A program made the position numbers and the translations under genes. Positions 1-64,000 of a DNA stretch of 64,000 nucleotides are shown here, one piece after another. Origin of the DNA: Pseudomaricurvus alkylphenolicus. Its GTDB lineage: Bacteria > Pseudomonadota > Gammaproteobacteria > Pseudomonadales > Cellvibrionaceae. Numbering within the stretch: the stretch's first letter is position 1; every line of letters begins with the position of its first letter. The DNA lies in contig NZ_JAAQPI010000001.1 of NCBI RefSeq assembly GCF_011683955.1, forward strand, positions 248,001 to 312,000, read 5' to 3'. A model generated the notes under the pieces. It had not been told where the DNA came from. It did not search any database and worked only from the letters and a program-made list of their open reading frames with translations.

Positions 1-341
1 TGCCTTTGGTCAAACTCGCCTGGGGTCGCAGTGGCGACAAAGGCAATAATGCCAACATTGGCATTATTGCCCGCAAAGCGGAATACCTGCCCTATATTCA
101 GGCTGCACTGACCACAGAAAACGTGGTCGCACGCTTCGCTCACTTTTTTGCCGAAGGTGACGGTGGCAAGGTCGAACAGTTTCTGTTACCCGGGCTGAAT
201 GCCATTAACTTTCTGCTTCGCGATGTACTCGGCGGTGGCGGCATCGCCAGCCTGCGCAATGATCCGCAAGCCAAGGGCTACGCCCAGCTGCTGCTGGATA
301 CCCCTGTTTCCATACCTCAGTCCCTGGCGGAGAGCCTGTAA
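1..341 (+). CDS. atuA: AtuA family protein, C-terminal part (5' end outside window)
   Basis: This is the last ~112 codons of a gene that begins before the window. The reading frame is open from base 3, and the first in-frame TTG (base 6) is not a real start. The visible residues match the C-terminal domain of the complete paralogue at 25046-26851, including LAWGRSGDKG, the LPGLNAINFLL segment and SLRNDPQAKGYAQLLL. AtuA (DUF1446 plus this small C-terminal domain) is required for growth on acyclic terpenes in Pseudomonas, but its reaction is unknown. The stop codon overlaps the atuC start by one base (TAATG), so the two are probably translationally coupled in one operon. Confidence 0.85.
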   Translation, partial: PLVKLAWGRSGDKGNNANIGIIARKAEYLPYIQAALTTENVVARFAHFFAEGDGGKVEQFLLPGLNAINFLLRDVLGGGGIASLRNDPQAKGYAQLLLDTPVSIPQSLAESL

Positions 342-1963
342 TGACCGTTTTTAATTCCAAAATCAAAACGAACTCTGATGCCTTTCGTAAAAACCGAGAG
401 GATATGCTGACCCTGGTGGAAAAGCTGCAGGAGCTGAATGGCCGCGGTGCTGCCATCTCAAACAAACGCAAAGCCCGCTTTGAAGAACGCGGCCAACTGC
501 TGCCCCGCGAGCGCCTGGCACGCTTACTGGACCCCGGCATGCCCTTTCTTGAGATCGGTAACCTTGCGGGCTACCTGTTTGACACCAAGGAAGAAGAAAA
601 ATCCATTCCCGGCAGCACGGTGATTTCCGGTATCGGTTTTGTCAACGGCGTGCGCAGCATTATTGTTGTCGACGACAGCGGCATCCAAGCCGGCGCCATG
701 ACCCCTGCCGGCGGCTATCGCATCGCCCGTGCTGAGCAGGTTGCGCTGGAGCAAAAGCTGCCGTTTATTCATCTGGTGGAAAGCGCCGGCGGCGACCTGA
801 TCAATTACAGTGTCGAGGGGTTTGTTTCCGGCGGCAACTTGTTTGGCAGTCTTGCACGTCTGAGCGCGGCCGGCGTTCCGGTCATCTCCATCCTGCACGG
901 TTCCTCGACCGCCGGGGGCGCCTATATGCCGGGTTTGAGCGACTATGTGATTGCCGTGAAAAACAACGGCCGCGCTTTTCTCGCCGGCCCGCCGCTGCTG
1001 AAAGCGGCCACCGGTGAGATTGCCACCGAGGAGGAACTCGGCGGAGCGGAAATGCATGCGACCACCTCCGGCCTGGCGGAATATCTGGCGGAAAACGATG
1101 GCCAGGCCATTAATATGTTGCGCGAGCTGGTACAGCGACTTGAATGGAACAAGGACTGCGCTCGCCCCAACTTCCGCAGCTTTAGCGAACCCCTTTACGA
1201 CCCGGATGAATTGGCCGGTGTGATCCCCTGTGACTACCGCACGCCATACGACATGCGTGAGCTGGTGGCCCGCACCGTAGACGGCTCCGATTTTATGGAC
1301 TTTAAGCCTCGCTACGGTGCCTCCACGGTTTGTATCCAGACCCATATTATGGGGCACCCCTGCGGCATCATCGGCAACAACGGTTCCATCGATCCGGACG
1401 GCGCCACCAAAACCGCACAGTTCCTGCAGCTTTGTGATCAGTCGAATATTCCAGTGATCTTTTTGCAAAACACCACCGGTTATATCGTCGGCACCAAATC
1501 CGAGCAGGCTGGCATGATCAAACACGGCGCCAAGATGATTCAGGCCATGACCAATATCGATGTGCCCCGTATTACCCTGATGACGGGCGCCAGCTACGGT
1601 GCGGGTAACTACGGCATGTGCGGTCGTGGTTTTTCTCCGGACTTTCTCTACACCTTCCCCAATGCCTCCATGGGTGTCATGGGCGGCGAGCAGGCCGCCA
1701 AAACCATGTCGATGGTGGCGCGTGGCAAAGCAGCAGCCAGTGGCCAACCCGTTGACGAAGACGGCCTGGCAAAGTTCGAAGCGCACCTGACCCACGTATT
1801 CGATTCCCAGTCCAGCGCCTTCTACACATCCGGTCGAATGCTGGATGACGGCATGATCGATCCGAGAAATACCCGCCAGACATTGGGATTCCTGTTGGCA
1901 ACGGTTTGGGAATCGCGCAATCGCAGGGTCCGCCCTAACAATTTTGGTATAGCGCGCCTGTAA
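341..1963 (+). CDS. atuC: Geranyl-CoA carboxylase beta (carboxyltransferase) subunit, copy A
   Basis: 540 residues, the usual length for biotin-dependent acyl-CoA carboxylase beta subunits. Two crotonase-like carboxyltransferase halves are visible. The N half holds HGSSTAGGAYMPGLSDY and FLAGPPLLKAATGE; the C half holds CGIIGNNGSIDP, FLQNTTGYIVG and GYGAGNYGMCGR-like Gly-rich turns that bind CoA and carboxybiotin. The HGSSTAGGAYMPG form resembles the geranyl-CoA enzyme (AtuC) more than methylcrotonyl-CoA carboxylase (LiuB), and the linked atuA supports that. With AtuF it would carboxylate the methyl-branched enoyl-CoA. It is a same-length paralogue of the gene at 26860-28482. The start ATG overlaps the atuA stop. 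A methylcrotonyl-CoA role is the main alternative. Confidence 0.85.
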   Translation: MTVFNSKIKTNSDAFRKNREDMLTLVEKLQELNGRGAAISNKRKARFEERGQLLPRERLARLLDPGMPFLEIGNLAGYLFDTKEEEKSIPGSTVISGIGFVNGVRSIIVVDDSGIQAGAMTPAGGYRIARAEQVALEQKLPFIHLVESAGGDLINYSVEGFVSGGNLFGSLARLSAAGVPVISILHGSSTAGGAYMPGLSDYVIAVKNNGRAFLAGPPLLKAATGEIATEEELGGAEMHATTSGLAEYLAENDGQAINMLRELVQRLEWNKDCARPNFRSFSEPLYDPDELAGVIPCDYRTPYDMRELVARTVDGSDFMDFKPRYGASTVCIQTHIMGHPCGIIGNNGSIDPDGATKTAQFLQLCDQSNIPVIFLQNTTGYIVGTKSEQAGMIKHGAKMIQAMTNIDVPRITLMTGASYGAGNYGMCGRGFSPDFLYTFPNASMGVMGGEQAAKTMSMVARGKAAASGQPVDEDGLAKFEAHLTHVFDSQSSAFYTSGRMLDDGMIDPRNTRQTLGFLLATVWESRNRRVRPNNFGIARL

Positions 1964-1999
1964 CCACTCCGCAACAATGATTCCAATGAGACTTTGTCT

Positions 2000-2818
2000 A
2001 TGTCGAATTTACCTGATACCAACAGCATAATTCTCGAGCAAGATGGCAGTGTACTGACCCTCTGGTTCAATCAGCCCGAATCCAGAAACGCCCTGACCGA
2101 GGAAGTGACCTCGGAAGTCCACGCAACGCTGGATACCATCAGAGATGAGCGCAGTATCCGCACGCTCATTATTCGCGGCAAGGGTGGTATTTTCTGCGCG
2201 GGCGGTAATATCAAGGATTTTAAATCCGGACAGACCAGCGACTACACGGAAGAACAGATCGCCGCCTACATTGCCAAAGGCAACCGCACCTTTGGTGATC
2301 TGTTGATCAAGCTCAATGAACAGCCACAGACCGTCATCACCTTGATCGAAGGCGCCGCTATTGGCGGTGGCCTGGGTCTGGCCTGCCTGAGCGATGTCAG
2401 CATTGTCACCCGGGATACCCGTTTTCGGTTAAGCGAAACCAGCCTGGGAATTCCACCCGCACAGATTGCCCCCTTCGTTACCGAAAGAGTTGGGCTCAGC
2501 CAGGCCAGACGTTTAATGCTGACCGGTGCGCGATTTAAGGGCGAAGAGGCAGTTAATCTGGGCCTGGCCCATATTCTCGCCGACGACAGCGAAGATCTTG
2601 AAACAAAATGCAAACAGGTGTTAGAGCAGATTGCCAGTTGCGCGCCCGGCGCCAATGCCGTCACCAAGAACATTATTTTCGAATCCACCCGACAACCCAG
2701 AGCCGCAGCACTGGACTTCGCCGCCCGGGGTTTTGCCAGTTGCCTGATGAGTGACGAAGGCCGCGAGGGCATTACCGCCTTTGTTGAAAAGCGATCCCCA
2801 TCCTGGGCCGAACAATAA
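2000..2818 (+). CDS. atuE: Enoyl-CoA hydratase/isomerase, isohexenylglutaconyl-CoA hydratase-like, copy A
   Basis: 272 residues from the ATG at 2000. A TTG two codons upstream is also open, but the paralogue at 30437 begins at the equivalent of this ATG (MSNLP-TNSI). Crotonase fold: the oxyanion-hole segment FCAGGNIKDF near residue 70 and the second CoA-binding loop EGAAIGGGLGLACL near residue 115 are clear, followed by RLSETSLGIPPAQIAPFV with the usual active-site acid. It would hydrate the carboxylated enoyl-CoA made by AtuC/AtuF before chain cleavage. It lies 36 bp after atuC and 14 bp before atuF. The exact substrate is inferred from context. Confidence 0.82.
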   Translation: MSNLPDTNSIILEQDGSVLTLWFNQPESRNALTEEVTSEVHATLDTIRDERSIRTLIIRGKGGIFCAGGNIKDFKSGQTSDYTEEQIAAYIAKGNRTFGDLLIKLNEQPQTVITLIEGAAIGGGLGLACLSDVSIVTRDTRFRLSETSLGIPPAQIAPFVTERVGLSQARRLMLTGARFKGEEAVNLGLAHILADDSEDLETKCKQVLEQIASCAPGANAVTKNIIFESTRQPRAAALDFAARGFASCLMSDEGREGITAFVEKRSPSWAEQ

Positions 2819-2832
2819 GATTGGAGACCAGC

Positions 2833-4833
2833 ATGTCTGACACCTCAACACGCTTTACCAGTATTCTGATCGCCAATCGGGGCGAAATTGCCTGCCGGGT
2901 GATCCGCAGCGCCAAGTCCCTGGGCTATCGAACGGTTGCCGTTTACTCCGAGGCCGATAGTAACGCCGTCCATGTACAGATGGCAGACGACGCTGTGTGT
3001 ATCGGCACGGGTCCCGTCAACGAATCCTACCTGTTGGCTGACAAAATACTGGATGCCGCGCGTCAAACAGGCGCCCGGGCTATTCATCCCGGTTACGGTT
3101 TCCTGAGCGAAAACGCAGACTTTGCCCAGGCCTGTGTCGACGCCGGAATTACTTTTATCGGCCCCAGCGCAGAAGCTATCCGGCTGATGGGCAACAAGGC
3201 CGAAGCCAAGCGCCGTATGATTGAGGCCGACGTGCCCTGTGTACCGGGTTATGAAGGCATAGACCAAAGCGATGAAACCCTGCTGTGCGAGTCTGAGAAA
3301 ATAGAGTTGCCGTTAATGGTCAAAGCCGCCGCCGGCGGTGGCGGGCGCGGCATGCGCCTGGTACATGAGCGCGAAGAACTTGCCAACACCCTGCAACTGG
3401 CACGGGCAGAGGCACTGTCGGCGTTTGGTTCCGACGAACTGATTCTGGAAAAAGCCATTATCGAGCCACGCCATGTGGAGGTGCAGGTATTCGCAGACAG
3501 CTACGGCAACACCATCCACCTGGGTGAACGCGACTGCTCCGTACAACGTCGCCATCAAAAGGTGATCGAAGAAGCCCCCTGCCCCATCATGACCGAAAGC
3601 CTGCGCGAAAGAATGGGGGCAGCGGCAGTAGCAGCCGCCAAAAGCATCAACTATCGCGGTGCGGGCACCGTTGAATTTCTGCTCGCCGCCAACGGCGATT
3701 TCTACTTTCTGGAAATGAACACCCGCCTGCAGGTGGAACACCCGGTAACGGAAATGATCACCGGCCTGGACCTGGTGGAGCTGCAAATTCAGGTGGCCCA
3801 GGGCGAGCCATTGGGTTTGACGCAAAGTGATATTCAATTGCAAGGTCACGCCATTGAGGTGCGTCTGTACGCCGAAGATACCGCTCAGGACTTCCTGCCC
3901 ACCTCCGGTCCGATTCACTTGTGGTCTGCGCCCACAGGTGAAGGCGTGCGCGTAGATACGGGCATCAGCAGCGGCCAGGAGGTATCGCCTTTTTACGACC
4001 CGATGGTGGCCAAAATCATCACCTACGGCAGCACCCGGGAAGTCGCCCGCCAGCGCATGGTGGAGGCGATGAACAGCACCCTGTTGTTCGGTACCAAGAC
4101 CAATCGGGATTTTCTCAAAGATTGTTTGCAGAACGAGGTATTTATCGCCGGGGAGGCCACCACCGCCTTTATTGGTGATGAATTCCCCGCGGAGAAACTG
4201 GCCGAACAGGCACCGGCATTCAGCAGCGACGCCATTGCCGCTGTGATCGAATTGCAGCTGCAACACCAACAGGATTTCGCCAATAGCGTGAATGTAGCGG
4301 CCGCGCTGAAGAACTGGTCCAACGCAACACCCTTGCGATCGCGCAAACGCTATCAGCACGGTGATGAAACGGTGGACCTGTGGATCACTCCAACCGACAA
4401 AGACGGCTATACCGTCAGCGATGACGAGCGTTCCTGCCAGATCACCATCCTGTCAATTGAGGAAACCCGCGTAAAACTGCTGTTGGAGAACCGCAAAACG
4501 GAAGCCCGTTACCACAAACAGGGTGACACGCTGTACTTGTCAGTTGACGGTATTTCCAGCAGCCACCGCGATGAGATCCCGTTCGATGGGCAGCTGGATC
4601 AGAACACCGGCGGTGGCAATATCATCGCCCCCATGCACGGCCAATTGCTGGAAATCAAGGTGCAGCAAGGCGACCACGTCAAGGCGGGGCAAACCCTGGC
4701 CATTCTGGAAGCCATGAAGATGTTCTATGAAATTGTGGCGGAAGCCGATGGCAAGGTGACCGATATCCTGGCGCAGGCCGGTACGCAGGTTGCGGCCGAA
4801 GAGTTGCTGATCCAATTGGAAACGGCCCAGTGA
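2833..4833 (+). CDS. atuF: Acyl-CoA carboxylase alpha subunit (biotin carboxylase + biotin carrier), copy A
   Basis: 666 residues from the ATG at 2833, preceded by a GGAG box; an upstream in-frame TTG at 2821 is less likely. The biotin carboxylase N domain opens with ILIANRGEIACRVIRSAKSLG. The ATP-grasp glycine loop KAAAGGGGRGMRLV is near residue 165, and the catalytic core includes EMNTRLQVEHPVTE. The last ~75 residues form the biotin carrier domain with ILEAMKMF; the lysine near residue 629 is the expected biotin site. It pairs with AtuC in a carboxylase holoenzyme and uses ATP and bicarbonate. Its paralogue is at 31278-33269. The alternative is LiuD-type methylcrotonyl-CoA carboxylase alpha. 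Confidence 0.87.
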   Translation: MSDTSTRFTSILIANRGEIACRVIRSAKSLGYRTVAVYSEADSNAVHVQMADDAVCIGTGPVNESYLLADKILDAARQTGARAIHPGYGFLSENADFAQACVDAGITFIGPSAEAIRLMGNKAEAKRRMIEADVPCVPGYEGIDQSDETLLCESEKIELPLMVKAAAGGGGRGMRLVHEREELANTLQLARAEALSAFGSDELILEKAIIEPRHVEVQVFADSYGNTIHLGERDCSVQRRHQKVIEEAPCPIMTESLRERMGAAAVAAAKSINYRGAGTVEFLLAANGDFYFLEMNTRLQVEHPVTEMITGLDLVELQIQVAQGEPLGLTQSDIQLQGHAIEVRLYAEDTAQDFLPTSGPIHLWSAPTGEGVRVDTGISSGQEVSPFYDPMVAKIITYGSTREVARQRMVEAMNSTLLFGTKTNRDFLKDCLQNEVFIAGEATTAFIGDEFPAEKLAEQAPAFSSDAIAAVIELQLQHQQDFANSVNVAAALKNWSNATPLRSRKRYQHGDETVDLWITPTDKDGYTVSDDERSCQITILSIEETRVKLLLENRKTEARYHKQGDTLYLSVDGISSSHRDEIPFDGQLDQNTGGGNIIAPMHGQLLEIKVQQGDHVKAGQTLAILEAMKMFYEIVAEADGKVTDILAQAGTQVAAEELLIQLETAQ

Positions 4834-4843
4834 GGGAAACACT

Positions 4844-6805
4844 ATGTCGACGATGAATGAACACCCTATCTGGAAACATTTTGCCAAGACGTTTCCAACA
4901 GACCCGGAAAACCTCGCCACCCTCGCGGATGTAGACGCCTTAGAGCAAGTCCCCGACACCCAGCGATTTCCCTGCAGTTCGGTATTCGAAGCACTGGATG
5001 TTGTTTGCCGGGAACAGGGGGAACATACCGCGCTTACATTTTTGCCCTCTTCAGATCTGCTCACGGACAAGCCGAGGCGATGGACTTACCACCAATACCG
5101 GGCGGAGATCCAGGCGGCGGGAAATCTGTTTCACGCCCTGGGCATTCGATCCGGCGAGTCTGTCGTTTTTATGTGCCCCAATATACCCGAAATGCTGTTT
5201 GGTCTTTGGGGCGTGCAACTGACGGGCATCGCCACTCCCGTGAATCCGGATTTAAAACCCAAACAAATTGCCGCCATCAGTAGAGAGGCCGATGCTCGCG
5301 TATTGATGACCTGGACGGACGGACAGGATCACTCTTTCGTTGAAAAAGCGATAGCGATTCAGAGAGAAAACCCGGCCATTGAACACATTGTCGTTGCTGG
5401 TCATCGTGACGCCTTTGAGTGCAGCCTTGCCGCCACTGGTCCGGCCCCCGGGCAATTGCTGTTCTGGGACGACTGCATCGAGGCACACAGACACGAGGCA
5501 GGGGTCCCGTTCGGTCCTGTCGACGGCAATAGCATCTCTGCCTATTTTCATACCGGAGGCACAACAGGCGTACCCAAGCTGGCCCAGCATACCCACCGCG
5601 CCGCCGTGTTGAATGTGTGTATGATGGTTGTCACGGGCATTCAGCCTGAAGAGGGTGAGGATTGGCCTGAGGGCGTTGTACTGAGTGGACTGCCCCTGTT
5701 TCACTGCAACGCGATGTATGTCTCTGTATTGTCAACTTTGATGAGCGGCAACGAGCTGGTCCTGGCCGGCGAACACGGTTTTCGAAACCCCATGTTATTC
5801 GCTCATTTCTGGCCATTGATCGAACGCTACAAGGTCACTTTTTTCTCAACGGTTCCCACGGTCTACTCGGCCCTGTTGGGCCTGGACAGCGGCAGCTATG
5901 ACACTTCCAGCCTGATCTGCTGCTCCAGCGGCTCCGCCCCCATCTCCAAAAACCTGATGCAGGAGTTTCATCAGCGCACGGGCGCCGACATTATGGAGGG
6001 CTACGGCATGACCGAACTCACCGCCGCGGCAACCAGCCACTACTACTATGGCGCACGCCCCATTGGCTCGGTGGGCATGAAGCTTCCCTACCACAGTATT
6101 CGTACCGTTATTCTGGACGACAGCGGCAATATCGTTAGAGACTGCCATCCCGACGAAGTCGGTGTGATTTTGCACAAGGGACCCACCGTAATCAGCGCTT
6201 ACAAGCAAGACTTCGCCAACGAAGGCGCCTGGCCTGAGCCCGGCTGGCTCAACAGCGGTGATATGGGCCGCTATGACGAGGAGGGTTTTCTCTGGCTGAC
6301 CGGCCGCGCCAAGGACCTGATTATCCGCGGCGGGCACAATATCGATCCGATGATTACCGAAGACGCGGTGTCCGTTCATCCCCAGGTGATGACCGCTGCC
6401 GCTGTGGGCAAGCCCGACGGCTACGCCGGTGAGGTTCCGATCGTCTATGTGGAACTTAACGAGGGCGCCGAGGTTAGCGCCGAGGCGTTGATGGCGTTTG
6501 CCAGGGAGCACTGCGCTGAAAGAGCGGCGGCACCCAAAGAAGTGATTATTCTGGATCAGATACCGCTGACGGCCGTGGGCAAGATCTTTAAGCCGGAGTT
6601 GCGGCTGGATGCCATCAGCCGCGCCTATCGCGAAGCGGCGCAGGCGGCGGCAGGCGATTGTGAGTTCAGCGTGCAGACCACGGATGACAAAACCAATGGC
6701 ATCAGTGTGACGCTGGAACTCACCCGTGGCGGCACCCTTGAAAACATAGAAGAACTCATCGCGGATCCGCTCAATGAGTTTACCTATCCCTGGAAGCTTG
6801 TCTGA
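4844..6805 (+). CDS. AMP-forming acyl-CoA ligase at end of Atu operon A
   Basis: 653 residues with the adenylate-forming fold. The P-loop TGGTTGVPK is at residues 237-245 (a Gly replaces the usual Ser). EGYGMTEL, NSGDMG and GRAKDLIIRGGHNIDP follow, and the A10 lysine is K580 in AVGKIFKPEL. About 60 extra residues follow the A10 motif, which is unusual for FadD-type ligases. Position last in the Atu operon, 10 bp after atuF, suggests it makes the CoA thioester of the branched acid, like the AtuH ligase of Pseudomonas; I do not assign that symbol because the sequence looks distant. A GAGGG Shine-Dalgarno precedes the ATG. The substrate is inferred. Confidence 0.82.
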   Translation: MSTMNEHPIWKHFAKTFPTDPENLATLADVDALEQVPDTQRFPCSSVFEALDVVCREQGEHTALTFLPSSDLLTDKPRRWTYHQYRAEIQAAGNLFHALGIRSGESVVFMCPNIPEMLFGLWGVQLTGIATPVNPDLKPKQIAAISREADARVLMTWTDGQDHSFVEKAIAIQRENPAIEHIVVAGHRDAFECSLAATGPAPGQLLFWDDCIEAHRHEAGVPFGPVDGNSISAYFHTGGTTGVPKLAQHTHRAAVLNVCMMVVTGIQPEEGEDWPEGVVLSGLPLFHCNAMYVSVLSTLMSGNELVLAGEHGFRNPMLFAHFWPLIERYKVTFFSTVPTVYSALLGLDSGSYDTSSLICCSSGSAPISKNLMQEFHQRTGADIMEGYGMTELTAAATSHYYYGARPIGSVGMKLPYHSIRTVILDDSGNIVRDCHPDEVGVILHKGPTVISAYKQDFANEGAWPEPGWLNSGDMGRYDEEGFLWLTGRAKDLIIRGGHNIDPMITEDAVSVHPQVMTAAAVGKPDGYAGEVPIVYVELNEGAEVSAEALMAFAREHCAERAAAPKEVIILDQIPLTAVGKIFKPELRLDAISRAYREAAQAAAGDCEFSVQTTDDKTNGISVTLELTRGGTLENIEELIADPLNEFTYPWKLV

Positions 6806-6863
6806 CAGACCGGTGACAGCCCAAATAAGGGCGAAAAAGGGCTATAAAGCTCATAAATAATAA

Positions 6864-6888
6864 GCGAATGATGATTGTTATCATCCGC
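6864..6888. terminator. Candidate bidirectional terminator hairpin between convergent genes
   Basis: Arms GCGAATGAT and ATCATCCGC (nine pairs, one G-U) enclose a 7-base loop. The hairpin lies between the ligase ending at 6805 (+) and the ligase ending at 7033 (-), with A/T-rich flanks; the minus-strand transcript would run into TTATTATTTA. It also resembles a Fur-type palindrome, but there is no gene start nearby. The rest of 6806-7032 holds no convincing gene. Confidence 0.4.
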
Positions 6889-7032
6889 AAATAATAGAAT
6901 TGCCGGAAACGGTAGCTCCGCGCAAAACAGCGGCCTGGCGTGTTTTCATAGGGTTCTAACTTTGCGTACTGCTTTCTTATCTTCGGAGATTGACATAGTT
7001 CCTTCCTGATTTGATTGATAAATTCACTAGGA

Positions 7033-8595
7033 TCAGTTGACTCCACTCTCTTTAGCATTCCAGTAGGGCTCTCTCAGCTCCCGTTTTAAGACCTTACCCG
7101 CCCCAGAAAGCGGAAATGGCTCTGTTCTAAACGAGATACTACGAGGCTGTTTATAGTTCGCGATTTTTTCTTTGGTAGTAGACAGAATGCTCTCTTCGCT
7201 CAGCTCTGCCCCCTTTTTGGGAATAATGATTGCATGTACTGATTCCCCCCATTTCTCAGAAGGGATACCGATAACAGCTACCGCTTCAACATCCGGGTGC
7301 GTGGAGATTGCACTCTCTACCTCAGCAGAAAAAACATTTTCACCTCCAGAAACGATCATATCTTTCATTCGATCAACGATATAGAGAAACCCATCATCGT
7401 CTCGAATAGCGCCGTCGCCAGTTTTTACCCATCCGTCTTCCAATGTACTCGCCGTCTGCTCAGGCAAATTCCAATAACCTAACATTGAGCCGGGTGATCG
7501 AGCGTAAATTTCACCGACCTCTCCATTTGGAAGGTCTTTACCTTCTTCATCGCAGATCCTCACCTCTACGCCAGGAACAGCCACGCCAGCTGAGCGCAGT
7601 TTTCCGCTGCCCTCAAGTGCTGCACGATGATCTTCCGCATTCATGAAAGATATGATTGGACCCAATTCAGTTTGGCCGTATCCTTGGACAACATTAAGCG
7701 TGGGGAATAGCTTCAGAAGGTTGGTTAACAACCCCTCTGGCATAGGTGAGGCTCCGTAAAGAACAGTATGGAGAGAAGCCAGCTTTGCAGCTTCAAACTG
7801 GGGATGAGAAAGTAACATTCCCCACATAGTCGGCACCAGGAAGGCGTGTGTAACCCTATGATTCTCGATCATTTCAATGACATTGAGCGCATCAAATGAC
7901 GGCAGAAAAGTATGTGTCATACCGCTACTGATGGTCGCATTAGAATAAGCTGCATCCGCCAGATGAAACATTGGTGCCGAATGAAGATACACGCCACCAG
8001 AGTTGTAATTCGTATAGGGCGCGTAAGCAATATTATTGTACCACATGGCGGAATGGGACAACATTACACCCTTCGGAAATCCGGTAGTGCCACCGGTGTA
8101 ATAGATACCTGCCAGATCGTTCTCACCGCGATTCGCGTCTTCGCAGGTTGAATGCTCGCGAATAATTGACTCGTAATCCAGCATGTCGTCTGGAACATCA
8201 CCATCGCCACAAAATATAACCTTTTCGATACCATCAACATTTTCGGCAATATCTCCCCACATGGAAGAGAAGTTATGATCAACCAGGAGCACTCTTGCAC
8301 CAGAATCATTAATCGCATATGCGTTTTCCGTAGAAGACCAGCGAGTGTTCAACGGAACCACTACACCACCACTCCACCAGACTGCGAAATAGTATTCCAG
8401 ATACCTGTCTGAGTTTAGTGACAACATTGCTACACGGTCGCCTGCACAGACACCCAATTCACGCAATGCACATGCCAGTCTGGACACCCTGGATTGCATT
8501 TCGGACCATGTATGCTGCCTATTCCCCATAATCGTAGCAATAGCCGCCGGCTTGCTTAAAGCAACGCTCTTCAATGATTGAGTAAGGTTGTACAT
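7033..8595 (-). CDS. AMP-forming acyl-CoA ligase of type A module 1
   Basis: 520 residues when started at the ATG at 8595. That start has a GAGGAGA box and matches the paralogue at 53258-54820 in both length and N-terminus (MYNLTQ). An upstream extension to 8640 is open but unsupported. Motifs: P-loop YTGGTTGFPKG at residues 166-176, GYGQTELGP, KTGDGA, and the A10 lysine K501 in SGAGKVLKREL. The family forms acyl-CoA from free acid, ATP and CoA, often for short or medium, branched or cyclic acids. It lies 200 bp downstream of the TonB receptor gene and probably shares its transcript. The same receptor-ligase pairing recurs in module 4, which argues for one substrate class. Confidence 0.84.
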   Translation of the reverse strand: MYNLTQSLKSVALSKPAAIATIMGNRQHTWSEMQSRVSRLACALRELGVCAGDRVAMLSLNSDRYLEYYFAVWWSGGVVVPLNTRWSSTENAYAINDSGARVLLVDHNFSSMWGDIAENVDGIEKVIFCGDGDVPDDMLDYESIIREHSTCEDANRGENDLAGIYYTGGTTGFPKGVMLSHSAMWYNNIAYAPYTNYNSGGVYLHSAPMFHLADAAYSNATISSGMTHTFLPSFDALNVIEMIENHRVTHAFLVPTMWGMLLSHPQFEAAKLASLHTVLYGASPMPEGLLTNLLKLFPTLNVVQGYGQTELGPIISFMNAEDHRAALEGSGKLRSAGVAVPGVEVRICDEEGKDLPNGEVGEIYARSPGSMLGYWNLPEQTASTLEDGWVKTGDGAIRDDDGFLYIVDRMKDMIVSGGENVFSAEVESAISTHPDVEAVAVIGIPSEKWGESVHAIIIPKKGAELSEESILSTTKEKIANYKQPRSISFRTEPFPLSGAGKVLKRELREPYWNAKESGVN

Positions 8596-8795
8596 CTGTT
8601 CTCCTCGATTCACGGCAATGTCTAGATCAGTTAGCTTCACTAGAGCTAGTTTCCCGAATACAACACGAAATTACAGGCTATTCTCTGGTTCCCCAAGGGT
8701 TCGTAATATCCTCCAGAGACCACGTAGTTTAAGTGTATCGAAACATGTCTCGATCGACGTCAGATATACCGCCACAAATTTAAGAGAATGCGCCA

Positions 8796-10970
8796 TTAAA
8801 AGCTATAGTTAACTTCAACGCCAACCGTGCGGGGTCGCATTCTAACGGCTGGAACTCCAAAAGAATCAAACACGGCCAGCTGTGAAACAGCACCATCTTC
8901 GTTAGTCAGGTTTTCTGCGGTTAGAAAAATACCCAGATCATCATTAACATTCAGGCCAACTCTTGCATTAACCACTGTCGTTGCATCGGAGGTAAACGAC
9001 GAATCGAGGGTATAGTCTGTGCGTTCTCCGACATACACCGCATTGAGAAAAGCTGAAGCGGTCATATCAGACAGTGTCCAGCGGTAAGCTGCAGACGCTG
9101 AAAAAGTCTTTTTCGGTGCCATAGTCACTTGATCGCCTTTGAGTGTACCTGTATTTGTGCCGTCTTCCTGATACTCTGACGTATTGACGTTGCCTGATAG
9201 GGTCAACACCAAGCCCTCAACACCGCGATAGACTAACCCTAACTCTAACCCTGCCCCCTCGGCTGTTGCGGCATTTTCTACATAGCTGCCAGGAGCAGAT
9301 TGCGCGTCGAAAAAGGTCACATAGGTTTGTATATCATCCCACTCAAGGTGGTAAGCCACAGCTTCCAAAGACAGGTCGCCCTCCAAAAAGCTTACCTTCG
9401 CACCCAGTTCGTAGCTGGTGACCAGCTCTTCATTGGCTACCAGAGGTACATTAACGCCCACACCGGCACCTGACAGAATACTGAAGCCAATATTCATATA
9501 GCCGCTGCGAAAGCCTTGGGCTACATTAAGAAAATAGAGAGAATCCTCGTCAGGGGTCCATGAGATATTGACCCTTCCCGTGGGTTTATCAAAGCTTTCG
9601 GTGCGCGGATTCCCGATGCCAAACAGTTCCAGAAATGGAGCCGAAGGGCCGCTATCAACAATTTCTCGATCATCTTCAAAATAGCGGGCACCCAGCGTTA
9701 ATTTCCAGTTATCTGCCAGCTGGTAATGAAGTTCACCATACAGAGCCCACTGCTCAGATGAGGATGTGTAAATTGAAAAGTCAGCGAAGGAAATGGGTAT
9801 GATACCCTGGAGAACGAACCCTGCTGTGGTAGTGGATTCTGTCTCCATATCCAAATACATAAATCCTGCTGTCCAGTTTACTGGGCCCTCAAGATTGGAA
9901 CTTAGTCGAAACTCCTGTGAAAAGCTCTCGGACGTATTTTGGAAAGTGAAGGGAGCCAACAATGCGTCATATCCTTGATAAGAATCATTCTCCAAATAGG
10001 AAGTGGTGCTCACGAATACAAACCAATCGTGCTCATATTCGATATTTACACCGTAGAGGTCTGACTCGTTCTCAGTCAACGAATAGCTTGATTCCGCAGC
10101 ACGTACACTTCCCGAAGGTAGAAATGTTGCCGGATCAAGCTCAACAAAAACCGCACTATAGTCCAGGTTTTCGTCCGCAAAAGGTGAAGGCTGATTATTT
10201 TCCATGTGCCAATAGGACGCTTTTATGGAGAGCTTTTCCGTCGGCGTATATAGTACCTTGATTCGATGCGAGGAGTCCTCCATATCGTTGAAGTTGTCAA
10301 CTCCTTCAAGGGGCCGATCTATATAACCTGCTTTTTGAATATGAGAGCCAACCACACGTAGAGCCAGAGTATCTTCAATCAACGGGATATTCACCGCTCC
10401 CTGAATCTTCCAGTTGTTTCCTCCATTGTCAGTAGCCGAGGTCGCAATCGTGGCCTTACCCGAGAATTCATTTATGTACGGGTCTTGAGTGATGATTCTG
10501 ATAGTACCGCCTGAAGAACCGGATCCATAAAGTGTCCCCTGGGGACCTCTTAAGACCTCTACGCGATTGAGGTCGAACGGATTTAATTCCGGGGATATGT
10601 TTTGTCCGACACGTGTAAATGGCATGTCGTCCAGATAGTAGCCGACAGGAGAATCACCAACAACACCGGAAATACCACGAATACTGATGGACTCACCCTG
10701 CCCTCCCGCCTTCGAGGAACTTACTCCAGGATTGACAGATATGGCCTCAAATAACGATGTATAACCTCGTGCTTCCAACTCCGCGCCACCGACGGCTGAA
10801 ATGGAGAGTGGAGTATCGGAAACTGATGCGCCTTCCGAACGTTTTTCGGCCGTGACAATTATCTCCTCAAGCATCCAATTATCCTTTTCCGCCGATACCG
10901 TTGTGGCGACGGCGCTTAATGCCATAAATAGAAGACCTCGTTTGAATCGAAAGTTAGCCTGGTAGTTCAT
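8796..10970 (-). CDS. TonB-dependent outer-membrane receptor, type A (module 1)
   Basis: 724 residues from the ATG at 10970, which follows GGAGAG; an in-frame GTG at 10985 is less likely. A signal peptide (~1-26, RFKRGLLFMALSAVATTVSA) leads into a mature start with LEEIIVTAEKR. The plug domain (~40-160) has SIRGISG, DDMPFT and VEVLRGPQGTLYGSGSSGG; the 22-strand barrel follows and ends in the aromatic residue typical of outer-membrane proteins (VEVNYSF). No FecA-type N-terminal signalling domain is present. It would import a bulky ligand using TonB/ExbBD energy. It is closest in this window to the receptor at 56454-58631. The promoter candidate at 11065-11133 is described separately. The ligand is unknown. 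Confidence 0.9.
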   Translation of the reverse strand: MNYQANFRFKRGLLFMALSAVATTVSAEKDNWMLEEIIVTAEKRSEGASVSDTPLSISAVGGAELEARGYTSLFEAISVNPGVSSSKAGGQGESISIRGISGVVGDSPVGYYLDDMPFTRVGQNISPELNPFDLNRVEVLRGPQGTLYGSGSSGGTIRIITQDPYINEFSGKATIATSATDNGGNNWKIQGAVNIPLIEDTLALRVVGSHIQKAGYIDRPLEGVDNFNDMEDSSHRIKVLYTPTEKLSIKASYWHMENNQPSPFADENLDYSAVFVELDPATFLPSGSVRAAESSYSLTENESDLYGVNIEYEHDWFVFVSTTSYLENDSYQGYDALLAPFTFQNTSESFSQEFRLSSNLEGPVNWTAGFMYLDMETESTTTAGFVLQGIIPISFADFSIYTSSSEQWALYGELHYQLADNWKLTLGARYFEDDREIVDSGPSAPFLELFGIGNPRTESFDKPTGRVNISWTPDEDSLYFLNVAQGFRSGYMNIGFSILSGAGVGVNVPLVANEELVTSYELGAKVSFLEGDLSLEAVAYHLEWDDIQTYVTFFDAQSAPGSYVENAATAEGAGLELGLVYRGVEGLVLTLSGNVNTSEYQEDGTNTGTLKGDQVTMAPKKTFSASAAYRWTLSDMTASAFLNAVYVGERTDYTLDSSFTSDATTVVNARVGLNVNDDLGIFLTAENLTNEDGAVSQLAVFDSFGVPAVRMRPRTVGVEVNYSF

Positions 10971-11064
10971 AGTGAGTCTCTCCACGTTTTTTGTGTTAAT
11001 AGTTACAGACTGAATAAAAGACTTGGGAATGCTACCGCTGCATCTTTCACATCAGATAACTGAT

Positions 11065-11133
11065 ATTGTACTTATGAATCTTGCCAGCGATGTATAGCTA
11101 CAGTCATAAACCTTTTGTAATTGATCGTAATTG
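11065..11133 (-). promoter_or_regulatory. Type A promoter/operator upstream of TonB receptor 1
   Basis: On the + strand an ATTGTA (minus-strand -10 TACAAT, 11065-11070) lies 40 bp from CATAAACC (11105-11112), with ATGTA between them and TTTTGTAATTGATC beyond. The same elements at nearly the same spacing occur at 14983-15053 and 58723-58790. No good -35 box is present, as expected for an activator-dependent promoter. The likely binder is the PchR-like AraC regulator encoded at 15203 or its paralogue at 58948. The -10 is ~95 bp upstream of the receptor ATG. Confidence 0.6.
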
Positions 11134-11143
11134 AAAGAGCCGT

Positions 11144-12385
11144 CTAGTTTGCGCACTTCAGAGTCACCTCAAGCAGACGATCACTACGCACATCGCCCAC
11201 TGTGACTCCCATGCGGTTATTGCAGTAACCAAAACCTATGCCCGTGTCCGGATCTGCATGTGCCAGATTACCCCCGCCGCCAAAATGGAAATAGCTCCTG
11301 GGCCGATTAATCAGGTGTTGTTGCGTTGAGTTTGGCTTCATACAGCCCCCCTGAAACAAGGTGGTCTTCCCTTCCAAAACTGCATCCCGCTCATCGACCC
11401 CCGTTTTGGGATGCGTTTTTTCCAGCTCAGCAAGGATCTCCGGCGCTAGTCCCAGCACTTCACCACCCGAAGCACACACTCCCATAATGTGGGCCATGGC
11501 GCGAGCGGTTCCAATACCATTCCCTCCCGGCAATTCGATTTTTCGCAATGCACGACTATGGAATGCGGAAAGATCCCCTACCTCAGGTGGATTATGCAGC
11601 ATTCGGACCTGAAGCGATTGCTTCTGAAATCGTTTTGGAATAAATCCCAGTACTGCTGTTCTTGGCGAATCCGAAACGGCCTCAACCAAAGTCCTCCAAT
11701 TCACGATTTCATTGGCCACACGATCGTCTGAAATCGAATCCGGCAAACCGATGTAAAACTCTTCATTGAGTCGTTGGTTGATTTCCTCTCTGACAAAACA
11801 GCCAATGCTTCTCGATTTCGGGTCTGTTCGCCGCATGATCTCATTGCAGTACATTCCATAAGTCCAGCCATGGTAACCATGACGGGTTCCAGGCTCCCAT
11901 TGTGTATTTTGACAAGCCAGAATCTCACTGAGCGTATCGTAGTCTGCAAGCAAATCCAGTGTTAGAGGTTCGTTGACGATTGGCAGGCCGGCGGAGTGAT
12001 TGAGAATCTGGCGAATGGTGATATCCTGTTTGCCGTTAACCGCAAATTCCGGCCAGTGAGCTGCCACCCTATCATCTAATTGAAAGTATCCTCGCGACAT
12101 GGCCATCGCCATAGCGATGGCGGTAATAGCTTTTGTGCTGGAATGAACGCAGGCCATTGTATCGTATTCCCAACGTCTGGCTTTGTTCTTATCCTTGTAT
12201 CCGCCCTGCAGATCAAACAGCAGTTTATTGCCTCGAAAAGCCGAACATGCGGCTCCAATCTCACCGCGTTTGCGAAAGTTCTCCTTGAAGGCACTCAGAA
12301 CCGGCTCGAAGCCAGGTAAAATCGACCCAGCGATGGGGTAACCCTCTACGCTCTCAGAGACCTTATACATACTTGCTATATCCAT
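11144..12385 (-). CDS. Beta-lactamase-fold serine hydrolase (class C / EstB-like esterase)
   Basis: 413 residues from the ATG at 12385 (an overlapping GTG at 12388 is an alternative). The family's catalytic Ser-x-x-Lys is S82-S83-T84-K85 in CVHSSTKAITA. A Tyr-containing segment GYHGWTYGMY near residue 168 and a C-terminal Gly-rich strand HFGGGGNLAH complete the usual set. Such proteins are mostly family VIII esterases. No signal peptide is evident, so it probably acts in the cytoplasm. It is last in the minus-strand run that starts with the M24-fold gene, 54 bp after the alpha/beta hydrolase. It differs from the SQTK-type paralogues at 19073 and 45511. Confidence 0.82.
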   Translation of the reverse strand: MDIASMYKVSESVEGYPIAGSILPGFEPVLSAFKENFRKRGEIGAACSAFRGNKLLFDLQGGYKDKNKARRWEYDTMACVHSSTKAITAIAMAMAMSRGYFQLDDRVAAHWPEFAVNGKQDITIRQILNHSAGLPIVNEPLTLDLLADYDTLSEILACQNTQWEPGTRHGYHGWTYGMYCNEIMRRTDPKSRSIGCFVREEINQRLNEEFYIGLPDSISDDRVANEIVNWRTLVEAVSDSPRTAVLGFIPKRFQKQSLQVRMLHNPPEVGDLSAFHSRALRKIELPGGNGIGTARAMAHIMGVCASGGEVLGLAPEILAELEKTHPKTGVDERDAVLEGKTTLFQGGCMKPNSTQQHLINRPRSYFHFGGGGNLAHADPDTGIGFGYCNNRMGVTVGDVRSDRLLEVTLKCAN

Positions 12386-12439
12386 CACTTATCCCTTCCA
12401 GTTAGCCAGTCATTGCGGGTCGGAATTTATTCATATTGA

Positions 12440-13300
12440 TTACCATTGATACGCTTTTAGTTCGTTGAGCAACAAGGTTCCAATATCGTCAATTCCAGAG
12501 GGAGCCTTCGCCAGAGATGTATGATCGTAGCCCGGCAGCTCTACCACCCGCCAGCCGAGTCGCTCAAGATCACTCCGGCGTTTTCGATTATTCTCAGCAA
12601 GTGGGATGACCAGCTTCATATCCGGCTCGCCAATATCGTCGGAACCAAAGTAGGTGATCCTGGGGCCCGTCAGTTTCGCAATCTCTTTTTCTTCGTCCCA
12701 CTTGCCAACAAGAGACTTGTAGTAATTGGTGATGGAGTCCAACATATTTGTCAGGTTTCTGAATACCATAAGTTTTTTGCTGGGAATCAATCTCCTGACA
12801 ATCGAATTTCGGGTTATCACTTTCAAAAATCTAGCGGACAATCCATCGTTCCATTTCACCATGAATTCCAGCAATTCCTCATAAGGACCGGATAAGGGAG
12901 GCCAGCCTCCGATAGCGACACCCGCACATCGATCCGTTCGGATAGCAACCTGAAGAACGGCATTTGCACTCCATGAATACCCGAGAGCGACAAACCGATC
13001 GACACCCGCAGCATCGGCGACAACCAGGTAATCCGAAGCTACCGTTTCGGCCGTGAGATCTTCACTGTTGCGATCCGACTTCCCCACCCCTCGAGGGTAA
13101 TCAAAGAGAACAATCTTGAAATGTTCTCCTAACCTTTCAATAAATGCTCGATTGATGTTTCTCTGGTGATCAGCGCCGCCGACACCGAATTCTGCGAAGG
13201 CATCAGCCCAGGGATAATTTACAAACAGGGCTTGACCATCAGCTTTTCCCTTTATCTCGTAGTACAGCCGGCATCCATCACTTGTTGTGGCATATGGCAT
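12440..13300 (-). CDS. Alpha/beta hydrolase with GxSxS nucleophile elbow
   Basis: 286 residues, single alpha/beta hydrolase domain. The start ATG at 13300 follows AAGGTGA. The nucleophile elbow reads GYSWS (S109) where the family normally has GxSxG. A late His lies in GYDHTSLAK near residue 262, and an acidic residue in YFGSDDIGEPD near 225 may complete the triad. The opening MPYATTSDGCRLYYE is almost the same as the paralogue at 61155-62039. It probably hydrolyses an ester or a related bond of the module's substrate; the reaction is not known. It lies between the small membrane protein and the beta-lactamase-fold esterase. Confidence 0.78.
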   Translation of the reverse strand: MPYATTSDGCRLYYEIKGKADGQALFVNYPWADAFAEFGVGGADHQRNINRAFIERLGEHFKIVLFDYPRGVGKSDRNSEDLTAETVASDYLVVADAAGVDRFVALGYSWSANAVLQVAIRTDRCAGVAIGGWPPLSGPYEELLEFMVKWNDGLSARFLKVITRNSIVRRLIPSKKLMVFRNLTNMLDSITNYYKSLVGKWDEEKEIAKLTGPRITYFGSDDIGEPDMKLVIPLAENNRKRRSDLERLGWRVVELPGYDHTSLAKAPSGIDDIGTLLLNELKAYQW

Positions 13301-13356
13301 TCAGCATCACCTTCAATTCTGTCTTGGGGAGGTTACGTTTGTCGATTTGACTGCTT

Positions 13357-13776
13357 TTATACTGGACTACTGAGATAGGTCGACCAGGCAATCAACAGGC
13401 CAATGGCGAGTACCAGGCTGCCATAACCATTGATAATTACCGCCCACCACCAAGCAGCCGAAGAAGAATATGCCTTCATGCCCGCAGGCGATCTTGCAGC
13501 CTCGATGTGACGCCAAAACCCGAGGCGACCCAGCAACAGCAGAATAATCGGCGCGGTGTAGCAGTAAAGAACTTCCAGGCTTAAAAAACCTACTAATATT
13601 GGCAATGCAAACACCGGCAGACTCATCAAAGAGTGCAGCGGCTGATCACGCTCACCGACCAGGGCTCGCCCTCCACGATACACTCGGTATATTCCCACGA
13701 TATTATAGACAACGGCCATGACCAACCACAGTATCTGAGCGGAAAGCCAAAATGAGAGCTGACTCAACACAATCAC
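13357..13776 (-). CDS. Small integral membrane protein, unknown function
   Basis: 139 residues starting at GTG, overlapping the M24 gene stop by four bases (GTGA), so it is probably translationally coupled to it. About four hydrophobic segments are visible: residues ~8-30, ~48-68, ~70-86 and ~108-132. The short charged loops include RVYRGGRALVGERDQ and GFWRHIEAARSPAGMKAY. I do not recognise the family. Its place inside a hydrolase operon suggests an inner-membrane role connected to substrate handling, but this is only context. Confidence 0.7.
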   Translation of the reverse strand: MIVLSQLSFWLSAQILWLVMAVVYNIVGIYRVYRGGRALVGERDQPLHSLMSLPVFALPILVGFLSLEVLYCYTAPIILLLLGRLGFWRHIEAARSPAGMKAYSSSAAWWWAVIINGYGSLVLAIGLLIAWSTYLSSPV

Positions 13777-14939
13777 TCCTTGATAGGCAGTGTCATCTCT
13801 TCCAGACTGTCTGCCATTGGTGTCATCGAAACATTACCCTTGTCGGTGGTCATAACCGTATCCGAGTGGCGGAAACCGCCAACCCCGGGCAGATAGATAC
13901 CAGGCTCAATGGTAAAAAACATACCCGGTTCGATTTCACGATGGTAGCCCTCCGCCAGGAACGGTGCCTCATGGCCCGTTACCCCGATACTATGTCCAGT
14001 TCGATGCAACAGATTGTCCTCGTAACCGGCTTTCTTCAGAACATTGTTTACGGCTTCGTCAACATCGTGCATCACATTACCCGGAACCGCCAATTCATAG
14101 GCTTTCGCCCGCGCCTCCATCATTACTTCGTAGGGTTTCTTAGCCACTTCCGGAACATGTCCCAGAAAGAATGTGCGTTCCACTTCGGTTCCATAACCGT
14201 TGATGGTGCCGTTGATAATGCAGACATGTGGACCACCCTCAGTCATGGCAACGTTGATGTCGGTAAAGTTGTGAGGGTCGTCGGATATTTCCGGCGGCTG
14301 AAATACGGCAGCGACCTTTGAACACAGCATGTTCGTATTCGGCATATCCTTCAGGGCTTGCAGCATCATCTGCCCACTAATGGAAGAACTGACGTCCATC
14401 AGCGTCCTGCCCGGTCGCGCATTCGCTAACAAAGATCCCAGGCCTTCGACGGCCAAATCACTGCTGTATTTGATTCGAGATATCTCGAAGGCCGTTTTGA
14501 CCTGACGGACATCATCGACAATATCGGTACGAACAGTAGTGCCGGGCACTTCCTCGTAGACCTGCAGGGGGCAAATCGACTCGACACCGACCCTCCCCCC
14601 TGGCTGGAACTGATCCTTAAACCGGTCTGCCCATGTCCGACCTGCAGGAGCGGGAAATTCAAAGTACTCCACCAAATCGACTTCACCGACCTTACGAGCA
14701 GTTACGTGTGGAATCTCAAGTTTTGGAACAATAAATTTCAATCTTCCGGTGATCGGAATAATAATGATAAAGGGTCGCTCGTGTACGTAATTCGCAAAGT
14801 TAGTCAGGTAGAACACATTGTCAGGACATTGAGCAACATAATAGTCCAGCCCCAGCTTGATCATCTCCGCTCTCACACGTGCAAGACGCAAGTCCATTTC
14901 TTCAGGTTCTGGGAAGGTGAAAACGGGATCAATATTCAT
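13773..14939 (-). CDS. M24-fold ('pita-bread') hydrolase, Xaa-Pro peptidase/creatinase-like, with altered metal ligands
   Basis: 388 residues with a creatinase-like N domain and a C-terminal M24 domain. The conserved His motif HRTGHSIGVTGHEAP and FTIEPGIY are present. Other metal-ligand positions are changed: the first Asp region reads INGTINGYG, the second is TEVERTF (Glu in place of Asp), and the last Glu position reads GGFRHSDT. It may therefore not be a normal dinuclear metallopeptidase; metal-independent creatinase and the DMSP lyase DddP show that the fold can do other chemistry. It is first in a four-gene minus-strand operon, 44 bp from the promoter candidate at 14983-15053, and divergent from the AraC regulator. 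Confidence 0.75.
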   Translation of the reverse strand: MNIDPVFTFPEPEEMDLRLARVRAEMIKLGLDYYVAQCPDNVFYLTNFANYVHERPFIIIIPITGRLKFIVPKLEIPHVTARKVGEVDLVEYFEFPAPAGRTWADRFKDQFQPGGRVGVESICPLQVYEEVPGTTVRTDIVDDVRQVKTAFEISRIKYSSDLAVEGLGSLLANARPGRTLMDVSSSISGQMMLQALKDMPNTNMLCSKVAAVFQPPEISDDPHNFTDINVAMTEGGPHVCIINGTINGYGTEVERTFFLGHVPEVAKKPYEVMMEARAKAYELAVPGNVMHDVDEAVNNVLKKAGYEDNLLHRTGHSIGVTGHEAPFLAEGYHREIEPGMFFTIEPGIYLPGVGGFRHSDTVMTTDKGNVSMTPMADSLEEMTLPIKE

Positions 14940-14982
14940 AAGCTCCTCGAAACAACGTATGGGTCAGTAACAGATAAGGGAT

Positions 14983-15053
14983 ATTGTAACGAGAGTTTTG
15001 AGGCAACCATGTACAGCGAAGGCCATAAACCTTTTGCAATTGATCATGATTAC
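14983..15053 (-). promoter_or_regulatory. Type A promoter/operator upstream of the M24 operon, in the AraC intergenic region
   Basis: ATTGTA at 14983-14988 (-10 for the minus-strand operon) lies 41 bp from CATAAACC at 15024-15031, with CATGTACAGC between and TTTTGCAATTGATCATGATT beyond. This closely repeats the site upstream of TonB receptor 1; AGATAA and GATATTGTA-like bases next to the -10 are also shared. It lies in the region between the M24 operon and the AraC gene, so the regulator may also control itself from here. Confidence 0.6.
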
Positions 15054-15202
15054 GCTCAATATGAATTTCGGGTAAATTATTGAAAACACGCGAGGGAAGG
15101 GAAAATTCCTTATCTCCTCTGGGACTATCAAGTGGCAACTTTTATAAATTTTGGGAATTTAAAGACGCCAGATAGCCGATTAGAACCTGGTTGACTATTA
15201 GT

Positions 15203-16255
15203 ATGAACCCCAGTTTTTACCAATTAACACCTTTAGAAATCTTCCACGGTAGACCTTTTATTGCTGGTTCTCAGCTGAACGGCGGACATTTACGAACGCC
15301 CGTTTTTTCTGAAAACTATGCCAGTTGCCAGGTTAGCGGAGGGGGCAATCTGCTTAAGATTCGCCCTTCCCGAGAATGTCATGACAGCTACATCGAAGCA
15401 TTTCAGCTTTCCCCCTATACCTCTTGCTCTATCATCAAGCTGTCGGCGAATTCCGGTCACAAATTGAGTTTCGATGGCAATGACCTGATGGGCTTCTGTA
15501 TCGGACTGAGTGGACGAAGTTATCTTCCATCCTTAGGTTCAACCTGTGTTGAGCAAGGCAATCCATTTGGCGCTCTTGTCTATGCCCCGCCGGAGGCGCA
15601 AGTCACCATAGAATCAAACAATGACTCTGACTATCAAGCAGTTAGCATAGTGTTCAAGAAATCACTGATTGAGCAGGCCCTGGGGATGGGCAGACAAGAA
15701 TTACCCAGGCATCTGTCGAGTTTCTTGTCTCATGCTGACAAAGGGTATCAACTGCAATCCTTGAAGCTGCCCTATCGCTCAATTGAACTCGCCACAGAAA
15801 TGCTCAACAGTCAGGAAGAAAGTAACCTTCGCTACATGCAGTTGTTATCCCTGGCTAACACCATGATGTTCGAGTTCCTGCGATCGCTTTCCATTGACGA
15901 CACAACACAGACCAACAAAGATGTCAAATCTCTGGCAAGAGCCAAATCGCTGCTAGAGCAGAATCTGTCCGCTCAGTACAGTCTTCAACAGCTGGCAAAG
16001 GAAGTGGGGCTCTGCAGAACCAAACTTGTTACTGGATTCAAGGATCAGTATGGAAGCACGGTAGCCGACTATCATCGAGAAGTCAGACTCAAGGAGGCCT
16101 ACCGCCTTGTCAGGCAAACCGAAAAAACGTTTGCAATCATTGCCGATGAGACGGGATTCTCGAGCTCAAATCATTTTGCCACTTGCTTCAAAAAACGGTT
16201 TCAGAAAACCCCCAGTGAAATCAGAAAGCTCAATATCGAATTACGTGGTAAGTAG
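15203..16255 (+). CDS. AraC/PchR-like transcriptional regulator, type A (module 1)
   Basis: 350 residues from the ATG at 15203. A TTG at 15191 is open, but the paralogue at 58948 aligns from this ATG. The N-terminal ~240 residues are a ligand-sensing region; the C-terminal ~100 form the double helix-turn-helix, with YSLQQLAKEVGLCRTKL and IIADETGFSSSNHFATCFKK, ending FQKTPSEIRK. The form resembles PchR, which senses Fe-pyochelin after import by its own TonB receptor. By analogy it may sense the molecule brought in by the type A receptor and activate the 11065 and 14983 promoters. It is closest in this window to the regulator at 58948-60003. Confidence 0.86.
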   Translation: MNPSFYQLTPLEIFHGRPFIAGSQLNGGHLRTPVFSENYASCQVSGGGNLLKIRPSRECHDSYIEAFQLSPYTSCSIIKLSANSGHKLSFDGNDLMGFCIGLSGRSYLPSLGSTCVEQGNPFGALVYAPPEAQVTIESNNDSDYQAVSIVFKKSLIEQALGMGRQELPRHLSSFLSHADKGYQLQSLKLPYRSIELATEMLNSQEESNLRYMQLLSLANTMMFEFLRSLSIDDTTQTNKDVKSLARAKSLLEQNLSAQYSLQQLAKEVGLCRTKLVTGFKDQYGSTVADYHREVRLKEAYRLVRQTEKTFAIIADETGFSSSNHFATCFKKRFQKTPSEIRKLNIELRGK

Positions 16256-16265
16256 AGATCTGGCC

Positions 16266-16303
16266 CTCCCGAGGCCCTGCAGAAGGCCCCTGGAATTCGG
16301 GAG
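16266..16303. terminator. Candidate hairpin between AraC gene and amidase gene
   Basis: Outer arms CTCCCGA and TCGGGAG (seven pairs) enclose an inner GGCC/GGCC stem. It lies in the 50-bp gap between convergent genes. There is no long T-run on either side, so terminator function is only suggested by position. Confidence 0.35.
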
Positions 16304-16305
16304 AT

Positions 16306-17751
16306 TCAACCCTGTTCCCGAATGGGGGCACGCTGATCGTTCCAAAGTGCAGTCTTTTCCACCTGAGCCGCCACACGAATCAGCGTCGCCTCATCCGCGT
16401 AGCGAGCCACCAATTGCACACCGATCGGCAACCCATCCTTGCTCATCGCCAGCGGCAGTGAAATCGCCGGCTGACCGGTAATATTGAATTGAGCGGTAAA
16501 AGGCATCACCTGGCTGGCGATGGCATCCCTGTCTGCGGCCAGGCTGGGTATAAAGCCCAATTTCGGAGGCGGCGACGCAATGACCGGCGAAAGCAGCAGG
16601 TCATAGCCATCGTCACCTTCCCACCAGGCGGTAGTCTCACGCACAAAGCTGTTAATGCCGACAAGGGTGTTGGCACAATCCGCAACCGACAATGTCTTTC
16701 CAAAGGTAGCATCCACCCAGGTTCCAAACTCAACATCGGCTTCCGTAACCGGGCGGCCAAGTAGTTTTTCGATATTGTCAAAGGCCTGGGATATACCGGT
16801 ACCGACAATATTTCTCAGCAGCCGTATCCAGCGCTCTTGAAAATAGGTTTCAGGCCAGGCCGACTCGACTCTGTGACCAAGGTTGGACAACAGATCCGCG
16901 GCAGACATGACCGCATCGCGACATTCTTCGTGCAGGTCGCCCAGCCCGTTAATATCGCAAACGCCGATCCTTAACGCCCCCGGCGCACGCTCCAGTTCTT
17001 CCAGATATGGCCTCTGCGGGGCCGGGCAGTAGTGAGAATCTCCGGCCAGATTGCCGTGTACCAGGTCCAGCGCCAGGGCACTGTCGCGCACCGAACGGGT
17101 CATCACACCCTGGGTATGAATTGCCGCAAAGGTTTCACCCAAATCAGGACCTTTCGAAATTCGTCCCCGAGATGGTTTCAGGCCAACCAAACCATTGGCA
17201 CTTGAGGGTAAACGGATACTGCCGCCCGCATCGGTACCAATACCAATGGGCGCTATGCCGGCGGCTACCGCGGCAGCCGTACCGCCACTGGAACCCATGG
17301 TGGAATGTTCCGGGTTCCAGGGGTTGCGCGTTACCCCAAAGAATTCGTTTTCACACGAGCAAGGCCCATTGCTGGAGCCAAATTCGGGAACATTGGTTCT
17401 GCCGACTGAGATCACTCCGGCCTTTTTTAAACAGGCTACGATATGGCAATCCCGTTGACCGGTGAGACCTATCTCCTTGAGAAGACGACTTCCGGTATAT
17501 TCCGGCTCTCCCGCTTCCGGGGTCACCATGTCTTTAACCACCATCGGTACACCGGCCAACGGACCGCAACCCGAATCAATTTGATCCGCCTCCTGGCGAG
17601 CCTTTTCAAATCGCGTGGAGGAGAACGCATTGATCTTGGGGTTGATCTTTTCGCAGGCACGGATGCTGGCTTCAAGAACCTCCGCGGGCGTAAATTCGCC
17701 CTCCTTTATCCGCTGTGCCAATCCAATAGCATCGTAGTCAAGTGGATTCAC
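16306..17751 (-). CDS. Amidase (amidase-signature family)
   Basis: 481 residues when started at the GTG at 17751, which has an AAGGAGA box seven bases upstream and lies 13 bp after the SDR stop. A longer frame to 17814 would overlap the SDR gene and lacks such a site. The Ser-cisSer-Lys triad is visible: K73 in GVPMVVKDM, the Ser pair at 154-155 in TMGSSGGTAA, and S178 in GTDAGGSIRLPS. These enzymes hydrolyse carboxamides or amide-linked esters. It is last in the type B operon (receptor, esterase, SnoaL-like, SDR, amidase). The presence of an amidase suggests an amide bond in the imported compound; the exact substrate cannot be told. Confidence 0.86.
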   Translation of the reverse strand: MNPLDYDAIGLAQRIKEGEFTPAEVLEASIRACEKINPKINAFSSTRFEKARQEADQIDSGCGPLAGVPMVVKDMVTPEAGEPEYTGSRLLKEIGLTGQRDCHIVACLKKAGVISVGRTNVPEFGSSNGPCSCENEFFGVTRNPWNPEHSTMGSSGGTAAAVAAGIAPIGIGTDAGGSIRLPSSANGLVGLKPSRGRISKGPDLGETFAAIHTQGVMTRSVRDSALALDLVHGNLAGDSHYCPAPQRPYLEELERAPGALRIGVCDINGLGDLHEECRDAVMSAADLLSNLGHRVESAWPETYFQERWIRLLRNIVGTGISQAFDNIEKLLGRPVTEADVEFGTWVDATFGKTLSVADCANTLVGINSFVRETTAWWEGDDGYDLLLSPVIASPPPKLGFIPSLAADRDAIASQVMPFTAQFNITGQPAISLPLAMSKDGLPIGVQLVARYADEATLIRVAAQVEKTALWNDQRAPIREQG

Positions 17752-17764
17752 AACAGGTCTCCTT

Positions 17765-18538
17765 CTAGCGCGGTTGCAAACGAATGGCACCATCCAGTCG
17801 AATGCATTCACCATTCAGGTATTCATTCTCCGCCATCATCACCGACAGATGCGCAATTTCCTCGGGGCGTCCCAGTCTCTGGGGATTAACGACCATCTGC
17901 TCCAGGGCCTTGTAGACATGCTCCGGGGCGGTATCGAACAGGGGGGTGTGGATTAGTCCCGGCACAATGGTATTAACCCGAATCCCCAATGGAGCGAGAT
18001 CGCGTGCCATCGGCAAGGTCATACCAACAACACCGCCCTTGGACGCACTATAGGCAACCTGCCCCATCTGGCCTTCGTAGGCAGCAACAGAAGCGGTATT
18101 GATGATCACACCACGGCCACCATGTTCGTTATAGGGTTCGTTTTTGGCGATCTGCTCGGACGCCAGTCGCGCAACGTTGAAGGTGCCCACCAGATTGACG
18201 TTTAACGCGTGTTGGTAGATATCCAGTGGATGAGGACCATCCTTGCCATAGGTCTTGCAGGCGGGGGCTATGCCGGCAAAATTGTTGCAGATATGGATAG
18301 CACCATAGCTCTCCATCACACCGGCAATGGCTTGCGCAACGGAACTTTCGTCCGCCACATTGACATGAGAGAATGCCACATCCTCAGCACCCAGTTCAGC
18401 GACCAGAGCTTCGCCACGCTCGTTATTCATATCAAAAATGGCGACTTTGGCGCCCCTGTTGACATAGGCTCTTACCGTCGCCTCCCCCAGGCCGGAGGCA
18501 CCACCAGTGACAATTGCTATTTTTCCGGAAATATCCAT
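17765..18538 (-). CDS. Short-chain dehydrogenase, HSD17B10-like 3-hydroxyacyl-CoA dehydrogenase
   Basis: 257 residues. The cofactor motif TGGASGLG is at 11-18 and the catalytic S150, Y163, K167 lie in INTASVAAYEGQMGQVAYSA. It closely follows the mammalian type-2 3-hydroxyacyl-CoA dehydrogenase (HSD10) pattern: VNLVGTFNVARL, RGVIINTASVAA, GGVVGMTLPMARDLAPLGIRV and the end NGECIRLDGAIR. HSD10 oxidises 3-hydroxyacyl-CoAs including 2-methyl-branched ones with NAD, and also hydroxysteroids. Here it would serve beta-oxidation of the acid freed by the module. The start ATG at 18538 follows AGAGGT. It may fill the role of the AtuB/AtuG dehydrogenases, which were not found in the two Atu operons. Confidence 0.85.
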   Translation of the reverse strand: MDISGKIAIVTGGASGLGEATVRAYVNRGAKVAIFDMNNERGEALVAELGAEDVAFSHVNVADESSVAQAIAGVMESYGAIHICNNFAGIAPACKTYGKDGPHPLDIYQHALNVNLVGTFNVARLASEQIAKNEPYNEHGGRGVIINTASVAAYEGQMGQVAYSASKGGVVGMTLPMARDLAPLGIRVNTIVPGLIHTPLFDTAPEHVYKALEQMVVNPQRLGRPEEIAHLSVMMAENEYLNGECIRLDGAIRLQPR

Positions 18539-18679
18539 CTATTACCTCTAAGTTCTGTGCTTGTTCAGTTCAGGCCCACCAGACATCATCTTACTTTGAT
18601 TAGGAAAAATGGGGTTTCAATGCGGACAGAATGTGTGTATATACGATCAAGATTTCTTTGAAACTGCGACTGCAAACGC

Positions 18680-19051
18680 TCAATCGTGAAAATGGTAGGT
18701 CTTCGCGGTAAATTGCCAGATCCCGTCAATTTTCATCAACTGGAAGAAATCCGTGGCGACCACGTTGATATCGTTAAAGCTGTACTCATCCACCTCCACA
18801 GTGGCAATGGGCCCGGCGATCTGGATATGGGAGATATCCGCCGCATAGTCCTGCCAGGAGGCCGTCGATTCGGTCATCACCTTGATCATTAGATCAACGC
18901 CGGTAAACACCGGCTTGCCGTCCTTCAGGGAAGTCATTATGAAATCCGGATGGAACAAGCGGTCAAAGACCTCAACGTCCTTTTTTGGCCAGGCATCCAG
19001 ATACTGTTGCACCGTATTTCTGACTGCGATTTTTTCATCAACTACTGACAT
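18680..19051 (-). CDS. SnoaL-like / NTF2-fold small protein
   Basis: 123 residues, the usual length for a single NTF2-like cone domain (SnoaL or DUF4440 type). It begins with an amphipathic helix (VQQYLDAWPKKDVEVFDRLF), then HPDFIMTSLKDGKPVFTG, and ends FTAKTYHFHD. A strong AAAGGAGG precedes the ATG at 19051. Members are cyclases, isomerases, dehydratases or binding proteins, so the reaction is open. It lies between esterase and SDR genes in the type B operon. It is nearly the twin of the protein at 52830-53201 and more distant from 51369-51734. The 140-bp gap to the SDR gene (18539-18679) holds no other gene. Confidence 0.78.
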   Translation of the reverse strand: MSVVDEKIAVRNTVQQYLDAWPKKDVEVFDRLFHPDFIMTSLKDGKPVFTGVDLMIKVMTESTASWQDYAADISHIQIAGPIATVEVDEYSFNDINVVATDFFQLMKIDGIWQFTAKTYHFHD

Positions 19052-19072
19052 TGTTATTTCCTCCTTTCTACT

Positions 19073-20368
19073 TCAAAGCATTGCCTGGTAAACGCGGGAC
19101 TGAAACTGCTCATAGAGATCCGCCAAGGGGTGAAACTGATAACCAAATACGTGAGTAAAAAACAGCGTTACCAGCTTCTCCTTCGGATCCACCATAAAAC
19201 TGGTACCACCCGCGCCTCCCCAACCGAACTCGCCGATGGATCCCGGCGTGTGTGCACCCGCCAGGGTACGCCTTACAGAAACACCAAAACCAAAACCATA
19301 GCCCGGCGTTCTGTAGAGATTGACCTCGTCATTGGGAATGTGATCAGCCGACATCAGCTCAACGGTTTTTCGCCCCAATATCTGCTGATCTTCCCATATG
19401 CCATTATCCAACAGCATTTGCGCAAACTTCAGGTAGTCGCCGGCGGTAGAGAGCAGACCACCATAAATGCCGTTGCCCGACATGCGCTTTTGTTCCGGGA
19501 AGGATGCCTTTTCAGCCGACTGTGGTGGGGTGGCCACTATTAAATCGCCTTCAGGGCCCCATGCGTGCTCCGACGTCAGGTCGTCGACGTTGCTCTCAGA
19601 ACAATAGAAGGATGTACTTTCCATTCCCAGAGGCGCCAACAACTCCTGCTTTAACAGTTCATCGATGGAGCTGCCGGTTATGCGCTCCAACAGCAGAGTC
19701 AGGACATCATAGTCAGACCCATATCGCCATTTCCTGCCAGGGTGACTCGCCAGCGGCAACGCCGCTATGGCAAGGACGCTGTCGTGGAAAGACGCGTGAG
19801 GTTCGCGCGGGAACATTTCCGGAGGATAAAACCCGGTAGCGCTCCATATTTTTCCCAGCGGGTATATCTGGTCGGCACTCACATCCTGGGGGGACGTCGA
19901 CAGGCCACTGGTCATGGTCAGCAGATCCCGAACCGTAATCTCCCGGAAGGCCACCTCCTGAGGTACTCCCGCGATAGCCCCCCGAACGAGATCGGCTGCA
20001 GAGTTATCAGGCAATCTCACCTTTAAATCGGAAAATTCCGGCAAGAATTCAGAGATCGCCGAATCCAGCAGGAGGCTGCCTTTTTCATAGAGTCGCATGG
20101 TTAATGCCGCGATAACCGGCTTGGTTTGCGAATACATTCTGAACAGGCTGTCTTCCGACAGAGGCGTTTTCTTTTCCATATCGCTATAGCCCGTTGCCCT
20201 GGCATAAACGATCTTTCCCTCTCTGGCGACTATCGTCGTAGCGCCCGGAATCGAACCCTCAGCAACCGCCGAATCCATCATTGCCGAGAGGCCATCCAGT
20301 CTTTGCTGTGAGAAGCCTACGTCTTTTGCCGATGTGCAGGGCAATGGTAATTTAGAAAAATTTTCCAT
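19073..20368 (-). CDS. Beta-lactamase-fold serine hydrolase (EstB-like), type B module 2
   Basis: 431 residues. The catalytic Ser-x-x-Lys is S80-Q81-T82-K83 in RMYSQTKPVIA. A Tyr motif RKWRYGSDYDVL lies near residue 212 and a Gly-rich strand FGWGGAGGTSF near 385. There is no signal peptide. The family hydrolyses short esters; some members cut amides or lactones. It lies 16 bp after the TonB receptor stop and 21 bp before the SnoaL-like gene. The paralogue at 45511-46797 holds the same place next to the other type B receptor, so this esterase belongs to the core of the type B module. Confidence 0.84.
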   Translation of the reverse strand: MENFSKLPLPCTSAKDVGFSQQRLDGLSAMMDSAVAEGSIPGATTIVAREGKIVYARATGYSDMEKKTPLSEDSLFRMYSQTKPVIAALTMRLYEKGSLLLDSAISEFLPEFSDLKVRLPDNSAADLVRGAIAGVPQEVAFREITVRDLLTMTSGLSTSPQDVSADQIYPLGKIWSATGFYPPEMFPREPHASFHDSVLAIAALPLASHPGRKWRYGSDYDVLTLLLERITGSSIDELLKQELLAPLGMESTSFYCSESNVDDLTSEHAWGPEGDLIVATPPQSAEKASFPEQKRMSGNGIYGGLLSTAGDYLKFAQMLLDNGIWEDQQILGRKTVELMSADHIPNDEVNLYRTPGYGFGFGVSVRRTLAGAHTPGSIGEFGWGGAGGTSFMVDPKEKLVTLFFTHVFGYQFHPLADLYEQFQSRVYQAML

Positions 20369-20384
20369 AAGTCATTCACTTAGC

Positions 20385-22547
20385 TTAGTAGGCGTACTTA
20401 AGATTAAGCCCTGCCGTTCTGGGCTTGACGCGAGTACCGATAACACCTGGGTCGAGCGTGGAACTGACGGCGGTAGTCAGACCATCTTCATTGAGGAGAT
20501 TGTCCACATAGAAGAACAGGCCCCATTGTTCCGATTGAACACCGGTACGGAAATTAGCCAGTGTATTGCTGTCACTCTGGTATTCGATGCCGGTAAAGTA
20601 GGTTGGCTTCTCTGCGGTTTTCTGCAGGTTCAGATGAAGAGTCCATTCCAGACTGTCATTAATCGGGCGGTTATAATCCACCGAGGCAAACAGTGAATAC
20701 TCCGGCACCTGGGCGATACGCGTGCCCGCTTCAATAGCACCGCCCTGCACCCCAAAGGAGTCCTTATACTCGGAATTGTTAACATTGCCCCCAAATTGAA
20801 GGCGCAAATCATTAACAGGTACATAAACCAGTTTGAGGTCTAACCCGTAAGATTCCGCTTCACCGACATTACGACCTACCAACAAGGGAATATTGACCCC
20901 CGGTGCCGCCGGGTTGCTGATGAATATGGTTTCAAACGCCTGCACATCCGACCAATCGTTGTAGTAAAGTGCGGCCTCAACCATAAAGCGATCATCTTCG
21001 GAGCGGAGTTTTCCACCAATCTCATAAGTCCACAACTCATCAGCATCGGCCGAGGGGTCCACCACTTCGGTACCCAAGGCAAATAAAACGGAAGTTAGTG
21101 AATTCTGCGTACCCGGCCGGAAACCTTTGGCGATATTGATATAGCTCATGGCCCTGTCGGTCCACTGAGCTGTCAGGTTGAATCTTGGTGTCACATTGCT
21201 GGATCCCGTCTCCCGGTGAGTCGGCACCCCAAAGAAAGAGGCGATTGCGATGTTTCCCAGGGCCGATTCATCGGCTTCCCTTTCGTCATCGACATAGCGC
21301 AGGCCGACAGTCGCCTCCAGCCTGTCTTCCCAGAACCGATAGTGCATTTCGCCAAACACAGACCATTGTTCGGATTCGTAACGATCACCCACCAGTTGTA
21401 CGACCTGGCTGGGCGATGACTGGGACACCGTGAGAAAGTCCGATGCTTCCTCCGAATCTTGATAAAAGGCACCGACGGTCCACTGCAGCGCACCCTCATG
21501 CGTGGATGCCAGGCGAATTTCCTGATTGAAAGACCGGGTTTCTCCCCGGTTCCACAGATCATTCAACAGAGTAGTGGTGGAGTTGAGACTTTCGGATTCC
21601 AGGTCAATCAGGCTGGTGGCGGAATACAGGCTTACCTCCGGGAAATCGTATTCGATTGATAGGTTGTAGAGTGTGTACTCGTTATTATCAAAGAGCGCTT
21701 CCCTCTCAGAGGTACCTATCGGGAACAACAAATTTGGCGAATCATACTTATAGTCTTCGTTGACAAAAATGGGGGCGGCATCTGTTTTCGAGTACCATAC
21801 TGAGGTCCGCACTGTCAGCTCGTCTGTGGGTGTATAGGTCAATTTTGCGCGGACACTGTCGTTTCTATGGTCGTTATAGTCGTCCTTCCCCCTGGCGACG
21901 TCATCGATATAGCCGGCATTGTCCTCGTATCCTGCAACAATGCGGGCGCCCAGAACACCGTCTATCAGGGGCACATTGACAGCGCCGAACACTTCATAGT
22001 TTTCACCGGCTTCGGTGGTGGTGGACACCGATGTATCCAACTTGGCCTCGAAATCCGTTGTACTGGCGTTCCTAGTTCTTACCAGCACAGCACCACTGGA
22101 CGAACCTGCACCATACAAAGTGCCCTGGGGCCCTCTCAGGACCTCGATTTGTTCAAGATCAAAGGTTCCAACAATGGGAACAAACGATGTGTTAACACTG
22201 GTGTAGGGCAAATCATCCAGATAGTAGCCGACCGTCGCGTCTCCAAAGTCTGAGGAAATGCCCCTTATCTGAATGGAAGCAGAGGTGGCGCGCGCCGTTT
22301 GCGCCAGGTTCACGCCAGGAGACATCTCCAGCACGTCGGTAATGGAAGTGGCCCCTACCGCTTCCATACTGTCTCCCGTAAAGGCGGAGATGGCCTGGCC
22401 CACCTCCAGCAGATCTCTGCCGGCACCCCGCTTTTCAGCGGTTACCACTATTTCCTCGATCAGGAAATCATTATCGGCGTGACTGTTGAGTGCATAGACG
22501 CTGCCGGCGACTGTACTTATGGCAAATGCTATTGCTTTTGTTTTCAT
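20385..22547 (-). CDS. TonB-dependent outer-membrane receptor, type B (module 2)
   Basis: 720 residues. The start ATG at 22547 follows GAGAGGAC. A signal peptide covers ~1-24, then LIEEIVVTAEKR leads into the plug with IQIRGISSDFGDATVGYY, DDLPYT and IEVLRGPQGTLYGAGSSSG. A long beta-barrel follows and ends in LKYAY with an aromatic last residue. It is closest to the receptor at 46818-49007 and shares with it the SSDFGDATVGYY(L/F)DDLP stretch that the type A receptors lack. It probably starts the operon running through esterase, SnoaL-like, SDR and amidase genes. The ligand is unknown; terpenoid- or lipid-like compounds are guesses. Confidence 0.9.
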   Translation of the reverse strand: MKTKAIAFAISTVAGSVYALNSHADNDFLIEEIVVTAEKRGAGRDLLEVGQAISAFTGDSMEAVGATSITDVLEMSPGVNLAQTARATSASIQIRGISSDFGDATVGYYLDDLPYTSVNTSFVPIVGTFDLEQIEVLRGPQGTLYGAGSSSGAVLVRTRNASTTDFEAKLDTSVSTTTEAGENYEVFGAVNVPLIDGVLGARIVAGYEDNAGYIDDVARGKDDYNDHRNDSVRAKLTYTPTDELTVRTSVWYSKTDAAPIFVNEDYKYDSPNLLFPIGTSEREALFDNNEYTLYNLSIEYDFPEVSLYSATSLIDLESESLNSTTTLLNDLWNRGETRSFNQEIRLASTHEGALQWTVGAFYQDSEEASDFLTVSQSSPSQVVQLVGDRYESEQWSVFGEMHYRFWEDRLEATVGLRYVDDEREADESALGNIAIASFFGVPTHRETGSSNVTPRFNLTAQWTDRAMSYINIAKGFRPGTQNSLTSVLFALGTEVVDPSADADELWTYEIGGKLRSEDDRFMVEAALYYNDWSDVQAFETIFISNPAAPGVNIPLLVGRNVGEAESYGLDLKLVYVPVNDLRLQFGGNVNNSEYKDSFGVQGGAIEAGTRIAQVPEYSLFASVDYNRPINDSLEWTLHLNLQKTAEKPTYFTGIEYQSDSNTLANFRTGVQSEQWGLFFYVDNLLNEDGLTTAVSSTLDPGVIGTRVKPRTAGLNLKYAY

Positions 22548-22815
22548 ATTTTGTCCTCTCCCCTCGTACGGTATTTCGAGCTGAACACGGCTCGTACATT
22601 GTCTGGATATTTTTAGTCACCGTGTTGTGACCATAGTAGTACTATTCCAGCGCCCGCTTTTCAGATTACGACCGCAAATTCTCAGCTTTCGAACAGAAGA
22701 TTCCGCTTTATTCATGATAACTTCAGCTAAGGCGACAGTGGCTGTGTTATCCCGGGGGAATTTGTTAGAATCGGGTTATTGGAGAGATCGAATATAACTT
22801 GTTGTCATATGGCTA

Positions 22816-23856
22816 GTGAGTGTTATGCGCATTGATGAGGGTTTAGAAACCGGTTTTATTGGCCAGCTGCATAAGGATGCCCTTGACCGAGCTGCCGGTT
22901 TCCTGGAAAGCAAACCAGAGCCTGGAGTTCCAGCCATCCTGTCTTATCAAACGCCGTCCGCTTCGATTGAAACCTCCTTGCATAATCAGGATTTTGGCAG
23001 GACCTGCGGGGACTACTTGCAACTGGCTCGATTATCAGAGGATCTTTACTCTGCAGCCGTCTGCATCTCCAGTGATTCACCTTTTCGAAATGTTTCCAAG
23101 ATCCGCAACGTTATGGGGTTCTTCGTTGGCGGCAGCTTCGATGCCATCACACCCGCTGGTGATATCAGTGCTTCGCCCAGGAATGGAGAAGCCTTTCTGT
23201 TCAGCTATCCCTATGACGAAACCGGAATCTTCGAGACACGAGCCTTCTCAGAACAAAAGACCGTTTGTATTTATTTTGAAAGAGACCGTGTCGAGAACGC
23301 GTTGGGCATGAGCATCGCACAGTGCCCAAGTTCATTCAGGCAGTTTTACGAGGATTCACAATATAGCTGCCAATACATGCCTCTACCTCTGTCATTCAGC
23401 GCATCGGCGGTGGTTCAGGACCTACTGGATTCGCCAACCGAGGGCGCCCTTCGGTATCGGCAGATATCTTCGGCGGCCAATTATCTGTTACTGCAGTTCC
23501 TGCAGACTCTGGCAGACATCGATAAAAGCAAAGACCCCTATACAGACAGGCTTGAGCAAGCGAAATCGCTGCTGGTAAGCGACCTCAGCGCCCGCTACAC
23601 CCTGGACACGATTGCCAAAAAGGTCGGCATTGGCAAAACCAAACTCGCCATGGAGTTTCGTCGCAAGTTTGGTGTTACTGCAACGGAGATGCGACGGGAA
23701 GCGAGACTGACCGAAGCTTTCCGACTGCTTAAGCAAACCGGAAAACCCATCGCCATTGTCGCCGAGGACACGGGGTTTAAGAATCAAAATTATTTCTCAG
23801 ACGCCTTTAAGAGTCGTTTTGGTCTGTCTCCCAGAGACGCACGCAAGAAAGGTTGA
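22816..23856 (+). CDS. AraC/PchR-like transcriptional regulator, type B (module 2)
   Basis: 346 residues from GTG 22816; the ATG at 22825 (343 residues) is an equally possible start, and neither has a clear Shine-Dalgarno. The N-terminal ~240 residues are the sensing domain. The C-terminal AraC domain has YTLDTIAKKVGIGKTKLAME and IAIVAEDTGFKNQNYFSDAF, ending FGLSPRDARKK. It diverges from the type B receptor across 268 bp (22548-22815), a spacing that leaves room for operators; no gene is seen in that gap. It is closest to the regulator at 49241-50308, matching the closest-receptor relationship. Confidence 0.85.
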   Translation: MSVMRIDEGLETGFIGQLHKDALDRAAGFLESKPEPGVPAILSYQTPSASIETSLHNQDFGRTCGDYLQLARLSEDLYSAAVCISSDSPFRNVSKIRNVMGFFVGGSFDAITPAGDISASPRNGEAFLFSYPYDETGIFETRAFSEQKTVCIYFERDRVENALGMSIAQCPSSFRQFYEDSQYSCQYMPLPLSFSASAVVQDLLDSPTEGALRYRQISSAANYLLLQFLQTLADIDKSKDPYTDRLEQAKSLLVSDLSARYTLDTIAKKVGIGKTKLAMEFRRKFGVTATEMRREARLTEAFRLLKQTGKPIAIVAEDTGFKNQNYFSDAFKSRFGLSPRDARKKG

Positions 23857-23869
23857 TACGAGCCTTCCA

Positions 23870-24868
23870 TTACCGCCGGCGGAATTCACTGGGTGTTATC
23901 CCCTGCCAGGATTTAAATGCCGTCGAAAACGACTGCAGATCCCCATAGCCCAGCAGCAGGGCGATATCAGTAACCGTCAGTGCTTGATCTTCCAGATACT
24001 TCGCCGCCAGGCTGGATCTGACCTCCTGCAGAAACTTCTGATAGTTAGTCTCTCGCTCTTGCAGTCGACGCTGCAACGTACGACTGGATATGCCCAGCTC
24101 CTCTGCAATCCTGATTACTGAGTAGTTTCCGGCCGGTAACTGGTGTCGAATCGCCGAATACAAGCTTACGCTAAACGGATCTGAACTCCATGGTAAGTCT
24201 GGAAGAAAATTATCGAGCTCTCTTCTGACCCCATCATAAACCTGGGTTGCCACATGCACTTGAGGCAGTTCCAGAATGCCCACGTCATAGTACAGGGCAC
24301 TCACAGGCTGCTCAAAATACAGCGGAGCGCGAAAGACGTCGCTAAGTGCGCTGATATCGCCTGGGTGCTGATAGGAGAAGTTCACCCTGGTCGGCCGCAC
24401 CGGAAGCAGACTGAAACCATCCATTAACATGGCGGTCAGTGATAACAGGTGATCCGTAACCAGGCATCGAACGGGATCGGGTGGGCAGTTAAATTCCATG
24501 GCCAGGATCAGGTGTTCGCCCTTGCGCGTTACCGCGGTTTTGACCAGGTCGCTCATTGTATTGGGGGCGTTGGGCACCAGATTAATCCACTCCTTCAGGG
24601 TTTTGCTGGCGGACGCCAGATACATATAGAGATGAAAATTTTCGATATAGGCGACTCGCCCCATCAACAAACCAAAGTCCGGGTTTTGCGTTGCATGCAG
24701 AATGGCTTTATGCAACCGCAGGTAATTCTCAGCTGGAATGGTGGCGTCGACGAGATCAACTAATCTCGGATCGACACCCGCTTCTCGCGCCAGTGGTTCA
24801 AATGGCACTCCCAGCGCTTCGGCCAAATTACTCAATAAATTTAACGACCGCGCATAGACAACTGACAA
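23870..24868 (-). CDS. AraC-family regulator with arabinose-binding-type sensor domain, next to Atu operon B
   Basis: 332 residues from the TTG at 24868, which has AAGGAGG nine bases upstream; a GTG at 24889 lies upstream of that box and is unlikely. The N domain (LSNLAEALGVPFEPLAREAG onward) fits the sensor found in OruR/GliR-like AraC proteins, unlike the four PchR-like regulators in this window. The C-terminal HTH has IRIAEELGISSRTLQRRL and LTVTDIALLLGYGDLQSFST. It diverges from atuA at 25046, so it is the likely local regulator of the second Atu operon. In Pseudomonas the atu cluster is controlled by a TetR protein (AtuR), so control here seems to differ. Confidence 0.84.
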   Translation of the reverse strand: MSVVYARSLNLLSNLAEALGVPFEPLAREAGVDPRLVDLVDATIPAENYLRLHKAILHATQNPDFGLLMGRVAYIENFHLYMYLASASKTLKEWINLVPNAPNTMSDLVKTAVTRKGEHLILAMEFNCPPDPVRCLVTDHLLSLTAMLMDGFSLLPVRPTRVNFSYQHPGDISALSDVFRAPLYFEQPVSALYYDVGILELPQVHVATQVYDGVRRELDNFLPDLPWSSDPFSVSLYSAIRHQLPAGNYSVIRIAEELGISSRTLQRRLQERETNYQKFLQEVRSSLAAKYLEDQALTVTDIALLLGYGDLQSFSTAFKSWQGITPSEFRRR

Positions 24869-24934
24869 GACGAGAATCCTCCTTAACACCCTGTTCTGTA
24901 CTTGATAATAGCAGTATTCCCTCCAAGTCCGAAC

Positions 24935-24965
24935 CCATGGATGGCGTGTTTTCTGAAATCCATGG
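24935..24965. promoter_or_regulatory. Inverted repeat in AraC-atuA divergent region
   Basis: CCATGGAT (24935-24942) and ATCCATGG (24958-24965) form a perfect 8-bp inverted repeat with a 15-bp spacer. TGGCG follows closely after each CATGG, so there is also a direct-repeat component. It is about 80 bp upstream of the atuA ATG and 67 bp upstream of the regulator start, a plausible operator position. Confidence 0.4.
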
Positions 24966-25045
24966 CGCTCTATCGGACGCCGGCTGCAACCCGGTTCTTT
25001 AGAATCAACGCTTAATCAAATTGATATCGGTGAAACGAGGCAGCA

Positions 25046-26851
25046 ATGAACCCAAATACAGTTAGAATCGGCGGTGCCAGTGGCTTCTGGGGGGATTCCG
25101 CCCACGCGACGGCTCAATTCCTCGGAGACGATCATCCGGATTATATCGTCTACGACTACCTGGCCGAGATCACCATGTCGATTATGGCTCGCGCCCGCGC
25201 CAAGGACAGCAGCATGGGCTATGCAGTCAGCTTCATGACCGAAGCGATGTTACCCAACTTGCACCGAATCGCCGAGCTGGGCATAAAAGTCATTGCCAAT
25301 GCCGGCGGTGTCAATCCCGAGGCCTGCGCCAAGGCCCTGCAATCAGGGCTGGATGAAAAAGGCCTGAACCTTAAGGTCGCCTGGGTGGAAGGCGATGATC
25401 TCATCGCCCAGCGGGAGAGTTTTGCCGGAGACAAGATCACAGAAATGTTCTCCGGCGATGTTTTCCCGGCTACGGACAAGATTCAAAGTATCAACGCCTA
25501 CCTGGGTGCCTTCCCCATTGCCGAAGCTCTGAACCGGGGGGCCGATATCGTTATCACCGGCCGCTGTGTCGACAGTGCCGTCACTCTCGGCGCCTGCATT
25601 CACCACTTCAACTGGCATCGGGAAGACCTTGACCAGCTGGCCTTGGGATCACTGGCGGGACATATCCTGGAATGCGGCCCCCAGGCCACCGGTGGTAATT
25701 TCACTGACTGGGAAGATGTACCCGACAGAGACACCATCGGCTACCCGATCGCCGAAATTAACGCTGATGGTAGTTTTGTGACCACCAAACCCCGGAACAC
25801 CGGTGGTTTGGTTAATATCGGCACCGTGGCTGAACAGCTGGTCTACGAAGTCGGTGACCCTGGCGCTTACCTGTTGCCGGACGTAGTCTGTGACTTCACC
25901 GACGTCAAGCTGGAACAGCTGGGGCCCGATCGCGTCCTGGTCAGCGGCGCCAAAGGTCGTGCGGCTCCCGACAGCTACAAGGTCAGCGCAACCTATGCCG
26001 ACCAGTTTCGCGGCGGCAGCTATTGGACATTTTACGGTGTCGATGCGGACAAAAAAGCGGCGGCCTTCGCCGAGTCCATTTTCAAGGCCTCGCGCAACAC
26101 ATTTGCCAAACAACGACTGCCAGATTTCAGCGAGACCTCCATAGAGTTGATCGGTGCCGAAAGCCAGTATGGTCAGTACCAGGAACACAGTCACTGTCGG
26201 GAATTGATACTGAAGTTTGCCGCCAAGCACCCACAAAAGCGCGGTATCGACATTATGCTCAAGGAAAGCACCGGTTTAGGTCTGGCCACACCGCCGGGTC
26301 TGTCGAGCTTTGGCGGCAACCGTGCCAAAGCCTCGCCGGAGGTACGACTGTTTTCGTTCCTGGTGCCAAAGACCGGCATCGACATCAAGGTTCACATAGA
26401 CGGTTGCAGCGTCGCATGCCCTGACCCGGACGGCCAGGCCTTTGAAGCCAAGCCGCCTGAGAGCGGTAACCTTGGCAAGGCCACCAGTGAAGCCGGGGTA
26501 CCCGCAAAACTGATCGCCGTGCCACTGATCGAACTGGCCTGGGGCCGCAGCGGCGACAAAGGCAACAAGGCCAATATCGGCATTATTGCACGCAAACCAG
26601 AGTACCTGCCCTACATTAACGAGGCCCTTTCAACCGACGTCGTAGCCTCACGTTTTCAGCATTTTTTTGATGATGGCAAGGAAGTAAACGTCGAAAAATT
26701 TCAGCTGCCCGGCCTCAACGCTATTAACTTTTTACTGCACGATGTATTGGCCGGCGGTGGCATTGCCAGTCTTCGCAATGACCCTCAAGCCAAAGGCTAC
26801 GCCCAATTGCTGCTGGCCTGCCCGGTTCTCATTCCTTCATCTTTGGTGTAA
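25046..26851 (+). CDS. atuA: AtuA family protein (acyclic terpene utilization), copy B
   Basis: 601 residues, the full family length. The large N-terminal DUF1446 domain (~1-450) starts RIGGASGFWGDS and includes NAGGVNPEAC, TGRCVDSAV and GHILECGPQATGGNF. The small C-terminal domain (~490-600) begins LAWGRSGDKG. The family is essential for citronellol/geraniol catabolism in Pseudomonas, but no reaction is established. It is first in a nine-gene + strand run and lies 8 bp before atuC. Its C-terminal part matches the truncated copy at the window start, showing that the whole operon was duplicated. Confidence 0.88.
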   Translation: MNPNTVRIGGASGFWGDSAHATAQFLGDDHPDYIVYDYLAEITMSIMARARAKDSSMGYAVSFMTEAMLPNLHRIAELGIKVIANAGGVNPEACAKALQSGLDEKGLNLKVAWVEGDDLIAQRESFAGDKITEMFSGDVFPATDKIQSINAYLGAFPIAEALNRGADIVITGRCVDSAVTLGACIHHFNWHREDLDQLALGSLAGHILECGPQATGGNFTDWEDVPDRDTIGYPIAEINADGSFVTTKPRNTGGLVNIGTVAEQLVYEVGDPGAYLLPDVVCDFTDVKLEQLGPDRVLVSGAKGRAAPDSYKVSATYADQFRGGSYWTFYGVDADKKAAAFAESIFKASRNTFAKQRLPDFSETSIELIGAESQYGQYQEHSHCRELILKFAAKHPQKRGIDIMLKESTGLGLATPPGLSSFGGNRAKASPEVRLFSFLVPKTGIDIKVHIDGCSVACPDPDGQAFEAKPPESGNLGKATSEAGVPAKLIAVPLIELAWGRSGDKGNKANIGIIARKPEYLPYINEALSTDVVASRFQHFFDDGKEVNVEKFQLPGLNAINFLLHDVLAGGGIASLRNDPQAKGYAQLLLACPVLIPSSLV

Positions 26852-26859
26852 AGCCTGCT

Positions 26860-28482
26860 ATGACTGTTTTTAACTCTAAGATCAAAACCAACTCTGACGC
26901 CTACCGTAACAATCGTGCCGAAATGTTGTCGCTGGTGGAAAAGCTGAAGGGCTTAAATCGTCGTGGCGCTGCCATCTCCGCTAAGCGTAAGCCTCGCTTT
27001 GAGGCTCGCGGCCAGCTACTGCCGCGAGAGCGCCTTTCACGCCTGCTTGATCCCGGTATGCCCTTTCTTGAAATTGCCAACCTGGCCGGTTATCTGATGG
27101 ACACCGATGATCCGGAAAAATCCATTCCCGGCAGTACTGTGATTACCGGTATTGGTTTCGTCAATGGCATTCGCGCCATGATCGTCGTGGACGATAGCGG
27201 CATTATGGCCGGCTCGATCACCACGGCCAGTAGCTACCGCGTGCTGCGTGCCGAAGAGATAGCGCTTGAACAAAAGCTCCCCTTTATCCACTTGGTGGAA
27301 AGCGCCGGCGGCGACCTGATGAACTATTCGGTGGAGAACTTTATCAACGGCGGCAAGCTATTTGGCCGCCAGGCCAAGCTGAGTAAGGCCGGCATTCCAG
27401 TCATCTCCATTCTGCACGGTTCCTCCACGGCGGGCGGCGCCTATATGCCAGGGCTGAGTGATTATGTCATTGCCGTCAAGGACAACGGCCGCGCGTTTCT
27501 CGCCGGTCCGCCTCTGCTCAAGGCCGCGACCGGAGAAATCGCCACCGAAGAGGAATTGGGTGGTGCCGAAATGCACTCCACCACCTCCGGATTGGTGGAA
27601 TACCTTGCAGAAAACGATGGGCAGGCGGTGAATATGCTGCGTGAGTTGACCCACCGGCTGGAATGGAACAAAGGCTGCGACCGCCCCAACCGTCGCAGTT
27701 TTCTCGAACCTGTATACGATCCCGATGAACTCGCCGGCGTGATCCCCTGCGACTATCGTACCCCTTACGATATGCGCGAACTGGTTGCCCGGGTGGTGGA
27801 TGGTTCGGACTTTATGGACTTTAAACCCCGTTACGGCGCCTCAACCGTGTGTCTGCAAGCGGAAATCATGGGCATGCCTTGCGGCATCGTCGGCAACAAC
27901 GGCTCCATTGATCCCAACGGCGCGACCAAGGCAACCCAGTTCCTGCAGCTGTGCGACCAATCCGATACCCCCGTGGTGTTTCTTCAGAATACCACCGGCT
28001 ATATCGTTGGCACCAAGTCCGAGCAGGCCGGCATGATCAAACACGGCGCCAAGATGATTCAGGCGGTGCAGAATATCGAAGTCCCGCGCATAACCCTGAT
28101 GACCGGCGCCGGCTACGGTGCCGGAAACTATGGCATGTGCGGTCGCGCCTATGAACCAGATTTCCTCTACACCTTCCCCAACGCTTCCACGGGCGTGATG
28201 GGTGGTGCCCAGGCGGCGCAAACCATGTCGATGGTAGCGCGCGGTAAAGCAGCGGCGACCAACACCGCTGTTGACGAAGAAGCATTGGCCAGGCAAGAAG
28301 AAAAGATCACCGCAATCTTCGACTCTCAATCCAGTGCCTTCTATACCTCCGGCCGCATGCTCGACGACGGCATGATCGACCCCAGGCACACGCGCCAGAC
28401 ACTGGGCTTCCTGCTGGAAACCGTGTGGGAAGCGCGGCATCGAAAAGTTCGCGACAACAGCTTTGGTATTGCCCGCATATAA
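26860..28482 (+). CDS. atuC: Geranyl-CoA carboxylase beta subunit, copy B
   Basis: 540 residues, same length as the copy at 341-1963, and it opens with the same MTVFNSKIKTNSDA. It carries HGSSTAGGAYMPGLSDY, FLAGPPLLKAATGE, CGIVGNNGSIDP and FLQNTTGYIVG. Long stretches differ from copy A mainly at third codon positions (for example around GMIKHGAKMIQA), so purifying selection acts on both copies. It should pair with the AtuF-like protein at 31278. The acyl-CoA dehydrogenase gene starts 22 bp after its stop. Confidence 0.86.
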   Translation: MTVFNSKIKTNSDAYRNNRAEMLSLVEKLKGLNRRGAAISAKRKPRFEARGQLLPRERLSRLLDPGMPFLEIANLAGYLMDTDDPEKSIPGSTVITGIGFVNGIRAMIVVDDSGIMAGSITTASSYRVLRAEEIALEQKLPFIHLVESAGGDLMNYSVENFINGGKLFGRQAKLSKAGIPVISILHGSSTAGGAYMPGLSDYVIAVKDNGRAFLAGPPLLKAATGEIATEEELGGAEMHSTTSGLVEYLAENDGQAVNMLRELTHRLEWNKGCDRPNRRSFLEPVYDPDELAGVIPCDYRTPYDMRELVARVVDGSDFMDFKPRYGASTVCLQAEIMGMPCGIVGNNGSIDPNGATKATQFLQLCDQSDTPVVFLQNTTGYIVGTKSEQAGMIKHGAKMIQAVQNIEVPRITLMTGAGYGAGNYGMCGRAYEPDFLYTFPNASTGVMGGAQAAQTMSMVARGKAAATNTAVDEEALARQEEKITAIFDSQSSAFYTSGRMLDDGMIDPRHTRQTLGFLLETVWEARHRKVRDNSFGIARI

Positions 28483-28504
28483 ATGTCTTTCAGGAAACAA
28501 ATCC

Positions 28505-29677
28505 ATGTCTTTAAATTTTGATAGTGCCCGTATCTCAAACCCACTGCTCACCCCGCAACACGAGGAGTGGCGCACGCAAATCCGTCGTTTTATTGAACGG
28601 GAAATTATGCCCTACGCAACTGAGTGGGATGAAGCTGGAGAAATACCTGAGGAGCTGTTTGCCAAAGCGGGAGCCGCCGGTGTGATGGCCCTGGGCTACC
28701 CGGAGGCTTATGGCGGCATCAGTGAGGGGATCGATATCCTCTATCACGGTATTCTTTACGAAGAGCTGGCCCGGGTTGGTTGCGGCGGTGTTCAATCGAT
28801 GATGATGGTACACAGTATTGGTCTGCCTCCGGTTGCCAACTTTGCCAACGAAGCGATAAAGCGGGATGTTGTTCCCGGCGTTTTGGATGGCAGCAAGGGT
28901 ATCTCCCTGGGACTGACCGAGCCCGGTGGCGGATCTGACCTGGCCAATCTGCAGACCACCGCCCGCCGTGAGGGTGATTTCTACATCGTCAACGGCTCCA
29001 AGACCTTTATCACCGGAGGCATGCGCGCCAGCTGGATCACCACCGCCGTGCGTACCGGTGGTGAGGGTCCCAGGGGGGTGTCCGCGTTGTTGATTCCCAC
29101 AGACACTGAGGGCGTTTCTCGCACGCCACTGGATCGCAAACAGGGTTGGTGGTGTTCCGATACTGCCACCATTTACTTTGACAACGTCAAGGTACCGGTA
29201 AGCAATTTACTGGGTGAGGAAAACCAGGGCTTCAAGGTAGTGATGAATAACCTCAACGCCGAGCGCATCAATATGTCGATAGTGATGGAAGCCAGCGCGC
29301 GCGTGTGCCTGGAAGAAGCGGTGAACTGGGCCCAGCAGCGCAAAACCTTCGGCAAGCGACTGGCCGATCACCAGGTGATCCGCCACAAAATCACAGAGAT
29401 GAAGAAACGCATCAACGCCTGCCAGGCCACTATCAATCACTGCGCCAGGGAAATTATGGAGAACAAACCCAACCCCGCCGACATTGCCATGCTCAAGGTG
29501 ATGTGCAGCGAGACCATGGAATTCTGTGCCCGCGAGGCCAGCCAGATATTGGGTGGCGCCAGTTACCTGCGCGATAACCGGGTCGAGCGCATCTACCGCG
29601 AGGTTCGTGTCAATGCGATTGGCGGAGGCTCTGAAGAAATTCTGCGAGACTTGTCGTCGCGACAGTACGGGGTCTGA
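28505..29677 (+). CDS. atuD: Acyl-CoA dehydrogenase, citronellyl-CoA dehydrogenase-like
   Basis: 390 residues from the ATG at 28505 (CAGGAAAC upstream); a start at 28463 would overlap atuC. The FAD-dependent acyl-CoA dehydrogenase fold shows SLGLTEPGGGSDLANLQTTA near residue 130, FITGGMRASW, and RKTFGKRLADHQVIRHKI near 282. The end reads YREVRVNAIGGGSEEI; Gly stands where medium-chain enzymes have the catalytic Glu, so the base is probably elsewhere, as in isovaleryl- and long-chain enzymes that act on branched or bulky chains. Location between atuC and atuE fits AtuD. It would introduce the 2,3-double bond before carboxylation. Copy A of the operon has no such gene between atuC and atuE. Confidence 0.8.
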   Translation: MSLNFDSARISNPLLTPQHEEWRTQIRRFIEREIMPYATEWDEAGEIPEELFAKAGAAGVMALGYPEAYGGISEGIDILYHGILYEELARVGCGGVQSMMMVHSIGLPPVANFANEAIKRDVVPGVLDGSKGISLGLTEPGGGSDLANLQTTARREGDFYIVNGSKTFITGGMRASWITTAVRTGGEGPRGVSALLIPTDTEGVSRTPLDRKQGWWCSDTATIYFDNVKVPVSNLLGEENQGFKVVMNNLNAERINMSIVMEASARVCLEEAVNWAQQRKTFGKRLADHQVIRHKITEMKKRINACQATINHCAREIMENKPNPADIAMLKVMCSETMEFCAREASQILGGASYLRDNRVERIYREVRVNAIGGGSEEILRDLSSRQYGV

Positions 29678-29682
29678 TCGGC

Positions 29683-30318
29683 ATGACCATCAAAGTCTGG
29701 CATTGCTACAAGGCCCGCTCCATGCGCGCACTCTGGGCCCTGGAGGAAATGGGCATTGAGTACGAGGTTGTGTCCATGCCGTTTCCGCCACGTTTTCTGC
29801 AGAAAGATTTCCTGGAGGTCAATGATCTGGGCACCATTCCCTATATGATCGATGGTGAGACCCATATGACCGAGTCTTCCGGCATACCGCTGTACCTGGT
29901 GGAGCGCTACGGCAAGCAAGAGTTTGGTTTGAAACCGGATCACCCCGAGTACGGCGATTACCTCAACTGGTTGTTTCACAGTGACGCCACCCTGACCTTC
30001 CCGCAGACCATCTTCCTTCGCTATTCCCGCTTTGAGTCGGATCGCGGTCTGGGCGAAGCCGGAGAGGACTATCGCAAGTGGTATCTGAAACGCCTGACAC
30101 GTCTCAATCGTCACCTGCTGGATCGAGAGTTTTTAGTAGACAAGCGTTTTACCATCGCCGATATCGATATCGCTTATGCGTTGTACCTGGGTGAATACCT
30201 GGGCATTGGCAGTGACTATGAGCCCCAGGTTGACGATTACCTGCAACGCATGAAAGCCCGGCCCGGGTTTCAGCGAGCGGCGATGGTTGGCGAAGAACAT
30301 AACACGGTTGGTGTTTAA
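29683..30318 (+). CDS. Glutathione S-transferase-like protein in Atu operon B
   Basis: 211 residues. The N-terminal thioredoxin-like domain has YKARSMRALWALEEMG at 9-24, a cis-Pro loop NDLGTIPYM and the glutathione gamma-Glu-binding TESSG. The C-terminal helical domain has the N-capping box FTIADIDIAYAL. It begins 5 bp after the acyl-CoA dehydrogenase stop, so it is in the same transcript. A GST is not part of the known Atu pathway. It may protect against reactive enals or epoxides or act on an isoprenoid epoxide. The first-domain catalytic residue could be S13 in ARSMR. Confidence 0.83.
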   Translation: MTIKVWHCYKARSMRALWALEEMGIEYEVVSMPFPPRFLQKDFLEVNDLGTIPYMIDGETHMTESSGIPLYLVERYGKQEFGLKPDHPEYGDYLNWLFHSDATLTFPQTIFLRYSRFESDRGLGEAGEDYRKWYLKRLTRLNRHLLDREFLVDKRFTIADIDIAYALYLGEYLGIGSDYEPQVDDYLQRMKARPGFQRAAMVGEEHNTVGV

Positions 30319-30336
30319 GAGTTATTCCACTTACCT

Positions 30337-30405
30337 GTAGCAGCCCGCTCCGAGGGCGACTGGGATTGGCACTTCGAGTCAGTCGCGGTCAGAGCCCGCT
30401 GCTAC
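30337..30405. repeat. REP-like inverted repeat (GTAGCAGC...GCTGCTAC)
   Basis: Two 26-base arms match with the pattern GTAGCAGC-GCTC-GA-GCGACTG. The few differing bases (cc/gg, gg/cc) fall in the same places in both arms. It fills most of the 118-bp gap between the GST and atuE genes and would form a stem-loop in the operon mRNA. Related units occur at 38091-38187. Confidence 0.65.
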
Positions 30406-30436
30406 GGGTTTGGTGGCTATAGAGAGATAAATTAAT

Positions 30437-31261
30437 ATGTCAAATCTTCCGGAAACAAACAGCATCTTGCTGGAACGAAACGCCAGCGTCCTGACGCTCT
30501 GGTTCAATCAACCTGAATCCAGAAACGCAATCACCGACGAAGTGATTGACGAGATGCACGCGACGCTGGATGCCATTGCAGACGATCGCAGCATTCGCAC
30601 GCTGATTATTCGCGGCAAGGGTGGGTTTTTCTGCGCCGGCGGTAATATCAAGGGTTTCAAAGCAGACCAGGGTGATGGCGACCAGGCCTCCAATGCCGGT
30701 GCCCAGGTCGCCATGGCCCGCTACAATCGCAGCTTTGGTTTCCTGGCGGTAAAACTTAATGAGCAACCACAGACCGTCATTACTCTAATTGAGGGTGCCG
30801 CGATTGGCGGTGGCCTGGGGCTGGCTTGTCTGAGTGATGTTTCCATTGTTACCCGCGACACCCGTTTTCGTCTCAGCGAAACCAGCCTCGGTATCCCTCC
30901 AGCGCAGATCTCTCCGTTTGTCACCGAACGAATTGGCTTAACCCAGGCCCGTCGCCTGATGCTGACTGGGGCCAGTTTTAAAGGGGAAGAAGCGGTTAAT
31001 CTGGGACTGGCCCACATCCTTGCCGACGACAGTGATGACCTTGAAGCGAAGTGCGCGGAAGTACTTGATCAGATCGCCCATTGCGCTCCTAACGCCAACG
31101 CGGTGACAAAAAATCTTATTTTCGAATCCACCCGTCAATCCAAAAATGACGTGCTGGACTTCGCCTCTGAACAGTTCGCCGCCTGCATGTTTAGCGACGA
31201 AGGCAAGGAAGGCATTGCCGCCTTTGTGGAAAAACGCATCCCATCCTGGGCCGAACAGTAA
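30437..31261 (+). CDS. atuE: Enoyl-CoA hydratase/isomerase, isohexenylglutaconyl-CoA hydratase-like, copy B
   Basis: 274 residues. FCAGGNIKGF near residue 70 and EGAAIGGGLGLACL near 117 form the crotonase oxyanion hole and CoA site; RLSETSLGIPPAQISPFV follows. It is close to copy A at 2000-2818, except for a few extra residues after GNIKGFK (a Gln/Gly/Ala-rich loop). It is separated from atuF by 16 bp. It would hydrate isohexenylglutaconyl-CoA or a related carboxylated enoyl-CoA. Confidence 0.83.
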   Translation: MSNLPETNSILLERNASVLTLWFNQPESRNAITDEVIDEMHATLDAIADDRSIRTLIIRGKGGFFCAGGNIKGFKADQGDGDQASNAGAQVAMARYNRSFGFLAVKLNEQPQTVITLIEGAAIGGGLGLACLSDVSIVTRDTRFRLSETSLGIPPAQISPFVTERIGLTQARRLMLTGASFKGEEAVNLGLAHILADDSDDLEAKCAEVLDQIAHCAPNANAVTKNLIFESTRQSKNDVLDFASEQFAACMFSDEGKEGIAAFVEKRIPSWAEQ

Positions 31262-31277
31262 CCTCGGAGAGTCACCC

Positions 31278-33269
31278 ATGTCACGATTTAACAGCATACT
31301 TATTGCCAACCGTGGTGAGATCGCCTGCCGGGTTATCCGCAGCGCCAAGGCGCTCGGTTATCGCACCATTGCGGTCTATTCTGAGGCCGACAGCAACGCC
31401 TTGCATGTGCAAATGGCCGATGATGCCGTGTGTATCGGTGCCGGTCCGGTGAATGAATCCTATTTGCTTGCAGAGCGTATCCTGGATGCAGCCAGGCAAA
31501 CGGGTGCCCAGGCGATTCATCCCGGCTACGGCTTTCTCAGCGAAAACGCCGATTTCGCCCAAGCCTGTGTCGACGCAGGCATCATCTTTATTGGTCCCAG
31601 CGCTGAGGCCATCAACCTCATGGGTAACAAGGCTGAGGCCAAGCGCCGCATGATCCAGGCAGATGTGCCCTGTGTACCCGGCTACGAAGGCGTCGACCAG
31701 AGCGATGACACACTGTTGCGCGAAGCCGGAAAGATTGATCTGCCGATGATGGTAAAAGCTGCCGCTGGAGGTGGCGGTCGTGGCATGCGCCTGGTGCACA
31801 ATCGTGAAGAGCTGGCCGATACCCTACAACTGGCCAGGGCGGAGGCCCTGTCGGCGTTTGGTTCCGATGAGCTGATTCTGGAACAGGCCATTATTCGACC
31901 CCGCCATGTAGAAGTGCAGGTGTTCGCCGATAGTCAGGGCAACACCGTTCACCTGGGTGAACGAGACTGTTCGGTGCAACGACGTCACCAGAAGGTTGTG
32001 GAGGAAGCCCCTTGCCCCATCATGACCGATGCCCTGCGGGAAAGAATGGGAGCCGCCGCCGTGGCCGCCGCCAAAAGCATAAACTACCAGGGCGCCGGTA
32101 CCGTTGAATTCCTGTTGGCTGAAAACGGAGCGTTTTATTTCCTGGAAATGAATACCCGCCTGCAGGTGGAGCATCCGGTCACTGAGCTAATCACCGGTCT
32201 TGATCTCGTCGCTCTGCAGATTCAAGTTGCCCAAGGTGAGCCCTTGGGTCTGACTCAGGAAGACATTAAGCTGCAGGGGCATGCCATCGAGGTGCGGCTC
32301 TATGCGGAAGATACCAGCCAGGATTTTCTACCCACCTCCGGCCCAATTCATCTCTGGTCGCCTCCACAAGGCGAAGGTATTCGGGTGGATCACGGTATCC
32401 GCAGCGGCCAGGAAGTCTCCCCCTACTACGACCCCATGATCGCCAAGGTGATCACCAGTGGTCCGTCGCGGGAGGTGGCCCGTCTGCGCATGATTGAGGC
32501 ATTGAACCAGACCTTGTTGTTTGGCACCCGAACCAATCGGGACTTTCTTAAGGCCTGTATTGAAAACGAAGTGTTTATCGAAGGCGCCGCTACCACCGCC
32601 TTTATTGGCGAGGAGTTTTCCCCCGAGCAGCTGGAGCAGCGCCCCCCGTCCTTCTGCAACAATGCCATTGCCGCCGTCATCGAGTTGCAATTACAACATC
32701 AACAGGCTTTTGCCAGCAGCGTCAATGTCGCCGCCGGTTTAAAAAACTGGTCCAGTTCAACACCAATGCCTTCCCGCAAGCGCTACCAGCACGGTGAGAA
32801 AGCTCTCGATTTGTGGATCACCCCTGACGATGAAGATACTTACATCGTTACCGATGAAGGCGATCATACCTGCACTGTTAATGTCATCAGCATCAACGAC
32901 GGTATCGCAAAATTGAGTGTGGATGGAAGACGAGTCAAAGCCTGCTTCCAGAAGACCGCAGATAAACTCTATCTGTCCGAGGGTGGTGTCTCCAGCGTCT
33001 ATCGGGATGAAATTCCGTTCGACGGCTTACAAGATCAAACTGCCGGAGGCGGCAATATTATCGCCCCGATGCACGGCCAATTGCTGGAGCTCAAGGTGCA
33101 GACCGGCGACAGCGTCGAGGCCGGTCAAACCCTGGCGATTCTGGAAGCGATGAAGATGTTCTATGAACTCACGGCGGAAACCGCGGGCACGGTGACGGAT
33201 ATCCTGGTGGAAGCCGGAACCCAGGTGGCAGCGGACGAACTGCTGATCCAAGTCGAAGCGGCGGAATGA
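31278..33269 (+). CDS. atuF: Acyl-CoA carboxylase alpha subunit, copy B
   Basis: 663 residues from the ATG at 31278, preceded by CGGAGAG. A longer frame from 31146 would lie inside atuE and is rejected. It has ILIANRGEIACRVIRSAKALG, the ATP-grasp loop KAAAGGGGRGMRLV, EMNTRLQVEHPVTE, and a biotin carrier domain with ILEAMKMF (lysine near 626). It pairs with the beta subunit at 26860. Much of the difference from copy A is in the linker before the biotin domain (~480-590), the least conserved part of these proteins. Confidence 0.87.
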   Translation: MSRFNSILIANRGEIACRVIRSAKALGYRTIAVYSEADSNALHVQMADDAVCIGAGPVNESYLLAERILDAARQTGAQAIHPGYGFLSENADFAQACVDAGIIFIGPSAEAINLMGNKAEAKRRMIQADVPCVPGYEGVDQSDDTLLREAGKIDLPMMVKAAAGGGGRGMRLVHNREELADTLQLARAEALSAFGSDELILEQAIIRPRHVEVQVFADSQGNTVHLGERDCSVQRRHQKVVEEAPCPIMTDALRERMGAAAVAAAKSINYQGAGTVEFLLAENGAFYFLEMNTRLQVEHPVTELITGLDLVALQIQVAQGEPLGLTQEDIKLQGHAIEVRLYAEDTSQDFLPTSGPIHLWSPPQGEGIRVDHGIRSGQEVSPYYDPMIAKVITSGPSREVARLRMIEALNQTLLFGTRTNRDFLKACIENEVFIEGAATTAFIGEEFSPEQLEQRPPSFCNNAIAAVIELQLQHQQAFASSVNVAAGLKNWSSSTPMPSRKRYQHGEKALDLWITPDDEDTYIVTDEGDHTCTVNVISINDGIAKLSVDGRRVKACFQKTADKLYLSEGGVSSVYRDEIPFDGLQDQTAGGGNIIAPMHGQLLELKVQTGDSVEAGQTLAILEAMKMFYELTAETAGTVTDILVEAGTQVAADELLIQVEAAE

Positions 33270-33324
33270 CGCCACAAAATGAAACACAAACACAAAACAG
33301 TCGCCATGACAGAACGAGGTAATC

Positions 33325-34533
33325 ATGACTAATCAGGCCTATATCTACGACGCTATTCGAACGCCGCGCAGCAAGGGTAAGAAGGATGGTTCGCTGCATG
33401 AAGTCAAACCGATCGAGCTGGGTGCAGGCCTGCTGCGCGAGCTGCAGCAGCGTCACCAGCTGGACACCGCCTATGTCGATGACGTGATGCTGGGCTGTAC
33501 CCAGCCTGTGGGCGATCAAGGGGCGGACGTCGCCAAGTCGATTGTGCAGTTTGCCGGTTGGGATGAGAGTGTCGCCGGCGTGCAAATGGACCGCTTTTGC
33601 GCCTCTGGCCTGGAAGCGGTTAACTCCGCGGCCCAGAACGTGATGTCGGGTTGGAACCAGCTGATGGTAGCCGGTGGTATTGAGTGCATGTCCCGCGTTC
33701 CTATGGGCTCTGCCGGGGGGGCCTTTGGTGGTGATCCTGAATATGTGATGAGTCAACGTTTTGTGGCTCAGGGCATAGGCGCCGATATGATTGCCACCCT
33801 GGAAGGCTGGAGTCGCGAAGATGTGGATGCCTATGCCTTGCAATCCCAGCATCGTGCCAGCTTTGCCCGCGATAGCGGCTACTTCGACAAGTCGGTAGTG
33901 CCGGTAAAAGATGTTAACGGCCTCACCATCCTGGAAAAAGACAACTTTATCAAGCCCAATACCACCATGGAGGGCCTGGCCGGGCTCAATGCCTCGTTCG
34001 AAAAGCTGGGAGCGATGGGTATGGACGATATGCTGCTCTCCAAATACCCCGAGGTGCAATCAATCAACCACGTTCACACCCCGGGCAACTCCTCGGGTAT
34101 CGTCGATGGTGCCAGTGCGGTGTTGATTGGTAGCGAGCAGGCCGGTCGAGACCTTGGCCTGACGCCTCGCGGTCGCATTGTCGCCGGAGCGGTCACCTCG
34201 ACCGAGCCCTCAATCATGTTGATCGGCCCGGGGCCGGCGGCGCAAAAGTGCCTGAAAATTGCGGGTCTGAAGAAGAGTGATATTGATCTATGGGAAATCA
34301 ACGAAGCCTTCGCTTCGGTGGCCCTGCGTTATATGAAAGACCTGAATATTGACCCAGAGATCACCAACGTCAACGGCGGCGCCATCGCCCTGGGCCACCC
34401 GCTGGGTGCTACCGGAGCCATTCTGGTGAGCACCATGCTGGACGAGCTGGAGCGGCGTGGATTGAAACGCGCGATGCTGTCCCTTTGTGTCGGCGGCGGC
34501 ATGGGTATCTCCACCATTATTGAGCGTCTCTAA
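33325..34533 (+). CDS. Acetyl-CoA acyltransferase (thiolase)
   Basis: 402 residues. Active-site residues are clear: nucleophile C92 in [13 protein letters not shown]358 in GHPLGATGA, and C388 in LCVGGGMG. It cleaves 3-ketoacyl-CoA to acetyl-CoA and a shortened acyl-CoA in beta-oxidation. The following gene encodes the matching hydratase/dehydrogenase. It lies 55 bp after atuF on the same strand, so the Atu and beta-oxidation genes are probably co-transcribed. It is FadI/FadA-like in length; no symbol is given because the type is not certain. Confidence 0.87.
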
Positions 34534-34566
34534 AGACCAACGCCACCACCCTCCGGGAAAAATTTT

Positions 34567-34600
34567 GTAGGGTGGATTAGGCGAAGCCGTAATCCACCAT
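34567..34600. repeat. Short GTAGGGTGGATTA intergenic repeat (single hairpin)
   Basis: GTAGGGTGGATTA, a spacer GGCGAAGCCG and TAATCCACC form a hairpin with nine perfect pairs. It is in the 106-bp gap between the thiolase and FadJ-like genes. The same repeat family forms the larger element at 36803-36911. Confidence 0.65.
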
Positions 34601-34639
34601 ATCCTGGAAAAGGATTCAAACACAATTCAGGAAACCAAA

Positions 34640-36790
34640 ATGAGTGTATTCAACTACGACAAAGACAACAACGACATCGTCACCATCACCATGAACATGA
34701 CCGGACCGGTCAATGCCATGAACGCGGAATACAACGATGCGATGCGAACCACCATCGAGCGCCTCGAAGCGGAACCGGCACTCACCGGCGTCATTTTCGC
34801 ATCCACCAAAAAAACCTTTTTCGCCGGCGGAGACCTCAACGACCTGGTGCAGGTGGAAGCTGATCAAATCGAGGACTTTTTTAAGGAAGGTGTCGAAACC
34901 AAGAACTTCCTGCGCCGGATTGAGAAACTGCCAGCACCCGTGGTGGCGGCCATCAACGGTGCAGCACTGGGCGGCGGCTTTGAAATCTGCCTGAGTTGCA
35001 ACTACCGCATTGCTTGGGACAGCAAAGCCGTCATTGTAGGCCTGCCGGAAGTAGGATTAGGCTTATTGCCTGGTGCGGGTGGTGTTGTACGTCTCACCAA
35101 TCTCCTCGGTCTGGAAAAAGCCCTGCCCTATTTGCTGGAAGGCAAAAAGATCAAGGCCGCCAAGGCGTTAAGCGAAGGTTTGATCAACGAAACTGTCGAC
35201 ACCGTCGATGAGCTGGTACCCCGTGCCAAAGCCTGGATACTGGCGCAAAAAGGCGACGACACCGCCGCCCTGCAACCCTGGGATCAAAAAGGTTTCAAGG
35301 TACCTGGCGGCAATATCAAGAGCCCCAAGGTCGCCCAACTGGCCAGCATGGCACCACAACAGCTGATGCAGAAAACCCGTGGGCTGTTGCCGGCACCGGA
35401 GCGTATACTGGAGACGGCGGTGGAAGCGGTGACCGTGGATTTTGATACCGCGCTGCGTATCGAAACACGCAAGTTTATGTCACTGGTGCCCAGCGCTGTT
35501 GCCAAAAATATGATCACGGCCTTTTTCTTCCAGATGGGGCAGGTCAACGGTGGCGCCAGTCGTCCCGAGGGCATCGAACGCAGTGAGGTTACCAAGGTCG
35601 GTGTGATCGGTGCCGGCATGATGGGTCAAGGTATTGCCAATGTGTCCGCCATGGCGGGAATCGAGGTAGTACTTAAGGATGTTTCTCTCGAAGCGGCGGA
35701 AAAAGGTAAAGCCTATACAGCCAAACTTATGGATAAGGCCATCCAGCGCGGCCGTGCCGACGAGGCCAAAAAGGAATCCGTGCTGAACCTGATCAAAGCC
35801 ACCGATCAGGATACAGATCTGGCTGGTTGTGATCTGATTATCGAAGCCGTATTCGAAAAAATGGAACTGAAACACCAGATTACCCGCAGTACCGAAGGCC
35901 AGCTGGCCGAGGACGGCGTCTGGGGCTCCAATACCTCCACGCTGCCCATTACTCAGTTGGCCGAAGCCAGTGCCAACCCGGAGAAGTTTATTGGTATTCA
36001 CTTCTTTTCGCCGGTGGACAAAATGCCGTTGGTGGAGATCATCTGTGGTGAAAAGACCAGCGATGAAACCCTGGCCAAGGCCTTTGACTTTGTGCGGCAG
36101 ATTCGAAAAACACCAATTGTGGTCAACGACAGCCTGGGATTCTTTACCTCCCGGACGTTTACCTCGCAACTCAATGAAGCGGCACAGATGGTCGCCGAGG
36201 GGATTAACCCGTTGAGAGTTGATAATCTCGGTAAAGCCATCGGTATGCCCGTCGGTCCCCTGACCATCTACGATGAAATCAGCATGCGTCTCGGGATGGA
36301 GATTCGCGAAACCCAGATATCTCAAGGTCTGATTTCAGCTGATGACGACCTGCGTCCCCTCGCCACCGATTTGATCAATACCCTGGTCAAGGAATACAAC
36401 CACGGTGGCCGTTACCACGGAGACGGTGGTTTTTACGAATACAGCGATGCCGGCAAAATCATCTGGCCAAAACTGCACGAACTCTATTACAAACCAGAGC
36501 TTAAGGTCAGCGACGACGATATCAAAGACCGCCTGCTGTTCAGCAATGTTATCGAAAGCCTTAAATGTCTGCAGGAGGGCGTACTGCGCTCTGTCGCTGA
36601 CGGCAATATTGGCTCTCTCTTGGGTATTGGTGCACCCACCTGGACCGGAGGGTATCTGCAGTTCGTGAATACCTACGGCTTGCAGCGATTTATCGATCGT
36701 TGCGATGAGCTGGCGGAAAAGTATGGCGACCGCTTTAAGACGCCGGCGATTGTGGCTGAAAAACTCGAAGCTGGTGAATTATTCAACTAG
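34640..36790 (+). CDS. FadJ/FadB-like multifunctional enoyl-CoA hydratase / 3-hydroxyacyl-CoA dehydrogenase
   Basis: 716 residues. The N-terminal crotonase domain has NGAALGGGFEICL with E115 and LPEVGLGLLPGAGG with E137, the two acids needed for hydration. The 3-hydroxyacyl-CoA dehydrogenase NAD domain starts near 318 with the GAGMMGQG motif, and IHFFSPVDKMP near 452 holds the catalytic His. A duplicated C-terminal helical domain reaches the end. It would perform two steps of beta-oxidation; the thiolase upstream would do the last. Flanking GTAGGGTGG repeats lie on both sides. Confidence 0.88.
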   Translation: MSVFNYDKDNNDIVTITMNMTGPVNAMNAEYNDAMRTTIERLEAEPALTGVIFASTKKTFFAGGDLNDLVQVEADQIEDFFKEGVETKNFLRRIEKLPAPVVAAINGAALGGGFEICLSCNYRIAWDSKAVIVGLPEVGLGLLPGAGGVVRLTNLLGLEKALPYLLEGKKIKAAKALSEGLINETVDTVDELVPRAKAWILAQKGDDTAALQPWDQKGFKVPGGNIKSPKVAQLASMAPQQLMQKTRGLLPAPERILETAVEAVTVDFDTALRIETRKFMSLVPSAVAKNMITAFFFQMGQVNGGASRPEGIERSEVTKVGVIGAGMMGQGIANVSAMAGIEVVLKDVSLEAAEKGKAYTAKLMDKAIQRGRADEAKKESVLNLIKATDQDTDLAGCDLIIEAVFEKMELKHQITRSTEGQLAEDGVWGSNTSTLPITQLAEASANPEKFIGIHFFSPVDKMPLVEIICGEKTSDETLAKAFDFVRQIRKTPIVVNDSLGFFTSRTFTSQLNEAAQMVAEGINPLRVDNLGKAIGMPVGPLTIYDEISMRLGMEIRETQISQGLISADDDLRPLATDLINTLVKEYNHGGRYHGDGGFYEYSDAGKIIWPKLHELYYKPELKVSDDDIKDRLLFSNVIESLKCLQEGVLRSVADGNIGSLLGIGAPTWTGGYLQFVNTYGLQRFIDRCDELAEKYGDRFKTPAIVAEKLEAGELFN

Positions 36791-36802
36791 CTCCATATTC
36801 CC

Positions 36803-36911
36803 GTAGGGTGGATTAGCGAAGCGTCGCCTAGAGCGCCTACTTTTGGAATCCACCAAATTACTACGAATGTGAATAGGAACCGGTGGATTACGCTTCGCTA
36901 ATCCACCCTAC
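36803..36911. repeat. 109-bp palindromic repeat element with perfect 21-bp ends
   Basis: The left end, 36803-36823, begins GTAGGGTGGATTAGCGAAGC. The right end, 36891-36911, is its exact reverse complement over 21 bp. Inside, a second partial pair (GGAATCCACC / GGTGGATTA) repeats the same core. It sits in the 148-bp gap between the FadJ-like gene and the next acyl-CoA dehydrogenase. Repeats with this core are common in bacterial intergenic DNA; here two full hairpins appear to have been joined. Confidence 0.7.
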
Positions 36912-36938
36912 GAAGATGATAGACAAAGAGAAGACACC

Positions 36939-38084
36939 GTGATTCCTAGAACATTATTTGAACCCGAACACGAGCAGTTTCGCGACAGTGTACGAAAATT
37001 TCTGGAAGCTGAAGCCGTGCCCCACCACGCCCAATGGGAAAAGGACGGCCAAGTTGACCGCGCCCTGTGGACCAAAGCCGGTGAAATGGGCTTTTTAGCC
37101 CCCACCGTACCCGAGGCCTATGGTGGACTCGGCCTCGATTTTCGTTATAACGCGATCGTCAACGAAGAACTGGTCAGACTGGGTCTGTCTGGCCCCGGCT
37201 TTGGTCTCCACTCCGACATTGGCGTACCCTACATCATCAACAACGGTTCCGAAGCACAAAAACAAAAATACATGCCGGGCTGCCTTTCCGGTGAGATTAT
37301 TACCGCGATCGCCATGACAGAACCGGGGACTGGCTCGGATCTGCAAGGCGTAAAAACCACCGCGGTCTTGGACGGTGATGACTATGTAATCAACGGTTCG
37401 AAGACCTTTATCACCAACGGCCAGCACGCTGATCTGGTGATTGTTGTGTGCAAGACTGATCCATCTGCCGGTGCAAAAGGCATCAGCCTGATTCTGGTGG
37501 AAGCCGGTACGCCAGGATTCGAAAAAGGTGCCAATCTCGAAAAAATCGGGTTGAAAGCCCAGGACACGTCCGAGCTGTTCTTCCAGGATGTTCGGGTTCC
37601 CAAGGAAAATTTGCTGGGCGAGGAAGGCAAGGGCTTTATTTACCTGATGCAGGAATTACCCCAGGAGCGTCTTGGCGTGGCAATTGGTGCTATGGCCAGC
37701 ATGGAATCGATTCTGGAGCAAACGGTGGCTTATGTGAAAGAGCGCAAAGCCTTCGGTCAGCCGATCGCCGGCTTCCAGAATACCCAATTCAAGCTGGCGC
37801 AGTTGGATGCTGAAATCACCGCAATGCGGGTATTTGTGGACCGCTGTCTGGAACTGCATCTGGATAAAAAGCTCGACCCGGTAACGGCGGCAAAAGCCAA
37901 GATGCTGTCGACGGACCTGCAGGGCAAGGTGATTGATGAATGCCTGCAATTGCACGGCGGTTATGGTTATATGTGGGAGTATCCGGTAGCCCGCGCCTAC
38001 GCCGACGCCCGGATTCAACGCATTTATGGCGGCACCAATGAAATTATGAAGTTGATTATTGGCCGCGAACTACTCGCCGACTAG
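36939..38084 (+). CDS. Acyl-CoA dehydrogenase
   Basis: 381 residues starting at GTG (no better ATG nearby). FAD/acyl-CoA dehydrogenase motifs: AIAMTEPGTGSDLQGVKTTA near 125, NGSKTFITNGQHADLV, RKAFGQPIAGFQNTQFKLA near 268, and QLHGGYGYMWEYPVARAYAD near 337. The end YGGTNEIMKLIIGREL has Gly in place of the medium-chain catalytic Glu, as in IVD/LCAD-type enzymes. It is the last gene of the Atu/Fad run and probably begins each beta-oxidation round on chains released by the Atu steps. Confidence 0.86.
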   Translation: MIPRTLFEPEHEQFRDSVRKFLEAEAVPHHAQWEKDGQVDRALWTKAGEMGFLAPTVPEAYGGLGLDFRYNAIVNEELVRLGLSGPGFGLHSDIGVPYIINNGSEAQKQKYMPGCLSGEIITAIAMTEPGTGSDLQGVKTTAVLDGDDYVINGSKTFITNGQHADLVIVVCKTDPSAGAKGISLILVEAGTPGFEKGANLEKIGLKAQDTSELFFQDVRVPKENLLGEEGKGFIYLMQELPQERLGVAIGAMASMESILEQTVAYVKERKAFGQPIAGFQNTQFKLAQLDAEITAMRVFVDRCLELHLDKKLDPVTAAKAKMLSTDLQGKVIDECLQLHGGYGYMWEYPVARAYADARIQRIYGGTNEIMKLIIGRELLAD

Positions 38085-38090
38085 CTGATC

Positions 38091-38187
38091 GCCCTCGGAG
38101 CGGGCTCCTACAACCACGATCCCTGTAGGAGCGGGCTCTGAGCGCGAATGATACGGAGTGCCAAGCCCATCGCCCTCGGGCTGCTAC
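38091..38187. repeat. REP-like repeat cluster (three units)
   Basis: Unit 1 (38091-38112, GCCCTCGGAGCGGGCTCCTA...) and unit 2 (38124-38147, TGTAGGAGCGGGCTCTGAGC...) are inverted copies of one another. Unit 3 (38171-38187) is a shorter copy, ending GGGCTGCTACA, that lacks about four bases. These match the arms of the repeat at 30337-30405. The cluster lies between the convergent acyl-CoA dehydrogenase and XRE-cupin genes and may help end transcription. Confidence 0.6.
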
Positions 38188-38212
38188 AAACATCCAGTAG
38201 AACACGCGACAG

Positions 38213-38809
38213 TCAATGCGCCGCAGAGTAATTAATAAACGACAGTAGTTTGATCGGCACCTCAACCAAAGTTTCAGGACCATGGGGCACCTCCCCATCA
38301 AAGGTCAAACTGTCACCGGCCTCCATATGGTAAATATGATTGCCGTGGCGATAGGATAACTTCCCTTCCAGTACATAGATAAACTCTTCGCCAGGATGCG
38401 TAAATGTGGGGAAAACTTCCGCCAGGTCATCCATGGTCACCAGGAACGGTTCAAACGATTTGGTGGCACCGCGCTGATAGGTGAGCAGGTGGTAGGTATG
38501 GCCCTTGTCAGTGCCTCGGCGTACCACCTCCAGCCCCTGCCCGGCCTTGGTGAACTGCGCGGTACCGTCCGGGCGATCGAAGTCTTGAAACAATTTGGAG
38601 ATCGGTAAGCCAATGGCAAGACACAGGCGGCTGAGCGTCTCCAGACTGGTGGACACCTGAGCATTTTCGATTTTGCTGATCATTCCCTGGCTGATGCCAG
38701 AGATGCGCGAGACATCGGTGATCTTCAGGTTTTCCTTGAGTCGAGCCTGTTTGACCTTCATGGCAATAAACTGATCGAGGTTAAACTGCTTTCCTGTAAC
38801 GTCCGTCAT
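38213..38809 (-). CDS. XRE-family regulator with C-terminal cupin domain
   Basis: 198 residues from the ATG at 38809, the usual size for HTH-cupin regulators; the frame stays open to 38935 but that extension is not typical. The HTH (residues ~14-68) has ITDVSRISGISQGMISKIEN. The cupin (~115-195) has FPTFTHPGEEFIYVLEGKLS and MEAGDSLTFDGEVPHG, with His/Glu metal-type residues. Members such as PuuR control amine and polyamine use. It diverges from the gmaS/glnT-like gene, so it probably controls the amine operon, perhaps through the palindrome at 38979. Confidence 0.84.
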   Translation of the reverse strand: MTDVTGKQFNLDQFIAMKVKQARLKENLKITDVSRISGISQGMISKIENAQVSTSLETLSRLCLAIGLPISKLFQDFDRPDGTAQFTKAGQGLEVVRRGTDKGHTYHLLTYQRGATKSFEPFLVTMDDLAEVFPTFTHPGEEFIYVLEGKLSYRHGNHIYHMEAGDSLTFDGEVPHGPETLVEVPIKLLSFINYSAAH

Positions 38810-38978
38810 TGTGCTCACTGTTGGTGCATTGGGGTCGCTGCTGCGCCATTTTAGTTCCTGCCGGCCCCCTGCCGGGGGCACCGAATGCCGCTCATCATGC
38901 CACGTTTTATAACCTTCAACTATCCGCATACGCAACTATTGCATACAAATCAGTAGCTTACCAATTTATTGAATTTTT

Positions 38979-38995
38979 TATTCCTGTTAGGAATA
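38979..38995. promoter_or_regulatory. Palindromic operator candidate TATTCCT-GTT-AGGAATA
   Basis: Perfect 7-bp arms with a 3-bp centre, in the 286-bp region between the XRE-cupin gene and the gmaS/glnT-like gene (38810-39095). It lies in an A/T-rich stretch about 100 bp before the + strand ATG. Position and symmetry suggest the site of the XRE-cupin dimer. A second, looser inverted repeat (ATCAGGA/TCCTGAT) lies further downstream in the leader. Confidence 0.5.
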
Positions 38996-39095
38996 TTTGG
39001 CGCTATTATTGCCTTTCCCAAAGAGAAAATAAATTAACCATCAGGAATTTTCAGTTTCTATGTCCTGATCAAGCAACTCGCTACGGGAGCCCGCT

Positions 39096-40427
39096 ATGTC
39101 GAAACAGCCAAAACAGTTTATCGAGGAAAATGACATTCAATTTGTCCTGGCCCAGTTCGTGGATATCCACGGCGTTGCCAAAACCAAATCCGTACCCGCC
39201 AAGAACCTGATGGATGTTGTTGAAGATGGTGCGGGATTTGCCGGCTTTGCCGTCTGGGGGCTGGGTATGGAGCCACATAGCCCCGACTTTCTTGCCCGTG
39301 GTGACCTGGACACCTTGTCCATCGTCCCCTGGCAACCGGGCTACGCCCGCATCGCCTGTGACGGACACGTCAATGGCGAACCCTATGACTATTGCTCACG
39401 GGTGGTCCTGAAGAAGCAAATCAGCAAACTCACTGAAAAAGGCTGGACGCTTAATACCGGCCTGGAGCCGGAGATGTCATTGTTCGAACGTACCGAAGAC
39501 GGCAGTCTGGCGCTGGTCGATAAGTCGGATACGCTCGACAAACCCTGCTACGACTACAAAGGCCTGTCTCGCTCCCGGGCGTTTCTGGAAACCTTTGTCG
39601 GGGCGCTGCAGCAGGTCGACTTTGATGTGTACCAGATCGATCACGAAGACGCCAACGGGCAGTTCGAGATCAATTACACTTACAGCGACGCGCTGACTTC
39701 CGCCGACCGTTTTACCTTTGTGCGTATGGCCGCCGGCGAAATTGCCCATGACATGGGCATGGTCTGCTCCTTTATGCCAAAGCCTTCATCAGACCGTACC
39801 GGCAATGGCATGCACTTCCATTTGTCCATCACTGACGATCAGGGCACCAACCTGTTCGGCGACGACAGTGATGCCCATGGCATGGGCCTGTCGAAGATGG
39901 CCTACCATTTTCTTGGCGGATTGATGCATCACGCCCGGGCACTCTGCGCCTTTGCCGCACCCACGGTCAATTCCTACAAGCGTCTGGTGGTGGGTGGCTC
40001 CGCTTCCGGTGCCACCTGGGCGCCGGCCTATATCTGCTACGGTGATAACAACCGCTCGGCAATGGTGCGTATCCCTTACGGTCGCCTGGAGTTTCGACTG
40101 CCCGATGCCGGTTGCAATCCCTATCTGGTACACGCGGCTCTGATTGCCGCCGGGCTGGACGGCGTCGAGCGCGAACTCGATCCCGGCGAACCCACCAACA
40201 TCAATCTCTACAGCCTTTCCGAGGACGAGCGTAAAGACAAGGGGATTGAACTGCTGCCGCAAAACCTGGGGGAAGCCGTTACGGCTTTGGAACAGAACAC
40301 CTTGTTACAGGAGCTGATCGGCAAGGACATCTGCCGGGAATTTATCGCGCTCAAGCGCAATGAGTGGATTGACTACTGTCGCCACGTCTCCGACTGGGAG
40401 CGCGAGCGCTACCTGGAACTGTTTTGA
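39096..40427 (+). CDS. gmaS: Glutamine-synthetase-fold ligase: gamma-glutamylmethylamide synthetase or type III GlnT
   Basis: 443 residues with the glutamine synthetase fold. The N beta-grasp domain includes [15 protein letters not shown], and the catalytic domain has GLEPEMSLF (metal Glu), [17 protein letters not shown] and [13 protein letters not shown]. Directly downstream are the three genes of N-methylglutamate synthase. This arrangement is known both as gmaS-mgsABC (methylamine use by the N-methylglutamate pathway) and as glnT-glxBCD in rhizobia. GmaS joins methylamine to glutamate using ATP; type III GlnT uses ammonia. Context favours GmaS, but sequence alone cannot decide. Start ATG after GGGAG. 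Confidence 0.75.
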
Positions 40428-40449
40428 TGGAATTAAGAGGTTAAATCCT

Positions 40450-41370
40450 ATGTGTGGAATCGTTGGACTCTATCTGAAGAACCCTGCCCTGGAAAGCCGC
40501 ATTGGTGAGCTGTTTGCACCCATGCTGGTTGCCATGACTGACCGTGGGCCGGACAGCGCCGGCTTTGCCATCTATGGCGATGAAGTAAGCGACGAGGCGA
40601 TCAAGCTGACGTTGCGGCACCCGGATGTCAACTATGATTGGGCGGCGCTGGCCAGCCGCGTTGAGACGGATTTGGGCACCGGCGTCCAGTTCTTTCAAAA
40701 CAACAACGTCGCCGTATTCAAAATACACTCGGATGTTGACAGCGCCACGGCGTTGATCAGCGAACAGACTCCAGAGGTTCTGCAGCTGAGTGCCGGCCGT
40801 TCCATCGAAATTCTAAAAGAAGTGGGCCTGCCCGAGAATATTGCCCAGACCTTTGATCTGCAGGGTATGAAAGGCAGCCATATCATCGGCCACACCCGAA
40901 TGGCAACGGAATCGGCGGTCACCATGGAGGGCTCCCACCCCTTTTCCACCGGCGAGGATTTGTGCCTGGTTCACAACGGTTCTTTTTCCAATCATAACCG
41001 CATGCGTGAGGAACTCCGACGACGTGGCATTCACTTCGAAACGGAAAACGACACCGAAGTGGCCGCAGGTTATCTGACCTGGCGATTAAGAGAAGGTGAC
41101 AGTCTCAACCAGGCACTCGAAAACGGCCTCAAAGACTTTGACGGCTTTTACACCCTCACCATTGGTACCCGTGACGGTTTCGCCGTGGTGCGCGATCCAA
41201 TCGCCTGCAAACCCGCGGTGCTGGCCGAGACAGACGACTACGTTGCCATGGCCTCGGAATACCAGGCCTTAACCACGCTGCCTGGAATTGAAAACGCCCG
41301 CGTCTGGGAGCCGGAACCCGCCACCATCTATGTCTGGGAGCGCTCACAGCCAACCGGGCAACCGGCCTGA
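40450..41370 (+). CDS. mgsA: N-methylglutamate synthase subunit A (class II glutamine amidotransferase)
   Basis: 306 residues. The ATG at 40450 gives the required N-terminal nucleophile Cys2 (MCGIVGLY) after Met removal; the frame opens earlier (40360) but that would bury Cys2. Further Ntn-hydrolase motifs: DRGPDSAGFAIYG near 36, GHTRMATES near 144 and LVHNGSFSNH near 175. It frees a small amine or ammonia from the gamma-amide for the synthase. It begins 22 bp after the gmaS-like stop. The alternative name for this family is GlxB. Confidence 0.82.
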   Translation: MCGIVGLYLKNPALESRIGELFAPMLVAMTDRGPDSAGFAIYGDEVSDEAIKLTLRHPDVNYDWAALASRVETDLGTGVQFFQNNNVAVFKIHSDVDSATALISEQTPEVLQLSAGRSIEILKEVGLPENIAQTFDLQGMKGSHIIGHTRMATESAVTMEGSHPFSTGEDLCLVHNGSFSNHNRMREELRRRGIHFETENDTEVAAGYLTWRLREGDSLNQALENGLKDFDGFYTLTIGTRDGFAVVRDPIACKPAVLAETDDYVAMASEYQALTTLPGIENARVWEPEPATIYVWERSQPTGQPA

Positions 41371-41398
41371 TAAGCGCCTTGTAATCTGGAGGATCACC

Positions 41399-42076
41399 AT
41401 GAAAACCATTGATATTGCCGCTGGCAGTGTTCGCGAGCTCAATCAGGCTCTTCACGATCAGGCTGAACATTGCAGTGAGCGTGAATTCGTTGTTACCAAT
41501 CCCAAGGGCGCCCACAACATTGCCTGTGGTCTCGACGCCAGTGTCGCCGTGGATATTCACGGCCACGCCGGCTATTTTTGCGCCGGCATGAACAAGTCCG
41601 CCAGCGTCACCGTGCATGGCAATGCCGGCCCGGGTCTGGCGGAAAATATGATGTCCGGTTCTGTGCGCGTCAAGGGAGACGCCTCGGCCGCCGCCGGTGC
41701 TACCGCCCATGGCGGACTCCTGGTCATCGACGGCAACGCTGGCTCCCGTTGCGGCATTTCGCTGAAAGGCGCGGATATTGTGGTGGGTGGCAACGTCGGC
41801 CACATGAGCTGTTTTATGGCCCAGGCCGGCACCCTGGTGGTGTGCGGCGATGCCGGGGAAGCCCTGGGCGACTCCCTCTACGAAACCCGAATTTACGTCA
41901 AGGGCAGCGTCAAGTCCCTGGGCGCTGACTGCGTCGAAAAAGAGATGCGTGAAGAGCATTTGACGGAATTGACCGAACTGCTCAATCGCGCCGGTTTTGA
42001 TGACAACCCGGCCGACTTTAAGCGCTACGGCTCCGCCCGTGAGCTCTACAACTTTAAGATTGACAACGCCTACTGA
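41399..42076 (+). CDS. mgsB: N-methylglutamate synthase subunit B (GXGXG domain)
   Basis: 225 residues from the ATG at 41399 with a strong GGAGG box; an upstream start at 41288 would lie in mgsA. The right-handed GXGXG beta-helix repeats are visible as spaced Gly-rich turns: VDIHGHAGYFCAGM, VHGNAGPGLAENMMSGSV, VIDGNAGSRCGIS, VVGGNVGHMSC, VCGDAGEALG. This corresponds to the C-terminal domain of large glutamate synthase (GltB). It is structural and may guide the amine between the amidotransferase and FMN subunits. The GlxC family in rhizobia is equivalent. Confidence 0.82.
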   Translation: MKTIDIAAGSVRELNQALHDQAEHCSEREFVVTNPKGAHNIACGLDASVAVDIHGHAGYFCAGMNKSASVTVHGNAGPGLAENMMSGSVRVKGDASAAAGATAHGGLLVIDGNAGSRCGISLKGADIVVGGNVGHMSCFMAQAGTLVVCGDAGEALGDSLYETRIYVKGSVKSLGADCVEKEMREEHLTELTELLNRAGFDDNPADFKRYGSARELYNFKIDNAY

Positions 42077-42097
42077 GCCGCCCTGGAGGAAAGTGAT

Positions 42098-43432
42098 ATG
42101 AGTGAAGAACAGGACCTGAATGTGCAGGACGGCCTGCGTGAATCGGCCACCTTTGATCGTGTTACCATGAACGAAATTCGCCGCGCGGCGGAAACCGGTA
42201 TTTATGATATCCGCGGCTTTGGGGCCAAGCGCAAAGTACCCCACTTTGACGACCTTTTATTTCTGGGCGCCAGTATGTCCCGCTATCCGCTGGAAGGTTA
42301 TCGCGAGGCTTGCAATACCCAGGTCACCCTGGGTACCCGCTTTGCCAAGAAACCGGTGGTGATCGACACCCCGGTTACCATCGCCGGCATGAGCTTTGGC
42401 GCCCTCTCGGCCAATGCCAAAGAAGCCCTGGGACGTGGCGCCTCAGCGGCGGGCACTTCCACCACCACCGGTGACGGCGGCATGACGCCCGAGGAACGCG
42501 GCCAGTCCAGCAAGCTGGTGTATCAGTACCTGCCCTCGCGCTACGGCATGAATCCCGACGATCTGCGCAAAGCCGACGCCATCGAAGTGGTGTTGGGCCA
42601 GGGCGCCAAACCCGGCGGTGGCGGCATGCTGCTGGGTCAGAAAATTACCGACCGTGTGGCAGAGATGCGCACCTTGCCCAAGGGGGTGGACCAGCGCTCC
42701 GCCTGCCGTCACCCGGACTGGACCGGCCCCGACGATCTGGCCATCAAGATTCAGGAACTGCGCGAGATCACCGACTGGCGGGTGCCTATCTATATCAAGG
42801 TCGGCGCCACCCGCACCTACTATGACACCAAACTGGCAGTAAAAGCCGGTGCCGATGTGATCGTAGTGGACGGTATGCAGGGCGGTACCGCCGCCACCCA
42901 GGAAGTGTTTATTGAACACGTGGGTGTTCCCACCCTCGCCGCCATTCCGCAAGCGGTGCAGGCGCTGCAGGAAATGGGCATGCACCGTGAAGTACAGTTG
43001 ATCGTCTCCGGTGGTATTCGCAACGGTGCCGACGTGGCCAAGTGCATGGCTCTCGGTGCCGATGCGGTCGCCATTGGCACTGCCGCACTGGTGGCCCTGG
43101 GTTGTAACCATCCAAAGTGGGATAACGACTTTAAAAAAATCGGCTCCGCTGCAGGCTTTTACGACGATTACCACGAGGGTAAGGACCCTGCGGGAATTTC
43201 CACCCAGGACCCTGAGTTAGCTCAACGACTGGATCCTGTAGAAGGCGGTCGCCGTTTGGCCAACTATCTGCGCGTGCTCACCTTGGAAGCGCAGACCCTG
43301 GCCCGGGCCTGTGGTAAAAACGACTTGCGCAATCTCGAACCCGAAGACCTGGTGGCACTGACGGTGGAATCTGCCGCGATGGCACGCGTCCCTCTGGCAG
43401 GCACCAATTGGGTTCCGGGTCAGTCCTTCTGA
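42098..43432 (+). CDS. mgsC: N-methylglutamate synthase subunit C (FMN-binding glutamate synthase domain)
   Basis: 444 residues. It matches the FMN and Fe-S part of glutamate synthase: PVTIAGMSFGALSANAKEAL, TGDGGMTPEER, GQGAKPGGGGMLLG, IYIKVGATRTYYD, VDGMQGGTAATQ and the FMN phosphate loop VSGGIRNGADVAKCMALGAD. Cysteines ACRHPDW and ACGK are spaced differently from GltB Fe-S ligands. It would form N-methylglutamate from glutamate and the methylamine group delivered by MgsA. ATG after GAGGAAAG. The gene is intact, but the sequence just after it holds only fossils of the later pathway genes. Confidence 0.83.
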   Translation: MSEEQDLNVQDGLRESATFDRVTMNEIRRAAETGIYDIRGFGAKRKVPHFDDLLFLGASMSRYPLEGYREACNTQVTLGTRFAKKPVVIDTPVTIAGMSFGALSANAKEALGRGASAAGTSTTTGDGGMTPEERGQSSKLVYQYLPSRYGMNPDDLRKADAIEVVLGQGAKPGGGGMLLGQKITDRVAEMRTLPKGVDQRSACRHPDWTGPDDLAIKIQELREITDWRVPIYIKVGATRTYYDTKLAVKAGADVIVVDGMQGGTAATQEVFIEHVGVPTLAAIPQAVQALQEMGMHREVQLIVSGGIRNGADVAKCMALGADAVAIGTAALVALGCNHPKWDNDFKKIGSAAGFYDDYHEGKDPAGISTQDPELAQRLDPVEGGRRLANYLRVLTLEAQTLARACGKNDLRNLEPEDLVALTVESAAMARVPLAGTNWVPGQSF

Positions 43433-43457
43433 TTAATGAATTTCAAAGGTTAATACC

Positions 43458-43604
43458 TTGAAGACTGAAACGGGTAATGTGCCTGAATTTGCCCTTAAGG
43501 CCACCTGCCCGGCGGCATGCGGCATCGTCGCCGGCGTGACCAGATACTTGGCAGACCGCGGTTGTCACATTAGCGAGCTTAATCACTTCGGCGACCGCTT
43601 CTAA
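43458..43604 (+). pseudogene. purU: purU remnant (N-terminal ACT domain of formyltetrahydrofolate deformylase)
   Basis: 48 codons from TTG to TAA: FALKATCPAACGIVAGVTRY then LADRGCHISELNHFGDRF. This aligns with the N-terminal ACT domain of PurU (pattern ...L.CPD..GIVA.V..FLA..GC.I....FGD...RFF). All of the catalytic domain is missing. PurU releases formate from 10-formyl-tetrahydrofolate in C1 disposal and commonly accompanies methylamine/sarcosine operons. It sits 25 bp after mgsC. Confidence 0.65.
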
Positions 43605-43710
43605 AACAGGTGGAGGGCTTCAATGCCATCAATGTTCACGGGATATTGAGTCCAATGTGGCTAACGCCGATATAGTCGTGGCCGCAGTTGGGCGAGCGGT
43701 CGAACGGTGA
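43604..43710 (+). pseudogene. folD: folD remnant (methylene-tetrahydrofolate dehydrogenase/cyclohydrolase), frameshifted
   Basis: Two short segments in different frames resemble FolD. KQVEGFNAINVHG (43604-43642) corresponds to the conserved K-D-V-D-G-F-H-P-x-N-V-G region. SNVANADIVVAAVGRA (from ~43651) corresponds to the x-A-D-I-V-V-A-A-V-G-R/K-P region, and a TGA follows at 43708. Order is as in FolD, but the sequence between is lost and the frame shifts by one. With the purU piece upstream it marks the loss of a C1-oxidation block. Confidence 0.6.
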
Positions 43711-43712
43711 CC

Positions 43713-43808
43713 CAGACTGGAGTGACCACCGCTCGACCACCCTTTGGCGTAGAAATCCAGCGATTATTGCGACTGGAGAAAGGCCATAGGGAGTGGTTCC
43801 GGAATTGA
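43713..43808 (+). pseudogene. Possible remnant of sarcosine oxidase alpha / NMG dehydrogenase (GcvT-like domain)
   Basis: The frame TQTGVTTARPPFGVEIQRLL then RLEKGH, followed by unrelated residues and TGA at 43806, resembles the conserved (P-F/Y-G-x-E-A-x-R-x-L-R-x-E-K-G-H) segment of the GcvT-like domain in sarcosine oxidase alpha and MgdC. Only about 20 residues are alignable, so this is the weakest of the three remnants, but its position beside purU and folD pieces makes it likely. It ends just before the stop of the minus-strand ligase gene at 43822. Confidence 0.45.
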
Positions 43809-43821
43809 CACTTGACAGGAG

Positions 43822-45462
43822 TCAAGTCAAGAACAGGACGCGACCGCCTGCAGGACCTGCCAAACTCTCTTTGATCGCGCAGCGGTAACGCTCCTCGATC
43901 TGCCGCCGCTTGATTTTCAAGGTTGGCGTAAGCCCGCCGTTCTCAATGGTCCATTCAGGAACAACGATTGTGTTAGCGACCTTTTCATGAGCGGCTGTCT
44001 CGCTGTTAACTTGATTAAGCAGATCTTCCAACTCGTGTCGTAAAACTTCTTCCGATGTATTAACACCTGCTTCCGATAACGTTGTCAGCAAAACCGGCTG
44101 ATCAAATCCATGGCCGATCACGCAGAATTGCGCCAGTAGATGGCATCTCGCAAAAAGATTTTCCAAACGCGCCGGTTGGATAAACTTGCCCTTGCTTGTC
44201 TTGAACACTTCACTGATGCGACCCGTGAGCCAAAGGTTACCGTTGTCATCCATTTTTCCGGAATCACCGGTGTTATACCACCCATCCTCGATCACTTCTG
44301 CCGTTTCATCGGGTTCCAGGTAGTAGCCCTTCATGAGACCCGGCGTCTTAAACTGAATCTCGCCAGCATCTGTGATTCTGACCTGTACAGAGTCATCATT
44401 GGGGATCCCTACTGACCCGAGCAAAGGCGTATCATTATGGTGCCAGCTACACCCGTGAGCAAAAGTCTCTGTCATGGCGTAACCTTCTCGCAGTACAATC
44501 CCCAAGTTCAAATACCACTCATGCACCTCATCCGGGCAAGAAGCGGAACCTGTCAATACGGTACGAGCCTTGCCTAAGCCCAAATGTTGAATAATCTCTG
44601 CCTTTTGATCCTCGGTCAGATAGGGCTGAGAGGCGGGCGGGATCTTGGCATCGATGCCTTCCTTGAACTTCATCCATAGGCGAGGCACAGCAAAGAACAC
44701 CGTCGGCTGGACAGAACGCAATTCATCGGCGAAGGTCTCCAGGCCTTCGGAGAAAGAGACGGGCGAATTCGTGTAAAGGCTCATCATCTCTACCACGATA
44801 CGCTCCGCCGCATGAGACATGGGTAGAAAGGAAAACAGCCGGTTTTCATCATGATCCATTTTTAATACTTTCAACATCCTGGGTACGACCAATCCCGGGG
44901 TTTTGTGCATATGCATCACGCCCTTGGGGTTGCCGGTGGTACCCGATGTATAGATGGTGGTAAAGACATCATCGGGTTCCGGGATCGGAGAATCTCTAAA
45001 TGGCTGATGGATGGCAACAATCTCTTCGAGACTGGTATCGAATTCGAAACCACAACCCAGCATTGCCACGGTTTCCACCCCCTCTACCAAAGCATCCTTG
45101 ACCTTTGCCGACTGATCGAAAGCCCCACAAAAAATCAACTTTGTTTCCGAGTGCCTGAGTATATAGTTTGCGGACTGGCAATCCTGTCCAGGGTATATGG
45201 GTACGGAGATATGTCCGGCCAACATAATCGCCAGATCACATATGGGCCAATCTTTGCTGTTTGATGACCAGATAGCGATACGGCTTGCTGGCGGGTAATG
45301 CTTGTTGATCAGAAAGGCGGCGATTCGTCGAACCTGATCGGCGACCTCTGCCCAGGTATATTCCCTCCATTGCAGGTTTTTCGGTTGGCGTAAGTAAATC
45401 CGGTTGGGGGTTTCTTTTTCCCATTGGTAAAACAATTCCAAGGGTGACTGAGGAGCAGACAT
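43822..45462 (-). CDS. AMP-forming long-chain acyl-CoA synthetase, type B module 3
   Basis: 546 residues. P-loop TIYTSGTTGNPKG near 170-181, EGYAMTETFAHG near 345, and YNTGDSGK near 405; GRISEVFKTSKGKFIQP contains the adenylate hinge. The opening LFYQWEKETPNRIYLRQP and the overall form are like FAA/FadD15-type enzymes, not like the two type A ligases. It lies 48 bp after the esterase gene and ends the type B operon. It may activate a long-chain acid released by the esterase. Confidence 0.84.
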   Translation of the reverse strand: MSAPQSPLELFYQWEKETPNRIYLRQPKNLQWREYTWAEVADQVRRIAAFLINKHYPPASRIAIWSSNSKDWPICDLAIMLAGHISVPIYPGQDCQSANYILRHSETKLIFCGAFDQSAKVKDALVEGVETVAMLGCGFEFDTSLEEIVAIHQPFRDSPIPEPDDVFTTIYTSGTTGNPKGVMHMHKTPGLVVPRMLKVLKMDHDENRLFSFLPMSHAAERIVVEMMSLYTNSPVSFSEGLETFADELRSVQPTVFFAVPRLWMKFKEGIDAKIPPASQPYLTEDQKAEIIQHLGLGKARTVLTGSASCPDEVHEWYLNLGIVLREGYAMTETFAHGCSWHHNDTPLLGSVGIPNDDSVQVRITDAGEIQFKTPGLMKGYYLEPDETAEVIEDGWYNTGDSGKMDDNGNLWLTGRISEVFKTSKGKFIQPARLENLFARCHLLAQFCVIGHGFDQPVLLTTLSEAGVNTSEEVLRHELEDLLNQVNSETAAHEKVANTIVVPEWTIENGGLTPTLKIKRRQIEERYRCAIKESLAGPAGGRVLFLT

Positions 45463-45510
45463 CTTTTCGGTATTCCTGCTGTGATAGTTTTGGTGGGGTA
45501 GGTACGGCGC

Positions 45511-46797
45511 TCAGGTAAGCGCCTCATAAGCCATCTTTACAACCCGGTCCTGCAAGTGTTCTCTCGCCGCCATCGGATAGAGAAATACATGAGTGAAGAA
45601 CAGACAGAACATATCTTCTATCGGGTCTATAACAAAGTAGGTGCCACCCGCTCCGCTCCAACCATAGGCGCCTGCGGACACGGGCATAAATGTACCACCC
45701 AATTGCTTACGAACAGACACGCCAAATCCGAAACCATGGTGTGGCCCCTCCATTATATTCACTGACTTACCCCCGATATGATTGGCTGTCATCAGATCGA
45801 TGGTTTTGCGGCCGAGAATTCTCTCTCCGTTAAGCTCTCCGGAATTCAGCAGCATTTGCGCAAACAGTGAAAAATCCCTCGGTGATGACAGCAGCCCCCC
45901 AAACATACCATTGGCCGAGATCAGTTTTCGGTCCTTGCCGTCCAGCTTCTCTGCTGTCGATGGAGCATCCCGCAATACAAATGCGCCGCTGTCATCCCAT
46001 TGGTACTCCGCCGTCAGCGTATCGACGTCTGACTCGGGGCAATAAAATCCCGTGTCGCCCATTCCCAGCGGTTGAAAAATATGCGTGTCACAGAGTGTCT
46101 CCAGACTCTGACCGGTGACCCGCTCCAACAGCAGGCCAAGCACGTCGAAATCATGACCATAACTCCAGCATTCACCCGGTTGCGACTGAAGCGGCAGATT
46201 GGCCAGGGACAAAATCATCTGCTCAAACGGTTGCGGAGGATTGTTGAGTTTATCGTCGACCAGACCGGGCAGCATGCCCGTGCCCAGAAACGGTGCCGTA
46301 ACAGCGGATGCATAGGTTGCCGGCATAGTACTGAAATGCGGCAGCCCAGATGTCATTGTCAGCAGATCGAATACCGTGATCTCACGCTCTGCTGGAACGG
46401 TGTGAGCCATTGTTACATCGCTGCGTACACCACCGGGGACAGGGGGGACCAGTACTTGCCTGTTGGAAAACTCGGGCAAATACCTGGAAACGGGATCGTC
46501 GAGAAAGAACAGACCCTCCTCGAATAATCGCAGTGCCAGTACGGCGATAACCGGTTTGGTTTGTGAGTACAGCCGGAAGCGGCTGGCGACCCCTAAAGGC
46601 ATCGACTCCTCGACACTTTGCCAGCCATGGACTGAACAATGGGCGATGTGTCCCTTGCGCCCTACGATCGCTACTGAGCCCGGTACAACTTCGTCTTTGA
46701 CCGCTTTTTCCAAGGTGGTGGCTATTCTATGTAACCGGTCGGGTGAAAAGCCCAGCTCTTCCGGATTTTTGTTCGTCAAAAGATCACTGTATTTCAT
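45511..46797 (-). CDS. Beta-lactamase-fold serine hydrolase (EstB-like), type B module 3
   Basis: 428 residues. Ser-x-x-Lys is S78-Q79-T80-K81 in LYSQTKPVIAVL. CWSYGHDFDVL near 212 supplies the Tyr, and YGWSGAGGTYF near 383 supplies the Gly-rich strand. It is a paralogue of 19073-20368, with RL(F/Y)E-G, LLTMTSGL and LLERVTGQS in common. It lies 20 bp after the TonB receptor stop. Retention of the same receptor-esterase order in both type B modules suggests the esterase acts directly on the imported compound. Confidence 0.84.
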   Translation of the reverse strand: MKYSDLLTNKNPEELGFSPDRLHRIATTLEKAVKDEVVPGSVAIVGRKGHIAHCSVHGWQSVEESMPLGVASRFRLYSQTKPVIAVLALRLFEEGLFFLDDPVSRYLPEFSNRQVLVPPVPGGVRSDVTMAHTVPAEREITVFDLLTMTSGLPHFSTMPATYASAVTAPFLGTGMLPGLVDDKLNNPPQPFEQMILSLANLPLQSQPGECWSYGHDFDVLGLLLERVTGQSLETLCDTHIFQPLGMGDTGFYCPESDVDTLTAEYQWDDSGAFVLRDAPSTAEKLDGKDRKLISANGMFGGLLSSPRDFSLFAQMLLNSGELNGERILGRKTIDLMTANHIGGKSVNIMEGPHHGFGFGVSVRKQLGGTFMPVSAGAYGWSGAGGTYFVIDPIEDMFCLFFTHVFLYPMAAREHLQDRVVKMAYEALT

Positions 46798-46817
46798 AAC
46801 TGGTTCGCCTGTTGAGA

Positions 46818-49007
46818 CTAATACTGATATTTGACATTAAGCCCAAAAGTAGCTGGTCGAGAACGCGGGCCCAGAATACCTGGATCTATGCTGGTTGGTA
46901 CGGAAGTCAGTAGACCATCCTCTCCCAGGAGGTTCTCGCCGAACAGGAATACACCCCAGTTATCGCCTTCAACACCGATTCGAGCATTCAGCAGGGTAAT
47001 TTTGTCGCTTGAATAGGCCGAACCGACGCTGTAACTCGGTTTTTCGTCAACATGCTGAATATCGAGATGGAAGACACCTTGCAGGCCTGAATCGTCCGAC
47101 GCAATCGACCATTGGTAGTCAGCAGCCGCTGAAAGGGTATATTTGGGGACTTGCTGAATCCTTGAACCCGAAGGAATTTGTGCTGGAGCCGTCCCGACCG
47201 TGTCCAGATATTCGGAGGAATTTACATTACCCCCGACCTGCAGCCTTAGTCCCGAAATACCCGTGTAAACAAAATTGGCATCTACACCATAGGATTCAGC
47301 GTTTCCACCGTTAACACCAACCAGTACAGGCGTTGGTATTCCTCCAAAATTCACGATAAATGTCTGAAAAACCTGAACATCACTCCAGTCATTGAAATAG
47401 AGTGCGCCCTCAAAGGAAAAATCACCATCCAGTAGAGTGACCTTGGTACCAACTTCGTAGGTCCACAGCTCTTCCGGATCCGCCGCAGAAATCCCATTTG
47501 GAAATGCAGAGAGTTCCGAAGCCAGATAGTTATGAGCACCCGGCCGAAACCCCTTGGCCAGATTGATATAGGTCAGAAAATCCTCAGACCAGCGCGCCGT
47601 GGCATTAAAACGGGGAGTGATATCATTGTTCTCTTCCTTGCGAGGGTTATCAACGCCAAGAAAAGCAGCGGCCGCTGCGTTAGCCGGCGCAGATTCAACA
47701 GCTGTTCGTTCGTCTTCGACATAACGCAGCCCTGCGGTTAACTCCAGAATATCGGAAAATCCAGTCCAATGAACTTCTGCGAATACCGCCCACTGTTCGT
47801 CTTCATAGTGTTCAGAAAATCCGACAATTGCCTGTGATGGTGCTGGTGGCTGGGTGAATAACGTCGCATCATCATCCTGCTCTCCCTTCAGGTAAAACAG
47901 ACCACCGTTCCAGGAAAACGCACCGTCGCCCGTTGAAGACAGTCGGATTTCCTGACTGATGGCCTCATTTTTTCGATCGATCGCAAGATCAACCAGGGTA
48001 GTGGTCAAGCCATCGACCCGTTGTTGTTCTGATTCGATATAACTGGTTGTTGAGTACAGGTCAAAGCCATCAAAGCTATACTCAATCACCGTGTTATAAA
48101 GTGAGAATTGGGAATTATCGAAATAATCCAGACCGGAATTTCCCTGTGGGATCAAAAGATTGATTGAAGTATTCACGTAATCAGCATTGGAGAATCCCGG
48201 AGCGGCATCCGCTTCCGAGTGCCAGACAGAACCCCGAACTTCCAGGTTGTCCGTCGGGGTGTAGGTCAGTCTTGCACGTACCGTAGTCCGCTCTGAATCA
48301 TTAAAGTCATTCTCCGCCGTAACCACATTGTCAACGTAACCTCCATTGTCTTCATGACCGACAACAAACCTCAAACCCAGAACCTCATCAATCACCGGCA
48401 CATTGAGGGCGGCATTAACGCCATAGTTACTCCCTCCCCCTTCCGTATTGGATCCGCTGATATCCAGCTTAACTTCATAATCGGAGGTATCAGCAGGTTG
48501 CGTTCGCACAATAACCGCGCCGCTCGAAGAACCCGCGCCATACAGGGTTCCTTGCGGGCCACGCAGTATCTCCACTTGCTGCAAGTCAAATGGATTGATG
48601 TCCGGCACATGTGAGGTATTGATCAGCGTGAAAGGCAGGTCGTCAAAGTAGTAACCTACCGTAGCATCGCCAAAGTCAGAGGAGATACCACGTATCTGGA
48701 TGCTCATCTCGTTGGCGCCTGTTGTCTGGGTAAAATTAACTCCTGGCGCTCCGGCCAGGGCATCCTGAATTGAGTCAGCCCCCATGTGTTCAAGCTGGTC
48801 GCCTGATACGCCTGTAATGGCGAAACCGGTATCCATCACCGATCGGCCTTCACCGCGTTTTTCAGCCAAAATAACAATTTCTTCGAGAACAAATGCGTCA
48901 TCAATAGCGCTATCCGCTTCCTGTGCACCTGCTTGTGCGGCAACCACGGTCGCGATAGCCGTGGCGAGATACCACGATGGAAAAAAACACTTGTTATGAT
49001 TATTCAT
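46818..49007 (-). CDS. TonB-dependent outer-membrane receptor, type B (module 3)
   Basis: 729 residues from the ATG at 49007, which follows TTGAGGAG; the frame opens at 49052 but without such a site. Signal peptide ~1-29 (AIATVVAAQAGAQ), then VLEEIVILAEKR. The plug has IQIRGISSDFGDATVGYY, DDLPFT and VEILRGPQGTLYGAGSSSG. The barrel ends LNVKYQY. It shares most with the receptor at 20385. The divergent AraC gene starts at 49241; the 233-bp gap (49008-49240) holds no gene. Ligand unknown. Confidence 0.9.
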   Translation of the reverse strand: MNNHNKCFFPSWYLATAIATVVAAQAGAQEADSAIDDAFVLEEIVILAEKRGEGRSVMDTGFAITGVSGDQLEHMGADSIQDALAGAPGVNFTQTTGANEMSIQIRGISSDFGDATVGYYFDDLPFTLINTSHVPDINPFDLQQVEILRGPQGTLYGAGSSSGAVIVRTQPADTSDYEVKLDISGSNTEGGGSNYGVNAALNVPVIDEVLGLRFVVGHEDNGGYVDNVVTAENDFNDSERTTVRARLTYTPTDNLEVRGSVWHSEADAAPGFSNADYVNTSINLLIPQGNSGLDYFDNSQFSLYNTVIEYSFDGFDLYSTTSYIESEQQRVDGLTTTLVDLAIDRKNEAISQEIRLSSTGDGAFSWNGGLFYLKGEQDDDATLFTQPPAPSQAIVGFSEHYEDEQWAVFAEVHWTGFSDILELTAGLRYVEDERTAVESAPANAAAAAFLGVDNPRKEENNDITPRFNATARWSEDFLTYINLAKGFRPGAHNYLASELSAFPNGISAADPEELWTYEVGTKVTLLDGDFSFEGALYFNDWSDVQVFQTFIVNFGGIPTPVLVGVNGGNAESYGVDANFVYTGISGLRLQVGGNVNSSEYLDTVGTAPAQIPSGSRIQQVPKYTLSAAADYQWSIASDDSGLQGVFHLDIQHVDEKPSYSVGSAYSSDKITLLNARIGVEGDNWGVFLFGENLLGEDGLLTSVPTSIDPGILGPRSRPATFGLNVKYQY

Positions 49008-49240
49008 AGCTGAACTCCTCAATGTACCGCTTATATAAAATGGGACAGACACTAAACTGCACCAATTGTGTTCAGATCCATGTTAGTGCAGATACAACTT
49101 CCCCATTTCCCTCCGCGGACGAACAATTTCCCGTATCGTTCATAGGCCGGTATTGGTATACATTGAGTGGTCATTCGTTCAGGTGTATTATGGTTAAGCG
49201 CCTTTTAATATAACAATTGCCTATATAGAATGAGTTTATC

Positions 49241-50308
49241 ATGCAGGATTTGCCCAGCAGTGATTCAAGCCTGATCAATCAAATTCACAGGGAAGTTATT
49301 GCATACAGCTCCAACCGTCATACCGGTGCAACGCTGGAGTTCCAGGGCCCGGCCATGTTGTCATATGAGTTCCCTTGCCGCTCTCAAGGGCGTTCGGGCC
49401 AGAACCTTCTGAATGACCAGCACGGCAACGATTATTTTCAGGTCTTTCAATTATCTGAGGAGCTCTATTCCGGGGCTGTTTACCTAACTCCCGGCAGGGA
49501 TTTCTCTGTCCCAAGACAGCTGAAAAACCTGATGGGATTCGTTATCGGCTACAACTTTGAGTCAATTACCCCTGCTGGGCTGATCGGCTGCTCTACTGAA
49601 GAACCAATCGCTTATCTGTGCAGCTACCCCGATTTTGAAACCGGCATTTATCAGCCCAATCTCTTCACTGAACACAAGCTGATATGTATCTATTTTGATA
49701 GAGATTGCATTGAAAAATCTCTCGGCATGAATAGAGAGGGATTCCCGAGCTCGCTCACTGAGTTTTATGAGACGTCAAGCGATAAATGCATGTATATGCC
49801 AATATCCCTTTCACACGGAGCGAAAGTTCTTGCAGAGGAACTGTTGCTGTCCCCCATGAAAGGTCCATTACGTTATCGTCAATTTTCGGCCGGCTGTAAC
49901 TACCTGTTATTGCAGCTTCTGCAGGCTCTGGCGGATTTGGACAGCAAGGTGGATACCTACTCAGATAGACTCGACTTTGCGAGGCGTTTGCTGATGGAAG
50001 ATCTGCAATCCCAATACACTCTGGAGCAGATTGCCAGCAAGGTAGGTATCGGCAAGACAAAGTTCGCTTTGGACTTTAGAGAAAAATACGGTCTCACCGC
50101 AACGGATTTCCGGCGGGAAGTCAGACTGAAAGAAGCTTTCCGGCTACTCAGGCACACCAACAAACCCATTGCCATTATCGCCGAGGAAACAGGCTTCAGT
50201 GGCAACAACAAGCTTTCTACTCTGTTTAAGAAACGCTTTGGTGTATCGCCCAGAGACGCGAGAAAAACCGGCCAGTTGAAAACACTGGTTAATAACATTA
50301 AACCTTAA
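49241..50308 (+). CDS. AraC/PchR-like transcriptional regulator, type B (module 3)
   Basis: 355 residues. N-terminal sensing domain to ~245, then AraC HTH with YTLEQIASKVGIGKTKFALD and IAIIAEETGFSGNNKLSTLF, ending FGVSPRDARKTG. N-terminal segments (LQLSEELYSGAV-like, GF-(I/V)-G-, ITPAG) match the type B regulator at 22816. It should respond to the ligand imported by the type B receptor at 46818. An AAGGGC/GCCCTT hairpin just after the stop (50304-50335) may end the transcript. Confidence 0.85.
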   Translation: MQDLPSSDSSLINQIHREVIAYSSNRHTGATLEFQGPAMLSYEFPCRSQGRSGQNLLNDQHGNDYFQVFQLSEELYSGAVYLTPGRDFSVPRQLKNLMGFVIGYNFESITPAGLIGCSTEEPIAYLCSYPDFETGIYQPNLFTEHKLICIYFDRDCIEKSLGMNREGFPSSLTEFYETSSDKCMYMPISLSHGAKVLAEELLLSPMKGPLRYRQFSAGCNYLLLQLLQALADLDSKVDTYSDRLDFARRLLMEDLQSQYTLEQIASKVGIGKTKFALDFREKYGLTATDFRREVRLKEAFRLLRHTNKPIAIIAEETGFSGNNKLSTLFKKRFGVSPRDARKTGQLKTLVNNIKP

Positions 50309-50353
50309 GGGCACTGTGGGAAAGGCGCCCTTGGACGCCTCAGCAGGATATTT

Positions 50354-51355
50354 TCACTCTTCGGCGAGTGCTCGCGATAACGCCGCGCATGCTCGCTCAA
50401 AATAGACCCGAGCAGACGGGAATTTATGAGCCAGCGAGGTAAACTGATGCGGCATTCCTTCGCCAACTAAGAACTCGACCGCCACTCCGGCGCTGTCGAG
50501 CTTTTCTGCATAGATTTTTCCCACCTCAAACAGAAAGTCACATTCCGCCACAAGCACCATCGCTGGCGGCAAACCCTTTAGATCATTATCCGCTGGCCTG
50601 AAGTACAATGGAAGTCTTGGCTTTCCTTCCTCTTCCAGGATGCTGGGATCAGAGAATATATATTTATTGAAGAACTTCGCACTCTCCAACGTCAACATTG
50701 CGTATTGGCGCAGCTGACACGACTCAGAGGACAAATCAGAGTCCAAGGCCCCCACAATAATCAGCTGGAATGATATCCTCGGACCGCCTTTGTCTCTGGC
50801 TTCAATAGCGACATTTGCGCTAATCAATCCCCCCGCACTGTCCCCGGCCACGGCTAGTCGCTCAGGATCACCGCCGAAACACTGTGCGTTTTCAGCGATC
50901 CAAACCAAGGCGGCGTAACAATCATCCCTAAAGGCCGGATAAGGGTGTTCTGGCACCAGGCGATAGTCTACAGATACCACCATGCAGCCAGTCAATTGGC
51001 ACATCAAGCGACAAGGCGCATCGTGTGTATCCAATCCGCCCAATGTAAAACCTCCGCCGTGATAGTAGACAACAACAGGAAAGGGACCACTGCCTTTGGG
51101 AGTGTATATTCGTACCCGCAGAACAGAGTCCGGCCCCGGGAAGGATACTTCCTCAACGCGGCCTACTTCAATTTCGGGAGCCGCCGGTTGGGCCATGGCA
51201 TACATGCCACGGTATTGCGATACGGGAATATCTGAAAGTTTGGTTGTTAACTGACTGTTTCTCTTGGCGATGAAATCTTCCAGAGGTTGAAACTCCGGGT
51301 GCAATGCAGGTTTCTCAATCATGGGTGGCGTATCCTGAATAACCGACTTTGGCAT
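50354..51355 (-). CDS. Alpha/beta hydrolase, hormone-sensitive-lipase family (esterase)
   Basis: 333 residues. The family's HGGG oxyanion motif is in YYHGGGFTLGG near 98, and the nucleophile is S173 in GDSAGG. A late Asp (VAECDFL near 269) and His (GEGMPHQFTSL near 304) complete the triad. Such enzymes hydrolyse short- and medium-chain esters. It is last in the long minus-strand operon that starts at the TonB receptor at 58631, 13 bp after the SnoaL-like gene. ATG at 51355; a second Met 11 codons later (51322) is an alternative start. Confidence 0.86.
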   Translation of the reverse strand: MPKSVIQDTPPMIEKPALHPEFQPLEDFIAKRNSQLTTKLSDIPVSQYRGMYAMAQPAAPEIEVGRVEEVSFPGPDSVLRVRIYTPKGSGPFPVVVYYHGGGFTLGGLDTHDAPCRLMCQLTGCMVVSVDYRLVPEHPYPAFRDDCYAALVWIAENAQCFGGDPERLAVAGDSAGGLISANVAIEARDKGGPRISFQLIIVGALDSDLSSESCQLRQYAMLTLESAKFFNKYIFSDPSILEEEGKPRLPLYFRPADNDLKGLPPAMVLVAECDFLFEVGKIYAEKLDSAGVAVEFLVGEGMPHQFTSLAHKFPSARVYFERACAALSRALAEE

Positions 51356-51368
51356 TCCGCTAAACGAC

Positions 51369-51734
51369 TCAGTGGAAGTGATAGGATTTGGCCGTAATCA
51401 GCCATTTACCCTTTGTTTTGGCCAGATGAAAGTAACTGGTAGCAGGCTGCATCAAGCCCGCGAAGCCAAATTCTTCAACAATAACACTGGCCACATCACC
51501 GGCTGCATCCACAAAACTGACTATTGCCCGGTATTGACTCCAATCCGTATCCGCACTTGAAAATCTCGGGATCATCTTCTCGATATCATAGTACTCGGGG
51601 CCATCCTTACCAGGACCAACCATAATAAATTCCGGGTGGAAAAGTGATTTGAATTTCTCGACATCGCGCTCAACCCATGAGTCGATGTAAGACTGGATAG
51701 CTTTCTTAATCTCGATTTTGTCATCCACAAACAT
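51369..51734 (-). CDS. SnoaL-like / NTF2-fold small protein
   Basis: 121 residues; it opens KIEIKKAIQSYIDSWVERDV then KSLFHPEFIMVGPGKDGPEY and ends ITAKSYHFH. Same small fold as 18680 and 52830 but with a divergent middle (AGDVASVIVEEFGF, FHLAKTKGKW). It lies between two HSL-type esterases. The function is unknown; members include cyclases, isomerases and dehydratases. A hairpin with near-perfect 11-bp arms at 51813-51839 lies in the 124-bp gap before the next gene. Confidence 0.76.
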   Translation of the reverse strand: MFVDDKIEIKKAIQSYIDSWVERDVEKFKSLFHPEFIMVGPGKDGPEYYDIEKMIPRFSSADTDWSQYRAIVSFVDAAGDVASVIVEEFGFAGLMQPATSYFHLAKTKGKWLITAKSYHFH

Positions 51735-51858
51735 ATGCTGCCTTCATTTAGTCGTCGAAAGGCTATGTTAGTGGATATATTGCGGAATAAATTCCCGAAA
51801 TAATCGGATTACTTCCCAGTCTGTTCGGCAGACCGGGAATGCCGTAATTAGAGGGACC

Positions 51859-52806
51859 TCAGTGGCAAGCCCCATAAAGCGCAGCCCGGACCGCCTCCGC
51901 CGCCCGCGTTACAAACGGCCGTGTCGCAGGTACCACATTAGACATGGTGAAAAATGAGTGAATCATACGATCTGCACACATATACTCCACCCGGTTACCC
52001 GCCTCCCGCAATTTTACTGCCAGCTGCTCTCCAGCCGGACGAAGAATATCGAATTCAGCGGTGACCACCAGCGACGGAGGCAGATTCTCAAGGTTCTGCC
52101 GGCCCAGAATATTCACTTCCGGGTGTTCCAGATCTCTCTTGTCCTCGAAAGTCTGATCAATAAACCAATCCAGTCTTGCGATATCCAGCGTCATGCCATC
52201 TCCGGCAGCAATGTCGTCCTCTTCAAAGGTGGATTTCACTGCAGGGACAACAGGCAACAAAAAGGAAACCTTGGGTCCATGCAAGTCTCGGCTGCGACAA
52301 GCGGTAATCAGAGTCAGGTTGCCGCCGGCGCTGTCACCAGCGAGGGCTATACGTTCCGCAATGCCATTAAGAGAACCGGCATTGTCATGCGCCCAGACCA
52401 GGGTGTTGTAGGCATCGTCCTGGGAGGCGGGGAACTTGTGTTCCGGTGCCAGTCGATAGTCGACGGCAACCACGATACACTCCGATACCCGGCAAAGGTG
52501 TCTGCACTGGGCATCGTGGGTGTCCAGCGAACCAAAGCAATATCCGCCGCCATGGTAGTGCACAATCACTGGAAAGGGCCCATTGCCCCCTGGGGTATAG
52601 ATTCTCCCCTTCAGCTGGTGGTCACCACTGGGAATGTGACACTGCTTCACTGAACCGACGCCGATCTCGGGTGTGGAAGGGTGAAAAGCGGTGTAGAAAG
52701 CTCGGGTATCCTCTACAGAGACGTCGTAGGGCGACGGCTTGGTACCGGAACCCGCGGGGTAGAATCGCTTTAAATAGTGAATAAGCTCGGGGTGTACGTT
52801 TTTCAT
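51859..52806 (-). CDS. Alpha/beta hydrolase, hormone-sensitive-lipase family (esterase)
   Basis: 315 residues from the ATG at 52806, which follows GAGGATG; an open frame to 52869 would run into the SnoaL-like gene. HGGG is at 85-88 in VHYHGGGYCFGS, and the nucleophile is S159 in AGDSAGGNL. The late Asp and His are in TAEFDILRPAG and RMIHSFF. It resembles the esterase at 50354 but is clearly a different gene. A second HSL-type enzyme in one operon suggests more than one ester bond or stereochemistry. Confidence 0.86.
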   Translation of the reverse strand: MKNVHPELIHYLKRFYPAGSGTKPSPYDVSVEDTRAFYTAFHPSTPEIGVGSVKQCHIPSGDHQLKGRIYTPGGNGPFPVIVHYHGGGYCFGSLDTHDAQCRHLCRVSECIVVAVDYRLAPEHKFPASQDDAYNTLVWAHDNAGSLNGIAERIALAGDSAGGNLTLITACRSRDLHGPKVSFLLPVVPAVKSTFEEDDIAAGDGMTLDIARLDWFIDQTFEDKRDLEHPEVNILGRQNLENLPPSLVVTAEFDILRPAGEQLAVKLREAGNRVEYMCADRMIHSFFTMSNVVPATRPFVTRAAEAVRAALYGACH

Positions 52807-52829
52807 GGAAGCATCCTCACCGACATTTT

Positions 52830-53201
52830 CTAACTGTGGAAATGATAGGTTTTCGCGGTGAAGATCCATTCGCCATCGATTTTCATCAGTTGAAAGAAAT
52901 CGGTAGCCAGTAAGTTGATGTCGTTAAATCCAAATTCCTCAACTTCGACTGTGGCAACCGGGCCCGCGATTTGGATGTGAGTGATGTCCGCTATATAGTC
53001 CTGCCAGGATGCAGCTGATTCACTCATGACTTTGATCATCACGTCAACACCGGTGACAACGGGTTTGCCTTCCTTAATGGTTGTCATAATAAAATCGGGA
53101 TGAAACAGGCTGTCAAAAATACTGACGTCTTTTTCTACCCATGCGTCTATATATTTCTGGACTACTTTTCGGATGGCGATTTTTTCATTCACTACAGACA
53201 T
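52830..53201 (-). CDS. SnoaL-like / NTF2-fold small protein
   Basis: 123 residues, nearly the twin of 18680-19051: the same MSVV(N/D)EKIA start, LFHPDFIMTTIKEGKPVVTG, SWQDYIADITHIQIAGPVAT and the end FTAKTYHFHS. CAGGATAA precedes the ATG. It sits between the ligase and HSL esterase genes. Sharing of this protein between a type A and a type B operon argues that the two module types handle related chemistry. Function unknown. Confidence 0.78.
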   Translation of the reverse strand: MSVVNEKIAIRKVVQKYIDAWVEKDVSIFDSLFHPDFIMTTIKEGKPVVTGVDVMIKVMSESAASWQDYIADITHIQIAGPVATVEVEEFGFNDINLLATDFFQLMKIDGEWIFTAKTYHFHS

Positions 53202-53257
53202 GGTTTATCCTGGTTTCAAATTTTTAGTTGTACTTTTGAGTGGTACTTGACGGTAAT

Positions 53258-54820
53258 TCAATTGACAGCAGATGTTTTATCCTGCCAATAGGGTTCTCTC
53301 AGTTCCCGCTTCAAGACTTTTCCTGCCCCGGAAAGTGGAAAGGCTTCCTCTCGAAACGAAACGCTGCGGGGCTGTTTATAGTTGGCGATCTTACCTTTGG
53401 TGTGCGAAAAGATGCTGTCTTCCGTCAGGTTGGCATCGCGTTTGGGAATCACAATCGCATGCACCGCTTCGCCCCATTTATCCGACGGAATACCAATAAC
53501 CGCTACCGCTTCGACATCGGGGTGCGTAGAAATGGCGTTTTCCACCTCCGCCGAAAAAACGTTTTCACCACCGGAAACAATCATGTCTTTGACGCGATCA
53601 ACGATAAAGATAAAACCATCTTCATCACGGTAAGCGCCATCGCCGGTTTTCACCCAGCCATTGATCAGCGTTTGCTCGGTCTGTTTTGGCAGATTCCAGT
53701 AGCCCGACATTGCCCCGGGAGAGCGGGCGTAGATTTCTCCCACTTCTCCATTAGCAAGGTCGTGGCCATTTTCGTCACAAATCCTGACCTCCACCCCTGG
53801 TACCGCTACTCCGGCGGAGCGGAGCTTTCCTCCCTGTTTAAATCCTTCCCGGTGATCCTCTGCATTAAGATTGGTGATCACGGGGCCCATTTCGGTTTGA
53901 CCATAACCCTGAATGATATTGAGGTTTGGAAAATACTCCAGCAGCTGACTCAACAACCCTTCTGGCATGGGTGATGCGCCATAGATACAGGTGTGCAAGG
54001 ATTTAAGCTTTTCGGGGTCAAATTGTGGATGAGACAGCACCATTCCCCACATGGTGGGAACCAGGATGGTATGGGTCACAGAATATTGTTCGACCATGTC
54101 CATTGCGCGCTGGGGATCGAATGTTGGCAGAAACACGTGCGTCATACCACTGCTCATGGTTGCACCCGAATAAGCGCCGTCCGCCAGGTGAAACATGGGT
54201 GCCGCATGCAGATAGGCGCCGCCGCGATTGTAGTTGACATTGACACTGTTAACGACGTTGTTGTACCAGATGGCCTGGTGAGACAACATTACGCCTTTGG
54301 GAAAACCGGTGGTGCCGCCGGTATAATAGATTCCAGCCAGATCGTCTCCACTGCGCTCGGCATCATCACAGGGTTGGTAGCCTCTGATCAATGCTTCGTA
54401 GTCCAGCATCCCCGCCGGAACCTCACCGTCATCACAGAAGATGACGCTTTTGACCCCATTGGCCTCTTTCTGAATATCGTCCAACTGAAGTGAAAAAGCC
54501 CGGTCAACCAACAGGATCTTCGCACCTGAGTCATTAAGCGCATAAGCGTTTTCTGTCGCGGACCAGCGGGTATTAAGAGGTACGACCAGGCCGCCGCTCC
54601 ACCAGACGGCATAGTAGTACTCCAGATATCGATCGGAATTTAGCGACAGCATGGCAACACGGTCACCCTGGTTGACACCCAGATCGCGAAGCCCTTTTGC
54701 CAACCTGGATACCCGGTCCTGCATCTCGGACCAGGTATGTTGTCGCTCTCCCATTATTGTCGCCAATTTGTTGGGCTTGGCCATTGCCACCGTTTTTAAA
54801 GGTTGTGTCAGGTTATACAT
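53258..54820 (-). CDS. AMP-forming acyl-CoA ligase of type A module 4
   Basis: 520 residues, same length as the ligase at 7033-8595. P-loop YTGGTTGFPKG at 166-176, GYGQTEMGP, KTGDGAYRDE and A10 lysine K501 in SGAGKVLKREL. The closing VSFREEAFPLSG and start MYNLTQPLKTVAMAKPN also match. ATG after AGGTGAGAG. It lies 27 bp after the carboxylesterase gene. The ligase is a core member of type A modules and probably activates the acid freed by the esterases. Confidence 0.85.
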   Translation of the reverse strand: MYNLTQPLKTVAMAKPNKLATIMGERQHTWSEMQDRVSRLAKGLRDLGVNQGDRVAMLSLNSDRYLEYYYAVWWSGGLVVPLNTRWSATENAYALNDSGAKILLVDRAFSLQLDDIQKEANGVKSVIFCDDGEVPAGMLDYEALIRGYQPCDDAERSGDDLAGIYYTGGTTGFPKGVMLSHQAIWYNNVVNSVNVNYNRGGAYLHAAPMFHLADGAYSGATMSSGMTHVFLPTFDPQRAMDMVEQYSVTHTILVPTMWGMVLSHPQFDPEKLKSLHTCIYGASPMPEGLLSQLLEYFPNLNIIQGYGQTEMGPVITNLNAEDHREGFKQGGKLRSAGVAVPGVEVRICDENGHDLANGEVGEIYARSPGAMSGYWNLPKQTEQTLINGWVKTGDGAYRDEDGFIFIVDRVKDMIVSGGENVFSAEVENAISTHPDVEAVAVIGIPSDKWGEAVHAIVIPKRDANLTEDSIFSHTKGKIANYKQPRSVSFREEAFPLSGAGKVLKRELREPYWQDKTSAVN

Positions 54821-54847
54821 CTCTCACCTTGTTTTTTCTCTCTGAGG

Positions 54848-56395
54848 TTACATCAGAACGCTGTGTTTCCAGATATCAATGACTTCCCGCTCCATGGGCC
54901 AGGGTTTCACCTCGAATGTGGTATTAAACAGCATCACCTCACCACGTTGATTGTTGTATCTTGGCCATGTGGGGCAGCTTGTATTGTTCGGATCTCCCGT
55001 TTTGATAAAAGCTACCCAGTAGTTGTGAATCGTTGTGGAGACATCGTAGGGTTTGCAGTCACCAATCAGGCTGTCGGCCTGCCAGTTATCCATACGATTA
55101 AATGTAAACGGAACCTCCAGAAAATGATGCGCACCCAGGCGCCCCTCCATCTGGGGAGTTTCCCAGTCGAACCGATACATCCAAACATTGTCGCTGTTTG
55201 CAGCCTGGTACTCGGTAAAGATATGAGTGATGGCGGAGAACATCTTGTCCGATTCAATGCGAATGCAAAATTCAAAGTCACTAATACCCTGATGATTCGA
55301 CTGATACCGATGCAGGAGAGACTCCGACTCCTCCCCCAGAGCAGCCTGCAGCGAAAGTCTGGCCACCTCGGGGTTAAAAAACGCCGTTGAGGTATCCACC
55401 ATAAACAGACTGCTCTCGTCCTTGGTATAGCCAATCAAGACATCAATGTCTTTGCAGAAACCCTGCTGGACTGCGGTGTTGGGTGAGACGGGCAAGGAGT
55501 CCGTGCCATGCACTGGCAAGAAGGCCATATATCCAACAGCGCACTTGACCCCGAACTTCTCGAGTTTTCCATCCCCCGCCGGATCCAGCAGCTCCTCCGA
55601 GAGTTCGGTCTGAGTCTGAAGAATATCCTCTATCTGTAACTTGCAGAGAGCTTCGGTATCACCGCGCTCAATGCCCAGTCGTTCCATCATCAAGGACGTA
55701 ATGTTGTTGGCTTCATCTCTGGAAAGAGAATTTGGCAGAGCCTGACTCTGAAGGATGGCCCGCTTGAAGAGACCTTTCGCCTCCGGCATGGCCAACAGCG
55801 TGGCCACCGCCATTCCCCCGGCGGACTCACCACCAATGGTGACGTTATCCGGGTCGCCCCCGAAGGCTCTAATATTGTCTCGCACCCATTGCAGTGCGGC
55901 AATTTGATCCCTCTGGCCCAGATTGTCCGAACCATTCAAAGACGGAAAATAGTCTGCCAGATGCATATAGCCCAACGCGCCCAGCCGATAATTGATGGTC
56001 ACCGTCACTATGCCATCTCTCGCAAACGAGGAGCCGTCGTATACCTCGTCGGAGTTGCAGCCCATAAAGAAACCGCCACCATGAATCCACACATACACCG
56101 GCAAATTCCTGGCCTCTGTATCCGGTGTGTAGATATTGAGATTCAGGCAGTCGTCCCCTGCAGGGTATTTGGGAGAACACAGGTCACCAAAATAGCCGTG
56201 GGCTTTGACCTGCGGCACAGTCGCGCCATAGCTGTCAGCGACGAACTCCCCCTCCCAAGGTTCTGGCAAAACCGGAGGCTTAAACAAATTCCCACCAAAC
56301 GGCGGTTGGGCATAGGGTATTCCCCGAAAAACCGCGACACCGTTTTCCTCGACACCGGCAATCCTGCCATTGGCTGTCTTTACCACAGACTGCAT
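54848..56395 (-). CDS. Type B carboxylesterase
   Basis: 515 residues, usual family length. The oxyanion-hole loop is VWIHGGGFFMG near 103, the disulfide-type motif DDCLNLNIYTP near 81, the nucleophile S191 in GGESAGGMA, an acid in YTKDESSLF near 320 and a His in GAHHFLEVPF near 425. No signal peptide is evident, so cleavage is likely cytoplasmic. It follows the TonB receptor by 58 bp. The family cuts a broad range of carboxylic esters; the substrate is unknown. Confidence 0.87.
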   Translation of the reverse strand: MQSVVKTANGRIAGVEENGVAVFRGIPYAQPPFGGNLFKPPVLPEPWEGEFVADSYGATVPQVKAHGYFGDLCSPKYPAGDDCLNLNIYTPDTEARNLPVYVWIHGGGFFMGCNSDEVYDGSSFARDGIVTVTINYRLGALGYMHLADYFPSLNGSDNLGQRDQIAALQWVRDNIRAFGGDPDNVTIGGESAGGMAVATLLAMPEAKGLFKRAILQSQALPNSLSRDEANNITSLMMERLGIERGDTEALCKLQIEDILQTQTELSEELLDPAGDGKLEKFGVKCAVGYMAFLPVHGTDSLPVSPNTAVQQGFCKDIDVLIGYTKDESSLFMVDTSTAFFNPEVARLSLQAALGEESESLLHRYQSNHQGISDFEFCIRIESDKMFSAITHIFTEYQAANSDNVWMYRFDWETPQMEGRLGAHHFLEVPFTFNRMDNWQADSLIGDCKPYDVSTTIHNYWVAFIKTGDPNNTSCPTWPRYNNQRGEVMLFNTTFEVKPWPMEREVIDIWKHSVLM

Positions 56396-56453
56396 GTTTT
56401 ACTCCACTACGATGATTGGGACCGGGACAGGGGGCCGAACACCCCTGCGTCCC

Positions 56454-58631
56454 TCAAAAGTTGTAGTTTACTTCGACGCCGACCGTGCGAGGTTTAAGCC
56501 TCACTGCCGGAACACCATAACCATCGAAGACGGCCAACTGGGACAAGGCACCATCTTCATTGGAGAGATTCTCGACGGTCAGGAAAACACCCGTCTGATC
56601 ATTCAACTCTATACCGATCCTGGCGTTGATAACGGTGGTCGCATCAGACGTAAAGGATGAAAACAGGGCATAGTCGGTGCGTTCATCGGTATAAACGGCA
56701 TTGAGAAAGGCTGAAGCCATCATATCTCCCAGCTGCCAGCGGTACGCGGCTGACGCTGAGAGAGTCGCTTCCGGTGCCATACTCACCTGATCCCCTTTCT
56801 GAGTGCCCGTACCCGCGCCGTCGTCCTGATACTCGGTTTCATTGATATTGCCCGACATGGAAAGGATCAGCCCCTCGATGCCACGATAGACCAGACCCAA
56901 CTCAAAGCCGGTGCCCTCCGCAGAGGCAGCATTCTCACCGTAGGTACCCGGAGCGCCCTGGGCATCGATAAAGGTGACGAAGGTCTGAATGTCATCCCAT
57001 TCGAGGTAATAGGCAACCGCCTCCAGTGACAGGTCACCTTCCAAAAAGCTGACCTTGGCCCCCAACTCGTAGCTGGTCACCAGCTCCTCATCGGCGACTT
57101 CCGGCACCACAACACCCACACCGGCACCCGACACAATGCTGTAACCCAGATTCATATAACCACTGCGGAACCCTTGCGCCACGTTAAGATAATAAAGAGA
57201 GTCTTCATCGGGCGTCCAGGCCAGATTCAGTCGTCCCGTGGGCTTTTCAAAGGTATCCTTGCGTGGATTAGCAATACCAAATAACCCCAGGAATGGTGCC
57301 GAAGGCCCCTCATCCCTCGCTTCTCGCTCGTCCTCAAAGTAACGGGCACCAAGCGTCATTGTCCAGGTGTTCGCCAGTTGATAATGCAGCTCGCCATACA
57401 ACGCCCACTGCTGTGATGACGAGGTGCCATTGGTGAACTCAGTCATTGAAATGGTGGGTACGCCCTGAAAAACGAATCCGGCATCAGAGGCGGCTGTGGT
57501 TTCCATGTCCTGGTACATCAAACCTGCCGTCCAGTTTAATCGTCCTTCCAGACTGGTGCTAACGCGAAATTCCTGGGAAAAGCTTTCGGATGTGTTTTGC
57601 AGAACGAATGGTGTCCCCAGCGAGTCATACCCCTGTACAGAATCCCCCTCAAGATAGGAGGTAGTGCTGACGAATACGAAGTTGTCGGACACATATTCGA
57701 CACTGACACCATAGAGATCAGACTCGTTTTCCGTCGAAGAAAAGGCTGCCTCTGCAGGGCGTACGCTACCCGACGGCATAAAGGTAACAGGATCGAGTTC
57801 AAAAAAAACGGCGCTGTAATTCAATTCTTCGTCCGCAAAGGGCGCCGGCTGGCTGTTTTCTGTGTGCCAGACAGACGCCTTGATGGACAGCTTTTCCGTT
57901 GGCGTGTAGAGCAGTTTCGCTCGATAGGAGGAATCCTCCATATCATTGAAGTTATCGATACCCTCAAGCGGGCGGTCGATATAACCCGCCTGCTCAATCT
58001 GGGAGCCGACCACCCTGAGCGCCAGAGTATCTTCCAGCAGCGGTATATTTACCGCGCCCTGCACCTTCCAGTTGTTGCCACCGCTTTCGGTAAAGGAGGT
58101 AGCGACAGTGGTTTTCCCGGAAAACTCATTTAGATAAGGATCCTGGGTGATGATACGAACCGTACCACCGGAAGATCCGGAGCCGTAGAGGGTTCCCTGG
58201 GGACCGCGCAATACCTCAACACGGTTTAAGTCGTAGGGATTGAGTTCCGGGGAAACGTTCTGCCCCACCCGCGTAAAGGGCATATCGTCCAAGTAATAGC
58301 CCACCGGAGAATCGCCAATGGTGGATGAGATGCCTCTGATCTGGACAGATTCCCCCTGCCCGCCCACCTTCGAAGAACTGACACCGGGATTGACTGAAAT
58401 AGCTTCGAACAGTGAGGTGTAGCCACGCGCTTCCAGCTCCGCGCCGCCTACGGCCGATATGGCAAGCGGGGTATCTGCGACCGAAGCCCCTTCTGACCGT
58501 TTCTCTGCCGTGACTATAATTTCCTCAAGCATCCAGTCATTGTCGTTGGCCCAAAGCGTGCTCGTGGCTGTGCTTATGGCCATGAATAGCAGACCCTGTT
58601 TGAGTCGGCTGCTTGTCTGAGTTGTCAACAT
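56454..58631 (-). CDS. TonB-dependent outer-membrane receptor, type A (module 4)
   Basis: 725 residues. ATG at 58631 after CTGGAGAG. Signal peptide ~1-28, mature LEEIIVTAEKRSEGASVADT. Plug motifs IQIRGISSTIGDSPVGYY (residues ~105-122), DDMPFT and VEVLRGPQGTLYGSGSSGG; the barrel ends VEVNYNF. It is highly similar to the receptor at 8796 along the whole length, including SLYYLNVAQGFRSGYMNLG and VTSYELGAKVSFLEGDLSLE. It heads an operon of seven genes down to 50354. Its promoter candidate is at 58723-58790. Confidence 0.9.
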   Translation of the reverse strand: MLTTQTSSRLKQGLLFMAISTATSTLWANDNDWMLEEIIVTAEKRSEGASVADTPLAISAVGGAELEARGYTSLFEAISVNPGVSSSKVGGQGESVQIRGISSTIGDSPVGYYLDDMPFTRVGQNVSPELNPYDLNRVEVLRGPQGTLYGSGSSGGTVRIITQDPYLNEFSGKTTVATSFTESGGNNWKVQGAVNIPLLEDTLALRVVGSQIEQAGYIDRPLEGIDNFNDMEDSSYRAKLLYTPTEKLSIKASVWHTENSQPAPFADEELNYSAVFFELDPVTFMPSGSVRPAEAAFSSTENESDLYGVSVEYVSDNFVFVSTTSYLEGDSVQGYDSLGTPFVLQNTSESFSQEFRVSTSLEGRLNWTAGLMYQDMETTAASDAGFVFQGVPTISMTEFTNGTSSSQQWALYGELHYQLANTWTMTLGARYFEDEREARDEGPSAPFLGLFGIANPRKDTFEKPTGRLNLAWTPDEDSLYYLNVAQGFRSGYMNLGYSIVSGAGVGVVVPEVADEELVTSYELGAKVSFLEGDLSLEAVAYYLEWDDIQTFVTFIDAQGAPGTYGENAASAEGTGFELGLVYRGIEGLILSMSGNINETEYQDDGAGTGTQKGDQVSMAPEATLSASAAYRWQLGDMMASAFLNAVYTDERTDYALFSSFTSDATTVINARIGIELNDQTGVFLTVENLSNEDGALSQLAVFDGYGVPAVRLKPRTVGVEVNYNF

Positions 58632-58722
58632 TTGTCTCTCCAGTCCTCTTATTTTAGTGCATACAACCTGAACAGCTCACTGAGAGTTGTGCTCTCTGTG
58701 CTTGTTGAGTCAAGGAAGCTTA

Positions 58723-58790
58723 ATTGTATCGAGAGCGTTTGTCGGTGATGTACACTAGCAGCCATAAAGTCTTTGAAAACGGCCGTCATT
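58723..58790 (-). promoter_or_regulatory. Type A promoter/operator upstream of TonB receptor 4
   Basis: ATTGTA (58723-58728; minus-strand -10 TACAAT) lies 40 bp from CATAAA (58763-58768), with GATGTACAC between and a weaker TCTTTGAAAAC beyond. The order and spacing are those of the sites at 11065 and 14983; CGAGAG after the -10 is shared with the 14983 site. The -10 is ~92 bp from the receptor ATG. The remaining part of the 316-bp gap (58632-58947) holds no other feature I can support. Confidence 0.58.
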
Positions 58791-58947
58791 GACCGCTGCG
58801 GTAGGTTTCAGGTAATTTGACACGCGTGGGTAAACAGGGACTACCTGGATTATTACTGTTCGAGCTAATAGCACTCGCTGTATATAGGCTTTTGTTATGT
58901 TTTGTACCACGGATGTCTTTCTGAAGTCACATTAGAGCCGGATAACC

Positions 58948-60003
58948 ATGAGTCTCAGCACCAGTCTCTATCAAGCGACACCACTAGAGCTCTTCCATGG
59001 CAAGCCCCTTGTTGCGGGAACATTGCTGGATAGCGCCAACACCGGGTCGACGATTATTGAAAACAGTTCCCCCTGTTGCCAGATCAGCTGTGGTGGCAAT
59101 CTGGTCAAGATAAGCCCAACGCCGGAAAACCAGGACAACTACATTGAGTCATTTCGCTTGTCACCCTACGCGTCTTGTTCCATCGTCAGACTTTCCGTTG
59201 ATTCCGGTTTCGAGATGAACTTTGATGGCAATGATCTGATGGGGTTTTCTATTGGCCTAAGCGGACGAGGTGAATTCCCGTCGATCGGTCCCATCGCCGT
59301 TGAAGAGGGTAACCCATTCGTCTCACTGTTCTTCGCACCATCAAACTCCCAGGTGTCCATTGCCCCGGATCAGGACCGTGACAATCAATCCGTTAACTTT
59401 TTGTTTAAGAAGGCACTAATCGAACAGGCTCTTGGGATGAGCAAACAGGAACTGCCCGAACAGCTGATGGAATTTTGGTCGAACGCCAACAACAACTATC
59501 AGCTGCAATCACTTAACCTTCCTTACCACGCAGTCGAACTCGCCGGACAAATGTTGAACAGCCCCGAACACAATAACCTGCGCTACCTGCGGTTATTGTC
59601 CCTGGCTAATACCATGATGTTTGAATTTATGCAGTCTTTTTCCCAGATTGAGACCGGTGCCATCAACAAAGACAACAAACTGTTGGCGAGGGCGAAGACA
59701 CTGCTGGAACAGAATCTGGCGGGCCATTACTCTCTTAATGAGCTCGCCAGGGATGTGGGGCTGTGCAGGAGCAAACTGACTGCTGGCTTTAAAGATCAAT
59801 ACGGTACAACTGTTGCGGACTACCACCGAGACCTTCGTCTCAACGAGGCCCATCGGCTGATCACACAAACCGACAAATCGGTAGCCCTGATCGCCGAGGA
59901 GACCGGTTTTTCCAGTTCAAACCACTTCGCCACCGCATTTAAGAGGCGGTTTAAGCGAACCCCAAGCGAAATCAGAAAAATGAAGTCCGGATCAGTTCTC
60001 TGA
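58948..60003 (+). CDS. AraC/PchR-like transcriptional regulator, type A (module 4)
   Basis: 351 residues, aligning without gaps of note to the regulator at 15203 (YQ-TPLE-FHG start, SFDGNDLMGF-like centre, KALIEQALGM). The HTH has YSLNELARDVGLCRSKL and ALIAEETGFSSSNHFATAFK, ending FKRTPSEIRK. It is expected to bind the 58723 site. The last 12 bp overlap the end of the convergent esterase gene. Confidence 0.86.
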   Translation: MSLSTSLYQATPLELFHGKPLVAGTLLDSANTGSTIIENSSPCCQISCGGNLVKISPTPENQDNYIESFRLSPYASCSIVRLSVDSGFEMNFDGNDLMGFSIGLSGRGEFPSIGPIAVEEGNPFVSLFFAPSNSQVSIAPDQDRDNQSVNFLFKKALIEQALGMSKQELPEQLMEFWSNANNNYQLQSLNLPYHAVELAGQMLNSPEHNNLRYLRLLSLANTMMFEFMQSFSQIETGAINKDNKLLARAKTLLEQNLAGHYSLNELARDVGLCRSKLTAGFKDQYGTTVADYHRDLRLNEAHRLITQTDKSVALIAEETGFSSSNHFATAFKRRFKRTPSEIRKMKSGSVL

Positions 60004-60888
60004 ATACAGGAAACGGATGGCCTGCATCAATGCGGCTGGAACGACAGAAGCATGGGTCTGACCTGGATGAACGTCACATTTGGCCGAAAGATTCTTGCCC
60101 GGCGTTGTTTTGATGTGAGTAGTTATTTTAGTGTAATTGCGGCCCATAGTGCCATAGAAACTGTGGCTCAGCTCTCCTTCCCCTAAGGAGATATAGACCC
60201 GCTGCCCGTCGAAGTCGGTATCCAACAACAATCCGGGCAATTCTTCGACCAGTTTGCAGTCCTCCTGCAACAGACCAGGACTGCCGATCCAGTACTTATC
60301 AAATAAAGGGCTTTGCTTGAGAAAAGCATAGTAGGTAAAAAGACCGCCGAAGGAGTCACCCAGTATACTCGCTTTATTGTCATCCACTCGGTAGTTCTGG
60401 CGAATCACAGGATCGAGAGTGTGCTCAATAAATTTCAGAAAATTGTCGGCGCCGCCAGGCTCTACTTTTACGATTTCCAGATGTTTAAAGGATTCAGATT
60501 CCAGCTTGCTATCGAAATATTGAAAGAAGCTGTCCGGGACAGACCCTTTGGGTGTATAGTCCCGGTTTCGCAAGAAGCCGCATTGCGCAGCCTTTACATA
60601 ACCGATGCTGACAACAATCAGTTCCGGTATCCCGGGTTCGATCATATCCATTTGCAGCAGGCGAATGGTGTCGTTATACATACCGAAGAACAAATTGCCA
60701 TCCAGTGCATACACAACGGGGTAATGTCGGTCCCCCGTTGCATAGGAGCCTGGCAGCCCAACCTGGATCAGATACTCTTCTCCTATTTTTTCAGAGTGCA
60801 GCTCGAACTGCTCCGCGTTTGAGAATACCGCTGGTAACGGGTTGATCTCCAGATGCTTCTTAGGTTGCGTTTTTTCGCGGGAACTCAT
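59992..60888 (-). CDS. Putative esterase, PF00756 type (IroE/Fes/esterase-D-like)
   Basis: 298 residues with an alpha/beta hydrolase fold. The opening strand VYALDGNLFFGMYNDTIRLL is typical of the PF00756 esterases, the nucleophile is S179 in LGDSFGGLF, and the His is in HPGQTHASVVP near 275. Enzymes of this type include siderophore esterases. Here iron transport is less likely than catabolism, but a siderophore-like ligand cannot be excluded. No signal peptide is evident. It ends in the AraC gene by a 12-bp tail-to-tail overlap. Confidence 0.82.
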   Translation of the reverse strand: MSSREKTQPKKHLEINPLPAVFSNAEQFELHSEKIGEEYLIQVGLPGSYATGDRHYPVVYALDGNLFFGMYNDTIRLLQMDMIEPGIPELIVVSIGYVKAAQCGFLRNRDYTPKGSVPDSFFQYFDSKLESESFKHLEIVKVEPGGADNFLKFIEHTLDPVIRQNYRVDDNKASILGDSFGGLFTYYAFLKQSPLFDKYWIGSPGLLQEDCKLVEELPGLLLDTDFDGQRVYISLGEGELSHSFYGTMGRNYTKITTHIKTTPGKNLSAKCDVHPGQTHASVVPAALMQAIRFLYSEN

Positions 60889-60993
60889 AACTTATCCTGA
60901 TTTTGTGCAGAAACTCTAGCCTTATTTCTACCTTCGGTAGATTGACCGTGTTTCCTGATTTTAGCTAAGTTATGGGAAAACAGGTTAAGATAC

Positions 60994-61018
60994 GGCCAGA
61001 AATTGTATGTTTCTGGCC
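60994..61018. terminator. Perfect 9-bp hairpin GGCCAGAAA/TTTCTGGCC
   Basis: The arms (60994-61002 and 61010-61018) are exact complements with a 7-base loop. It lies downstream of the minus-strand hydrolases and of the Crp-like remnant, and upstream of the PF00756 esterase gene. There is no strong T-run, so it may be a weak terminator or an mRNA-stabilising loop. Confidence 0.4.
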
Positions 61019-61034
61019 ACGATTGCATTGCCCG

Positions 61035-61154
61035 TTACTGCACGGCCATCTCCAAGATCTCACGGCTTTGATCAAGGGTAATGGTTTGCTTCTCGCCCAG
61101 TTTTACCAAGCTGTGGGCTTCAAGTTGGCCGAGTATCTTCAAGAATATGTGCAA
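61035..61154 (-). pseudogene. Possible remnant of a Crp/Fnr-type regulator (C-terminal wing)
   Basis: Directly after the TGA of the alpha/beta hydrolase, the same frame continues for 39 codons to a TAA at 61035: KILGQLEAHSLVKLGEKQT then ITLDQSREILEMAVQ. This pattern (helix, LE..GLV, G-x-x-x-I-x-x-LD, then a final helix) resembles the end of the Crp/Fnr winged helix. No sensor domain or recognition helix is left. Evidence is pattern similarity only. Confidence 0.35.
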
Positions 61155-62039
61155 TCACCAGCTGTATTCTTCCAGGTAACTTAGTGCACTTGACAAGAAT
61201 ATTTTGACACCTTCGGACGTTTCCGATACACCTTTATGGTCGAAGCCTTTATGTTCTACAACGGTCCAGCCAAGCTCTTCCAATTCCTTTTGGCGCCTGC
61301 GAATAGTCGGTGCTATTTCTGTTGCAAGGTCCATTTCTGGAACACCCAAGTCCTCAGATCCATAGAAAAGGTATTTAATCTTCTGTTTCAGCTTTGGGGT
61401 TTCTACTTCATCATTAAATTGACTGTTTATAATGGAATAATAGTACTCTTTGGTACTCTCAAACATAGAAAGCTGTTCGCTAAGAACTCTGTATTTTTCC
61501 TTATTCATGAACAGCTTAACCATCTTTATTTTCAGGGTTATTCTCAATAGCATTAATAATCTATTGGTCTTTTTGTTGGTTAACCCGTTTATCATGTCAA
61601 CAAAGCCACCTTCCAGCGGAGCCCACCCTCCAATGACCAAGCCAGCGCAACGGCTTGTTCGATAAGCCGCTTTCAACGAATAGCCTGCACTCAATGAGAA
61701 CCCCAACAAAACAAACTTATCGACGCCGGCTCCGTCCGCTATTGCAACCAAGTCAGAAGCGACTTTATCTGGAGTAAATGACCCAACATCAGTCTTTCCG
61801 TATCCTCTCGGAAAATCAATGCAAACGACTTTGTAGCGGTCGACGAACGCATCAATGACTATCTTGTTGGAACTTAACCCTGCTTCATATTCTGCTTTAT
61901 TTTCATATGCCCCTGTTGAGAGCATTATTGCTTTTAAGGAATCTATCCATGGATAACCAATGAAAATCGCTGGTCCATCTTGCTTGCCTTTAACTTCATA
62001 ATACAGGCGGCAGCCGTCTGAAGCTGTCACGTATGGCAT
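61155..62039 (-). CDS. Alpha/beta hydrolase with GxSxS nucleophile elbow
   Basis: 294 residues from the ATG at 62039 (box CAGGAGA); the frame is open to 62102 but that part overlaps the CocE-like gene. Elbow GFSLS with S115 (LLGFSLSAGY), acid in FYGSEDLGVPE near 236, and His in GFDHKGVSE near 272. The N-terminus MPYVTASDGCRLYYEVKGK matches the paralogue at 12440. It lies 19 bp after the CocE-like stop, in the same operon. Reaction unknown. Confidence 0.79.
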   Translation of the reverse strand: MPYVTASDGCRLYYEVKGKQDGPAIFIGYPWIDSLKAIMLSTGAYENKAEYEAGLSSNKIVIDAFVDRYKVVCIDFPRGYGKTDVGSFTPDKVASDLVAIADGAGVDKFVLLGFSLSAGYSLKAAYRTSRCAGLVIGGWAPLEGGFVDMINGLTNKKTNRLLMLLRITLKIKMVKLFMNKEKYRVLSEQLSMFESTKEYYYSIINSQFNDEVETPKLKQKIKYLFYGSEDLGVPEMDLATEIAPTIRRRQKELEELGWTVVEHKGFDHKGVSETSEGVKIFLSSALSYLEEYSW

Positions 62040-62058
62040 ATGGCTTGTCTCCTGTATC

Positions 62059-63927
62059 TTACATCTCGAAGGCGTAATCGGCTCGATCGTCTTTAAACGC
62101 ATCGTTTAAAGGAGTAGGAGCAGAACTTGAGCTGATGATCGGCAAGCTGATTCTAAAGGCGTCATCCCCTCCCAGTGACAAGGATACATTTGCAGAGGGA
62201 TCATACGCAGGCATATCGTAGCTCTCCCTATCGGAGCAGGATAGCGTCATCCGAATTCGGTGACCGGCTTCTATTCGACGGCTGATGGCAAACATGTCCA
62301 GCTCCACTTTCATCTCTTCCCCTGGCTTAACAGGCAGGCTATCAACCTTGTTTTCGGAGTGCCAGTGGGTTTCAATATTCGGCCATGCTGGCTTGCTCAC
62401 TTTACGGTGTTTTAGATTCAGTAAACCCTCAGTCAAATAGTGTGCTTTTCCGGCCGAATCGATCTCTTCCAGAGTGACGATAATCGCCAGATCCGTTTGA
62501 TCACAACTTAGTCGAAGCTCGACAGATGGCACTCCCGTTATGTCAACTGCTTCCTTCATCGCTTCACTGGTAAAACTCAAGGCTTGTTCCGCACGCTCAT
62601 CCAGGTGTGGATAGTTCAGACGCATGGCATGGAACATATAAGGCGTTCTGGTTGCCAATCCGTTACTGAGAACATGATTGACCTTATGGTCCCGTCGGCT
62701 GGGCTCAGGACACTGCGGTGTCAAGGTTCCGTCCGGCTGTGCAAACAGCAGCATGTCCTCTGTGTCTACCAGCGGCCATGATGATGCCTTATGCCATTCT
62801 TTGTAGCCGTCGGAAGCGTCGGTACTGTAATGAATGGGAGATTCATCCATGATGCCATTGTCAATACCCTTCAACCAATAGTCGAACCATCGCAGCGGTT
62901 CAAAGCCAAATTCGAACTGGCTATGTGTCCAGGGGCCAATCAGGATCTTCTTGGGCACCTTCAGCGCTTGATAAAGACTCCATTGGTCGTTAACAAACGT
63001 CATATCCCACCATCCACCCACAATGTAAATGGGGCAACCTGCCGCATTGACCTGGTCAATCTTTTGCCAGTGGCTTTGCAATTCTCCACAAGTCGAGTCG
63101 ATCAGATGAGGAAACGACTTCTTCAAATTCTCTATGTCTTCATCCAGAAACTCAGAAAGTGATGGAGCGCCATCTTCACTGACTTCATCATCCGGATAGT
63201 ATTCTGCCGCTTCGGCCCGCGCCTGGTCTCGCAGCAGCTCGCCATCGGGACCATCGACGGGCGAGGCGGGTTCGGATCGATCCTGTCCCTGGCGCATCAA
63301 GCTCCAACCCTTGAGAAAGCCAGAGAGTCTGACACCATTGTAGAACTGAGCATTTCTGGAGGTTGTCAACGCCATGGGCATCAAGCAAGCTGGAGGCACC
63401 GTGTTGGACTCAGCGGCAGCTGCCGCAGTCTCAATCTGTACAAATGCCTCCCACGATCGCCCCCACATACCCACCTTATCAGTCGACCATGGTTGTTTGC
63501 TGATCCAGTCGATCACGTCTGCCAGGTCCCGGCCCATTTCGACGCCGGTATTCTTGCCGAAAGATGCCCCTGTACCACGAAAATCAACGGATACGAAGTT
63601 GTAACCATGATCGACAAGAATCTTGGCGTTGGGGGCAAGTTCATAGGGTGTTATGATCGATCCGACTTCGTATCTTTCCAGGATCTTCAAGCGTCCGACA
63701 TCATAGAAGTTGGATTCTCCTTTTTTGAAAGAACGCCGATATCCGGTGCCTCGAACCACAGTTGGCCGCGCTCCGCCCAAAGCCTTTCCATCCCTGGCGG
63801 GATGAAGGATGTCCACGGCGATACGCGTGCCATCGCGCACGCTTACGTACTCCGAGGTACGTACATAGCCATTTGTCTCGATATTGCTGTAGCCTGAATA
63901 AGTGCCGATAAGAGAACTCTTGCTCAT
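62059..63927 (-). CDS. CocE/NonD family hydrolase (X-Pro dipeptidyl-peptidase S15-like)
   Basis: 622 residues from the ATG at 63927 (TTG at 63933 also open). The alpha/beta domain has VSVDFRGTGAS, nucleophile S158 in MWGRSWEAF (Glu follows where Gly is usual), Asp in GGWWDMTFVND near 345, and His in GPWTHSQFEF near 375. The C-terminal beta-sandwich (~430-620) with RRIEAGHRIRMTLSCSD is typical. Members hydrolyse esters such as cocaine or X-Pro peptides. It is the start of the last minus-strand operon; only 73 bp upstream lie in the window, so its promoter cannot be judged. Confidence 0.82.
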   Translation of the reverse strand: MSKSSLIGTYSGYSNIETNGYVRTSEYVSVRDGTRIAVDILHPARDGKALGGARPTVVRGTGYRRSFKKGESNFYDVGRLKILERYEVGSIITPYELAPNAKILVDHGYNFVSVDFRGTGASFGKNTGVEMGRDLADVIDWISKQPWSTDKVGMWGRSWEAFVQIETAAAAAESNTVPPACLMPMALTTSRNAQFYNGVRLSGFLKGWSLMRQGQDRSEPASPVDGPDGELLRDQARAEAAEYYPDDEVSEDGAPSLSEFLDEDIENLKKSFPHLIDSTCGELQSHWQKIDQVNAAGCPIYIVGGWWDMTFVNDQWSLYQALKVPKKILIGPWTHSQFEFGFEPLRWFDYWLKGIDNGIMDESPIHYSTDASDGYKEWHKASSWPLVDTEDMLLFAQPDGTLTPQCPEPSRRDHKVNHVLSNGLATRTPYMFHAMRLNYPHLDERAEQALSFTSEAMKEAVDITGVPSVELRLSCDQTDLAIIVTLEEIDSAGKAHYLTEGLLNLKHRKVSKPAWPNIETHWHSENKVDSLPVKPGEEMKVELDMFAISRRIEAGHRIRMTLSCSDRESYDMPAYDPSANVSLSLGGDDAFRISLPIISSSSAPTPLNDAFKDDRADYAFEM

Positions 63928-64000
63928 ATACAAACCTGATCTTGTTCAAAAGTGATAATAATTTTCGACCTCACGGTCTTTTTTTCTCTTGACCTAATCT

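Follow-up and report, generated by a model that had tools for sequence, protein, structure and literature searches.

A 72-bp block is common to three minus-strand promoters, at 11065-11136, 14983-15055 and 58723-58794 of the window (the whole stretch of 64,000 nucleotides analysed here), and the likeness among them is far above chance. We think it quite probable, reading from sequence, that this block serves a small AraC-type regulon as operator and core promoter and is read by sister activators. The evidence is best read as an activator-dependent promoter to which the adjacent AraC proteins would bind, a view that is partly supported.

A conserved promoter block and a fourth copy

In the alignment the block holds, in order, TCAATTACGRYC, CAAA, TTTATGRC, TGTACAT and then TACAAT. 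The first-pass annotation had described a -10 box with a distal motif at constant spacing, and its measurements hold: from the start of ATTGTA to the start of CATAAA the distance is 40 bp at 11065, 41 bp at 14983 and 40 bp at 58723, and the string it gave as common to sites 1 and 2, CATAAACCTTTTG-N-AATTGATC, is present. Because TCAATTACGRYC occupies alignment columns 3-14, conservation reaches further upstream than that annotation listed. The ATTGTA/CATAAA pattern has three matches in the window versus none in 100 dinucleotide shuffles. In the whole 8.9-Mb genome it has four, namely the three window sites and C11:1128960, the last of which is not reported by a profile search of the genome; a reversed control pattern has none. 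The block also ends sharply, with identities of 41-48/72 in the core versus 7-14/30 downstream (six pairs each) and 17-23/60 in the upstream flank (three pairs; for site 1 that flank is limited to 7 bases).

A model built from the three window sites only recovers a fourth copy at G000:C11:313633-313704, 1.6 kb past the window end (E 6.2e-6 in the 8.9-Mb genome; next match E 0.85). Run over the whole genome, a four-site model returns the four sites near 60 bits and then 14.7, and this profile search gives no fifth site comparable to the four. When the -10 was left out and each site was held out in turn (236,587 bases, some stretches overlapping), the held-out site scored 27.1-43.8 in all four runs, and the best non-site scored 14.2-19.5. 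The known sites number four, all from one genome; TACAAT is invariant in 4/4, and the spacing to this minus-strand -10 is constant within 1 bp.

A weak candidate fifth site upstream of an esterase gene (Table 1) scored 18.2, close to the null 95% point (18.4), with the top of 40 null runs at 22.3, and is not counted. By eye, its strand is right, a TAAAAT is displaced by 1 bp from where the -10 is expected, and its core coincides with a 9-bp inverted repeat.

Table 1. Sites, regulators, receptors and associated genes, in window coordinates.
Feature	Position	Strand	Evidence or context
TonB-dependent receptor A1	8796..10970	-	Plug and barrel
Site 1, conserved 72-bp putative activator site and -10	11065..11136	-	R1 62.2 bits, E 2.8e-16, genome (training member); internal promoter ahead of TonB receptor gene 8796-10970
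Site 1 distal box TCAATTACGATC	11123..11134	-	alignment columns 3-14
Site 1 box TTTATGAC	11103..11110	-	alignment columns 27-34; CATAAA of the first-pass annotation
Site 1 proximal box TATACAT	11090..11096	-	4-bp overlap with -35 slot 11088-11093 (spacer 17)
Site 1 putative -10 TACAAT	11065..11070	-	
Hydrolase run downstream of site 2 (putative operon)	11144..14939	-	M24 peptidase, 139-aa ORF, alpha/beta hydrolase, beta-lactamase-type serine hydrolase
Site 2, conserved site, spacer +1 base	14983..15055	-	R1 62.7 bits (training member); AraC gene one side, M24-peptidase/hydrolase run other side
Site 2 distal box GTAATCATGATC	15042..15053	-	alignment columns 3-14
Site 2 box TTTATGGC	15022..15029	-	alignment
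Site 2 proximal box TGTACAT	15009..15015	-	alignment
Site 2 putative -10 TACAAT	14983..14988	-	
AraC-family regulator A1	15203..16255	+	HTH_18 at C end
TonB-dependent receptor A2	56454..58631	-	77% identity to receptor A1; Plug and barrel
Site 3, conserved site	58723..58794	-	R1 60.1 bits (training member); AraC gene one side, TonB receptor gene 56454-58631 other side
Site 3 distal box TCAATGACGGCC	58781..58792	-	alignment
Site 3 box TTTATGGC	58761..58768	-	alignment
Site 3 proximal box TGTACAT	58748..58754	-	alignment
Site 3 putative -10 TACAAT	58723..58728	-	
AraC-family regulator A2	58948..60003	+	60% identity to A1
Weak candidate fifth site	60975..61028	-	upstream of esterase 59992-60888; not counted

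The site goes with the regulator gene

All three window promoters had been placed upstream of genes linked to receptors. This stands for sites 1 and 3, which precede TonB receptor genes, but not for site 2, which precedes the M24-peptidase/hydrolase run. The fourth site lies upstream of a third sister AraC-family regulator and ahead of hydrolase genes in a run without a receptor, so it is the regulator gene, rather than the receptor, that is common to the sites. Each of the three clade-A regulators has one site in its divergent upstream region (sites 2, 3 and 4), and site 1 is the remaining copy, 4 kb from the regulator in the same cluster and directly before the receptor. The genome profile search reports no site near the five next-closest AraC paralogues. 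Behind the sites we infer operons. The regulators A1, A2 and A3 (A3 outside the window) are sister AraC-family genes, about 60% identical; both they and the two receptors form paralogous sets confined to some 60 kb. HTH_18 is found in all three, at 64.0, 80.5 and 71.6 bits (cut-off 33.6), and solved AraC-type domains match their C ends; the N-terminal ~240 residues match no Pfam family (A1 and A2 at E 0.001, A3 at 0.1).

It is unlikely, in our view, that the block is read by a different regulator or by an alternative sigma factor instead of the adjacent AraC proteins. The invariant TACAAT and a -35 that is not sigma-70-like would suit such a reader, and AraC binding is something we infer, but the four sites track this AraC clade and the genome has no comparable fifth. 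A sigma factor contacts DNA downstream of where the conserved boxes lie, which counts against that version of the idea. In FecA-type signalling, where a receptor acts with an ECF sigma factor, the receptor has an STN domain; by contrast, only Plug and barrel are reported by Pfam in receptors A1 and A2 (E 0.001), with no STN signalling N-domain, and thus they give no sign of FecA-type sigma signalling.

One might also expect the site to be chiefly an operator through which the divergent AraC genes are autoregulated or repressed, given that three of the four copies are in the upstream region of the regulator itself. We consider this very unlikely, because site 1 sits far from its regulator and directly before a receptor, and because the minus-strand -10 spacing is equal at all four sites within 1 bp.

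Least credible is the idea that the promoters are alike merely from cluster duplication, the block being inherited sequence without a shared regulator: A1-A3 and both receptors are indeed paralogues in about 60 kb, and sites 1 and 2, of the same cluster, are the most alike (35/45 columns), but the core identity is well above the neutral expectation and the flanking DNA is near chance identity. At four-fold degenerate sites the regulators diverge from one another by 0.56-0.70 and the two receptors by 0.66, where unrelated sequences would give 0.73-0.75. Within the block the difference is 0.33-0.43, so it evolves more slowly than silent positions do.

Promoter architecture and a proposed mechanism

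The absence of a visible -35 box, claimed at the outset, is borne out at all four sites, each with 0-2/6 matches to TTGACA at spacers of 16, 17 or 18, and a promoter scan of 10900-15300 only reported nothing at sites 1 and 2. The proximal box TGTACAT extends 3-4 bp into this non-consensus -35 slot (spacer 17). Among shifts 8-39 the profile matches itself best at shift 21, and this direct repeat is weak: with all shifts allowed, its score of 5.5 stays below the null 95% point, 6.06 (shift 10 gives 4.6); it is significant only if shift 21 is specified beforehand (null 99% point 3.0). At the 21-bp period the half-sites agree at 5-6/8 bases at each of the four sites, and the repeat does not extend to the second sub-boxes (CAAA in one half-site, TGTACAT in the other). 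The weak repeat and the proximal box in the -35 slot would fit the known AraC/XylS design.

We propose that a dimer of one of the three sister activators would occupy two half-sites, TTAYGRYC...CAAA and TTATGRCY...TGTACAT, set in direct repeat at a distance of about 21 bp. With the proximal half-site in the -35 position and the -35 itself non-consensus, the bound activator would, probably via sigma region 4, bring RNA polymerase to the TACAAT -10, and an effector on the N-terminal domain would turn on transcription. Predicted targets are TonB receptor and acyl-CoA ligase genes at sites 1 and 3 and hydrolase genes at sites 2 and 4. The sequence itself establishes the site in its four copies, how specific it is in this genome, its association with the clade-A regulators and the lack of a -35; binding, activation, the dimer arrangement and the role of the effector are all putative.

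Such a design has several precedents. XylS, MekR and AraC bind tandem half-sites with two HTHs per monomer, and the repeat period of XylS and MekR is 21 (PMC4514859). Like the XylS-Pm, AraC-araBAD and MekR systems, the one here has a candidate (weak) repeat at 21, an adjoining regulator gene and a non-consensus -35; unlike them, it has its own box sequences, half-site sub-boxes that are only partly alike, and binding that is putative. AggR sites lie 21-22 bp upstream of the -10 and are taken to overlap the -35 and contact sigma (PMC6392122). The putative activator site here likewise lies at a fixed distance upstream of the -10, but AggR-dependent promoters each have a single functional site, whereas our block has another conserved half farther from the -10. 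CphR-cphA2A1 of Rhodococcus has imperfect direct repeats at -35 to -69, and the CphR site shares two bases with the -35 hexamer (PMC6205950); our block has a candidate (weak) direct repeat and likewise overlaps the -35 position, but CphR-cphA2A1 has a TGCA-N6-GGNTA motif and one regulator.

Distribution and other motifs

In the genomes searched the site system is narrowly distributed, and otherwise it looks like ordinary AraC-type control. At the thresholds used, no close relatives of the regulator or receptor were found in relatives, the order, the class, the phylum, GTDB contigs or plasmids, with <=36, <=5 or <=11 candidates per genome scored, depending on the search; these genome sets overlap, and two of them possibly exclude the genome from which the window comes. 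The full ungapped site was found in none of the other genomes searched. A motif search of 57 relatives gave 68 matches, with 35/57 genomes matching at E <=0.5; the total exceeds the E-value expectation, but the E-values are rough. The best of these matches has E 0.009 and covers columns 7-58, and one spans columns 2-72 (E 0.04); the three relatives' matches inspected are interrupted by gaps 3 to 9 bases long. Nine stretches fetched from relatives, about 3 kb each, encode no protein related to regulator A1 or A2 or to the receptors that go with them (E 1e-3). The literature searched holds no description of this cluster, which is no proof that it is unpublished.

For the type B regulators (22816, 49241 and contig C44), the best 12-mer common to their three regions scored 19, within the shuffle range (mean 18.6, maximum 20), and so we claim no type B motif. 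Type B regions b2 and b3 share GCACTAACATGG. Many pairs of regions were tried; b2 and b3 match at 22/30 (shuffle maximum 20), b2 and the site 3 region, on the opposite strand, at 23/30 (shuffle maximum 20), and b3 and the site 2 region, also on the opposite strand, at 28/45 (shuffle maximum 26). These matches were left unused.

Implications

What is proposed here is a compact regulon with a defined motif, comprising three paralogous putative activators and four putative operators in 55 kb, and it looks like a switch for nutrient uptake and breakdown genes. We speculate, tentatively, that the three sister regulators have diverged sensors, similar DNA-reading parts and one shared operator, forming a local OR-gate that arose by duplication. 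Several related AraC-type proteins, MarA, SoxS and Rob, read one kind of operator, with cross-talk; the likeness applies only if cross-talk among A1-A3 holds, and those are monomeric stress regulators whereas A1-A3 look like local catabolic regulators. If the OR-gate reading is true, three different inducers would feed one set of four promoters, in a single genome so far. The system is suited to asking whether regulators that arose by duplication remain cross-wired or separate into insulated pairs. The proposed link of both TonB receptors, along with several esterase-type genes, to a single kind of control signal may also narrow the search for their substrate.

Results

Searched against the host genome, the AraC-family regulator A1 (15203-16255) returned two close sisters, A2 and A3, which are 60-61% identical to it; the next paralogue is 38% identical. 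Upstream of A3 lies a fourth copy of the roughly 72-bp block predicted to hold an activator site and a -10. This copy was first spotted by eye and then tested with a profile from the three window sites alone, which places it fourth in the whole genome (29.2 bits, E 6.2e-6; following match E 0.85). In the genome, a four-site profile scores its four training members at 60.1-62.7 bits, then come matches of 14.7, 14.3 and 12.6, and leave-one-out tests in 236,587 fetched, partly overlapping bases were concordant for 4/4 sites. Read from sequence, the sites are a real and specific family of predicted promoters with an ordinary mechanism.

The first-pass annotation had described a minus-strand TACAAT with TTTATG 40 or 41 bp upstream at sites 1-3, and the pair is present exactly as claimed at all three. 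The two-part pattern matches three times in the window (0/100 shuffles had any match) and four times in the genome (8.88 Mb); the fourth genome match, C11:1128960 on the host contig, is absent among the profile-search matches. Perfect matches to TTTATGRC-N6-TRTACAT number exactly three in the genome, all at sites 1-3, and allowing up to two mismatches gives 32 versus 22 for the reversed control, a slight excess. The alignment that the annotation had proposed, made here with four sites (73 columns), has four upstream boxes and the -10; in site 4 the last two upstream boxes read ATTGTGAC and CGAACAC, departing from the others at several columns.

Promoter blocks, regulators and the genes behind them (operons drawn from strand and spacing; C11, host contig)
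Feature	Position	Description
Regulator A2	58948	in window; from A1 genome search
Regulator A3	C11:313847	just past window end; from A1 genome search
Site 4	C11:313633-313704	fourth block copy; upstream of A3, opposite orientation
Distal box TCAATTACGRYC	alignment columns 3-14	
Box CAAA	alignment columns 20-23	
Box TTTATGRC	alignment columns 27-34	
Box TGTACAT	alignment columns 41-47	
-10 TACAAT	after four upstream boxes	
Site 1 (11065-11136) genes	8796-10970; 7033-8640	TonB receptor; acyl-CoA ligase
Site 2 (14983-15055) genes	11144-14939	M24 peptidase, 139-aa ORF, alpha/beta hydrolase, beta-lactamase-type hydrolase
Site 3 (58723-58794) genes	56454-58631; 54848-56395; 53258-54820	receptor; carboxylesterase; ligase
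Site 4 genes		small protein (weak Polyketide_cyc2 match, E 0.01, under cut-off), esterase, S15-type hydrolase, protein with alpha/beta-hydrolase matches slightly under cut-off

Within the block, identity is 41-48/72; it is near chance both downstream (7-14/30, six pairs) and upstream (17-23/60 for the three pairs among sites 2-4, site 1 having just 7 bases there). Neighbouring genes differ at 0.56-0.70 of four-fold degenerate positions (0.73-0.75 expected for unrelated sequence), so the block is slower to change than silent sites, as would be expected under selection. All evidence for the block comes from paralogues within one genome.

With few candidates scored per genome, no clade-A regulator (A1-A3) was found among the relatives (57 genomes, E 1e-40) or further members of the order (389 genomes, 1e-45), the class (368, 1e-60) and the phylum (397, 1e-50), sets that overlap; distant AraC proteins were all that came from 24 GTDB contig loci and 20 plasmid records. 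The motif search in 57 relatives, also proposed earlier, returned weak matches (best E 0.009) but nothing stronger. All three inspected matches contain gaps, and no relative of these regulator or receptor genes adjoins any of the 9 stretches fetched around such matches. At least 11 receptors, A1 included, match receptor A1 at E <1e-100 in the host genome and none does in 96 relatives, where the receptor was not found at 1e-100. The host genome measures 8.9 Mb, whereas five members of its genus fall at 4.0-5.7 Mb.

Outside the four sites, the operator profile's best match in fetched DNA, 60975-61028 (-), lies upstream of an esterase gene and overlaps a 9-bp inverted repeat, GGCCAGAAA/TTTCTGGCC. 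Genes of another AraC group, type B, have a differing upstream region (22548-22815, 49005-49240 and, at locus L039, 1279-1757); GCACTAACATGG is common to two of the three, roughly at the expected -35 place. A TATATAGGCNNTTGTTATRTT-like stretch occurs on opposite strands in intergenic 49005-49240 and 58632-58947 (23/30; shuffle maximum 20). At 39096-43432 (+), a Type III glutamine synthetase, a class II amidotransferase, a 262-aa ORF and a glutamate-synthase-like protein are consecutive, an order reminiscent of N-methylglutamate synthesis clusters.

Discussion

All three clade-A regulators have a site in their divergent upstream region, and the genome profile search reported no site near the five next-closest AraC paralogues (P0003, P0004, P0011, P0012, P0013). 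A1-A3 share 74/105 or 74/106 residues of the C-terminal part, 131-134/235 of the N-terminal part, 18-19/27 of the first HTH and 19-20/25 of the second. Common to them is SSSNHFAT[CA]FK[KR]R, which we take by analogy to be the second recognition helix; the other five paralogues differ there. Given the likeness of the C-terminal part, the HTHs and this putative helix, the regulators could possibly, though not certainly, bind one another's sites. Sites 1 and 2, in one cluster with A1, are more alike than the other sites, a likeness that would fit separate cognate pairs equally well.

The annotation's missing -35 box is indeed missing: the -35 place agrees with TTGACA at 0-2/6 positions. TGTACAT ends 19 bp before TACAAT (20 at site 2) and so reaches 3-4 bp into that place. 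This box is probably the proximal part of an activator site overlapping -35, AraC-family style; since family activators with such an overlap are on record (PMC6392122, PMC6205950), a missing -35 is expected for this promoter class. Columns 7-14 and 28-35 are alike at a 21-bp shift (TTAYGRYC, TTATGRCY), the best of shifts 8-39 at 5.5 versus a corrected 95% point of 6.06, above only the point for a pre-named shift. In the form printed in PMC4514859, the sites of XylS and MekR share this 21-bp period.

At 25046-33269 (+), an AtuA-family gene (Pfam match; no NCBIfam match at 1e-20) is accompanied by one carboxyl transferase and one biotin carboxylase, and another carboxylase set lies at 341-4833 (+); together they may form an island that degrades branched or terpenoid acids. 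As for the promoters, their supposed link to receptors stood for sites 1 and 3, which have a receptor gene behind them, but the site 4 run is without one, so the common unit would be regulator plus enzymes rather than the receptor. The substrate may be an ester with an acid moiety that is passed on to CoA, and the nearby AtuA-family gene and biotin carboxylases hint at branched or terpenoid acids.
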